64,000 nucleotides of DNA from Crossaster papposus. Its lineage: Eukaryota > Echinodermata > Asteroidea > Velatida > Solasteridae. The notes beneath the pieces were generated by a model. It saw only the letters and a program-made list of their open reading frames with translations, was not told where the DNA came from and did not search any database. The stretch lies in contig JBAIAA010000434.1 of the NCBI GenBank assembly GCA_037893245.1, positions 186,001 to 250,000 on the forward strand, read 5' to 3'. This document shows positions 1 to 64,000 of the stretch, one piece after another (position 1 is the stretch's first letter; each line of letters opens with the position of its first letter). The translations under genes were made by a program, and so were the position numbers.

Positions 1-137
1 TCCCTTTACATATTTCTTATGCACACTTCTTTCCCTTTACATATTCCTTATGCACACTTCTTTCCCTTTACATATTCCTTATGCACACTTCTTTCCCTTT
101 ACATATTTCTTATGCACACTTCTTTCCCTTTACATAT

Positions 138-186
138 TTAACTCGAGGGCTTGTTCCCACATCATGTGTTTATTTCTTATGCACAC
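138..186 (+). repeat. Cassette plus 13-bp truncated unit
   Basis: An intact 36-bp cassette (138-173) is followed by a truncated unit of only TTCTTATGCACAC (174-186), then full units. The cassette can be read as a 31-bp core (starts AACTCGAGGG, ends ATGTGTT) flanked by the 5-bp direct repeat TATTT, one copy of which belongs to the normal unit. This copy starts the 1.24-kb block that recurs from 4,920. Confidence 0.92.
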
Positions 187-1146
187 TTCTTATGCACACT
201 TCTTTCCCTTTACATATTTCTTATGCACACTTCTTTCCCTTTACATATTTCTTATGCACACTTCTTTCCCTTTACATATTTCTTATGCACACTTCTTTCC
301 CTTTACATATTTCTTATGCACACTTCTTTCCCTTTACATATTTCTTATGCACACTTCTTTCCCTTTACATATTTCGTATGCACACTTCTTTCCCTTTACA
401 TATTTCTTATGCACACTTCTTTCCCTTTACATATTTCTTATGCACACTTCTTTCCCTTTACATATTCCTTATGCACACTTCTTTCCCTTTACATATTTCT
501 TATGCACACTTCTTTCACTTTACATATTTCTTATGCACACTTCTTTCCCTTTACATATTTCTTATGCACACTTCTTTCCCTTTACATATTTCTTTTGCAC
601 ACTTCTTTCCCTTTACATATTTCTTATGCACACTTCTTTCCCTTTACATATTTCTTATGCACACTTCTTTCCCTTTACATATTTCTTATGCACACTTCTT
701 TCCCTTTACATATTTCTTATGCACACTTCTTTCCCTTTACATATTTCTTATGCACACTTCTTTCCCTTTACATATTTCTTATGCACACTTCTTTCCCTTT
801 ACATATTTCTTATGCACACTTCTTTCCCTTTACATATTTCTTATGCACACTTCTTTCCCTTTACATATTTCTTATGCACACTTCTTTCCCTTTACATATT
901 TCTTATGCACACTTCTTTCCCTTTACATATTTCTTATGCACACTTCTTTCCCTTTATTATTTCTTATGCACACTTCTTTCCCTTTACATATTTCTTATGC
1001 ACACTTCTTTCCCTTTACATATTTCTTATGCACACTTCTTTCCCTTTACATATTTCTTATGCACACTTTTTTCCCTTTACATATTTCTTATGCACACTTC
1101 TTTCCCTTTACATATTTCTTATGCACACTTCTTTCCCTTTACATAT

Positions 1147-1391
1147 TTAACTCGAGGGCTTGTTCCCACATCATGTGTTTATTTCTTATGCACACTTCTT
1201 TCCCTTTACATATTTAACTCGAGGGCTTGTTCCCACATCATGTGTTTATTTCTTATGCACACTTCTTTCCCTTTACATATTTCTTATGCACACTTCTTTC
1301 CCTTTACATATTTCTTATGCACACTTCTTTCCCTTTACATATTTAACTCGAGGGCTTGTTCCCACATCATGTGTTTATTTCTTATGCACAC
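1147..1391 (+). repeat. Cassette triad (1147, 1214, 1343) plus truncated unit
   Basis: There are three intact cassettes at 1,147-1,182, 1,214-1,249 and 1,343-1,378. They are separated by one and three units, giving start spacings of 67 and 129 bp. The 13-bp truncated unit follows at 1,379-1,391. Upstream lie the 30-bp unit variant (TTTATTAT near 955) and the CTTTTTTCCC variant near 1,068, a marker order that recurs before other triads. Confidence 0.92.
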
Positions 1392-3258
1392 TTCTTATGC
1401 ACACTTCTTTCCCTTTACATATTTCTTATGCACACTTCTTTCCCTTTACATATTTCTTATGCACACTTCTTTCCCTTTACATATTTCTTATGCACACTTC
1501 TTTCCCTTTACATATTTCTTATGCACACTTCTTTCCCTTTACATATTTCTTATGCACACTTCTTTCCCTTTACATATTTCTTATGCACACTTCTTTCCCT
1601 TTACATATTTCTTATGCACACTTCTTTCCCTTTACATATTTCTTATGCACACTTCTTTCCCTTTACATATTTCTTATGCACACTTCTTTCCCTTTACATA
1701 TTTCTTATGCACACTTATTTCCCTTTACATATTTCTTATGCACACTTCTTTCCCTTTACATATTTCTTATGCACACTTCTTTCCCTTTACATATTTCTTA
1801 TGCACACTTCTTTCCCTTTACATATTTCTTATGCACACTTCTTTCCCTTTACATATTTCTTATGCACACTTCTTTCCCTTTACATATTTATTATGCACAC
1901 TTCTTTCCCTTTACATATTTCTTATGCACACTTCTTTCCCTTTACATATTTCTTATGCACACTTCTTTCCCTTTACATATTTCTTATGCACACTTCTTTC
2001 CCTTTACATATTCCTTATGCACACTTCTTTCCCTTTACATATTTCTTATGCACACTTCTTTCCCTTTACATATTTCTTATGCACACTTCTTTCCCTTTAC
2101 ATATTTCTTATGCACACTTCTTTCCCTTTACATATTTCTTATGCACACTTCTTTCCCTTTACATATTTCTTATGCACACTTCTTTCCCTTTACATATTTC
2201 TTATGCACACTTCTTTCCCTTTACATATTTCTTATGCACACTTCTTTCCCTTTACATATTTCTTATGCACACTTCTTTCACTTTACATATTTCTTATGCA
2301 CACTTCTTTCCCTTTACATATTTCTTATGCACACTTCTTTCCCTTTACATATTTCTTATGCACACTTCTTTCCCTTTACATATTTCTTATGCACACTTCT
2401 TTCCCTTTACATATTTCTTATGCACACTTCTTTCCCTTTACATATTTCTTATGCACACTTCTTTCCCTTTACATATTTCTTATGCACACTTCTTTCCCTT
2501 TACATATTTCTTATGCACACTTCTTTCCCTTTACATATTTCTTATGCACACTTCTTTCCCTTTACATATTTCTTATGCACACTTCTTTCCCTTTACATAT
2601 TTCTTATGCACACTTATTTCCCTTTACATATTTCTTATGCACACTTCTTTCCCTTTACATATTTCTTATGCACACTTCTTTCCCTTTACATATTTCTTAT
2701 GCACACTTCTTTCCCTTTACATATTTCTTATGCACACTTCTTTCCCTTTACATATTTCTTATGCACACTTCTTTCCCTTTACATATTTCTTATGCACACT
2801 TCTTTCCCTTTACATATTTCTTATGCACACTTCTTTCCCTTTACATATTTCTTATGCACACTTCTTTCCCTTTACATATTTCTTATGCACACTTCTTTCC
2901 CTTTACATATTCCTTATGCACACTTCTTTCCCTTTACATATTTCTTATGCACACTTCTTTCCCTTTACATATTTCTTATGCACACTTCTTTCCCTTTACA
3001 TATTTCTTATGCACACTTCTTTCCCTTTACATATTTCTTATGCACACTTCTTTCCCTTTACATATTTCTTATGCACACTTCTTTCCCTTTACATATTTCT
3101 TATGCACACTTCTTTCCCTTTACATATTTCTTATGCACACTTCTTTCCCTTTACATATTTCTTATGCACACTTCTTTCCCTTTACATATTTCTTATGCAC
3201 ACTTCTTTCACTTTACATATTTCTTATGCACACTTCTTTCCCTTTACATATTTCTTAT

Positions 3259-3515
3259 GCAAACTTCTTTCCCTTTACATATTTCTTATGCAAACTTCTT
3301 TCCCTTTACATATTTCTTATGCACACTTCTTTCCATTTACATATTTCTTATGCACACTTCTTTCCCTTTACATATTTCTTATGCAAACTTCTTTCCCTTT
3401 ACATATTTCTTATGCACACTACTTTCCATTTACATATTTCTTATGCACACTTCTTTCCCTTTACATATTTCTTATGCACACTTCTTTCCCTTTACATATT
3501 TCTTATGCGCACTTC
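3259..3515 (+). repeat. Variant module with GCAAAC, CCATTTAC and GCGCAC units
   Basis: A block of variant units: GCAAAC at 3,259, 3,290 and 3,383, CCATTTAC near 3,333 and 3,427, and GCGCAC at 3,507. The 3,290-to-3,507 distance is 217 bp, seven units. The same ordered markers with the same 217-bp span occur at 10,680 and 12,518. This copy has one extra GCAAAC unit in front. Confidence 0.88.
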
Positions 3516-3956
3516 TTTCCCTTTACATATTTCTTATGCACACTTCTTTCCCTTTACATATTTCTTATGCACACTTCTTTCCCTTTACATATTTCTTATG
3601 CACACTTCTTTCCCTTTACATATTTCTTATGCACACTTCTTTCCCTTTACATATTTCTTATGCACACTTCTTTCCCTTTACATATTTCTTATGCACACTT
3701 CTTTCCCTTTACATATTTCTTATGCACACTTCTTTCCCTTTACATATTTCTTATGCACACTTCTTTCCCTTTACATATTTCTTATGCACACTTCTTTCCC
3801 TTTACATATTTCTTATGCACACTTCTTTCCCTTTACATATTTCTTATGCACACTTCTTTCCCTTTACATATTTCTTATGCACACTTCTTTCCCTTTACAT
3901 ATTTCTTATGCACACTTCTTTCCCTTTACATATTTCTTATGCACACTTCTTTCCCT

Positions 3957-4150
3957 TTATTATTTCTTATGCACACTTCTTTCCCTTTACATATTTCTTA
4001 TGCACACTTCTTTCCCTTTACATATTTCTTATGCACACTTCTTTCCCTTTATTATTTCTTATGCACACTTCTTTCCCTTTACATATTTCTTATGCACACT
4101 TCTTTCCCTTTACATATTTCTTATGCACACTTCTTTCCCTTTATTATTTC
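3957..4150 (+). repeat. Three 30-bp unit variants close together
   Basis: The unit end ACATAT is replaced by the 1-bp-shorter ATTAT form near 3,957, 4,050 and 4,141. Elsewhere this 30-bp variant occurs once before a cassette triad (near 955, 5,737, 6,943, 9,557, 11,349, 13,093 and 15,677). Here it is tripled, consistent with a local 90-bp duplication. Confidence 0.85.
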
Positions 4151-4333
4151 TTATGCACACTTCTTTCCCTTTACATATTTCTTATGCACACTTCTTTCCC
4201 TTTACATATTTCTTATGCACACTTCTTTCCCTTTACATATTTCTTCTGCACACTTTTTTCCCTTTACATATTTCTTATGCACACTTCTTTCCCTTTACAT
4301 ATTTCTTATGCACACTTCTTTCCCTTTACATAT

Positions 4334-4578
4334 TTAACTCGAGGGCTTGTTCCCACATCATGTGTTTATTTCTTATGCACATTTCTTTCCCTTTACATAT
4401 TTAACTCGAGGGCTTGTTCCCACATCATGTGTTTATTTCTTATGCACACTTCTTTCCCTTTACATATTTCTTATGCACACTTCTTTCCCTTTACATATTT
4501 CTTATGCACACTTCTTTCCCTTTACATATTTAACTCGAGGGCTTGTTCCCACATCATGTGTTTATTTCTTATGCACAC
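4334..4578 (+). repeat. Cassette triad (4334, 4401, 4530) plus truncated unit
   Basis: There are three intact cassettes at 4,334-4,369, 4,401-4,436 and 4,530-4,565. Spacing is the same 67 and 129 bp as in the first triad, and the 13-bp truncated unit follows at 4,566-4,578. The unit between the first two cassettes carries GCACATTTC in place of GCACACTTC, a private substitution. Confidence 0.92.
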
Positions 4579-4919
4579 TTCTTATGCACACTTCTTTCCC
4601 TTTACATATTTCTTATGCACACTTCTTTCCCTTTACATATTTCTTATGCACACTTCTTTCCCTTTACATATTTCTTATGCACACTTCTTTCCCTTTACAT
4701 ATTTCTTATGCACACTTCTTTCCCTTTACATATTTCTTATGCACACTTCTTTCCCTTTACATATTTCTTATGCACACTTCTTTCCCTTTACATATTTCTT
4801 ATGCACACTTCTTTCCCTTTACATATTCCTTATGCACACTTCTTTCCCTTTACATATTCCTTATGCACACTTCTTTCCCTTTACATATTTCTTATGCACA
4901 CTTCTTTCCCTTTACATAT

Positions 4920-4968
4920 TTAACTCGAGGGCTTGTTCCCACATCATGTGTTTATTTCTTATGCACAC
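4920..4968 (+). repeat. Cassette plus 13-bp truncated unit
   Basis: An intact cassette at 4,920-4,955 and a truncated unit at 4,956-4,968. The distance to the next cassette at 5,929 is 1,009 bp, identical to that between 138 and 1,147. Matching variants between the two intervals show they are copies. Confidence 0.92.
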
Positions 4969-5928
4969 TTCTTATGCACACTTCTTTCCCTTTACATATT
5001 TCTTATGCACACTTCTTTCCCTTTACATATTTCTTATGCACACTTCTTTCCCTTTACATATTTCTTATGCACACTTCTTTCCCTTTACATATTTCTTATG
5101 CACACTTCTTTCCCTTTACATATTTCTTATGCACACTTCTTTCCCTTTACATATTTCTTATGCACACTTCTTTCCCTTTACATATTTCTTATGCACACTT
5201 CTTTCCCTTTACATATTTCTTATGCACACTTCTTTCCCTTTACATATTCCTTATGCACACTTCTTTCCCTTTACATATTTCTTATGCACACTTCTTTCAC
5301 TTTACATATTTCTTATGCACACTTCTTTCCCTTTACATATTTCTTATGCACACTTCTTTCCCTTTACATATTTCTTTTGCACACTTCTTTCCCTTTACAT
5401 ATTTCTTATGCACACTTCTTTCCCTTTACATATTTCTTATGCACACTTCTTTCCCTTTACATATTTCTTATGCACACTTCTTTCCCTTTACATATTTCTT
5501 ATGCACACTTCTTTCCCTTTACATATTTCTTATGCACACTTCTTTCCCTTTACATATTTCTTATGCACACTTCTGTCCCTTTACATATTTCTTATGCACA
5601 CTTCTTTCCCTTTACATATTTCTTATGCACACTTCTTTCCCTTTACATATTTCTTATGCACACTTCTTTCCCTTTACATATTTCTTATGCACACTTCTTT
5701 CCCTTTACATATTTCTTATGCACACTTCTTTCCCTTTATTATTTCTTATGCACACTTCTTTCCCTTTACATATTTCTTATGCACACTTCTTTCCCTTTAC
5801 ATATTTCTTATGCACACTTCTTTCCCTTTACATATTTCTTATGCACACTTTTTTCCCTTTACATATTTCTTATGCACACTTCTTTCCCTTTACATATTTC
5901 TTATGCACACTTCTTTCCCTTTACATAT

Positions 5929-6173
5929 TTAACTCGAGGGCTTGTTCCCACATCATGTGTTTATTTCTTATGCACACTTCTTTCCCTTTACATATTTAAC
6001 TCGAGGGCTTGTTCCCACATCATGTGTTTATTTCTTATGCACACTTCTTTCCCTTTACATATTTCTTATGCACACTTCTTTCCCTTTACATATTTCTTAT
6101 GCACACTTCTTTCCCTTTACATATTTAACTCGAGGGCTTGTTCCCACATCATGTGTTTATTTCTTATGCACAC
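5929..6173 (+). repeat. Cassette triad (5929, 5996, 6125) plus truncated unit
   Basis: Three intact cassettes spaced 67 and 129 bp with the 13-bp truncated unit at 6,161-6,173. The 30-bp unit variant (near 5,737) and CTTTTTTCCC (near 5,850) precede it at the same distances as in the triad at 1,147. Confidence 0.92.
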
Positions 6174-7071
6174 TTCTTATGCACACTTCTTTCCCTTTAC
6201 ATATTTCTTATGCACACTTCTTTCCCTTTACATATTTCTTATGCACACTTCTTTCCCTTTACATATTTCTTATGCACACTTCTTTCCCTTTACATATTTC
6301 TTATGCACACTTCTTTCCCTTTACATATTTCTTATGCACACTTCTTTCCCTTTACATATTTCTTATGCACACTTCTTTCCCTTTACATATTTCTTATGCA
6401 CACTTCTTTCCCTTTACATATTTCTTATGCACACTTCTTTCCCTTTACATATTTCTTATGCACACTTCTTTCCCTTTACATATTCCTTATGCACACTTCT
6501 TTCCCTTTACATATTCCTTATGCACACTTCTTTCCCTTTACATATTTCTTAAGCACACTTCTTTCCCTTTACATATTTCTTATGCACACTTCTTTCCCTT
6601 TACATATTTCTTATGCACACTTCTTTCCCTTTACATATTTCTTATGCACACTTCTTTCCCTTTACATATTTCTTATGCACACTTCTTTCCCTTTACATAT
6701 TTCTTATGCACACTTCTTTCCCTTTACATATTTCTTATGCACACTTCTTTCCCTTTACATATTTCTTATGCACACTTCTTTCCCTTTACATATTTCTTAT
6801 GCACACTTCTTTCCCTTTACATATTTCTTATGCACACTTCTTTCCCTTTACATATTTCTTATGCACACTTCTTTCCCTTTACATATTTCTTATGCACACT
6901 TCTTTCCCTTTACATATTTCTTATGCACACTTCTTTCCCTTTATTATTTCTTATGCACACTTCTTTCCCTTTACATATTTCTTATGCACACTTCTTTCCC
7001 TTTACATATTTCTTATGCACACTTCTTTCCCTTTACATATTTCTTATGCACACTTCTTTCCCTTTACATAT

Positions 7072-7316
7072 TTAACTCGAGGGCTTGTTCCCACATCATG
7101 TGTTTATTTCGTATGCACACTTCTTTCCCTTTACATATTTAACTCGAGGGCTTGTTCCCACATCATGTGTTTATTTCTTATGCACACTTCTTTCCCTTTA
7201 CATATTTCTTATGCACACTTCTTTCCCTTTACATATTTCTTATGCACACTTCTTTCCCTTTACATATTTAACTCGAGGGCTTGTTCCCACATCATGTGTT
7301 TATTTCTTATGCACAC
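7072..7316 (+). repeat. Cassette triad (7072, 7139, 7268) plus truncated unit
   Basis: Three intact cassettes spaced 67 and 129 bp, with a truncated unit at 7,304-7,316. The unit between the first two reads TTTCGTATG, a private change that adds a CpG. This triad starts the cassette series that is repeated from 13,223. Confidence 0.92.
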
Positions 7317-8804
7317 TTCTTATGCACACTTCTTTCCCTTTACATATTTCTTATGCACACTTCTTTCCCTTTACATATTTCTTATGCACACTTCTTTCCC
7401 TTTACATATTTCTTATGCACACTTTTTTCCCTTTACATATTTCTTATGCACACTTCTTTCCCTTTACATATTTCTTATGCACACTTCTTTCCCTTTACAT
7501 ATTTCTTATGCACACTTCTTTCACTTTACATATTTCTTATGCACACTTCTTTCCCTTTACATATTTCTTATGCACACTTCTTTCCCTTTACATATTTCTT
7601 ATGCACACTTCTTTCACTTTACATATTTCTTATGCACACTTCTTTCCCTTTACATATTTCTTATGCACACTTCTTTCCCTTTACATATTTCTTATGCAAA
7701 CTTCTTTCCCTTTACATATTTCTTATGCACACTTCTTTCCATTTACATATTTCTTATGCACACTTCTTTCCCTTTACATATTTCTTATGCACACTTCTTT
7801 CCCTTTACATATTTCTTATGCACACTTCTTTCCCTTTACATATTTCTTATGCACACTTCTTTCCCTTTACATATTTCTTATGCAAACTTCTTTCCCTTTA
7901 CATATTTCTTATGCACACTTCTTTCTCTTTACATATTTCTTATGCACACTTCTTTCCCTTTACATATTTCTTATGCACACTTCTTTCCCTTTACATATTT
8001 CTTATGCACACTTCTTTCCCTTTACATATTTCTTATGCACACTTCTTTCCCTTTACATATTTCTTATGCACACTTCTTTCCCTTTACATATTTCTTATGC
8101 ACACTTCTTTCCCTTTACATATTTCTTATGCACACTTCTTTCCCTTTACATATTTCTTATGCACACTTCTTTCCCTTTACATATTTCTTATGCACACTTC
8201 TTTCCCGTTACATATTTCTTATGCACACTTCTTTCCCTTTACATATTTCTTATGCACACTTCTTTCCCTTTACATATTTCTTATGCACACTTCTTTCCCT
8301 TTACATATTTCTTATGCAAACTTCTTTCCCTTTACATATTTCTTATGCACACTTCTTTCCCTTTACATATTTCTTATGCACACTTCTTTCCCTTTACATA
8401 TTTCTTATGCACACTTCTTTCCCTTTACATATTTCTTATGCACACTTCTTTCCCTTTACATATTTCTTATGCACACTTCTTTCCCTTTACATATTTCTTA
8501 TGCACACTTCTTTCCCTTTACATATTTCTTATGCACACTTCTTTCCCTTTACATATTTCTTATGCACACTTCCTTCCCTTTACATATTTCTTATGCACAC
8601 TTCTTTCCCTTTACATATTTCTTATGCACACTTCTTTCCCTTTACATATTTCTTATGCACACTTCTTTCCCTTTACATATTTCTTATGCACACTTCTTTC
8701 CCTTTACATATTTCTTATGCACACTTCTTTCCCTTTACATATTTCTTATGCACACTTCTTTCCCTTTACATATTTCTTATGCACACTTCTTTCCCTTTAC
8801 ATTT

Positions 8805-9129
8805 TTAACTCGAGGGCTTGTTCCCACATCATGTGTTTATTTCTTATGCACACTTCTTTCCCTTTACATATTTCTTATGCACACTTCTTTCCCTTTACAT
8901 ATTTCTTATGCACACTTCTTTCCCTTTACATATTTCTTATGCACACTTCTTTCCCTTTACATTTTTAACTCGAGGGCTTGTTCCCACATCATGTGTTTAT
9001 TTCTTATGCACACTTCTTTCCCTTTACATATTTCTTATGCACACTTCTTTCCCTTTACATATTTCTTATGCACACTTCTTTCCCTTTACATATTTAACTC
9101 GAGGGCTTGTTCCCACATCATGTGTTTAT
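8805..9129 (+). repeat. Cassette group (8805, 8965, 9094), wider spacing
   Basis: Cassettes at 8,805-8,840, 8,965-9,000 and 9,094-9,129 are spaced 160 and 129 bp (four and three units). The units just before the first two end ACATTT instead of ACATAT. No truncated unit follows. The same arrangement recurs at 14,925. Confidence 0.92.
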
Positions 9130-9748
9130 TTCTTATGCACACTTCTTTCCCTTTACATATTTCTTATGCACACTTCTTTCCCTTTACATATTTCTTATGC
9201 ACACTTCTTTCCCTTTACATATTTATTATGCACACTTCTTTCCCTTTACATATTTCTTATGCACACTTCTTTCCCTTTACATATTTCTTATGCACACTTC
9301 TTTCCCTTTACATATTTCTTATGCACACTTCTTTCCCTTTACATATTTCTTATGCACACTTCTTTCCCTTTACATATTTCTTATGCACACTTCTTTCCCT
9401 TTACATATTTCTTATGCACACTTCTTTCCCTTTACATATTTCTTATGCACACTTCTTTCCCTTTACATATTTCTTATGCACACTTCTTTCCCTTTATATA
9501 TTTATTATGCACACTTCTTTCCCTTTACATATTTCTTATGCACACTTCTTTCCCTTTATTATTTCTTATGCACACTTCTTTCCCTTTACATATTTCTTAT
9601 GCAAACTTCTTTCCCTTTACATATTTCTTATGCACACTTCTTTCCCTTTACATATTTCTTATGCACACTTTTTTCCCTTTACATATTTCTTATGCACACT
9701 TCTTTCCCTTTACATATTTCTTATGCACACTTCTTTCCCTTTACATAT

Positions 9749-9980
9749 TTAACTCGAGGGCTTGTTCCCACATCATGTGTTTATTTCTTATGCACACTTC
9801 TTTCCCTTTACATATTTAACTCGAGGGCTTGTTCCCACATCATGTGTTTATTTCTTATGCACACTTCTTTCCCTTTACATATTTCTTATGCACTCTTCTT
9901 TCCCTTTACACATTTCTTATGCACACTTCTTTCCCTTTACATATTTAACTCGAGGGCTTGTTCCCACATCATGTGTTTAT
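9749..9980 (+). repeat. Cassette triad (9749, 9816, 9945), no truncated unit
   Basis: Three intact cassettes are spaced 67 and 129 bp, followed directly by full units. Inside it, one unit reads GCACTCTTC near 9,891, shared with the copy at 16,011, and the next unit reads TTTACACATT near 9,907, which the copy lacks. Confidence 0.92.
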
Positions 9981-10476
9981 TTCTTATGCACACTTCTTTC
10001 CCTTTACATATTTCTTATGCACACTTCTTTCCCTTTACATATTTCTTATGCACACTTCTTTCCCTTTACATATTTCTTATGCACACTTCTTTCCCTTTAC
10101 ATATTTCTTATGCACACTTCTTTCCCTTTACATATTTCTTATGCACACTTCTTTCCCTTTACATATTTCTTATGCACACTTCTTTCACTTTACATATTTC
10201 TTATGCACACTTCTTTCCCTTTACATATTTCTTATGCACACTTCTTTCCCTTTACATATTTCTTATGCACACTTCTTTCCCTTTACATATTTCTTATGCA
10301 CACTTCTTTCTCTTTACATATTTCTTATGCACACTTCTTTCCCTTTACATATTTCTTATGCAAACTTCTTTCCCTTTACATATTTCTTATGCACACTTCT
10401 TTCCCTTTACATATTTCTTATGCACACTTCTTTCCCTTTACATATTTCTTATGCACACTTCTTTCCCTTTACATAT

Positions 10477-10579
10477 TTAACTCGAGGGCTTGTTCCCACA
10501 TCATGTGTTTGTTTCTTATGCACACTTCTTTCCCTTTACATATTTAACTCGAGGGCTTGTTCCCACATCATGTGTTTAT
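10477..10579 (+). repeat. Cassette doublet (10477, 10544)
   Basis: Two cassettes are spaced 67 bp. The first ends GTTTGT instead of GTTTAT (near 10,510), a substitution shared with the cassette at 16,597, which confirms the larger duplication. Confidence 0.92.
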
Positions 10580-10679
10580 TTCTTATGCACACTTCTTTCC
10601 CTTTACATATTTCTTATGCACACTTCTTTCCCTTTACATATTTCTTATGCACACTTCTTTCCCTTTACATATTTCTTAT

Positions 10680-10905
10680 GCAAACTTCTTTCCCTTTACA
10701 TATTTCTTATGCACACTTCTTTCCATTTACATATTTCTTATGCACACTTCTTTCCCTTTACATATTTCTTATGCAAACTTCTTTCCCTTTACATATTTCT
10801 TATGCACACTTCTTTCCATTTACATATTTCTTATGCACACTTCTTTCCCTTTACATATTTCTTATGCACACTTCTTTCCCTTTACATATTTCTTATGCGC
10901 ACTTC
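10680..10905 (+). repeat. Variant module, second copy (GCAAAC, CCATTTAC, GCGCAC)
   Basis: The ordered markers are GCAAAC at 10,680 and 10,773, CCATTTAC near 10,723 and 10,816, and GCGCAC at 10,897. The span from first to last marker is 217 bp, as in the copies at 3,290 and 12,518. Confidence 0.88.
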
Positions 10906-11539
10906 TTTCCCTTTACATATTTCTTATGCACACTTCTTTCCCTTTACATATTTCTTATGCACACTTCTTTCCCTTTACATATTTCTTATGCACACTTCTT
11001 TCCCTTTACATATTTCTTATGCACACTTCTTTCCCTTTACATATTTCTTATGCACACTTCTTTCCCTTTACATATTTCTTATGCACACTTCTTTCCCTTT
11101 ACATATTTCTTATGCACACTTCTTTCCCTTTACATATTTCTTATGCACACTTCTTTCCCTTTACATATTTCTTATGCACACTTCTTTCCCTTTACATATT
11201 TCTTATGCACACTTCTTTCCCTTTACATATTTCTTATGCACACTTCTTTCCCTTTACATATTTCTTATGCACACTTCTTTCCCTTTACATATTTCTTATG
11301 CACACTTCTTTCCCTTTACATATTTCTTATGCACACTTCTTTCCCTTTATTATTTCTTATGCACACTTCTTTCCCTTTACATATTTCTTATGCACACTTC
11401 TTTCCCTTTACATATTTCTTATGCACACTTCTTTCCCTTTACATATTTCTTATGCACACTTTTTTCCCTTTACATATTTCTTATGCACACTTCTTTCCCT
11501 TTACATATTTCTTATGCACACTTCTTTCCCTTTACATAT

Positions 11540-11797
11540 TTAACTCGAGGGCTTGTTCCCACATCATGTGTTTATTTCTTATGCACACTTCTTTCCCTTT
11601 ACATATTTAACTCGAGGGCTTGTTCCCACATCATGTGTTTATTTCTTATGCACACTTCTTTCCCTTTACATATTTCTTATGCACACTTCTTTCCCTTTAC
11701 ATATTTCTTATGCACACTTCTTTCCCTTTACATATTTAACTCGAGGGCTTGTTCCCACATCATGTGTTTATTTCTTATGCACACTTCTTATGCACAC
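11540..11797 (+). repeat. Cassette triad (11540, 11607, 11736) plus two truncated units
   Basis: Three intact cassettes are spaced 67 and 129 bp. Uniquely in the window, two 13-bp truncated units follow in tandem (11,772-11,784 and 11,785-11,797). This indicates slippage or exchange using the 13-bp segment as homology. Confidence 0.92.
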
Positions 11798-12517
11798 TTC
11801 TTATGCACACTTCTTTCCCTTTACATATTTCTTATGCACACTTCTTTCCCTTTACATATTTCTTATGCACACTTCTTTCCCTTTACATATTTCTTATGCA
11901 CACTTCTTTCCCTTTACATATTTCTTATGCACACTTCTTTCCCTTTACATATTTCTTATGCACACTTCTTTCCCTTTACATATTTCTTATGCACACTTCT
12001 TTCCCTTTACATATTTCTTATGCACACTTCTTTCCCTTTACATATTCCTTATGCACACTTCTTTCCCTTTACATATTTCTTATGCACACTTCTTTCCCTT
12101 TACATATTTCTTAAGCACACTTCTTTCCCTTTACATATTTCTTATGCACACTTCTTTCCCTTTACATATTTCTTATGCACACTTCTTTCCCTTTACATAT
12201 TTCTTATGCACACTTCTTTCCCTTTACATATTTCTTATGCACACTTCTTTCCCTTTACATATTTCTTATGCACACTTCTTTCCCTTTACATATTTCTTAT
12301 GCACACTTCTTTCCCTTTACATATTTCTTATGCACACTTCTTTCACTTTACATATTTCTTATGCACACTTCTTTCCCTTTACATATTTCTTATGCACACT
12401 TCTTTCCCTTTACATATTTCTTATGCACACTTCTTTCACTTTACATATTTCTTATGCACACTTCTTTCCCTTTACATATTTCTTATGCACACTTCTTTCC
12501 CTTTACATATTTCTTAT

Positions 12518-12743
12518 GCAAACTTCTTTCCCTTTACATATTTCTTATGCACACTTCTTTCCATTTACATATTTCTTATGCACACTTCTTTCCCTTTACA
12601 TATTTCTTATGCAAACTTCTTTCCCTTTACATATTTCTTATGCACACTTCTTTCCATTTACATATTTCTTATGCACACTTCTTTCCCTTTACATATTTCT
12701 TATGCACACTTCTTTCCCTTTACATATTTCTTATGCGCACTTC
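12518..12743 (+). repeat. Variant module, third copy (GCAAAC, CCATTTAC, GCGCAC)
   Basis: GCAAAC at 12,518 and 12,611, CCATTTAC near 12,561 and 12,654, and GCGCAC at 12,735, with the 217-bp span kept. It lies upstream of the triad at 13,223, whereas the second copy lies upstream of the triad at 11,540. Confidence 0.88.
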
Positions 12744-13222
12744 TTTCCCTTTACATATTTCTTATGCACACTTCTTTCCCTTTACATATTTCTTATGCAC
12801 ACTTCTTTCCCTTTACATATTTCTTATGCACACTTCTTTCCCTTTACATATTTCTTATGCACACTTCTTTCCCTTTACATATTTCTTATGCACACTTCTT
12901 TCCCTTTACATATTTCTTATGCACACTTCTTTCCCTTTACATATTTCTTATGCACACTTCTTTCCCTTTACATATTTCTTATGCACACTTCTTTCCCTTT
13001 ACATATTTCGTATGCACGCTTCTTTCCCTTTACATATTTCTTATGCACACTTCTTTCCCTTTACATATTTCTTATGCACACTTCTTTCCCTTTATTATTT
13101 CTTATGCACACTTCTTTCCCTTTACATATTTCTTATGCACACTTCTTTCCCTTTACATATTTCTTATGCACACTTCTTTCCCTTTACATATTTCTTATGC
13201 ACACTTCTTTCCCTTTACATAT

Positions 13223-13467
13223 TTAACTCGAGGGCTTGTTCCCACATCATGTGTTTATTTCTTATGCACACTTCTTTCCCTTTACATATTTAACTCGAGG
13301 GCTTGTTCCCACATCATGTGTTTATTTCTTATGCACACTTCTTTCCCTTTACATATTTCTTATGCACACTTCTTTCCCTTTACATATTTCTTATGCACAC
13401 TTCTTTCCCTTTACATATTTAACTCGAGGGCTTGTTCCCACATCATGTGTTTATTTCTTATGCACAC
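13223..13467 (+). repeat. Cassette triad (13223, 13290, 13419) plus truncated unit
   Basis: This is a copy of the triad at 7,072 at an offset of 6,151 bp, with spacing of 67 and 129 bp and a truncated unit at 13,455-13,467. It lacks the private TTTCGTATG change of the earlier copy. Confidence 0.92.
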
Positions 13468-14924
13468 TTCTTATGCACACTTCTTTCCCTTTACATATTT
13501 CTTATGCACACTTCTTTCCCTTTACATATTTCTTATGCACACTTCTTTCCCTTTACATATTTCTTATGCACACTTTTTTCCCTTTACATATTTCTTATGC
13601 ACACTTCTTTCCCTTTACATATTTCTTATGCACACTTCTTTCCCTTTACATATTTCTTATGCACACTTCTTTCACTTTACATATTTCTTATGCACACTTC
13701 TTTCCCTTTACATTCTTCTTATGCACACTTCTTTCCCTTTACATATTTCTTATGCACACTTCTTTCACTTTACATATTTCTTATGCACACTTCTTTCCCT
13801 TTACATATTTCTTATGCACACTTCTTTCCCTTTACATATTTCTTATGCAAACTTCTTTCCCTTTACATATTTCTTATGCACACTTCTTTCCATTTACATA
13901 TTTCTTATGCACACTTCTTTCCCTTTACATATTTCTTATGCACACTTCTTTCCCTTTACATATTTCTTATGCACACTTCTTTCCCTTTACATATTTCTTA
14001 TGCACACTTCTTTCCCTTTACATATTTCTTATGCAAACTTCTTTCCCTTTACATATTTCTTATGCACACTTCTTTCTCTTTACATATTTCTTATGCACAC
14101 TTCTTTCCCTTTACATATTTCTTATGCACACTTCTTTCCCTTTACATATTTCTTATGCACACTTCTTTCCCTTTACATATTTCTTATGCACACTTCTTTC
14201 CCTTTACATATTTCTTATGCACACTTCTTTCCCTTTACATATTTCTTATGCACACTTCTTTCCCTTTACATATTTCTTATGCACACTTCTTTCCCTTTAC
14301 ATATTTCTTATGCACACTTCTTTCCCTTTACATATTTCTTATGCACACTTCTTTCCCTTTACATATTTCTTATGCACACTTCTTTCCCTTTACATACTTC
14401 TTATGCACACTTCTTTCCCTTTACATATTTCTTATGCACACTTCTTTCCCTTTACATATTTCTTATGCAAACTTCTTTCCCTTTACATATTTCTTATGCA
14501 CACTTCTTTCCCTTTACATATTTCTTATGCACACTTCTTTCCCTTTACATATTTCTTATGCACACTTCTTTCCCTTTACATATTTCTTATGCACACTTCT
14601 TTCCCTTTACATATTTCTTATGCACACTTCTTTCCCTTTACATATTTCTTATGCTCACTTCTTTCCCTTTACATATTTCTTATGCACACTTCTTTCCCTT
14701 TACATATTTCTTATGCACACTTCCTTCCCTTTACATATTTCTTATGCACACTTCTTTCCCTTTACATATTTCTTATGCACACTTCTTTCCCTTTACATAT
14801 TTCTTATGCACACTTCTTTCCCTTTACATATTTCTTATGCACACTTCTTTCCCTTTACATATTTCTTATGCACACTTCTTTCCCTTTACATATTTCTTAT
14901 GCACACTTCTTTCCCTTTACATTT

Positions 14925-15249
14925 TTAACTCGAGGGCTTGTTCCCACATCATGTGTTTATTTCTTATGCACACTTCTTTCCCTTTACATATTTCTTATGC
15001 ACACTTCTTTCCCTTTACATATTTCTTATGCACACTTCTTTCCCTTTACATATTTCTTATGCACACTTCTTTCCCTTTACATTTTTAACTCGAGGGCTTG
15101 TTCCCACATCATGTGTTTATTTCTTATGCACACTTCTTTCCCTTTACATATTTCTTATGCACACTTCTTTCCCTTTACATATTTCTTATGCACACTTCTT
15201 TCCCTTTACATATTTAACTCGAGGGCTTGTTCCCACATCATGTGTTTAT
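14925..15249 (+). repeat. Cassette group (14925, 15085, 15214)
   Basis: This is a copy of the group at 8,805 at an offset of 6,120 bp. Spacings are the same 160 and 129 bp, and the same ACATTT ends precede the first two cassettes. The offset has fallen by one 31-bp unit. The shared CTTCCTTCCC variant (8,571 and 14,722) is still at 6,151, so the unit was gained or lost between there and 14,925. Confidence 0.92.
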
Positions 15250-15868
15250 TTCTTATGCACACTTCTTTCCCTTTACATATTTCTTATGCACACTTCTTTC
15301 CCTTTACATATTTCTTATGCACACTTCTTTCCCTTTACATATTTATTATGCACACTTCTTTCCCTTTACATATTTCTTATGCACACTTCTTTCCCTTTAC
15401 ATATTTCTTATGCACACTTCTTTCCCTTTACATATTTCTTATGCACACTTCTTTCCCTTTACATATTTCTTATGCACACTTCTTTCCCTTTACATATTTC
15501 TTATGCACACTTCTTTCCCTTTACATATTTCTTATGCACACTTCTTTCCCTTTACATATTTCTTATGCACACTTCTTTCCCTTTACATATTTCTTATGCA
15601 CACTTCTTTCCCTTTACATATTTATTATGCACACTTCTTTCCCTTTACATATTTCTTATGCACACTTCTTTCCCTTTATTATTTCTTATGCACACTTCTT
15701 TCCCTTTACATATTTCTTATGCACACTTCTTTCCCTTTACATATTTCTTATGCACACTTCTTTCCCTTTACATATTTCTTATGCACACTTTTTTCCCTTT
15801 AAATATTTCTTATGCACACTTCTTTCCCTTTACATATTTCTTATGCACACTTCTTTCCCTTTACATAT

Positions 15869-16100
15869 TTAACTCGAGGGCTTGTTCCCACATCATGTGT
15901 TTATTTCTTATGCACACTTCTTTCCCTTTACATATTTAACTCGAGGGCTTGTTCCCACATCATGTGTTTATTTCTTATGCACACTTCTTTCCCTTTACAT
16001 ATTTCTTATGCACTCTTCTTTCCCTTTACATATTTCTTATGCACACTTCTTTCCCTTTACATATTTAACTCGAGGGCTTGTTCCCACATCATGTGTTTAT
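15869..16100 (+). repeat. Cassette triad (15869, 15936, 16065)
   Basis: This is a copy of the triad at 9,749, offset 6,120 bp, sharing the GCACTCTTC unit (16,011). No truncated unit follows. Confidence 0.92.
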
Positions 16101-16596
16101 TTCTTATGCACACTTCTTTCCCTTTACATATTTCTTATGCACACTTCTTTCCCTTTACATATTTCTTATGCACACTTCTTTCCCTTTACATATTTCTTAT
16201 GCACACTTCTTTCCCTTTACATATTTCTTATGCACACTTCTTTCCCTTTACATATTTCTTATGCACACTTCTTTCCCTTTACATATTTCTTATGCACACT
16301 TCTTTCACTTTACATATTTCTTATGCACACTTCTTTCCCTTTACATATTTCTTATGCACACTTCTTTCCCTTTACATATTTCTTATGCACACTTCTTTCC
16401 CTTTACATATTTCTTATGCACACTTCTTTCTCTTTACATATTTCTTATGCACACTTCTTTCCCTTTACATATTTCTTATGCAAACTTCATTCCCTTTACA
16501 TATTTCTTATGCACACTTCTTTCCCTTTACATATTTCTTATGCACACTTCTTTCCCTTTACATATTTCTTATGCACACTTCTTTCCCTTTACATAT

Positions 16597-16699
16597 TTAA
16601 CTCGAGGGCTTGTTCCCACATCATGTGTTTGTTTCTTATGCACACTTCTTTCCCTTTACATATTTAACTCGAGGGCTTGTTCCCACATCATGTGTTTAT
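16597..16699 (+). repeat. Cassette doublet (16597, 16664)
   Basis: This is a copy of the doublet at 10,477, offset 6,120 bp, including the GTTTGT end of the first cassette. The shared block ends soon after this. The following units do not show the GCAAAC module seen after 10,544. Confidence 0.92.
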
Positions 16700-17753
16700 T
16701 TCTTATGCACACTTCTTTCCCTTTACATATTTCTTATGCACACTTCTTTCCCTTTACATATTTCTTATGCACACTTCTTTCCCTTTACATATTTCTTATG
16801 CACACTTATTTCCCTTTACATATTTCTTATGCACACTTCTTTCCCTTTACATATTTCTTATGCAAACTTCTTTCCTTTTACATATTTCTTATGCACACTT
16901 CTTTCCCTTTACATATTTCTTATGCACACTTCTTTCCCTTTACATATTTCTTATGCACACTTCTTTCCCTTTACATATTTCTTATGCACACTTCTTTCCC
17001 TTTACATATTTCTTATGCACACTTCTTTCCCTTTACATATTTCTTATGCACACTTCTTTCTCTTTACATATTTCTTATGCACACTTCTTTCCCTTTACAT
17101 ATTTCTTATGCACACTTCTTTCCCTTTACATATTTCTTATGCACACTTCTTTCCCTTTACATATTTCTTATGCACACTTCTTTCCCTTTACATATTTCTT
17201 ATGCACACTTCTTTCCCTTTACATATTTCTTATGCACAATTCTTTCCCTTTACATATTTCTTATGCACACTTCTTTCCCTTTACATATTTCTTATGCACA
17301 CTTCTTTCCCTTTACATATTTCTTATTCACACTTCTTTCCCTTTACATATTTCTTATGCACACTTCTTTCCCTTTACATATTTCTTATGCACACTTCTTT
17401 CCCTTTACATATTTCTTATGCACACTTCTTTCCCTTTACATATTTCTTATGCACACTTCTTTCCCTTTACATATTTCGTATGCACACTTCTTTCCCTTTA
17501 CATATTTCTTATGCACACTTCTTTCCCTTTACATATTTCTTATGCACACTTCTTTCCCTTTACATATTTCTTATGCACACTTCTTTCCCTTTACATATTT
17601 CTTATGCACACTTCTTTCCCTTTACATATTTCTTATGCACACTTCTTTCCCTTTACATATTTCTTATGCACACTTCTTTCCCTTTACATATTTCTTATGC
17701 ACACTTCTTTCCCTTTACATATTTCTTATGCACACTTCTTTCCCTTTACATAT

Positions 17754-17855
17754 TTAACTCGAGGGCTTGTTCCCACATCATGTGTTGTTTCTTATGCACA
17801 CTTCTTTCCCTTTACATATTTAACTCGAGGGCTTGTTCCCACATCATGTGTTTAT
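17754..17855 (+). repeat. Cassette doublet (17754 shortened, 17820 intact)
   Basis: The first cassette (17,754-17,788) is 35 bp, its end reading GTGTTGTTTC instead of GTGTTTATTTC. The second (17,820-17,855) is intact. This is the last cassette pair before the uniform core. Confidence 0.9.
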
Positions 17856-19120
17856 TTCTTATGCACACTTCTTTCCCTTTACATATTTCTTATGCACACT
17901 TCTTTCCTTTACATATTTCTTATGCACACTTCTTTCCCTTTACATATTTCTTATGCACACTTCTTTTCCCTTTACATATTTCTTATGCACACTTCTTTCC
18001 CTTTACATATTTCTTATGCACACTTCTTTCCCTTTACATATTTCTTATGCACACTTCTTTCCCTTTACATATTTCTTATGCACACTTCTTTCCCTTTACA
18101 TATTTCTTATGCACACTTCTTTCCCTTTACATATTTCTTATGCACACTTCTTTCCCTTTACATATTTCTTATGCACACTTCTTTCCCTTTACATATTTCT
18201 TATGCACACTTCTTTCTCCTTTACATATTTCTTATGCACACTTCTTTCCCTTTACATATTTCTTATGCACACTTCTTTCCCTTTACATATTTCTTATGCA
18301 CACTTCTTTCCCTTTACATATTTCTTATGCACACTTCTTTCCCTTTACATATTTCTTATGCACACTTCTTTCCCTTTACATATTTCTTATGCACACTTCT
18401 TTCCCTTTACATATTTCTTATGCACACTTCTTTCCCTTTACATATTTCTTATGCACACTTCTTTCCCTTTACATATTTCTTATGCACACTTCTTTCCCTT
18501 TACATATTTCTTATGCACACTTCTTTCCCTTTACATATTTCTTATGCACACTTCTTTCCCTTTACATATTTCTTATGCACACTTCTTTCCCTTTACATAT
18601 TTCTTATGCACACTTCTTTCCCTTTACATATTTCTTATGCACACTTCTTTCCCTTTACATATTTCTTATGCACACTTCTTTCCCTTTACATATTTCTTAT
18701 GCACACTTCTTTCCCTTTACATATTTCTTATGCACACTTCTTTCCCTTTACATATTTCTTATGCACACTTCTTTCCCTTTACATATTTCTTATGCACACT
18801 TCTTTCCCTTTACATATTTCTTATGCACACTTCTTTCCCTTTACATATTTCGTATGCACACTTCTTTCCCTTTTACATATTTCTTATGCACACTTCTTTC
18901 CCTTTACATATTTCTTATGCACACTTCTTTCCCTTTACATATTTCTTATGCACACTTCTTTCCCTTTACATATTTCTTATGCACACTTCTTTCCCTTTAC
19001 ATATTTCTTATGCACACTTCTTTCCCTTTACATATTTCTTATGCACACTTCTTTCCCTTTACATATTTCTTATGCACACTTATTTCCCTTTACATATTTC
19101 TTATGCACACTTATTTCCCT
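17856..19120 (+). repeat. Transition zone between variant-rich and uniform array
   Basis: Substitution variants become rare: TTTCGTATG near 18,851, and CTTATTTCCC near 19,081 and 19,111. One-base indels appear in or beside homopolymers. One C is missing near 17,907, and single extra T bases occur near 17,965, 18,216 and 18,873. No cassette follows the one at 17,820 until a damaged copy at 33,512. Nothing other than the satellite is present. Confidence 0.8.
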
Positions 19121-19604
19121 TTACATATTTCTTATGCACACTTCTTTCCCTTTACATATTTCTTATGCACACTTCTTTCCCTTTACATATTTCTTATGCA
19201 CACTTCTTTCCCTTTACATATTTCTTATGCACACTTCTTTCCCTTTACATATTTCTTATGCACACTTCTTTCCCTTTACATATTTCTTATGCACACTTCT
19301 TTCCCTTTACATATTTCTTATGCACACTTCTTTCCCTTTACATATTTCTTATGCACACTTCTTTCCCTTTACATATTTCTTATGCACACTTCTTTCCCTT
19401 TACATATTTCTTATGCACACTTCTTTCCCTTTACATATTTCTTATGCACACTTCTTTCCCTTTACATATTTCTTATGCACACTTCTTTCCCTTTACATAT
19501 TTCTTATGCACACTTCTTTCCCTTTACATATTTCTTATGCACACTTCTTTCCCTTTACATATTTCTTATGCACACTTCTTTCCCTTTACATATTTCTTAT
19601 GCAC

Positions 19605-19633
19605 ACTTCTTTCCCTTCTTTCCCTTTACATAT
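19605..19633 (+). other. Unit with an internal 9-bp tandem duplication
   Basis: TTCTTTCCC is present twice in succession before TTTACATAT, making this unit 9 bp longer than normal. The surrounding units are perfect. Confidence 0.85.
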
Positions 19634-22600
19634 TTCTTATGCACACTTCTTTCCCTTTACATATTTCTTATGCACACTTCTTTCCCTTTACATATTTCTT
19701 ATGCACACTTCTTTCCCTTTACATATTTCTTATGCACACTTCTTTCCCTTTACATATTTCTTATGCACACTTCTTTCCCTTTACATATTTCTTATGCACA
19801 CTTCTTTCCCTTTACATATTTCTTATGCACACTTCTTTCCCTTTACATATTTCTTATGCACACTTCTTTCCCTTTACATATTTCTTATGCACACTTCTTT
19901 CCCTTTACATATTTCTTATGCACACTTCTTTCCCTTTACATATTTCTTATGCACACTTCTTTCCCTTTACATATTTCTTATGCACACTTCTTTCCCTTTA
20001 CATATTTCTTATGCACACTTCTTTCCCTTTACATATTTCTTATGCACACTTCTTTCCCTTTACATATTTCTTATGCACACTTCTTTCCCTTTACATATTT
20101 CTTATGCACACTTCTTTCCCTTTACATATTTCTTATGCACACTTCTTTCCCTTTACATATTTCTTATGCACACTTCTTTCCCTTTACATATTTCTTATGC
20201 ACACTTCTTTCCCTTTACATATTTCTTATGCACACTTCTTTCCCTTTACATATTTCTTATGCACACTTCTTTCCCTTTACATATTTCTTATGCACACTTC
20301 TTTCCCTTTACATATTTCTTATGCACACTTCTTTCCCTTTACATATTTCTTATGCACACTTCTTTCCCTTTACATATTTCTTATGCACACTTCTTTCCCT
20401 TTACATATTTCTTATGCACACTTCTTTCCCTTTACATATTTCTTATGCACACTTCTTTCCCTTTACATATTTCTTATGCACACTTCTTTCCCTTTACATA
20501 TTTCTTATGCACACTTCTTTCCCTTTACATATTTCTTATGCACACTTCTTTCCCTTTACATATTTCTTATGCACACTTCTTTCCCTTTACATATTTCTTA
20601 TGCACACTTCTTTCCCTTTACATATTTCTTATGCACACTTCTTTCCCTTTACATATTTCTTATGCACACTTCTTTCCCTTTACATATTTCTTATGCACAC
20701 TTCTTTCCCTTTACATATTTCTTATGCACACTTCTTTCCCTTTACATATTTCTTATGCACACTTCTTTCCCTTTACATATTTCTTATGCACACTTCTTTC
20801 CCTTTACATATTTCTTATGCACACTTCTTTCCCTTTACATATTTCTTATGCACACTTCTTTCCCTTTACATATTTCTTATGCACACTTCTTTCCCTTTAC
20901 ATATTTCTTATGCACACTTCTTTCCCTTTACATATTTCTTATGCACACTTCTTTCCCTTTACATATTTCTTATGCACACTTCTTTCCCTTTACATATTTC
21001 TTATGCACACTTCTTTCCCTTTACATATTTCTTATGCACACTTCTTTCCCTTTACATATTTCTTATGCACACTTCTTTCCCTTTACATATTTCTTATGCA
21101 CACTTCTTTCCCTTTACATATTTCTTATGCACACTTCTTTCCCTTTACATATTTCTTATGCACACTTCTTTCCCTTTACATATTTCTTATGCACACTTCT
21201 TTCCCTTTACATATTTCTTATGCACACTTCTTTCCCTTTACATATTTCTTATGCACACTTCTTTCCCTTTACATATTTCTTATGCACACTTCTTTCCCTT
21301 TACATATTTCTTATGCACACTTCTTTCCCTTTACATATTTCTTATGCACACTTCTTTCCCTTTACATATTTCTTATGCACACTTCTTTCCCTTTACATAT
21401 TTCTTATGCACACTTCTTTCCCTTTACATATTTCTTATGCACACTTCTTTCCCTTTACATATTTCTTATGCACACTTCTTTCCCTTTACATATTTCTTAT
21501 GCACACTTCTTTCCCTTTACATATTTCTTATGCACACTTCTTTCCCTTTACATATTTCTTATGCACACTTCTTTCCCTTTACATATTTCTTATGCACACT
21601 TCTTTCCCTTTACATATTTCTTATGCACACTTCTTTCCCTTTACATATTTCTTATGCACACTTCTTTCCCTTTACATATTTCTTATGCACACTTCTTTCC
21701 CTTTACATATTTCTTATGCACACTTCTTTCCCTTTACATATTTCTTATGCACACTTCTTTCCCTTTACATATTTCTTATGCACACTTCTTTCCCTTTACA
21801 TATTTCTTATGCACACTTCTTTCCCTTTACATATTTCTTATGCACACTTCTTTCCCTTTACATATTTCTTATGCACACTTCTTTCCCTTTACATATTTCT
21901 TATGCACACTTCTTTCCCTTTACATATTTCTTATGCACACTTCTTTCCCTTTACATATTTCTTATGCACACTTCTTTCCCTTTACATATTTCTTATGCAC
22001 ACTTCTTTCCCTTTACATATTTCTTATGCACACTTCTTTCCCTTTACATATTTCTTATGCACACTTCTTTCCCTTTACATATTTCTTATGCACACTTCTT
22101 TCCCTTTACATATTTCTTATGCACACTTCTTTCCCTTTACATATTTCTTATGCACACTTCTTTCCCTTTACATATTTCTTATGCACACTTCTTTCCCTTT
22201 ACATATTTCTTATGCACACTTCTTTCCCTTTACATATTTCTTATGCACACTTCTTTCCCTTTACATATTTCTTATGCACACTTCTTTCCCTTTACATATT
22301 TCTTATGCACACTTCTTTCCCTTTACATATTTCTTATGCACACTTCTTTCCCTTTACATATTTCTTATGCACACTTCTTTCCCTTTACATATTTCTTATG
22401 CACACTTCTTTCCCTTTACATATTTCTTATGCACACTTCTTTCCCTTTACATATTTCTTATGCACACTTCTTTCCCTTTACATATTTCTTATGCACACTT
22501 CTTTCCCTTTACATATTTCTTATGCACACTTCTTTCCCTTTACATATTTCTTATGCACACTTCTTTCCCTTTACATATTTCTTATGCACACTTCTTTCCC

Positions 22601-22640
22601 TTTACATATTTCTTATGCACACTTCTTTCCCTTTACATAT

Positions 22641-22664
22641 GCACACTTCTTTCCCTTTACATAT
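22641..22664 (+). other. Unit shortened by 7 bp
   Basis: ACATAT is followed directly by GCACAC, so the segment TTCTTAT is missing. The gap lies between two TAT triplets, as expected for a slippage deletion or a miscalled read. Confidence 0.85.
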
Positions 22665-22788
22665 TTCTTATGCACACTTCTTTCCCTTTACATATTTCTT
22701 ATGCACACTTCTTTCCCTTTACATATTTCTTATGCACACTTCTTTCCCTTTACATATTTCTTATGCACACTTCTTTCCCTTTACATAT

Positions 22789-22816
22789 TTCTTATGCACA
22801 CTTCTTTCCCTTCATT
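22789..22816 (+). other. Unit shortened by 3 bp with altered end
   Basis: This unit is 28 bp and ends CCCTTCATT instead of CCCTTTACATAT. It lies four perfect units after the previous irregular unit, so two errors or mutations cluster within 180 bp. Confidence 0.82.
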
Positions 22817-25800
22817 TTCTTATGCACACTTCTTTCCCTTTACATATTTCTTATGCACACTTCTTTCCCTTTACATATTTCTTATGCACACTTCTTTCCC
22901 TTTACATATTTCTTATGCACACTTCTTTCCCTTTACATATTTCTTATGCACACTTCTTTCCCTTTACATATTTCTTATGCACACTTCTTTCCCTTTACAT
23001 ATTTCTTATGCACACTTCTTTCCCTTTACATATTTCTTATGCACACTTCTTTCCCTTTACATATTTCTTATGCACACTTCTTTCCCTTTACATATTTCTT
23101 ATGCACACTTCTTTCCCTTTACATATTTCTTATGCACACTTCTTTCCCTTTACATATTTCTTATGCACACTTCTTTCCCTTTACATATTTCTTATGCACA
23201 CTTCTTTCCCTTTACATATTTCTTATGCACACTTCTTTCCCTTTACATATTTCTTATGCACACTTCTTTCCCTTTACATATTTCTTATGCACACTTCTTT
23301 CCCTTTACATATTTCTTATGCACACTTCTTTCCCTTTACATATTTCTTATGCACACTTCTTTCCCTTTACATATTTCTTATGCACACTTCTTTCCCTTTA
23401 CATATTTCTTATGCACACTTCTTTCCCTTTACATATTTCTTATGCACACTTCTTTCCCTTTACATATTTCTTATGCACACTTCTTTCCCTTTACATATTT
23501 CTTATGCACACTTCTTTCCCTTTACATATTTCTTATGCACACTTCTTTCCCTTTACATATTTCTTATGCACACTTCTTTCCCTTTACATATTTCTTATGC
23601 ACACTTCTTTCCCTTTACATATTTCTTATGCACACTTCTTTCCCTTTACATATTTCTTATGCACACTTCTTTCCCTTTACATATTTCTTATGCACACTTC
23701 TTTCCCTTTACATATTTCTTATGCACACTTCTTTCCCTTTACATATTTCTTATGCACACTTCTTTCCCTTTACATATTTCTTATGCACACTTCTTTCCCT
23801 TTACATATTTCTTATGCACACTTCTTTCCCTTTACATATTTCTTATGCACACTTCTTTCCCTTTACATATTTCTTATGCACACTTCTTTCCCTTTACATA
23901 TTTCTTATGCACACTTCTTTCCCTTTACATATTTCTTATGCACACTTCTTTCCCTTTACATATTTCTTATGCACACTTCTTTCCCTTTACATATTTCTTA
24001 TGCACACTTCTTTCCCTTTACATATTTCTTATGCACACTTCTTTCCCTTTACATATTTCTTATGCACACTTCTTTCCCTTTACATATTTCTTATGCACAC
24101 TTCTTTCCCTTTACATATTTCTTATGCACACTTCTTTCCCTTTACATATTTCTTATGCACACTTCTTTCCCTTTACATATTTCTTATGCACACTTCTTTC
24201 CCTTTACATATTTCTTATGCACACTTCTTTCCCTTTACATATTTCTTATGCACACTTCTTTCCCTTTACATATTTCTTATGCACACTTCTTTCCCTTTAC
24301 ATATTTCTTATGCACACTTCTTTCCCTTTACATATTTCTTATGCACACTTCTTTCCCTTTACATATTTCTTATGCACACTTCTTTCCCTTTACATATTTC
24401 TTATGCACACTTCTTTCCCTTTACATATTTCTTATGCACACTTCTTTCCCTTTACATATTTCTTATGCACACTTCTTTCCCTTTACATATTTCTTATGCA
24501 CACTTCTTTCCCTTTACATATTTCTTATGCACACTTCTTTCCCTTTACATATTTCTTATGCACACTTCTTTCCCTTTACATATTTCTTATGCACACTTCT
24601 TTCCCTTTACATATTTCTTATGCACACTTCTTTCCCTTTACATATTTCTTATGCACACTTCTTTCCCTTTACATATTTCTTATGCACACTTCTTTCCCTT
24701 TACATATTTCTTATGCACACTTCTTTCCCTTTACATATTTCTTATGCACACTTCTTTCCCTTTACATATTTCTTATGCACACTTCTTTCCCTTTACATAT
24801 TTCTTATGCACACTTCTTTCCCTTTACATATTTCTTATGCACACTTCTTTCCCTTTACATATTTCTTATGCACACTTCTTTCCCTTTACATATTTCTTAT
24901 GCACACTTCTTTCCCTTTACATATTTCTTATGCACACTTCTTTCCCTTTACATATTTCTTATGCACACTTCTTTCCCTTTACATATTTCTTATGCACACT
25001 TCTTTCCCTTTACATATTTCTTATGCACACTTCTTTCCCTTTACATATTTCTTATGCACACTTCTTTCCCTTTACATATTTCTTATGCACACTTCTTTCC
25101 CTTTACATATTTCTTATGCACACTTCTTTCCCTTTACATATTTCTTATGCACACTTCTTTCCCTTTACATATTTCTTATGCACACTTCTTTCCCTTTACA
25201 TATTTCTTATGCACACTTCTTTCCCTTTACATATTTCTTATGCACACTTCTTTCCCTTTACATATTTCTTATGCACACTTCTTTCCCTTTACATATTTCT
25301 TATGCACACTTCTTTCCCTTTACATATTTCTTATGCACACTTCTTTCCCTTTACATATTTCTTATGCACACTTCTTTCCCTTTACATATTTCTTATGCAC
25401 ACTTCTTTCCCTTTACATATTTCTTATGCACACTTCTTTCCCTTTACATATTTCTTATGCACACTTCTTTCCCTTTACATATTTCTTATGCACACTTCTT
25501 TCCCTTTACATATTTCTTATGCACACTTCTTTCCCTTTACATATTTCTTATGCACACTTCTTTCCCTTTACATATTTCTTATGCACACTTCTTTCCCTTT
25601 ACATATTTCTTATGCACACTTCTTTCCCTTTACATATTTCTTATGCACACTTCTTTCCCTTTACATATTTCTTATGCACACTTCTTTCCCTTTACATATT
25701 TCTTATGCACACTTCTTTCCCTTTACATATTTCTTATGCACACTTCTTTCCCTTTACATATTTCTTATGCACACTTCTTTCCCTTTACATATTTCTTATG

Positions 25801-28800
25801 CACACTTCTTTCCCTTTACATATTTCTTATGCACACTTCTTTCCCTTTACATATTTCTTATGCACACTTCTTTCCCTTTACATATTTCTTATGCACACTT
25901 CTTTCCCTTTACATATTTCTTATGCACACTTCTTTCCCTTTACATATTTCTTATGCACACTTCTTTCCCTTTACATATTTCTTATGCACACTTCTTTCCC
26001 TTTACATATTTCTTATGCACACTTCTTTCCCTTTACATATTTCTTATGCACACTTCTTTCCCTTTACATATTTCTTATGCACACTTCTTTCCCTTTACAT
26101 ATTTCTTATGCACACTTCTTTCCCTTTACATATTTCTTATGCACACTTCTTTCCCTTTACATATTTCTTATGCACACTTCTTTCCCTTTACATATTTCTT
26201 ATGCACACTTCTTTCCCTTTACATATTTCTTATGCACACTTCTTTCCCTTTACATATTTCTTATGCACACTTCTTTCCCTTTACATATTTCTTATGCACA
26301 CTTCTTTCCCTTTACATATTTCTTATGCACACTTCTTTCCCTTTACATATTTCTTATGCACACTTCTTTCCCTTTACATATTTCTTATGCACACTTCTTT
26401 CCCTTTACATATTTCTTATGCACACTTCTTTCCCTTTACATATTTCTTATGCACACTTCTTTCCCTTTACATATTTCTTATGCACACTTCTTTCCCTTTA
26501 CATATTTCTTATGCACACTTCTTTCCCTTTACATATTTCTTATGCACACTTCTTTCCCTTTACATATTTCTTATGCACACTTCTTTCCCTTTACATATTT
26601 CTTATGCACACTTCTTTCCCTTTACATATTTCTTATGCACACTTCTTTCCCTTTACATATTTCTTATGCACACTTCTTTCCCTTTACATATTTCTTATGC
26701 ACACTTCTTTCCCTTTACATATTTCTTATGCACACTTCTTTCCCTTTACATATTTCTTATGCACACTTCTTTCCCTTTACATATTTCTTATGCACACTTC
26801 TTTCCCTTTACATATTTCTTATGCACACTTCTTTCCCTTTACATATTTCTTATGCACACTTCTTTCCCTTTACATATTTCTTATGCACACTTCTTTCCCT
26901 TTACATATTTCTTATGCACACTTCTTTCCCTTTACATATTTCTTATGCACACTTCTTTCCCTTTACATATTTCTTATGCACACTTCTTTCCCTTTACATA
27001 TTTCTTATGCACACTTCTTTCCCTTTACATATTTCTTATGCACACTTCTTTCCCTTTACATATTTCTTATGCACACTTCTTTCCCTTTACATATTTCTTA
27101 TGCACACTTCTTTCCCTTTACATATTTCTTATGCACACTTCTTTCCCTTTACATATTTCTTATGCACACTTCTTTCCCTTTACATATTTCTTATGCACAC
27201 TTCTTTCCCTTTACATATTTCTTATGCACACTTCTTTCCCTTTACATATTTCTTATGCACACTTCTTTCCCTTTACATATTTCTTATGCACACTTCTTTC
27301 CCTTTACATATTTCTTATGCACACTTCTTTCCCTTTACATATTTCTTATGCACACTTCTTTCCCTTTACATATTTCTTATGCACACTTCTTTCCCTTTAC
27401 ATATTTCTTATGCACACTTCTTTCCCTTTACATATTTCTTATGCACACTTCTTTCCCTTTACATATTTCTTATGCACACTTCTTTCCCTTTACATATTTC
27501 TTATGCACACTTCTTTCCCTTTACATATTTCTTATGCACACTTCTTTCCCTTTACATATTTCTTATGCACACTTCTTTCCCTTTACATATTTCTTATGCA
27601 CACTTCTTTCCCTTTACATATTTCTTATGCACACTTCTTTCCCTTTACATATTTCTTATGCACACTTCTTTCCCTTTACATATTTCTTATGCACACTTCT
27701 TTCCCTTTACATATTTCTTATGCACACTTCTTTCCCTTTACATATTTCTTATGCACACTTCTTTCCCTTTACATATTTCTTATGCACACTTCTTTCCCTT
27801 TACATATTTCTTATGCACACTTCTTTCCCTTTACATATTTCTTATGCACACTTCTTTCCCTTTACATATTTCTTATGCACACTTCTTTCCCTTTACATAT
27901 TTCTTATGCACACTTCTTTCCCTTTACATATTTCTTATGCACACTTCTTTCCCTTTACATATTTCTTATGCACACTTCTTTCCCTTTACATATTTCTTAT
28001 GCACACTTCTTTCCCTTTACATATTTCTTATGCACACTTCTTTCCCTTTACATATTTCTTATGCACACTTCTTTCCCTTTACATATTTCTTATGCACACT
28101 TCTTTCCCTTTACATATTTCTTATGCACACTTCTTTCCCTTTACATATTTCTTATGCACACTTCTTTCCCTTTACATATTTCTTATGCACACTTCTTTCC
28201 CTTTACATATTTCTTATGCACACTTCTTTCCCTTTACATATTTCTTATGCACACTTCTTTCCCTTTACATATTTCTTATGCACACTTCTTTCCCTTTACA
28301 TATTTCTTATGCACACTTCTTTCCCTTTACATATTTCTTATGCACACTTCTTTCCCTTTACATATTTCTTATGCACACTTCTTTCCCTTTACATATTTCT
28401 TATGCACACTTCTTTCCCTTTACATATTTCTTATGCACACTTCTTTCCCTTTACATATTTCTTATGCACACTTCTTTCCCTTTACATATTTCTTATGCAC
28501 ACTTCTTTCCCTTTACATATTTCTTATGCACACTTCTTTCCCTTTACATATTTCTTATGCACACTTCTTTCCCTTTACATATTTCTTATGCACACTTCTT
28601 TCCCTTTACATATTTCTTATGCACACTTCTTTCCCTTTACATATTTCTTATGCACACTTCTTTCCCTTTACATATTTCTTATGCACACTTCTTTCCCTTT
28701 ACATATTTCTTATGCACACTTCTTTCCCTTTACATATTTCTTATGCACACTTCTTTCCCTTTACATATTTCTTATGCACACTTCTTTCCCTTTACATATT

Positions 28801-31800
28801 TCTTATGCACACTTCTTTCCCTTTACATATTTCTTATGCACACTTCTTTCCCTTTACATATTTCTTATGCACACTTCTTTCCCTTTACATATTTCTTATG
28901 CACACTTCTTTCCCTTTACATATTTCTTATGCACACTTCTTTCCCTTTACATATTTCTTATGCACACTTCTTTCCCTTTACATATTTCTTATGCACACTT
29001 CTTTCCCTTTACATATTTCTTATGCACACTTCTTTCCCTTTACATATTTCTTATGCACACTTCTTTCCCTTTACATATTTCTTATGCACACTTCTTTCCC
29101 TTTACATATTTCTTATGCACACTTCTTTCCCTTTACATATTTCTTATGCACACTTCTTTCCCTTTACATATTTCTTATGCACACTTCTTTCCCTTTACAT
29201 ATTTCTTATGCACACTTCTTTCCCTTTACATATTTCTTATGCACACTTCTTTCCCTTTACATATTTCTTATGCACACTTCTTTCCCTTTACATATTTCTT
29301 ATGCACACTTCTTTCCCTTTACATATTTCTTATGCACACTTCTTTCCCTTTACATATTTCTTATGCACACTTCTTTCCCTTTACATATTTCTTATGCACA
29401 CTTCTTTCCCTTTACATATTTCTTATGCACACTTCTTTCCCTTTACATATTTCTTATGCACACTTCTTTCCCTTTACATATTTCTTATGCACACTTCTTT
29501 CCCTTTACATATTTCTTATGCACACTTCTTTCCCTTTACATATTTCTTATGCACACTTCTTTCCCTTTACATATTTCTTATGCACACTTCTTTCCCTTTA
29601 CATATTTCTTATGCACACTTCTTTCCCTTTACATATTTCTTATGCACACTTCTTTCCCTTTACATATTTCTTATGCACACTTCTTTCCCTTTACATATTT
29701 CTTATGCACACTTCTTTCCCTTTACATATTTCTTATGCACACTTCTTTCCCTTTACATATTTCTTATGCACACTTCTTTCCCTTTACATATTTCTTATGC
29801 ACACTTCTTTCCCTTTACATATTTCTTATGCACACTTCTTTCCCTTTACATATTTCTTATGCACACTTCTTTCCCTTTACATATTTCTTATGCACACTTC
29901 TTTCCCTTTACATATTTCTTATGCACACTTCTTTCCCTTTACATATTTCTTATGCACACTTCTTTCCCTTTACATATTTCTTATGCACACTTCTTTCCCT
30001 TTACATATTTCTTATGCACACTTCTTTCCCTTTACATATTTCTTATGCACACTTCTTTCCCTTTACATATTTCTTATGCACACTTCTTTCCCTTTACATA
30101 TTTCTTATGCACACTTCTTTCCCTTTACATATTTCTTATGCACACTTCTTTCCCTTTACATATTTCTTATGCACACTTCTTTCCCTTTACATATTTCTTA
30201 TGCACACTTCTTTCCCTTTACATATTTCTTATGCACACTTCTTTCCCTTTACATATTTCTTATGCACACTTCTTTCCCTTTACATATTTCTTATGCACAC
30301 TTCTTTCCCTTTACATATTTCTTATGCACACTTCTTTCCCTTTACATATTTCTTATGCACACTTCTTTCCCTTTACATATTTCTTATGCACACTTCTTTC
30401 CCTTTACATATTTCTTATGCACACTTCTTTCCCTTTACATATTTCTTATGCACACTTCTTTCCCTTTACATATTTCTTATGCACACTTCTTTCCCTTTAC
30501 ATATTTCTTATGCACACTTCTTTCCCTTTACATATTTCTTATGCACACTTCTTTCCCTTTACATATTTCTTATGCACACTTCTTTCCCTTTACATATTTC
30601 TTATGCACACTTCTTTCCCTTTACATATTTCTTATGCACACTTCTTTCCCTTTACATATTTCTTATGCACACTTCTTTCCCTTTACATATTTCTTATGCA
30701 CACTTCTTTCCCTTTACATATTTCTTATGCACACTTCTTTCCCTTTACATATTTCTTATGCACACTTCTTTCCCTTTACATATTTCTTATGCACACTTCT
30801 TTCCCTTTACATATTTCTTATGCACACTTCTTTCCCTTTACATATTTCTTATGCACACTTCTTTCCCTTTACATATTTCTTATGCACACTTCTTTCCCTT
30901 TACATATTTCTTATGCACACTTCTTTCCCTTTACATATTTCTTATGCACACTTCTTTCCCTTTACATATTTCTTATGCACACTTCTTTCCCTTTACATAT
31001 TTCTTATGCACACTTCTTTCCCTTTACATATTTCTTATGCACACTTCTTTCCCTTTACATATTTCTTATGCACACTTCTTTCCCTTTACATATTTCTTAT
31101 GCACACTTCTTTCCCTTTACATATTTCTTATGCACACTTCTTTCCCTTTACATATTTCTTATGCACACTTCTTTCCCTTTACATATTTCTTATGCACACT
31201 TCTTTCCCTTTACATATTTCTTATGCACACTTCTTTCCCTTTACATATTTCTTATGCACACTTCTTTCCCTTTACATATTTCTTATGCACACTTCTTTCC
31301 CTTTACATATTTCTTATGCACACTTCTTTCCCTTTACATATTTCTTATGCACACTTCTTTCCCTTTACATATTTCTTATGCACACTTCTTTCCCTTTACA
31401 TATTTCTTATGCACACTTCTTTCCCTTTACATATTTCTTATGCACACTTCTTTCCCTTTACATATTTCTTATGCACACTTCTTTCCCTTTACATATTTCT
31501 TATGCACACTTCTTTCCCTTTACATATTTCTTATGCACACTTCTTTCCCTTTACATATTTCTTATGCACACTTCTTTCCCTTTACATATTTCTTATGCAC
31601 ACTTCTTTCCCTTTACATATTTCTTATGCACACTTCTTTCCCTTTACATATTTCTTATGCACACTTCTTTCCCTTTACATATTTCTTATGCACACTTCTT
31701 TCCCTTTACATATTTCTTATGCACACTTCTTTCCCTTTACATATTTCTTATGCACACTTCTTTCCCTTTACATATTTCTTATGCACACTTCTTTCCCTTT

Positions 31801-33511
31801 ACATATTTCTTATGCACACTTCTTTCCCTTTACATATTTCTTATGCACACTTCTTTCCCTTTACATATTTCTTATGCACACTTCTTTCCCTTTACATATT
31901 TCTTATGCACACTTCTTTCCCTTTACATATTTCTTATGCACACTTCTTTCCCTTTACATATTTCTTATGCACACTTCTTTCCCTTTACATATTTCTTATG
32001 CACACTTCTTTCCCTTTACATATTTCTTATGCACACTTCTTTCCCTTTACATATTTCTTATGCACACTTCTTTCCCTTTACATATTTCTTATGCACACTT
32101 CTTTCCCTTTACATATTTCTTATGCACACTTCTTTCCCTTTACATATTTCTTATGCACACTTCTTTCCCTTTACATATTTCTTATGCACACTTCTTTCCC
32201 TTTACATATTTCTTATGCACACTTCTTTCCCTTTACATATTTCTTATGCACACTTCTTTCCCTTTACATATTTCTTATGCACACTTCTTTCCCTTTACAT
32301 ATTTCTTATGCACACTTCTTTCCCTTTACATATTTCTTATGCACACTTCTTTCCCTTTACATATTTCTTATGCACACTTCTTTCCCTTTACATATTTCTT
32401 ATGCACACTTCTTTCCCTTTACATATTTCTTATGCACACTTCTTTCCCTTTACATATTTCTTATGCACACTTCTTTCCCTTTACATATTTCTTATGCACA
32501 CTTCTTTCCCTTTACATATTTCTTATGCACACTTCTTTCCCTTTACATATTTCTTATGCACACTTCTTTCCCTTTACATATTTCTTATGCACACTTCTTT
32601 CCCTTTACATATTTCTTATGCACACTTCTTTCCCTTTACATATTTCTTATGCACACTTCTTTCCCTTTACATATTTCTTATGCACACTTCTTTCCCTTTA
32701 CATATTTCTTATGCACACTTCTTTCCCTTTACATATTTCTTATGCACACTTCTTTCCCTTTACATATTTCTTATGCACACTTCTTTCCCTTTACATATTT
32801 CTTATGCACACTTCTTTCCCTTTACATATTTCTTATGCACACTTCTTTCCCTTTACATATTTCTTATGCACACTTCTTTCCCTTTACATATTTCTTATGC
32901 ACACTTCTTTCCCTTTACATATTTCTTATGCACACTTCTTTCCCTTTACATATTTCTTATGCACACTTCTTTCCCTTTACATATTTCTTATGCACACTTC
33001 TTTCCCTTTACATATTTCTTATGCACACTTCTTTCCCTTTACATATTTCTTATGCACACTTCTTTCCCTTTACATATTTCTTATGCACACTTCTTTCCCT
33101 TTACATATTTCTTATGCACACTTCTTTCCCTTTACATATTTCTTATGCACACTTCTTTCCCTTTACATATTTCTTATGCACACTTCTTTCCCTTTACATA
33201 TTTCTTATGCACACTTCTTTCCCTTTACATATTTCTTATGCACACTTCTTTCCCTTTACATATTTCTTATGCACACTTCTTTCCCTTTACATATTTCTTA
33301 TGCACACTTCTTTCCCTTTACATATTTCTTATGCACACTTCTTTCCCTTTACATATTTCTTATGCACACTTCTTTCCCTTTACATATTTCTTATGCACAC
33401 TTCTTTCCCTTTACATATTTCTTATGCACACTTCTTTCCCTTTACATATTTCTTATGCACACTTCTTTCCCTTTACATATTTCTTATGCACACTTCTTTC
33501 CCTTTACATAT
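22817..33511 (+). repeat. Longest uninterrupted run of identical units (345 copies)
   Basis: The run is 10,695 bp, exactly 345 units of 31 bp, between a 3-bp-short unit ending at 22,816 and a damaged cassette starting at 33,512. By eye every unit is identical. Variants occur every few units in the left domain, so this run stands out sharply. Confidence 0.9.
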
Positions 33512-33541
33512 TTACTCGAGGCTTGTTCCCACATCATTTAT
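33512..33541 (+). repeat. Damaged cassette, 30 bp
   Basis: This is a cassette that has lost one A, one G and GTGT relative to the 36-bp form. It begins TTACTCGAGG and ends CATCATTTAT, with no substitutions. It is the only cassette in the 29.9 kb between 17,855 and 47,754. The deletion-only pattern resembles uncorrected long-read sequence more than normal divergence, though real deletions cannot be excluded. Confidence 0.85.
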
Positions 33542-36500
33542 TTCTTATGCACACTTCTTTCCCTTTACATATTTCTTATGCACACTTCTTTCCCTTTACA
33601 TATTTCTTATGCACACTTCTTTCCCTTTACATATTTCTTATGCACACTTCTTTCCCTTTACATATTTCTTATGCACACTTCTTTCCCTTTACATATTTCT
33701 TATGCACACTTCTTTCCCTTTACATATTTCTTATGCACACTTCTTTCCCTTTACATATTTCTTATGCACACTTCTTTCCCTTTACATATTTCTTATGCAC
33801 ACTTCTTTCCCTTTACATATTTCTTATGCACACTTCTTTCCCTTTACATATTTCTTATGCACACTTCTTTCCCTTTACATATTTCTTATGCACACTTCTT
33901 TCCCTTTACATATTTCTTATGCACACTTCTTTCCCTTTACATATTTCTTATGCACACTTCTTTCCCTTTACATATTTCTTATGCACACTTCTTTCCCTTT
34001 ACATATTTCTTATGCACACTTCTTTCCCTTTACATATTTCTTATGCACACTTCTTTCCCTTTACATATTTCTTATGCACACTTCTTTCCCTTTACATATT
34101 TCTTATGCACACTTCTTTCCCTTTACATATTTCTTATGCACACTTCTTTCCCTTTACATATTTCTTATGCACACTTCTTTCCCTTTACATATTTCTTATG
34201 CACACTTCTTTCCCTTTACATATTTCTTATGCACACTTCTTTCCCTTTACATATTTCTTATGCACACTTCTTTCCCTTTACATATTTCTTATGCACACTT
34301 CTTTCCCTTTACATATTTCTTATGCACACTTCTTTCCCTTTACATATTTCTTATGCACACTTCTTTCCCTTTACATATTTCTTATGCACACTTCTTTCCC
34401 TTTACATATTTCTTATGCACACTTCTTTCCCTTTACATATTTCTTATGCACACTTCTTTCCCTTTACATATTTCTTATGCACACTTCTTTCCCTTTACAT
34501 ATTTCTTATGCACACTTCTTTCCCTTTACATATTTCTTATGCACACTTCTTTCCCTTTACATATTTCTTATGCACACTTCTTTCCCTTTACATATTTCTT
34601 ATGCACACTTCTTTCCCTTTACATATTTCTTATGCACACTTCTTTCCCTTTACATATTTCTTATGCACACTTCTTTCCCTTTACATATTTCTTATGCACA
34701 CTTCTTTCCCTTTACATATTTCTTATGCACACTTCTTTCCCTTTACATATTTCTTATGCACACTTCTTTCCCTTTACATATTTCTTATGCACACTTCTTT
34801 CCCTTTACATATTTCTTATGCACACTTCTTTCCCTTTACATATTTCTTATGCACACTTCTTTCCCTTTACATATTTCTTATGCACACTTCTTTCCCTTTA
34901 CATATTTCTTATGCACACTTCTTTCCCTTTACATATTTCTTATGCACACTTCTTTCCCTTTACATATTTCTTATGCACACTTCTTTCCCTTTACATATTT
35001 CTTATGCACACTTCTTTCCCTTTACATATTTCTTATGCACACTTCTTTCCCTTTACATATTTCTTATGCACACTTCTTTCCCTTTACATATTTCTTATGC
35101 ACACTTCTTTCCCTTTACATATTTCTTATGCACACTTCTTTCCCTTTACATATTTCTTATGCACACTTCTTTCCCTTTACATATTTCTTATGCACACTTC
35201 TTTCCCTTTACATATTTCTTATGCACACTTCTTTCCCTTTACATATTTCTTATGCACACTTCTTTCCCTTTACATATTTCTTATGCACACTTCTTTCCCT
35301 TTACATATTTCTTATGCACACTTCTTTCCCTTTACATATTTCTTATGCACACTTCTTTCCCTTTACATATTTCTTATGCACACTTCTTTCCCTTTACATA
35401 TTTCTTATGCACACTTCTTTCCCTTTACATATTTCTTATGCACACTTCTTTCCCTTTACATATTTCTTATGCACACTTCTTTCCCTTTACATATTTCTTA
35501 TGCACACTTCTTTCCCTTTACATATTTCTTATGCACACTTCTTTCCCTTTACATATTTCTTATGCACACTTCTTTCCCTTTACATATTTCTTATGCACAC
35601 TTCTTTCCCTTTACATATTTCTTATGCACACTTCTTTCCCTTTACATATTTCTTATGCACACTTCTTTCCCTTTACATATTTCTTATGCACACTTCTTTC
35701 CCTTTACATATTTCTTATGCACACTTCTTTCCCTTTACATATTTCTTATGCACACTTCTTTCCCTTTACATATTTCTTATGCACACTTCTTTCCCTTTAC
35801 ATATTTCTTATGCACACTTCTTTCCCTTTACATATTTCTTATGCACACTTCTTTCCCTTTACATATTTCTTATGCACACTTCTTTCCCTTTACATATTTC
35901 TTATGCACACTTCTTTCCCTTTACATATTTCTTATGCACACTTCTTTCCCTTTACATATTTCTTATGCACACTTCTTTCCCTTTACATATTTCTTATGCA
36001 CACTTCTTTCCCTTTACATATTTCTTATGCACACTTCTTTCCCTTTACATATTTCTTATGCACACTTCTTTCCCTTTACATATTTCTTATGCACACTTCT
36101 TTCCCTTTACATATTTCTTATGCACACTTCTTTCCCTTTACATATTTCTTATGCACACTTCTTTCCCTTTACATATTTCTTATGCACACTTCTTTCCCTT
36201 TACATATTTCTTATGCACACTTCTTTCCCTTTACATATTTCTTATGCACACTTCTTTCCCTTTACATATTTCTTATGCACACTTCTTTCCCTTTACATAT
36301 TTCTTATGCACACTTCTTTCCCTTTACATATTTCTTATGCACACTTCTTTCCCTTTACATATTTCTTATGCACACTTCTTTCCCTTTACATATTTCTTAT
36401 GCACACTTCTTTCCCTTTACATATTTCTTATGCACACTTCTTTCCCTTTACATATTTCTTATGCACACTTCTTTCCCTTTACATATTTCTTATGCACACT

Positions 36501-37137
36501 TCTTTCCCTTTACATATTTCTTATGCACACTTCTTTCCCTTTACATATTTCTTATGCACACTTCTTTCCCTTTACATATTTCTTATGCACACTTCTTTCC
36601 CTTTACATATTTCTTATGCACACTTCTTTCCCTTTACATATTTCTTATGCACACTTCTTTCCCTTTACATATTTCTTATGCACACTTCTTTCCCTTTACA
36701 TATTTCTTATGCACACTTCTTTCCCTTTACATATTTCTTATGCACACTTCTTTCCCTTTACATATTTCTTATGCACACTTCTTTCCCTTTACATATTTCT
36801 TATGCACACTTCTTTCCCTTTACATATTTCTTATGCACACTTCTTTCCCTTTACATATTTCTTATGCACACTTCTTTCCCTTTACATATTTCTTATGCAC
36901 ACTTCTTTCCCTTTACATATTTCTTATGCACACTTCTTTCCCTTTACATATTTCTTATGCACACTTCTTTCCCTTTACATATTTCTTATGCACACTTCTT
37001 TCCCTTTACATATTTCTTATGCACACTTCTTTCCCTTTACATATTTCTTATGCACACTTCTTTCCCTTTACATATTTCTTATGCACACTTCTTTCCCTTT
37101 ACATATTTCTTATGCACACTTCTTTCCCTTTACATAT

Positions 37138-37173
37138 TTCTTATGCACTACTTCTCTCTTTCCCTTTACATAT
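37138..37173 (+). other. Unit lengthened by 5 bp
   Basis: This unit is 36 bp. GCACTACTTC replaces GCACACTTC and extra CTC bases precede TTTCCC. It is flanked by 116 and 339 perfect units. Confidence 0.85.
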
Positions 37174-40100
37174 TTCTTATGCACACTTCTTTCCCTTTAC
37201 ATATTTCTTATGCACACTTCTTTCCCTTTACATATTTCTTATGCACACTTCTTTCCCTTTACATATTTCTTATGCACACTTCTTTCCCTTTACATATTTC
37301 TTATGCACACTTCTTTCCCTTTACATATTTCTTATGCACACTTCTTTCCCTTTACATATTTCTTATGCACACTTCTTTCCCTTTACATATTTCTTATGCA
37401 CACTTCTTTCCCTTTACATATTTCTTATGCACACTTCTTTCCCTTTACATATTTCTTATGCACACTTCTTTCCCTTTACATATTTCTTATGCACACTTCT
37501 TTCCCTTTACATATTTCTTATGCACACTTCTTTCCCTTTACATATTTCTTATGCACACTTCTTTCCCTTTACATATTTCTTATGCACACTTCTTTCCCTT
37601 TACATATTTCTTATGCACACTTCTTTCCCTTTACATATTTCTTATGCACACTTCTTTCCCTTTACATATTTCTTATGCACACTTCTTTCCCTTTACATAT
37701 TTCTTATGCACACTTCTTTCCCTTTACATATTTCTTATGCACACTTCTTTCCCTTTACATATTTCTTATGCACACTTCTTTCCCTTTACATATTTCTTAT
37801 GCACACTTCTTTCCCTTTACATATTTCTTATGCACACTTCTTTCCCTTTACATATTTCTTATGCACACTTCTTTCCCTTTACATATTTCTTATGCACACT
37901 TCTTTCCCTTTACATATTTCTTATGCACACTTCTTTCCCTTTACATATTTCTTATGCACACTTCTTTCCCTTTACATATTTCTTATGCACACTTCTTTCC
38001 CTTTACATATTTCTTATGCACACTTCTTTCCCTTTACATATTTCTTATGCACACTTCTTTCCCTTTACATATTTCTTATGCACACTTCTTTCCCTTTACA
38101 TATTTCTTATGCACACTTCTTTCCCTTTACATATTTCTTATGCACACTTCTTTCCCTTTACATATTTCTTATGCACACTTCTTTCCCTTTACATATTTCT
38201 TATGCACACTTCTTTCCCTTTACATATTTCTTATGCACACTTCTTTCCCTTTACATATTTCTTATGCACACTTCTTTCCCTTTACATATTTCTTATGCAC
38301 ACTTCTTTCCCTTTACATATTTCTTATGCACACTTCTTTCCCTTTACATATTTCTTATGCACACTTCTTTCCCTTTACATATTTCTTATGCACACTTCTT
38401 TCCCTTTACATATTTCTTATGCACACTTCTTTCCCTTTACATATTTCTTATGCACACTTCTTTCCCTTTACATATTTCTTATGCACACTTCTTTCCCTTT
38501 ACATATTTCTTATGCACACTTCTTTCCCTTTACATATTTCTTATGCACACTTCTTTCCCTTTACATATTTCTTATGCACACTTCTTTCCCTTTACATATT
38601 TCTTATGCACACTTCTTTCCCTTTACATATTTCTTATGCACACTTCTTTCCCTTTACATATTTCTTATGCACACTTCTTTCCCTTTACATATTTCTTATG
38701 CACACTTCTTTCCCTTTACATATTTCTTATGCACACTTCTTTCCCTTTACATATTTCTTATGCACACTTCTTTCCCTTTACATATTTCTTATGCACACTT
38801 CTTTCCCTTTACATATTTCTTATGCACACTTCTTTCCCTTTACATATTTCTTATGCACACTTCTTTCCCTTTACATATTTCTTATGCACACTTCTTTCCC
38901 TTTACATATTTCTTATGCACACTTCTTTCCCTTTACATATTTCTTATGCACACTTCTTTCCCTTTACATATTTCTTATGCACACTTCTTTCCCTTTACAT
39001 ATTTCTTATGCACACTTCTTTCCCTTTACATATTTCTTATGCACACTTCTTTCCCTTTACATATTTCTTATGCACACTTCTTTCCCTTTACATATTTCTT
39101 ATGCACACTTCTTTCCCTTTACATATTTCTTATGCACACTTCTTTCCCTTTACATATTTCTTATGCACACTTCTTTCCCTTTACATATTTCTTATGCACA
39201 CTTCTTTCCCTTTACATATTTCTTATGCACACTTCTTTCCCTTTACATATTTCTTATGCACACTTCTTTCCCTTTACATATTTCTTATGCACACTTCTTT
39301 CCCTTTACATATTTCTTATGCACACTTCTTTCCCTTTACATATTTCTTATGCACACTTCTTTCCCTTTACATATTTCTTATGCACACTTCTTTCCCTTTA
39401 CATATTTCTTATGCACACTTCTTTCCCTTTACATATTTCTTATGCACACTTCTTTCCCTTTACATATTTCTTATGCACACTTCTTTCCCTTTACATATTT
39501 CTTATGCACACTTCTTTCCCTTTACATATTTCTTATGCACACTTCTTTCCCTTTACATATTTCTTATGCACACTTCTTTCCCTTTACATATTTCTTATGC
39601 ACACTTCTTTCCCTTTACATATTTCTTATGCACACTTCTTTCCCTTTACATATTTCTTATGCACACTTCTTTCCCTTTACATATTTCTTATGCACACTTC
39701 TTTCCCTTTACATATTTCTTATGCACACTTCTTTCCCTTTACATATTTCTTATGCACACTTCTTTCCCTTTACATATTTCTTATGCACACTTCTTTCCCT
39801 TTACATATTTCTTATGCACACTTCTTTCCCTTTACATATTTCTTATGCACACTTCTTTCCCTTTACATATTTCTTATGCACACTTCTTTCCCTTTACATA
39901 TTTCTTATGCACACTTCTTTCCCTTTACATATTTCTTATGCACACTTCTTTCCCTTTACATATTTCTTATGCACACTTCTTTCCCTTTACATATTTCTTA
40001 TGCACACTTCTTTCCCTTTACATATTTCTTATGCACACTTCTTTCCCTTTACATATTTCTTATGCACACTTCTTTCCCTTTACATATTTCTTATGCACAC

Positions 40101-43100
40101 TTCTTTCCCTTTACATATTTCTTATGCACACTTCTTTCCCTTTACATATTTCTTATGCACACTTCTTTCCCTTTACATATTTCTTATGCACACTTCTTTC
40201 CCTTTACATATTTCTTATGCACACTTCTTTCCCTTTACATATTTCTTATGCACACTTCTTTCCCTTTACATATTTCTTATGCACACTTCTTTCCCTTTAC
40301 ATATTTCTTATGCACACTTCTTTCCCTTTACATATTTCTTATGCACACTTCTTTCCCTTTACATATTTCTTATGCACACTTCTTTCCCTTTACATATTTC
40401 TTATGCACACTTCTTTCCCTTTACATATTTCTTATGCACACTTCTTTCCCTTTACATATTTCTTATGCACACTTCTTTCCCTTTACATATTTCTTATGCA
40501 CACTTCTTTCCCTTTACATATTTCTTATGCACACTTCTTTCCCTTTACATATTTCTTATGCACACTTCTTTCCCTTTACATATTTCTTATGCACACTTCT
40601 TTCCCTTTACATATTTCTTATGCACACTTCTTTCCCTTTACATATTTCTTATGCACACTTCTTTCCCTTTACATATTTCTTATGCACACTTCTTTCCCTT
40701 TACATATTTCTTATGCACACTTCTTTCCCTTTACATATTTCTTATGCACACTTCTTTCCCTTTACATATTTCTTATGCACACTTCTTTCCCTTTACATAT
40801 TTCTTATGCACACTTCTTTCCCTTTACATATTTCTTATGCACACTTCTTTCCCTTTACATATTTCTTATGCACACTTCTTTCCCTTTACATATTTCTTAT
40901 GCACACTTCTTTCCCTTTACATATTTCTTATGCACACTTCTTTCCCTTTACATATTTCTTATGCACACTTCTTTCCCTTTACATATTTCTTATGCACACT
41001 TCTTTCCCTTTACATATTTCTTATGCACACTTCTTTCCCTTTACATATTTCTTATGCACACTTCTTTCCCTTTACATATTTCTTATGCACACTTCTTTCC
41101 CTTTACATATTTCTTATGCACACTTCTTTCCCTTTACATATTTCTTATGCACACTTCTTTCCCTTTACATATTTCTTATGCACACTTCTTTCCCTTTACA
41201 TATTTCTTATGCACACTTCTTTCCCTTTACATATTTCTTATGCACACTTCTTTCCCTTTACATATTTCTTATGCACACTTCTTTCCCTTTACATATTTCT
41301 TATGCACACTTCTTTCCCTTTACATATTTCTTATGCACACTTCTTTCCCTTTACATATTTCTTATGCACACTTCTTTCCCTTTACATATTTCTTATGCAC
41401 ACTTCTTTCCCTTTACATATTTCTTATGCACACTTCTTTCCCTTTACATATTTCTTATGCACACTTCTTTCCCTTTACATATTTCTTATGCACACTTCTT
41501 TCCCTTTACATATTTCTTATGCACACTTCTTTCCCTTTACATATTTCTTATGCACACTTCTTTCCCTTTACATATTTCTTATGCACACTTCTTTCCCTTT
41601 ACATATTTCTTATGCACACTTCTTTCCCTTTACATATTTCTTATGCACACTTCTTTCCCTTTACATATTTCTTATGCACACTTCTTTCCCTTTACATATT
41701 TCTTATGCACACTTCTTTCCCTTTACATATTTCTTATGCACACTTCTTTCCCTTTACATATTTCTTATGCACACTTCTTTCCCTTTACATATTTCTTATG
41801 CACACTTCTTTCCCTTTACATATTTCTTATGCACACTTCTTTCCCTTTACATATTTCTTATGCACACTTCTTTCCCTTTACATATTTCTTATGCACACTT
41901 CTTTCCCTTTACATATTTCTTATGCACACTTCTTTCCCTTTACATATTTCTTATGCACACTTCTTTCCCTTTACATATTTCTTATGCACACTTCTTTCCC
42001 TTTACATATTTCTTATGCACACTTCTTTCCCTTTACATATTTCTTATGCACACTTCTTTCCCTTTACATATTTCTTATGCACACTTCTTTCCCTTTACAT
42101 ATTTCTTATGCACACTTCTTTCCCTTTACATATTTCTTATGCACACTTCTTTCCCTTTACATATTTCTTATGCACACTTCTTTCCCTTTACATATTTCTT
42201 ATGCACACTTCTTTCCCTTTACATATTTCTTATGCACACTTCTTTCCCTTTACATATTTCTTATGCACACTTCTTTCCCTTTACATATTTCTTATGCACA
42301 CTTCTTTCCCTTTACATATTTCTTATGCACACTTCTTTCCCTTTACATATTTCTTATGCACACTTCTTTCCCTTTACATATTTCTTATGCACACTTCTTT
42401 CCCTTTACATATTTCTTATGCACACTTCTTTCCCTTTACATATTTCTTATGCACACTTCTTTCCCTTTACATATTTCTTATGCACACTTCTTTCCCTTTA
42501 CATATTTCTTATGCACACTTCTTTCCCTTTACATATTTCTTATGCACACTTCTTTCCCTTTACATATTTCTTATGCACACTTCTTTCCCTTTACATATTT
42601 CTTATGCACACTTCTTTCCCTTTACATATTTCTTATGCACACTTCTTTCCCTTTACATATTTCTTATGCACACTTCTTTCCCTTTACATATTTCTTATGC
42701 ACACTTCTTTCCCTTTACATATTTCTTATGCACACTTCTTTCCCTTTACATATTTCTTATGCACACTTCTTTCCCTTTACATATTTCTTATGCACACTTC
42801 TTTCCCTTTACATATTTCTTATGCACACTTCTTTCCCTTTACATATTTCTTATGCACACTTCTTTCCCTTTACATATTTCTTATGCACACTTCTTTCCCT
42901 TTACATATTTCTTATGCACACTTCTTTCCCTTTACATATTTCTTATGCACACTTCTTTCCCTTTACATATTTCTTATGCACACTTCTTTCCCTTTACATA
43001 TTTCTTATGCACACTTCTTTCCCTTTACATATTTCTTATGCACACTTCTTTCCCTTTACATATTTCTTATGCACACTTCTTTCCCTTTACATATTTCTTA

Positions 43101-46100
43101 TGCACACTTCTTTCCCTTTACATATTTCTTATGCACACTTCTTTCCCTTTACATATTTCTTATGCACACTTCTTTCCCTTTACATATTTCTTATGCACAC
43201 TTCTTTCCCTTTACATATTTCTTATGCACACTTCTTTCCCTTTACATATTTCTTATGCACACTTCTTTCCCTTTACATATTTCTTATGCACACTTCTTTC
43301 CCTTTACATATTTCTTATGCACACTTCTTTCCCTTTACATATTTCTTATGCACACTTCTTTCCCTTTACATATTTCTTATGCACACTTCTTTCCCTTTAC
43401 ATATTTCTTATGCACACTTCTTTCCCTTTACATATTTCTTATGCACACTTCTTTCCCTTTACATATTTCTTATGCACACTTCTTTCCCTTTACATATTTC
43501 TTATGCACACTTCTTTCCCTTTACATATTTCTTATGCACACTTCTTTCCCTTTACATATTTCTTATGCACACTTCTTTCCCTTTACATATTTCTTATGCA
43601 CACTTCTTTCCCTTTACATATTTCTTATGCACACTTCTTTCCCTTTACATATTTCTTATGCACACTTCTTTCCCTTTACATATTTCTTATGCACACTTCT
43701 TTCCCTTTACATATTTCTTATGCACACTTCTTTCCCTTTACATATTTCTTATGCACACTTCTTTCCCTTTACATATTTCTTATGCACACTTCTTTCCCTT
43801 TACATATTTCTTATGCACACTTCTTTCCCTTTACATATTTCTTATGCACACTTCTTTCCCTTTACATATTTCTTATGCACACTTCTTTCCCTTTACATAT
43901 TTCTTATGCACACTTCTTTCCCTTTACATATTTCTTATGCACACTTCTTTCCCTTTACATATTTCTTATGCACACTTCTTTCCCTTTACATATTTCTTAT
44001 GCACACTTCTTTCCCTTTACATATTTCTTATGCACACTTCTTTCCCTTTACATATTTCTTATGCACACTTCTTTCCCTTTACATATTTCTTATGCACACT
44101 TCTTTCCCTTTACATATTTCTTATGCACACTTCTTTCCCTTTACATATTTCTTATGCACACTTCTTTCCCTTTACATATTTCTTATGCACACTTCTTTCC
44201 CTTTACATATTTCTTATGCACACTTCTTTCCCTTTACATATTTCTTATGCACACTTCTTTCCCTTTACATATTTCTTATGCACACTTCTTTCCCTTTACA
44301 TATTTCTTATGCACACTTCTTTCCCTTTACATATTTCTTATGCACACTTCTTTCCCTTTACATATTTCTTATGCACACTTCTTTCCCTTTACATATTTCT
44401 TATGCACACTTCTTTCCCTTTACATATTTCTTATGCACACTTCTTTCCCTTTACATATTTCTTATGCACACTTCTTTCCCTTTACATATTTCTTATGCAC
44501 ACTTCTTTCCCTTTACATATTTCTTATGCACACTTCTTTCCCTTTACATATTTCTTATGCACACTTCTTTCCCTTTACATATTTCTTATGCACACTTCTT
44601 TCCCTTTACATATTTCTTATGCACACTTCTTTCCCTTTACATATTTCTTATGCACACTTCTTTCCCTTTACATATTTCTTATGCACACTTCTTTCCCTTT
44701 ACATATTTCTTATGCACACTTCTTTCCCTTTACATATTTCTTATGCACACTTCTTTCCCTTTACATATTTCTTATGCACACTTCTTTCCCTTTACATATT
44801 TCTTATGCACACTTCTTTCCCTTTACATATTTCTTATGCACACTTCTTTCCCTTTACATATTTCTTATGCACACTTCTTTCCCTTTACATATTTCTTATG
44901 CACACTTCTTTCCCTTTACATATTTCTTATGCACACTTCTTTCCCTTTACATATTTCTTATGCACACTTCTTTCCCTTTACATATTTCTTATGCACACTT
45001 CTTTCCCTTTACATATTTCTTATGCACACTTCTTTCCCTTTACATATTTCTTATGCACACTTCTTTCCCTTTACATATTTCTTATGCACACTTCTTTCCC
45101 TTTACATATTTCTTATGCACACTTCTTTCCCTTTACATATTTCTTATGCACACTTCTTTCCCTTTACATATTTCTTATGCACACTTCTTTCCCTTTACAT
45201 ATTTCTTATGCACACTTCTTTCCCTTTACATATTTCTTATGCACACTTCTTTCCCTTTACATATTTCTTATGCACACTTCTTTCCCTTTACATATTTCTT
45301 ATGCACACTTCTTTCCCTTTACATATTTCTTATGCACACTTCTTTCCCTTTACATATTTCTTATGCACACTTCTTTCCCTTTACATATTTCTTATGCACA
45401 CTTCTTTCCCTTTACATATTTCTTATGCACACTTCTTTCCCTTTACATATTTCTTATGCACACTTCTTTCCCTTTACATATTTCTTATGCACACTTCTTT
45501 CCCTTTACATATTTCTTATGCACACTTCTTTCCCTTTACATATTTCTTATGCACACTTCTTTCCCTTTACATATTTCTTATGCACACTTCTTTCCCTTTA
45601 CATATTTCTTATGCACACTTCTTTCCCTTTACATATTTCTTATGCACACTTCTTTCCCTTTACATATTTCTTATGCACACTTCTTTCCCTTTACATATTT
45701 CTTATGCACACTTCTTTCCCTTTACATATTTCTTATGCACACTTCTTTCCCTTTACATATTTCTTATGCACACTTCTTTCCCTTTACATATTTCTTATGC
45801 ACACTTCTTTCCCTTTACATATTTCTTATGCACACTTCTTTCCCTTTACATATTTCTTATGCACACTTCTTTCCCTTTACATATTTCTTATGCACACTTC
45901 TTTCCCTTTACATATTTCTTATGCACACTTCTTTCCCTTTACATATTTCTTATGCACACTTCTTTCCCTTTACATATTTCTTATGCACACTTCTTTCCCT
46001 TTACATATTTCTTATGCACACTTCTTTCCCTTTACATATTTCTTATGCACACTTCTTTCCCTTTACATATTTCTTATGCACACTTCTTTCCCTTTACATA

Positions 46101-47682
46101 TTTCTTATGCACACTTCTTTCCCTTTACATATTTCTTATGCACACTTCTTTCCCTTTACATATTTCTTATGCACACTTCTTTCCCTTTACATATTTCTTA
46201 TGCACACTTCTTTCCCTTTACATATTTCTTATGCACACTTCTTTCCCTTTACATATTTCTTATGCACACTTCTTTCCCTTTACATATTTCTTATGCACAC
46301 TTCTTTCCCTTTACATATTTCTTATGCACACTTCTTTCCCTTTACATATTTCTTATGCACACTTCTTTCCCTTTACATATTTCTTATGCACACTTCTTTC
46401 CCTTTACATATTTCTTATGCACACTTCTTTCCCTTTACATATTTCTTATGCACACTTCTTTCCCTTTACATATTTCTTATGCACACTTCTTTCCCTTTAC
46501 ATATTTCTTATGCACACTTCTTTCCCTTTACATATTTCTTATGCACACTTCTTTCCCTTTACATATTTCTTATGCACACTTCTTTCCCTTTACATATTTC
46601 TTATGCACACTTCTTTCCCTTTACATATTTCTTATGCACACTTCTTTCCCTTTACATATTTCTTATGCACACTTCTTTCCCTTTACATATTTCTTATGCA
46701 CACTTCTTTCCCTTTACATATTTCTTATGCACACTTCTTTCCCTTTACATATTTCTTATGCACACTTCTTTCCCTTTACATATTTCTTATGCACACTTCT
46801 TTCCCTTTACATATTTCTTATGCACACTTCTTTCCCTTTACATATTTCTTATGCACACTTCTTTCCCTTTACATATTTCTTATGCACACTTCTTTCCCTT
46901 TACATATTTCTTATGCACACTTCTTTCCCTTTACATATTTCTTATGCACACTTCTTTCCCTTTACATATTTCTTATGCACACTTCTTTCCCTTTACATAT
47001 TTCTTATGCACACTTCTTTCCCTTTACATATTTCTTATGCACACTTCTTTCCCTTTACATATTTCTTATGCACACTTCTTTCCCTTTACATATTTCTTAT
47101 GCACACTTCTTTCCCTTTACATATTTCTTATGCACACTTCTTTCCCTTTACATATTTCTTATGCACACTTCTTTCCCTTTACATATTTCTTATGCACACT
47201 TCTTTCCCTTTACATATTTCTTATGCACACTTCTTTCCCTTTACATATTTCTTATGCACACTTCTTTCCCTTTACATATTTCTTATGCACACTTCTTTCC
47301 CTTTACATATTTCTTATGCACACTTCTTTCCCTTTACATATTTCTTATGCACACTTCTTTCCCTTTACATATTTCTTATGCACACTTCTTTCCCTTTACA
47401 TATTTCTTATGCACACTTCTTTCCCTTTACATATTTCTTATGCACACTTCTTTCCCTTTACATATTTCTTATGCACACTTCTTTCCCTTTACATATTTCT
47501 TATGCACACTTCTTTCCCTTTACATATTTCTTATGCACACTTCTTTCCCTTTACATATTTCTTATGCACACTTCTTTCCCTTTACATATTTCTTATGCAC
47601 ACTTCTTTCCCTTTACATATTTCTTATGCACACTTCTTTCCCTTTACATATTTCTTATGCACACTTCTTTCCCTTTACATAT
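37174..47682 (+). repeat. Second longest run of identical units (339 copies)
   Basis: The run is 10,509 bp, exactly 339 units of 31 bp. It lies between a 36-bp irregular unit at 37,138-37,173 and the irregular cluster starting at 47,683. No substitution was seen. Confidence 0.9.
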
Positions 47683-47809
47683 TTCTTATGCACACTTCTT
47701 TCTATTGCCCTTTCTTACATATTTATTATGCACACTTCTTTCCCTTTACATATTACTTAGGGCTTGTTCCACTTCATATTTTTATGCACACTTCTTTCCC
47801 TTTACATAT
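47683..47809 (+). repeat. Irregular cluster with a damaged cassette
   Basis: A 40-bp unit (47,683-47,722) with scattered insertions (TTCTATTGCCC, TTTCTTACAT) is followed by a unit starting TTATTATG. Next comes a badly altered cassette (about 47,754-47,780: starts TACTTAGGGC, then TTCCACTTCATA) that lacks the CTCGAG palindrome. A unit with a shortened start follows. Perfect units flank it on both sides. Confidence 0.82.
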
Positions 47810-50010
47810 TTCTTATGCACACTTCTTTCCCTTTACATATTTCTTATGCACACTTCTTTCCCTTTACATATTTCTTATGCACACTTCTTTCCCTTTACAT
47901 ATTTCTTATGCACACTTCTTTCCCTTTACATATTTCTTATGCACACTTCTTTCCCTTTACATATTTCTTATGCACACTTCTTTCCCTTTACATATTTCTT
48001 ATGCACACTTCTTTCCCTTTACATATTTCTTATGCACACTTCTTTCCCTTTACATATTTCTTATGCACACTTCTTTCCCTTTACATATTTCTTATGCACA
48101 CTTCTTTCCCTTTACATATTTCTTATGCACACTTCTTTCCCTTTACATATTTCTTATGCACACTTCTTTCCCTTTACATATTTCTTATGCACACTTCTTT
48201 CCCTTTACATATTTCTTATGCACACTTCTTTCCCTTTACATATTTCTTATGCACACTTCTTTCCCTTTACATATTTCTTATGCACACTTCTTTCCCTTTA
48301 CATATTTCTTATGCACACTTCTTTCCCTTTACATATTTCTTATGCACACTTCTTTCCCTTTACATATTTCTTATGCACACTTCTTTCCCTTTACATATTT
48401 CTTATGCACACTTCTTTCCCTTTACATATTTCTTATGCACACTTCTTTCCCTTTACATATTTCTTATGCACACTTCTTTCCCTTTACATATTTCTTATGC
48501 ACACTTCTTTCCCTTTACATATTTCTTATGCACACTTCTTTCCCTTTACATATTTCTTATGCACACTTCTTTCCCTTTACATATTTCTTATGCACACTTC
48601 TTTCCCTTTACATATTTCTTATGCACACTTCTTTCCCTTTACATATTTCTTATGCACACTTCTTTCCCTTTACATATTTCTTATGCACACTTCTTTCCCT
48701 TTACATATTTCTTATGCACACTTCTTTCCCTTTACATATTTCTTATGCACACTTCTTTCCCTTTACATATTTCTTATGCACACTTCTTTCCCTTTACATA
48801 TTTCTTATGCACACTTCTTTCCCTTTACATATTTCTTATGCACACTTCTTTCCCTTTACATATTTCTTATGCACACTTCTTTCCCTTTACATATTTCTTA
48901 TGCACACTTCTTTCCCTTTACATATTTCTTATGCACACTTCTTTCCCTTTACATATTTCTTATGCACACTTCTTTCCCTTTACATATTTCTTATGCACAC
49001 TTCTTTCCCTTTACATATTTCTTATGCACACTTCTTTCCCTTTACATATTTCTTATGCACACTTCTTTCCCTTTACATATTTCTTATGCACACTTCTTTC
49101 CCTTTACATATTTCTTATGCACACTTCTTTCCCTTTACATATTTCTTATGCACACTTCTTTCCCTTTACATATTTCTTATGCACACTTCTTTCCCTTTAC
49201 ATATTTCTTATGCACACTTCTTTCCCTTTACATATTTCTTATGCACACTTCTTTCCCTTTACATATTTCTTATGCACACTTCTTTCCCTTTACATATTTC
49301 TTATGCACACTTCTTTCCCTTTACATATTTCTTATGCACACTTCTTTCCCTTTACATATTTCTTATGCACACTTCTTTCCCTTTACATATTTCTTATGCA
49401 CACTTCTTTCCCTTTACATATTTCTTATGCACACTTCTTTCCCTTTACATATTTCTTATGCACACTTCTTTCCCTTTACATATTTCTTATGCACACTTCT
49501 TTCCCTTTACATATTTCTTATGCACACTTCTTTCCCTTTACATATTTCTTATGCACACTTCTTTCCCTTTACATATTTCTTATGCACACTTCTTTCCCTT
49601 TACATATTTCTTATGCACACTTCTTTCCCTTTACATATTTCTTATGCACACTTCTTTCCCTTTACATATTTCTTATGCACACTTCTTTCCCTTTACATAT
49701 TTCTTATGCACACTTCTTTCCCTTTACATATTTCTTATGCACACTTCTTTCCCTTTACATATTTCTTATGCACACTTCTTTCCCTTTACATATTTCTTAT
49801 GCACACTTCTTTCCCTTTACATATTTCTTATGCACACTTCTTTCCCTTTACATATTTCTTATGCACACTTCTTTCCCTTTACATATTTCTTATGCACACT
49901 TCTTTCCCTTTACATATTTCTTATGCACACTTCTTTCCCTTTACATATTTCTTATGCACACTTCTTTCCCTTTACATATTTCTTATGCACACTTCTTTCC
50001 CTTTACATAT

Positions 50011-50031
50011 TTCTTATGCACACTTCTTTAT
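50011..50031 (+). other. Unit shortened by 10 bp
   Basis: The unit is 21 bp. CACTTCTTT runs straight into ATTTCTTATG, so the CCCTTTACAT segment is missing. Confidence 0.85.
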
Positions 50032-50527
50032 TTCTTATGCACACTTCTTTCCCTTTACATATTTCTTATGCACACTTCTTTCCCTTTACATATTTCTTAT
50101 GCACACTTCTTTCCCTTTACATATTTCTTATGCACACTTCTTTCCCTTTACATATTTCTTATGCACACTTCTTTCCCTTTACATATTTCTTATGCACACT
50201 TCTTTCCCTTTACATATTTCTTATGCACACTTCTTTCCCTTTACATATTTCTTATGCACACTTCTTTCCCTTTACATATTTCTTATGCACACTTCTTTCC
50301 CTTTACATATTTCTTATGCACACTTCTTTCCCTTTACATATTTCTTATGCACACTTCTTTCCCTTTACATATTTCTTATGCACACTTCTTTCCCTTTACA
50401 TATTTCTTATGCACACTTCTTTCCCTTTACATATTTCTTATGCACACTTCTTTCCCTTTACATATTTCTTATGCACACTTCTTTCCCTTTACATATTTCT
50501 TATGCACACTTCTTTCCCTTTACATAT

Positions 50528-50564
50528 TTAACTCGAGGGCTTGTTCCCACATCATGTCGTTTAT
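50528..50564 (+). repeat. Cassette with one inserted base
   Basis: This is a nearly intact cassette of 37 bp with an extra C giving CATGTCGTTTAT. It is the first recognisable full-length cassette after 17,855. Confidence 0.9.
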
Positions 50565-50800
50565 TTCTTATGCACACTTCTTTCCCTTTACATATTTCTT
50601 ATGCACACTTCTTTCCCTTTACATATTTCTTATGCACACTTCTTTCCCTTTACATATTTCTTATGCACACTTCTTTCCCTTTACATATTTCTTATGCACA
50701 CTTCTTTCCCTTTACATATTTCTTATGCACACTTCTTTCCCTTTACATATTTCTTATGCACACTTCTTTCCCTTTACATATTTCTTATGCACACTTCTTT

Positions 50801-51215
50801 CCCTTTACATATTTCTTATGCACACTCTTTCCCTTTACATAATTTCTTATGCACACTTCTTTCCCTTTACATATTTCTTATGCACACTTCTTCCCCTTTA
50901 CATATTTCTTATGCACACTTCTTTCCCTTTACATATTTCTTATGCACACTTCTTTCCCTTTACATATTTCTTATGCACACTTCTTTCCCTTTACATATTT
51001 CTTATGCACACTTCTTTCCCTTTACATATTTCTTATGCACACTTCTTTCCCTTTACATATTTCTTATGCACACTTCTTTCCCTTTACATATTTCTTATGC
51101 ACACTTCTTTCCTTTACATATTTCTTATGCACACTTCTTTCCCTTTACATATTTCTTATGCACACTTCTTTCCCTTTACATATTTCTTATGCCACACTTC
51201 TTTCCCTTTACATAT
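50801..51215 (+). other. Cluster of single-base indels in the array
   Basis: Five changes occur within about 400 bp: a missing T near 50,826 (CACACTCTTTCC), an extra A near 50,841 (ACATAATTTC), a C-for-T change near 50,893, a missing C near 51,113, and an extra C near 51,192 (ATGCCACAC). The indels cancel out, so the 50,528-52,425 cassette interval is 37 plus exactly 60 units. Confidence 0.82.
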
Positions 51216-52424
51216 TTCTTATGCACACTTCTTTCCCTTTACATATTTCTTATGCACACTTCTTTCCCTTTACATATTTCTTATGCACACTTCTTTCCCT
51301 TTACATATTTCTTATGCACACTTCTTTCCCTTTACATATTTCTTATGCACACTTCTTTCCCTTTACATATTTCTTATGCACACTTCTTTCCCTTTACATA
51401 TTTCTTATGCACACTTCTTTCCCTTTACATATTTCTTATGCACACTTCTTTCCCTTTACATATTTCTTATGCACACTTCTTTCCCTTTACATATTTCTTA
51501 TGCACACTTCTTTCCCTTTACATATTTCTTATGCACACTTCTTTCCCTTTACATATTTCTTATGCACACTTCTTTCCCTTTACATATTTCTTATGCACAC
51601 TTCTTTCCCTTTACATATTTCTTATGCACACTTCTTTCCCTTTACATATTTCTTATGCACACTTCTTTCCCTTTACATATTTCTTATGCACACTTCTTTC
51701 CCTTTACATATTTCTTATGCACACTTCTTTCCCTTTACATATTTCTTATGCACACTTCTTTCCCTTTACATATTTCTTATGCACACTTCTTTCCCTTTAC
51801 ATATTTCTTATGCACACTTCTTTCCCTTTACATATTTCTTATGCACACTTCTTTCCCTTTACATATTTCTTATGCACACTTCTTTCCCTTTACATATTTC
51901 TTATGCACACTTCTTTCCCTTTACATATTTCTTATGCACACTTCTTTCCCTTTACATATTTCTTATGCACACTTCTTTCCCTTTACATATTTCTTATGCA
52001 CACTTCTTTCCCTTTACATATTTCTTATGCACACTTCTTTCCCTTTACATATTTCTTATGCACACTTCTTTCCCTTTACATATTTCTTATGCACACTTCT
52101 TTCCCTTTACATATTTCTTATGCACACTTCTTTCCCTTTACATATTTCTTATGCACACTTCTTTCCCTTTACATATTTCTTATGCACACTTCTTTCCCTT
52201 TACATATTTCTTATGCACACTTCTTTCCCTTTACATATTTCTTATGCACACTTCTTTCCCTTTACATATTTCTTATGCACACTTCTTTCCCTTTACATAT
52301 TTCTTATGCACACTTCTTTCCCTTTACATATTTCTTATGCACACTTCTTTCCCTTTACATATTTCTTATGCACACTTCTTTCCCTTTACATATTTCTTAT
52401 GCACACTTATTTCCCTTTACATAT

Positions 52425-52460
52425 TTACCTCGAGGGCTTGTTCCCACATCATGTGTTTAT
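52425..52460 (+). repeat. Cassette, ACCTCGAG variant
   Basis: A 36-bp cassette starting TTACCTCGAG instead of TTAACTCGAG. This removes the TAA triplet and keeps the CTCGAG palindrome. Only this copy and the one at 53,980 have the change. The second unit after it starts TTTTTATG, also as at 53,980. Confidence 0.92.
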
Positions 52461-53979
52461 TTCTTATGCACACTTCTTTCCCTTTACATATTTTTTATGC
52501 ACACTTCTTTCCCTTTACATATTTATTATGCACACTTCTTTCCCTTTACATATTTCTTATGCACACTTCTTTACCTTTACATATTTCTTATGCACACTTC
52601 TTTCCCTTTACATATTTCTTATGCACACTTCTTTCCCTTTACATATTTCTTATGCACACTTCTTTCCCTTTACATATTTCTTATGCACACTTCTTTCCCT
52701 TTACATATTTCTTATGCACACTTCTTTCCCTTTACATATTTCTTATGCACACTTCTTTCCCTTTACATATTTCTTATGCACACTTCTTTCCCTTTACATA
52801 TTTCTTATGCACACTTCTTTCCCTTTACATATTTCTTATGCACACTTCTTTCCCTTTACATATTTCTTATGCACACTTCTTTCCCTTTACATATTTCTTA
52901 TGCACACTTCTTTCCCTTTACATATTTCTTATGCACACTTCTTTCCCTTTACATATTTTTTATGCACACTTATTTCCCTTTACATATTTCTTATGCACAC
53001 TTCTTTCCCTTTACATATTTCTTATGCACACTTCTTTCCCTTTACATATTTCTTATGCACACTTCTTTCCCTTTACATATTTCTTATGCACACTTCTTTC
53101 CCTTTACATATTTCTTATGCACACTTCTTTCCCTTTACATATTTCTTGTGCACACTTCTTTCCCTTTACATATTTCTTATGCACACTTCTTTCCCTTTAC
53201 ATATTTCTTATGCACAAATCTTTCCCTTTACATATTTCTTATGCACACTTCTTTCCCTTTACATATTTCTTATGCACACTTCTTTCCCTTTACATATTTC
53301 TTATGCACACTTCTTTCCCTTTACATATTTCTTATGCACACTTCTTTCCCTTTACATATTTCTTATGCACACTTCTTTCCCTTTACATATTTCTTATGCA
53401 CACTTCTTTCCCTTTACATATTTCTTATGCACACTTCTTTCCCTTTACATATTTCTTATGCACACTTCTTTCCCTTTACATATTTCTTATGCACACTTCT
53501 TTCCCTTTACATATTTCTTATGCACACTTCTTTCCCTTTACATATTTCTTATGCCCACTTCTTTCCCTTTACATATTTCTTATGCACACTTCTTTCCCTT
53601 TACATATTTCTTATGCCCACTTCTTTCCCTTTACATATTTCTTATGCACACTTCTTTCCCTTTACATATTTCTTATGCACACTTCTTTCCCTTTACATAT
53701 TTCTTATGCACACTTCTTTCCCTTTACATATTTCTTATGCACACTTCTTTCCCTTTACATATTTCTTATGCACACTTCTTTCCCTTTACATATTTCTTAT
53801 GCACACTTCTTTCCCTTTACATATTTCTTATGCACACTTCTTTCCCTTTACATATTTCTTATGCACACTTCTTTCCCTTTACATATTTCTTATGCACACT
53901 TCTTTCCCTTTACATATTTCTTATGCACACTTCTTTCCCTTTACATATTTCTTATGCACACTTCTTTCCCTTTACATAT

Positions 53980-54015
53980 TTACCTCGAGGGCTTGTTCCC
54001 ACATCATGTGTTTAT
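53980..54015 (+). repeat. Cassette, ACCTCGAG variant, second copy
   Basis: Same variant as at 52,425, exactly 1,555 bp later (36 plus 49 units). Both are followed by one normal unit and then a TTTTTATG unit. The shared GCACAAATC variant lies at different distances (near 53,217 and 54,616), so units were gained or lost after the duplication. Confidence 0.92.
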
Positions 54016-56278
54016 TTCTTATGCACACTTCTTTCCCTTTACATATTTTTTATGCACACTTCTTTCCCTTTACATATTTCTTATGCACACTTCTTTCCCT
54101 TTACATATTTCTTATGCACACTTCTTTCCCTTTACATATTTCTTATGCACACTTCTTTCCCTTTACATATTTCTTATGCACACTTCTTTCCCTTTACATA
54201 TTTCTTATGCACACTTCTTTCCCTTTACATATTTCTTATGCACACTTCTTTCCCTTTACATATTTCTTATGCACACTTCTTTCCCTTTACATATTTCTTA
54301 TGCACACTTCTTTCCCTTTACATATTTCTTATGCACACTTCTTTCCCTTTACATATTTCTTATGCACACTTCTTTCCCTTTACATATTTCTTATGCACAC
54401 TTCTTTCCCTTTACATATTTCTTATGCACACTTCTTTCCCTTTACATATTTCTTATGCACACTTCTTTCCCTTTACATATTTCTTATGCACACTTCTTTC
54501 CCTTTACATATTTCTTATGCACACTTCTTTCCCTTTACATATTTCTTATGCACACTTCTTTCCCTTTACATATTTCTTATGCACACTTCTTTCCCTTTAC
54601 ATATTTCTTATGCACAAATCTTTCCCTTTACATATTTCTTATGCACACTTCTTTCCCTTTACATATTTCTTATGCACACTTCTTTCCCTTTACATATTTC
54701 TTATGCACACTTCTTTCCCTTTACATATTTCTTATGCACACTTCTTTCCCTTTACATATTTCTTATGCACACTTCTTTCCCTTTACACATTTCTTATGCA
54801 CACTTCTTTCCCTTTACATATTTCTTATGCACACTTCTTTCCTTTTACATATTTCTTATGCACACTTCTTTCCCTTTACATATTTCTTATGCACACTTCT
54901 TTCCCTTTACATATTTCTTATGCACACTTCTTTCCCTTTACATATTTCTTATGCACACTTCTTTCCCTTTACATATTTCTTATGCACACTTCTTTCCCTT
55001 TACATATTTCTTATGCACACTTCTTTCCCTTTACATATTTCTTATGCACACTTCTTTCCCTTTACATATTTCTTATGCACACTTCTTTCCCTTTACATAT
55101 TTCTTATGCACACTTCTTTCCCTTTACATATTTCTTATGCACACTTCTTTCCCTTTACATATTTCTTATGCACACTTCTTTCCCTTTACATATTTCTTAT
55201 GCACACTTCTTTCCCTTTACATATTTCTTATGCACACTTCTTTCCCTTTACATATTTCTTATGCACACTTCTTTCCCTTTACATATTTCTTATGCACACT
55301 TCTTTCCCTTTACATATTTCTTATGCACACTTCTTTCCCTTTACATATTTCTTATGCACACTTCTTTCCCTTTACATATTTCTTATGCACACTTATTTCC
55401 CTTTACATATTTCTTATGCACACTTCTTTCCCTTTACATATTTCTTATGCACACTTCTTTCCCTTTACATATTTCTTATGCACACTTCTTTCCCTTTACA
55501 TATTTCTTATGCACACTTCTTTCCCTTTACATATTTCTTATGCACACTTCTTTCCCTTTACATATTTCTTATGCACACTTCTTTCCCTTTACATATTTCT
55601 TATGCACACTTCTTTCCCTTTACATATTTCTTATGCACACTTCTTTCCCTTTACATATTTCTTATGCACACTTCTTTCCCTTTACATATTTCTTATGCAC
55701 ACTTCTTTCCCTTTACATATTTCTTATGCACACTTCTTTCCCTTTACATATTTCTTATGCACACTTCTTTCCCTTTACATATTTCTTATGCACACTTCTT
55801 TTCCTTTACATATTTCTTATGCACACTTCTTTCCCTTTACATATTTCTTATGCACACTTCTTTCCCTTTACATATTTCTTATGCACACTTCTTTCCCTTT
55901 ACATATTTCTTATGCACACTTCTTTCCCTTTACATATTTCTTATGCACACTTCTTTCCCTTTACATATTTCTTATGCACACTTCTTTCCCTTTACATATT
56001 TCTTATGCACACTTCTTTCCCTTTACATATTTCTTATGCACACTTCTTTCCCTTTACATATTTCTTATGCACACTTCTTTCCCTTTACATATTTCTTATG
56101 CACACTTATTTCCCTTTACATATTTCTTATGCACACTTCTTTCCCTTTACATATTTCTTATGCACACTTCTTTCCCTTTACATATTTCTTATGCACACTT
56201 CTTTCTCTTTACATATTTCTTATGCACACTTCTTTCTCTTTACATATTTCTTATGCACACTTCTTTCCCTTTACATAT
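54016..56278 (+). repeat. Cassette-free stretch of 73 units
   Basis: 2,263 bp, exactly 73 units, with scattered substitutions such as TTTACACATT near 54,787, CCTTTTACA near 54,843, CTTATTTCCC near 55,394 and 56,107, and CTTTCTCTTT in two units near 56,205 and 56,236. No gene or other element was seen. Confidence 0.88.
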
Positions 56279-56314
56279 TTAACTCGAGGGCTTGTTCCCA
56301 CATCATGTGTTTAT
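56279..56314 (+). repeat. Cassette
   Basis: Intact 36-bp cassette. It marks the start of the dense right-hand cassette series. The next cassette is eight units later. Confidence 0.92.
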
Positions 56315-56562
56315 TTCTTATGCACACTTCTTTCCCTTTACATATTTCTTATGCACACTTCTTTCCCTTTACATATTTCTTATGCACACTTCTTTCCCTT
56401 TACATATTTCTTATGCACACTTCTTTCCCTTTACATATTTATTATGCACACTTCTTTCCCTTTACATATTTCTTATGCACACTTCTTTCCCTTTACATAT
56501 TTCTTATGCACACTTCTTTCCCTTTACATATTTCTTATGCACACTTCTTTCCCTTTACATAT

Positions 56563-56598
56563 TTAACTCGAGGGCTTGTTCCCACATCATGTGTTTAT
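56563..56598 (+). repeat. Cassette
   Basis: Intact 36-bp cassette, 11 units before the next. Confidence 0.92.
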
Positions 56599-56939
56599 TT
56601 CTTATGCACACTTCTTTCCCTTTACATATTTCTTATGCACACTTCTTTCCCTTTACATATTTCTTATGCACACTTCTTTCCCTTTACATATTTCTTATGC
56701 ACACTTCTTTCCCTTTACATATTTCTTATGCACACTTCTTTCCCTTTACATATTTCTTATGCACACTTCTTTCCCTTTACATATTTCTTATGCACACTTC
56801 TTTCCCTTTACATATTTCTTATGCACACTTCTTTCCCTTTACATATTTCTTATGCACACTTCTTTCCCTTTACATATTTCTTATGCACACTTCTTTCCCT
56901 TTACATATTTCTTATGCACACTTCTTTCCCTTTACATAT

Positions 56940-56975
56940 TTAACTCGAGGGCTTGTTCCCACATCATGTGTTTAT
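56940..56975 (+). repeat. Cassette followed by TTATTATG unit
   Basis: Intact cassette. The unit after it starts TTATTATG instead of TTCTTATG. The next cassette is 29 units later. Confidence 0.92.
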
Positions 56976-57874
56976 TTATTATGCACACTTCTTTCCCTTT
57001 ACATATTTCTTATGCACACTTCTTTCCCTTTACATATTTCTTATGCACACTTCTTTCCCTTTACATATTTCTTATGCACACTTCTTTCCCTTTACATATT
57101 TCTTATGCACAATTCTTTCCCTTTACATATTTATTATGCACACTTCTTTCCCTTTACATATTTCTTATGCACACTTCTTTCCCTTTACATATTTCTTATG
57201 CACACTTCTTTCCCATTACATATTTCTTATGCACACTTCTTTCCCTTTACATATTTCTTATGCACACTTCTTTCCCTTTACATATTTCTTATGCACACTT
57301 CTTTCCCTTTACATATTTCTTATGCACACTTCTTTCCCTTTACATATTTCTTATGCACACTTCTTTCCCTTTACATATTTCTTATGCACACTTCTTTCCC
57401 TTTACATATTTCTTATGCACACTTCTTTCCCTTTACATATTTCTTATGCACACTTCTTTTCCTTTACATATTTCTTATGCACACTTCTTTCCCTTTACAT
57501 ATTTCTTATGCACACTTCTTTCCCTTTACATATTTCTTATGCACACTTCTTTCCCTTTACATATTTCTTATGCACACTTCTTTCCCTTTACATATTTCTT
57601 ATGCACACTTCTTTCCCTTTACATATTTCTTATGCACACTTCTTTCCCTTTACATATTTCTTATGCACACTTCTTTCCCTTTACATATTTCTTATGCACA
57701 CTTCTTTCCCTTTACATATTTCTTATGCACACTTCTTTCCCTTAACATATTTCTTATGCACACTTCTTTCCCTTTACATATTTCTTATGCACACTTCTTT
57801 CCCTTTACATATTTCTTATGCACACTTCTTTCCCTTTACATATTTCTTATGCACACTTCTTTCCCTTTACATAT

Positions 57875-57910
57875 TTAACTCGAGGGCTTGTTCCCACATC
57901 ATGTGTTTAT
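57875..57910 (+). repeat. Cassette
   Basis: Intact 36-bp cassette, 12 units before the next. Confidence 0.92.
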
Positions 57911-58282
57911 TTCTTATGCACACTTCTTTCCCTTTACATATTTCTTATGCACACTTCTTTCCCTTTACATATTTCTTATGCACACTTCTTTCCCTTTACA
58001 TATTTCTTATGCACACTTCTTTCCCTTTACATATTTCTTATGCACACTTCTTTCCCTTTACATATTTCTTATGCACACTTCTTTCCCTTTACATATTTCT
58101 TATGCACACTTCTTTCCCTTTACATATTTCTTATGCACACTTCTTTCCCTTTACATATTTCTTATGCACACTTCTTTCCCTTTACATATTTCTTATGCAC
58201 ACTTCTTTCCCTTTACATATTTCTTATGCACACTTCTTTCCCTTTACATATTTCTTATGCACACTTCTTTCCCTTTACAAAT

Positions 58283-58318
58283 TTAACTCGAGGGCTTGTT
58301 CCCACATCATGTGTTTAT
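58283..58318 (+). repeat. Cassette preceded by ACAAAT unit
   Basis: Intact cassette whose preceding unit ends ACAAAT instead of ACATAT. This marker is shared with 59,595, 60,354, 60,824 and 61,707 and defines a right-domain subfamily. An ATTGCTTATG unit follows near 58,567. Confidence 0.92.
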
Positions 58319-59093
58319 TTCTTATGCACACTTCTTTCCCTTTACATATTTCTTATGCACACTTCTTTCCCTTTACATATTTCTTATGCACACTTCTTTC
58401 CCTTTACATATTTCTTATGCACACTTCTTTCCCTTTACATATTTCTTATGCACACTTCTTTCCCTTTACATATTTCTTATGCACACTTCTTTCCCTTTAC
58501 ATATTTCTTATGCACACTTCTTTCCCTTTACATATTTCTTATGCACACTTCTTTCCCTTTACATATTGCTTATGCACACTTCTTTCCCTTTACATATTTC
58601 TTATGCACACTTCTTTCCCTTTACATATTTCTTATGCACACTTCTTTCCCTTTACATATTTCTTATGCACACTTCTTTCCCTTTACATATTTCTTATGCA
58701 CACTTCTTTCCCTTTACATATTTCTTATGCACACTTCTTTCCCTTTACATATTTCTTATGCACACTTCTTTCCCTTTACATATTTCGTATGCACACTTCT
58801 TTCCCTTTACATATTTCTTATGCACACTTCTTTCCCTTTACATATTTCTTATGCACACTTCTTTCCCTTTACATATTTCTTATGCACACTTCTTTCCCTT
58901 TACATATTTCTTATGCACACTTCTTTCCCTTTACATATTTCTTATGCACACTTCTTTCCCTTTACATATTTCTTATGCACACTTCTTTCCCTTTACATAT
59001 TTCTTACGCACACTTCTTTCCCTTTACATATTTCTTATGCACACTTCTTTCCCTTTACATATTTCTTATGCACACTTCTTTCCCTTTACATAT

Positions 59094-59129
59094 TTAACTC
59101 GAGGGCTTGTTCCCACATCATGTGTTTAT
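59094..59129 (+). repeat. Cassette
   Basis: Intact 36-bp cassette preceded by a normal ACATAT end. The next cassette is 15 units later. Confidence 0.92.
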
Positions 59130-59594
59130 TTCTTATGCACACTTCTTTCCCTTTACATATTTCTTATGCACACTTCTTTCCCTTTACATATTTCTTATGC
59201 ACACTTCTTTCCCTTTACATATTTCTTATGCACACTTCTTTCCCTTTACATATTTCTTATGCACACTTTTTTCCCTTTACATATTTATTATGCACACTTC
59301 TTTCCCTTTACATATTTATTATGCACACTTCTTTCCCTTTACATATTTCTTATGCACACTTCTTTCCCTTTACATATTTCTTATGCACACTTCTTTCCCT
59401 TTACATATTTCTTATGCACACTTCTTTCCCTTTACATATTTCTTATGCACACTTCTTTCCCTTTACATATTTCTTATGCACACTTCTTTCCCTTTACATA
59501 TTTCTTATGCACACTTCTTTCCCTTTACATATTTCTTATGCACACTTCTTTCCCTTTACATATTTCTTATGCACACTTCTTTCCCTTTACAAAT

Positions 59595-59630
59595 TTAACT
59601 CGAGGGCTTGTTCCCACATCATGTGTTTAT
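59595..59630 (+). repeat. Cassette, ACAAAT subfamily, TATGTC junction
   Basis: Preceded by an ACAAAT end and followed by TTTATGTCTTATG instead of TTTATTTCTTATG. The same pair of changes occurs at 60,824, 1,229 bp away, and both copies are followed after 13 units by another cassette. Confidence 0.92.
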
Positions 59631-60033
59631 GTCTTATGCACACTTCTTTCCCTTTACATATTTCTTATGCACACTTCTTTCCCTTTACATATTTCGTATG
59701 CACACTTCTTTCCCTTTACATATTTCTTATGCACACTTCTTTCCCTTTACATATTTATTATGCACACTTCTTTCCCTTTACATATTTCTTATGCACACTT
59801 CTTTCCCTTTACATATTTCTTATGCACACTTCTTTCCCTTTACATATTTCTTATGCACACTTCTTTCCCTTTACATATTGCTTATGCACACTTCTTTCCC
59901 TTTACATATTTATTATGCACACTTCTTTCCCTTTACATATTTCTTATGCACACTTCTTTCCCTTTACATATTTCTTATGCCCACTTCTTTCCCTTTATAT
60001 ATTTCTTATGCACAGTTCTTTCCCTTTACATAT

Positions 60034-60198
60034 TTAACTCGAGGGCTTGTTCCCACATCATGTGTTTATTTCTTATGCACACTTCTTTCCCTTTACATAT
60101 TTCTTATGCACACTTCTTTCCCTTTACATATTTTGTATGCACACTTCTTTCCCTTTACATATTTAACTCGAGGGCTTGTTCCCACATCATGTGTTTAT
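60034..60198 (+). repeat. Cassette doublet (60034, 60163)
   Basis: Two intact cassettes are separated by three units (129 bp). The last of these units has TTTTGTATGC. The doublet lies 13 units after the TATGTC cassette at 59,595, as the doublet at 61,263 does after 60,824. Confidence 0.92.
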
Positions 60199-60353
60199 TT
60201 CTTATGCACACTTCTTTCCCTTTACATATTTCTTATGCACACTTCTTTCCCTTTACATATTTCTTATGCACACTTCTTTCCCTTTACATATTTCTTATGC
60301 ACACTTCTTTCCCTTTACATATTTCTTATGCACACTTCTTTCCCTTTACAAAT

Positions 60354-60389
60354 TTAACTCGAGGGCTTGTTCCCACATCATGTGTTTAT
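60354..60389 (+). repeat. Cassette, ACAAAT subfamily
   Basis: Intact cassette preceded by an ACAAAT end, with an ATTGCTTATG unit near 60,639. The next cassette is 14 units later. Confidence 0.92.
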
Positions 60390-60823
60390 TTCTTATGCAC
60401 ACTTCTTTCCCTTTACATATTTCTTATGCACACTTCTTTCCCTTTACATATTTCTTATGCACACTCCTTTCCCTTTACATATTTCTTATGCACACTTCTT
60501 TCCCTTTACATATTTCTTATGCACACTTCTTTCCCTTTACATATTTCTTATGCACACTTCTTTCCCTTTACATATTTCTTATGCACACTTCTTTCCCTTT
60601 ACATATTTCTTATGCACACTTCTTTCCCTTTACATATTGCTTATGCACACTTCTTTCCCTTTACATATTTATTATGCACACTTCTTTCCCTTTACATATT
60701 TCTTATGCACACTTCTTTCCCTTTACATATTTCTTATGCACACTTCTTTCCCTTTACATATTTCTTATGCACACTTCTTTCCCTTTACATATTTCTTATG
60801 CACACTTCTTTCCCTTTACAAAT

Positions 60824-60859
60824 TTAACTCGAGGGCTTGTTCCCACATCATGTGTTTAT
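60824..60859 (+). repeat. Cassette, ACAAAT subfamily, TATGTC junction, second copy
   Basis: Carries both the ACAAAT lead-in and the TATGTC junction of the copy at 59,595. An ATTGCTTATG unit follows near 61,109 and a TTTATATAT unit near 61,226. Confidence 0.92.
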
Positions 60860-61262
60860 GTCTTATGCACACTTCTTTCCCTTTACATATTTCTTATGCA
60901 CACTTCTTTCCCTTTACATATTTCTTATGCACACTTCTTTCCCTTTACATATTTCTTATGCACACTTCTTTCCCTTTACATATTTCTTATGCACACTTCT
61001 TTCCCTTTACATATTTCTTATGCACACTTCTTTCCCTTTACATATTTCTTATGCACACTTCTTTCCCTTTACATATTTCTTATGCACACTTCTTTCCCTT
61101 TACATATTGCTTATGCACACTTCTTTCCCTTTACATATTTATTATGCACACTTCTTTCCCTTTACATATTTCTTATGCACACTTCTTTCCCTTTACATAT
61201 TTCTTATGCACACTTCTTTCCCTTTATATATTTCTTATGCACACTTCTTTCCCTTTACATAT

Positions 61263-61427
61263 TTAACTCGAGGGCTTGTTCCCACATCATGTGTTTATTT
61301 CTTATGCACACTTCTTTCCCTTTACATATTTCTTATGCACACTTCTTTCCCTTTACATATTTTTTATGCACACTTCTTTCCCTTTACATATTTAACTCGA
61401 GGGCTTGTTCCCACATCATGTGTTTAT
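61263..61427 (+). repeat. Cassette doublet (61263, 61392)
   Basis: Two intact cassettes separated by three units. The last of these starts TTTTTATGC, as in the doublet at 63,742. Confidence 0.92.
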
Positions 61428-61706
61428 TTCTTATGCACACTTCTTTCCCTTTACATATTTCTTATGCACACTTCTTTCCCTTTACATATTTCTTATGCAC
61501 ACTTCTTTCCCTTTACATATTTCTTATGCACACTTCTTTCCCTTTACATGTTTCTTATGCACACTTCTTTCCCTTTACATATTTCTTATGCACACTTCTT
61601 TCCCTTTACATATTTCTTATGCACACTTCTTTCCCTTTACATATTTCTTATGCACACTTCTTTCCCTTTACATATTTCTTATGCACACTTCTTTCCCTTT
61701 ACAAAT

Positions 61707-61742
61707 TTAACTCGAGGGCTTGTTCCCACATCATGTGTTTAT
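61707..61742 (+). repeat. Cassette, ACAAAT subfamily
   Basis: Intact cassette preceded by an ACAAAT end and nine units after the previous cassette. An ATTGCTTATG unit follows near 61,991. Confidence 0.92.
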
Positions 61743-62145
61743 TTCTTATGCACACTTCTTTCCCTTTACATATTTCTTATGCACACTTCTTTCCCTTTAC
61801 ATATTTCTTATGCACACTTCTTTCCCTTTACATATGTATTATGCACACTTCTTTCCCTTTACATATTTCTTATGCACACTTCTTTCCCTTTACATATTTC
61901 TTATGCACACTTCTTTCCCTTTACATATTTCTTATGCACACTTCTTTCCCTTTACATATTTCTTATGCACACTTCTTTCCCTTTACATATTGCTTATGCA
62001 CACTTCTTTCCCTTTACATATTTATTATGCACACTTCTTTCCCTTTACATATTTCTTATGCACACTTCTTTCCCTTTACATATTTCTTATGCACACTTCT
62101 TTCCCTTTACATATTTCTTATGCACACTTCTTTCCCTTTACATAT

Positions 62146-62181
62146 TTAACTCGAGGGCTTGTTCCCACATCATGTGTTTAT
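62146..62181 (+). repeat. Cassette
   Basis: Intact cassette followed by 28 units containing scattered variants: TTAGGCAC near 62,248, TTTCGTATG near 62,308 and 62,432, CCATTTAC near 62,512, and TTACGCAC near 62,528. Confidence 0.92.
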
Positions 62182-63049
62182 TTCTTATGCACACTTCTTT
62201 CCCTTTACATATTTCTTATGCACACTTCTTTCCCTTTACATATTTCTTAGGCACACTTCTTTCCCTTTACATATTTCTTATGCACACTTCTTTCCCTTTA
62301 CATATTTCGTATGCACACTTCTTTCCCTTTACATATTTCTTATGCACACTTCTTTCCCTTTACATATTTCTTATGCACACTTCTTTCCCTTTACATATTT
62401 CTTATGCACACTTCTTTCCCTTTACATATTTCGTATGCACACTTCTTTCCCTTTACATATTTCTTATGCACACTTCTTTCCCTTTACATATTTCTTATGC
62501 ACACTTCTTTCCATTTACATATTTCTTACGCACACTTCTTTCCCTTTACATATTTCTTATGCACACTTCTTTCCCTTTACATATTTCTTATGCACACTTC
62601 TTTCCCTTTACATATTTCTTATGCACACTTCTTTCCCTTTACATATTTCTTATGCACACTTCTTTCCCTTTACATATTTCTTATGCACACTTCTTTCCCT
62701 TTACATATTTCTTATGCACACTTCTTTCCCTTTACATATTTCTTATGCACACTTCTTTCCCTTTACATATTTCTTATGCACACTTCTTTCCCTTTACATA
62801 TTTCTTATGCACACTTCTTTCCCTTTACATATTTCTTATGCACACTTCTTTCCCTTTACATATTTCTTATGCACACTTCTTTCCCTTTACATATTTCTTA
62901 TGCACACTTCTTTCCCTTTACATATTTCTTATGCACACTTCTTTCCCTTTACATATTTCTTATGCACACTTCTTTCCCTTTATATATTTCTTATGCACAC
63001 TTCTTTCCCTTTACATATTTCTTATGCACACTTCTTTCCCTTTACATAT

Positions 63050-63085
63050 TTAACTCGAGGGCTTGTTCCCACATCATGTGTTTAT
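63050..63085 (+). repeat. Cassette
   Basis: Intact 36-bp cassette, eight units before the next. Confidence 0.92.
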
Positions 63086-63333
63086 TTCTTATGCACACTT
63101 CTTTCCCTTTACATATTTCTTATGCACACTTCTTTCCCTTTACATATTTCTTATGCACACTTCTTTCCCTTTACATATTTCTTATGCACACTTCTTTCCC
63201 TTTACATATTTCTTATGCACACTTCTTTCCCTTTACATATTTCTTATGCACACTTCTTTCCCTTTACATATTTCTTATGCACACTTCTTTCCCTTTACAT
63301 ATTTCTTATGCACACTTCTTTCCCTTTACATAT

Positions 63334-63369
63334 TTAACTCGAGGGCTTGTTCCCACATCATGTGTTTAT
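63334..63369 (+). repeat. Cassette
   Basis: Intact cassette. The ATTGCTTATG, TATTTATTATGC and TTTATATAT variants follow in the same order as after 60,824. Confidence 0.92.
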
Positions 63370-63741
63370 TTCTTATGCACACTTCTTTCCCTTTACATAT
63401 TTCTTATGCACACTTCTTTCCCTTTACATATTTCTTATGCACACTTCTTTCCCTTTACATATTTCTTATGCACACTTCTTTCCCTTTACATATTTCTTAT
63501 GCACACTTCTTTCCCTTTACATATTTCTTATGCACACTTCTTTCCCTTTACATATTTCTTATGCACACTTCTTTCCCTTTACATATTGCTTATGCACACT
63601 TCTTTCCCTTTACATATTTATTATGCACACTTCTTTCCCTTTACATATTTCTTATGCACACTTCTTTCCCTTTACATATTTCTTATGCACACTTCTTTCC
63701 CTTTATATATTTCTTATGCACACTTCTTTCCCTTTACATAT

Positions 63742-63906
63742 TTAACTCGAGGGCTTGTTCCCACATCATGTGTTTATTTCTTATGCACACTTCTTTCCCT
63801 TTACATATTTCTTATGCACACTTCTTTCCCTTTACATATTTTTTATGCACACTTCTTTCCCTTTACATATTTAACTCGAGGGCTTGTTCCCACATCATGT
63901 GTTTAT
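63742..63906 (+). repeat. Cassette doublet (63742, 63871)
   Basis: Two intact cassettes are separated by three units, the last starting TTTTTATGC, matching the doublet at 61,263. After them the plain array continues to the end of the window. Confidence 0.92.
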
Positions 63907-64000
63907 TTCTTATGCACACTTCTTTCCCTTTACATATTTCTTATGCACACTTCTTTCCCTTTACATATTTCTTATGCACACTTCTTTCCCTTTACATATT

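Follow-up and report, generated by a model that had tools for sequence, protein, structure and literature searches.

A nearly invariant core in a 31-bp satellite array of Crossaster papposus probably combines a genuinely uniform block with an averaged noisy-read consensus

Why should a satellite array whose units vary by substitution at both ends lose almost all of this variation in its middle and show indels there instead? The question is raised by a window of 64,000 nt (the whole stretch of Crossaster papposus DNA analysed here, with all coordinates given on its forward strand) that consists of a single 31-bp satellite, unit A, along with a minority 36-bp unit B. About 2,000 head-to-tail copies of unit A occupy the window, the tandem arrangement by which satellite DNA is recognised, and 24 of the 31 positions of the unit are pyrimidines. 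Exact scans with unit A and with 28 bases of unit B gave no matches in the genome contig collection or among viral contigs, blastn with 56-58 kb returned chance-like fragments only (three phage records matched over 22 bases, one plasmid record over 35), and a literature search by sequence strings retrieved nothing relevant, the sole overlap being one shared 14-base string.

The sides of the array are varied and structured. In the left domain (1-17,753), which is built of A and B units with recurrent substitutions and higher-order copies, 151 of 571 units (26%) are not A and the longest exact-A run is 13 units. The right domain (52,394-64,000), with A and B units and a higher-order pair of its own, contains 88 non-A units among 372 (one of the 88 being a single leftover base at 64,000; about 22% non-A by the fit described below) and a longest run of 17. 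Left-domain copies recur at offsets of 4,782 and ~6,120-6,151 bp, with ~98-100% identity across the matching stretches, and the right-domain pair lies at 60,891 and 63,370, which bears out the original prediction that flank units differ by substitutions recurring in higher-order copies. Multi-unit blocks with common variants are thus present in both flanks, to which this search was directed, the core being almost devoid of variants. From 52,401 onwards (11.6 kb) the right domain differs from A and B by 74 substitutions but by no indel, and the singleton unit sequences of the left domain are all substitutions except for one 26-bp unit at 11,772. Two indel-bearing units of the left domain are recurrent, one truncated to 13 bp in 7 copies and the other 30 bp long in 10, and hence are probably real.

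A two-change-point likelihood fit on non-A units placed the breaks at 19,129 and 50,528. The core defined by this fit and by the exact runs (19,129-50,527) is almost pure A, at a non-A fraction of 1.1%, and the count by domain gave 16 non-A among 1073 core units, such that the non-A fraction along the window goes from 26% to 1% and back to ~22%. Exact tiling recovered runs of 97 units (19,634-22,640), 345 units (22,817-33,511), 116 units (33,542-37,137), 339 units (37,174-47,682) and 71 units (47,810-50,010), confirming the predicted identical runs of 345, 339, 116 and 96 units, the last of which corresponds to the 97-unit run under a different placement of the 7-bp loss near 22.64 kb. At the flank rate, the chance of a 345-unit run is ~10^-44 per start, or ~10^-10 when each distinct variant is counted once, both under the assumption of independent units. 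B units are nearly absent as well, with 3 B or B-like units in the core versus ~65 expected. Long perfect runs with hardly any B would be left by a very recent burst in which a single A unit, or a block of pure A, gave rise to more than 1,000 copies, accurately assembled, with the indels as new mutations or junctions. Passages of PMC10910784 describe a layered-expansion model for satellite arrays, and the window resembles it in having a uniform, less diverged interior flanked by more variable sequence with higher-order structure.

The interior differs from the flanks in the kind of variation and not only in its amount. Among singleton unit sequences the ratio of substitutions to indels is 29:1 in the flanks versus 1:17 at 17,754-51,215 (Fisher p = 7.4e-11), or 1:14 in the interior when neighbouring irregular units are merged into 14 places (p = 1.3e-9), in agreement with the predicted contrast between a core whose irregularities are almost all indels and substitution-type flanks. 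The switch had been put at 19,121-52,400; it exists, but the private indels span 17,754-51,215 and set in 1.4 kb further left. The left transition (17,754-19,128) brings the first private single-base indels (17,754; 17,948; 18,197; 18,849) and a 30-bp unit at 17,887, and keeps some inherited variants (G at 18,849; C>A at 19,067 and 19,098), with 8 non-A units among 44 and a longest exact-A run of 20. The right transition (50,528-51,215) comprises a B unit enlarged by one base (50,528), followed by single-base changes at 50,813, 50,875, 51,092 and 51,184; the one private substitution of the interior lies at 50,893. As the youth of an accurately assembled burst predicts fewer mutations of the same kinds, and the window departs from the layered expansion outlined in PMC10910784 in that its interior changes are mostly indels and not simply fewer substitutions, amplification alone appears unlikely, even though several irregularities are single gaps.

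The irregular sites of the core are few. An irregular span at 19,594-22,816 includes a 9-bp gain (19,594), a 7-bp loss (~22,636-22,641) and a damaged unit 28 bp long (22,789); a B unit at 33,512-33,541 has suffered three separate deletions (30 bp versus 36); and an A unit at 37,138-37,173 is enlarged by 5 bases, which resolve into 2 to 4 insertions according to how gaps are scored. A knot of irregular sequence at 47,683-47,809 combines a damaged A unit, an inherited-variant unit at 47,723 (TTATTATGC...), which has 17 copies in the flanks (5 left, 12 right), and a damaged B-like unit at 47,754, and a 21-bp unit at 50,011-50,031 reflects one 10-bp loss. The irregularities are spaced by roughly 14 kb, for which a read or loop length was considered, although two and a half periods are too few to prove anything. 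The claim that the core holds no inherited substitutions is therefore nearly correct, one being present at 47,725 along with three B or B-like units, each damaged by indels (33,512; 47,754; 50,528).

Scored with affine gaps, 15 of the 1073 core units are affected, by 26 events in all, of which 22 are gaps and 4 substitutions. At least two events fall in six of these units versus ~0.3 expected (calculated by hand), and at least three gaps occur in two units, both B or B-like. Linear gap costs gave 40 events and six units with at least three, an inflated count (the 10-bp loss at 50,011 scored as five events, the B-like unit at 47,754 read as A as ten and one 7-bp loss as two), such that the clustering is weaker under affine gaps. 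The 9-bp gain at 19,594, the 7-bp loss near 22,640 and the 10-bp loss at 50,011 are single gaps and could be true slippage products. Among the isolated single-base indels, 8 of 10, read by eye, alter a one-base run or double a base; a homopolymer signature is weak as support, with about half of the unit's bases already lying in such runs.

Four of the five interior B units carry indels versus none of the 57 in the flanks (p = 9.0e-6), and within the interior indels affect B units far more often than other units (4/5 versus 15/1112; p = 3.0e-7). Because they are nearly all private, concentrated on interior B units and somewhat clustered, the core indels look like leftover read error; private indels that are worst at units unlike the mode are what a consensus or patch made from noisy reads would leave. 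A burst alone leaves the three deletions in the single B unit at 33,512 and the damage in four of five interior B units unexplained. A distinct mutational regime in the core, for instance slippage-prone replication that yields indels without substitutions, would account for the change in spectrum only. We consider it highly improbable, as the same unit with the same strand composition is almost free of private indels in the flanks (none on the right, one singleton on the left) and as the indels prefer B units over ~1,100 other interior units.

How far consensus averaging could go was simulated with a single invented, indel-rich model of read error, a simple pile-up standing in for a real assembler. 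Noisy 2.5-kb reads were placed correctly (within one unit) in 120 of 120 cases from five flank regions versus 2 of 24 from pure-A core sequence. Pile-up polishing used one seed per condition on flank, sparse and pure-A arrays and eight seeds per density in a thinning series. With unshifted reads, all flank substitutions (31/31 and 42/42) and all B units were retained, and a sparse array lost one of its 6 substitutions and neither of its two B units, while acquiring 4 deleted bases. Displacing the reads by 3 units had little effect on the flanks. In a sparse synthetic array, shifted reads erased all 6 substitutions and both B units, leaving 3 deleted bases in 5.5 kb (one seed); B units were erased in this way and damaged B units were not produced. 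Pure A came out of simulated polishing with 1-2 bases missing per 5.5 kb, unlike the real 339- and 345-unit runs, in which none is missing, and we therefore suppose that the actual consensus had greater depth or was produced in another way.

These simulations also bear on the stronger proposal that the true core is flank-like, with ~2 B units per kb and many substitutions, all erased by polishing or by extension of the modal unit. The reversed spectrum of singleton units would be in keeping with such erasure, and forced misplacement did remove about half of the flank-type variant units: at densities 1, 0.5, 0.25 and 0.125, non-exact units fell from ~116 to 57, 63 to 13.5, 18 to 5 and 11 to 4, respectively, once an edge baseline (15.7 units in eight runs) had been deducted, and polishing error may account for those remaining at low density. 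Polishing in MAFFT windows cut B units from 16 to 0 and from 13 to 3, yet this procedure was noisy even without misplacement (e.g. 61 inserted bases in the consensus versus none in the truth) and was superseded by the pairwise pile-up. Conversely, flank sequence offers noisy reads enough landmarks for correct placement, and B units survive even forced misplacement (8/14 and 8/13 in real flank sequence; 13/31, 1/14, 0/5 and 0/4 along the thinning series), at odds with the scarcity of B in the core. Near-complete flattening occurred only when the simulated truth had at most half the flank density; averaging re-created the loss of variants from an already sparse array and only partly from a flank-like one. 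Complete erasure would thus require a process other than alignment, such as gap filling, and we regard it as quite unlikely, slightly more so than amplification alone. The artefact in the original prediction hence stands in part: the indels do resemble read error, but a flank-like truth would have resisted complete flattening.

Because flank-like DNA would have placed its reads and kept many of its B units, we favour the combination of a block that is truly more uniform with a consensus of poor quality. Judged on the assembly sequence and the simulations, the core is probably a block genuinely rich in A and poor in B, and one whose detailed letters and length reflect the averaging of noisy reads into a consensus. 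The true DNA at ~17.8-51.2 kb would then be a block much richer in plain A, where B units and other landmarks are scarce and in which, as simulated, long reads could not register to the right copy. The consensus would average across shifted copies, with rare substitutions outvoted and modal A prevailing, as happened in the simulated sparse array, and at landmarks such as a B unit too few reads may have agreed, leaving raw-read indels in place. Indel-free flanks around an indel-type interior would also fit an interior patched with noisier reads while the flanks were assembled more accurately. As such a consensus is averaged over shifted copies, core length and copy number are estimates, and most likely neither the letters nor the length of the core are to be trusted.

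Known assemblies offer partial parallels. Published passages state that coverage by accurate reads drops in GA- or TC-rich sequence and that the resulting gaps in T2T-CHM13 were filled from an ONT-based assembly (PMC9186530; PMC9241371). The window is like such a fill in its pyrimidine-rich tandem repeat, accurate-looking flanks and indel-type interior irregularities, and unlike it in that T2T-CHM13 was, by its own account there, validated and polished (PMC9186530). Centromeric satellite arrays are named as prone to overcorrection on polishing in passages of PMC12016036; the core matches that description in lacking substitution variants and sitting at the modal unit, whereas our simulation indicates that flank-like variation would not wholly disappear.

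Homogeneous satellite cores serve as evidence of recent expansion, and a consensus that outvotes substitutions but leaves indels can mimic or overstate youth. Two markers, the ratio of private substitutions to indels and the damage to minority versus majority units, could flag such stretches from the assembly alone. It is possible, though less likely than not, that ~1,000 near-identical 31-bp units arose by very recent amplification of B-free A inside an older higher-order array and are near-perfect in the living genome, only the scattered indels being sequencing residue. If the block is real, it would represent an unusually young amplification.

The window consists of tandem copies of a 31-bp unit (unit A, TTCTTATGCACACTTCTTTCCCTTTACATAT), all oriented the same way, and of a much less frequent 36-bp unit (unit B, TTAACTCGAGGGCTTGTTCCCACATCATGTGTTTAT) among the A units. 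A dynamic-programming parse yielded 1,999 A-type and 61 B-type units, with a strongly damaged B-like unit at 47,754 scored as A. Read from its letters, the plus strand of unit A contains no stop codon in any frame, and exact runs within 19,129-50,527 thus stay open for kilobases; this follows from unit A itself and gives no evidence of a gene. Exact scans for the satellite units in genome_contigs and viral_contigs returned zero matches, blastn against phage and plasmid records recovered chance-like pieces only, and a sequence-string literature search found no description of this satellite among the papers covered.

Units differing from unit A account for 151/571 units in the left domain (1-17,753), 8/44 in the left transition (17,754-19,128), 16/1073 in the core (19,129-52,393) and 88/372 in the right domain (52,394-64,000; one being a leftover single base). 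A two-change-point fit placed breaks at 19,129 and 50,528 (25.9%, 1.1% and 21.5% non-A units in turn), and exact tiling of the core gave unit-A runs of 97, 345, 116, 339 and 71 units, bearing out the long identical runs of the original prediction. Its claim that flank variants recur in higher-order copies also held: the left domain contains copies at offsets of 4,782 and 6,120-6,151 bp (~98-100% identity across matching stretches) and at least 12 pairs of repeated strings of four or more variants, and the right domain, with 74 substitutions and no indels, contains one pair of repeated variant strings. No strings of three or more variants common to both domains were found. Two indel units recur in the left domain (1-17,753), a 13-bp truncated unit (seven copies, each directly behind a B unit) and a 30-bp unit ending TTTATTAT (ten copies). 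The C>A variant CACTTATTTCCC lies on both borders of the A-rich stretch (19,067-19,128 and 52,394-52,424) and also elsewhere in both flanks.

Unit sequences seen only once in the window comprise 29 substitution and 1 indel variants in the flanks versus 1 and 17 in the interior (17,754-51,215; Fisher p = 7.4e-11), and merging adjacent private indel units (two near 22.64 kb, three in an irregular knot at 47,683-47,809) reduced the 17 to 14 places (p = 1.3e-9). This confirms the proposed switch from substitution-type to indel-type variation, in a zone that reaches further left than first thought (private indels from 17,754). The stricter claim of no inherited substitutions, only indels, is close to correct but does not hold throughout the core, which contains one inherited substitution unit at 47,723 as well as B or B-like units, three in number and all damaged. 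Inherited variants persist in the left transition at 18,849, 19,067 and 19,098. A 30-bp unit with CCC shortened to CC has just two copies in the window, one at either end of the indel-type zone (17,887-17,916 and 51,092-51,121).

A recent burst of amplification does not by itself explain the core; layered expansion, the biological alternative to an artefact, is mentioned in passages of PMC10910784. First, a burst should reduce all mutation classes together, whereas in the core substitutions disappear while indels appear. Second, indels affect 4/5 interior B units versus 15/1112 other interior units and 0/57 flank B units. Third, the core events are clumped: with affine gaps, 22 gap events and 4 substitutions fall in 15 places, six units carry two or more events (~0.3 expected by hand calculation), and three or more gaps occur in two units, each of them B or B-like. 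The clumping is weaker than a linear-gap count had indicated (40 events in 15/1073 core units, six with three or more), that count being partly inflated by gap costs and one misread unit. The core irregularities (19,594-50,031) are paired at 19.6/22.6, 33.5/37.1 and 47.7/50.0 kb, with ~2.2-3.6 kb within and ~10.5-10.7 kb between pairs; this loose 14-kb spacing might mirror read lengths or junctions.

Nor can the core be explained as flank-like DNA that was simply erased. When 2.5-kb reads were simulated at 10% and 3% error and scored as correct within one unit, reads from five flank regions were placed correctly in 120/120 trials, compared to 2/24 for pure-A core reads, 4/12 (10%) and 12/12 (3%) at the left edge, and 11/12 and 12/12 for reads near the 47.7-kb knot. 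Polishing was simulated by pile-up (one seed per condition) with the starting positions of reads displaced by as much as 20 units. Left-domain sequence had 31 substitutions and 14 B units before polishing and 18 and 8 after it; in right-domain sequence, 42 substitutions and 13 B units dropped to 25 and 8, and polishing added 4 inserted and 11 deleted bases. A sparse synthetic array lost all of its 6 substitutions and both B units, leaving pure A sequence in which 3 bases were deleted. Unshifted polishing retained every flank variant. When flank variants were diluted, 13/31, 1/14, 0/5 and 0/4 B units survived at 1, 0.5, 0.25 and 0.125 of flank density (eight runs each). The models are simple and their reads short; greater read length would bring in more landmarks and is expected to keep more variants. 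None of the polishing simulations produced damaged B units as seen in the core. Misplaced reads thus removed the variants of a sparse array in our model, while flank reads kept register and B units at full flank density partly outlasted forced misplacement. The spectrum flip and the preference of indels for B units lend partial support to the consensus artefact originally favored, yet incomplete erasure of simulated flank-like variation suggests that the true core probably held fewer variants than the flanks, by perhaps two- to four-fold or more, and was flattened afterwards.

We infer that such averaging of misplaced reads took place in this core. Reads from a uniform A-rich block would lack landmarks, out-of-register reads would be averaged with loss of rare variants, damaged read fragments might stay in the consensus at units unlike the mode, and the interior may have been patched from noisier data. 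Passages of PMC9186530 and PMC9241371 describe how accurate reads drop out in repeats rich in GA or TC and how such gaps in T2T-CHM13 were filled from an ONT-based assembly. Unit A is likewise pyrimidine-rich (24/31), but since base composition is nearly equal in flanks and core, dropout alone would not set the core apart. Centromeric satellite arrays are named as prone to overcorrection in passages of PMC12016036. Unless accurate reads prove the block real, the biological interest of the core is low.
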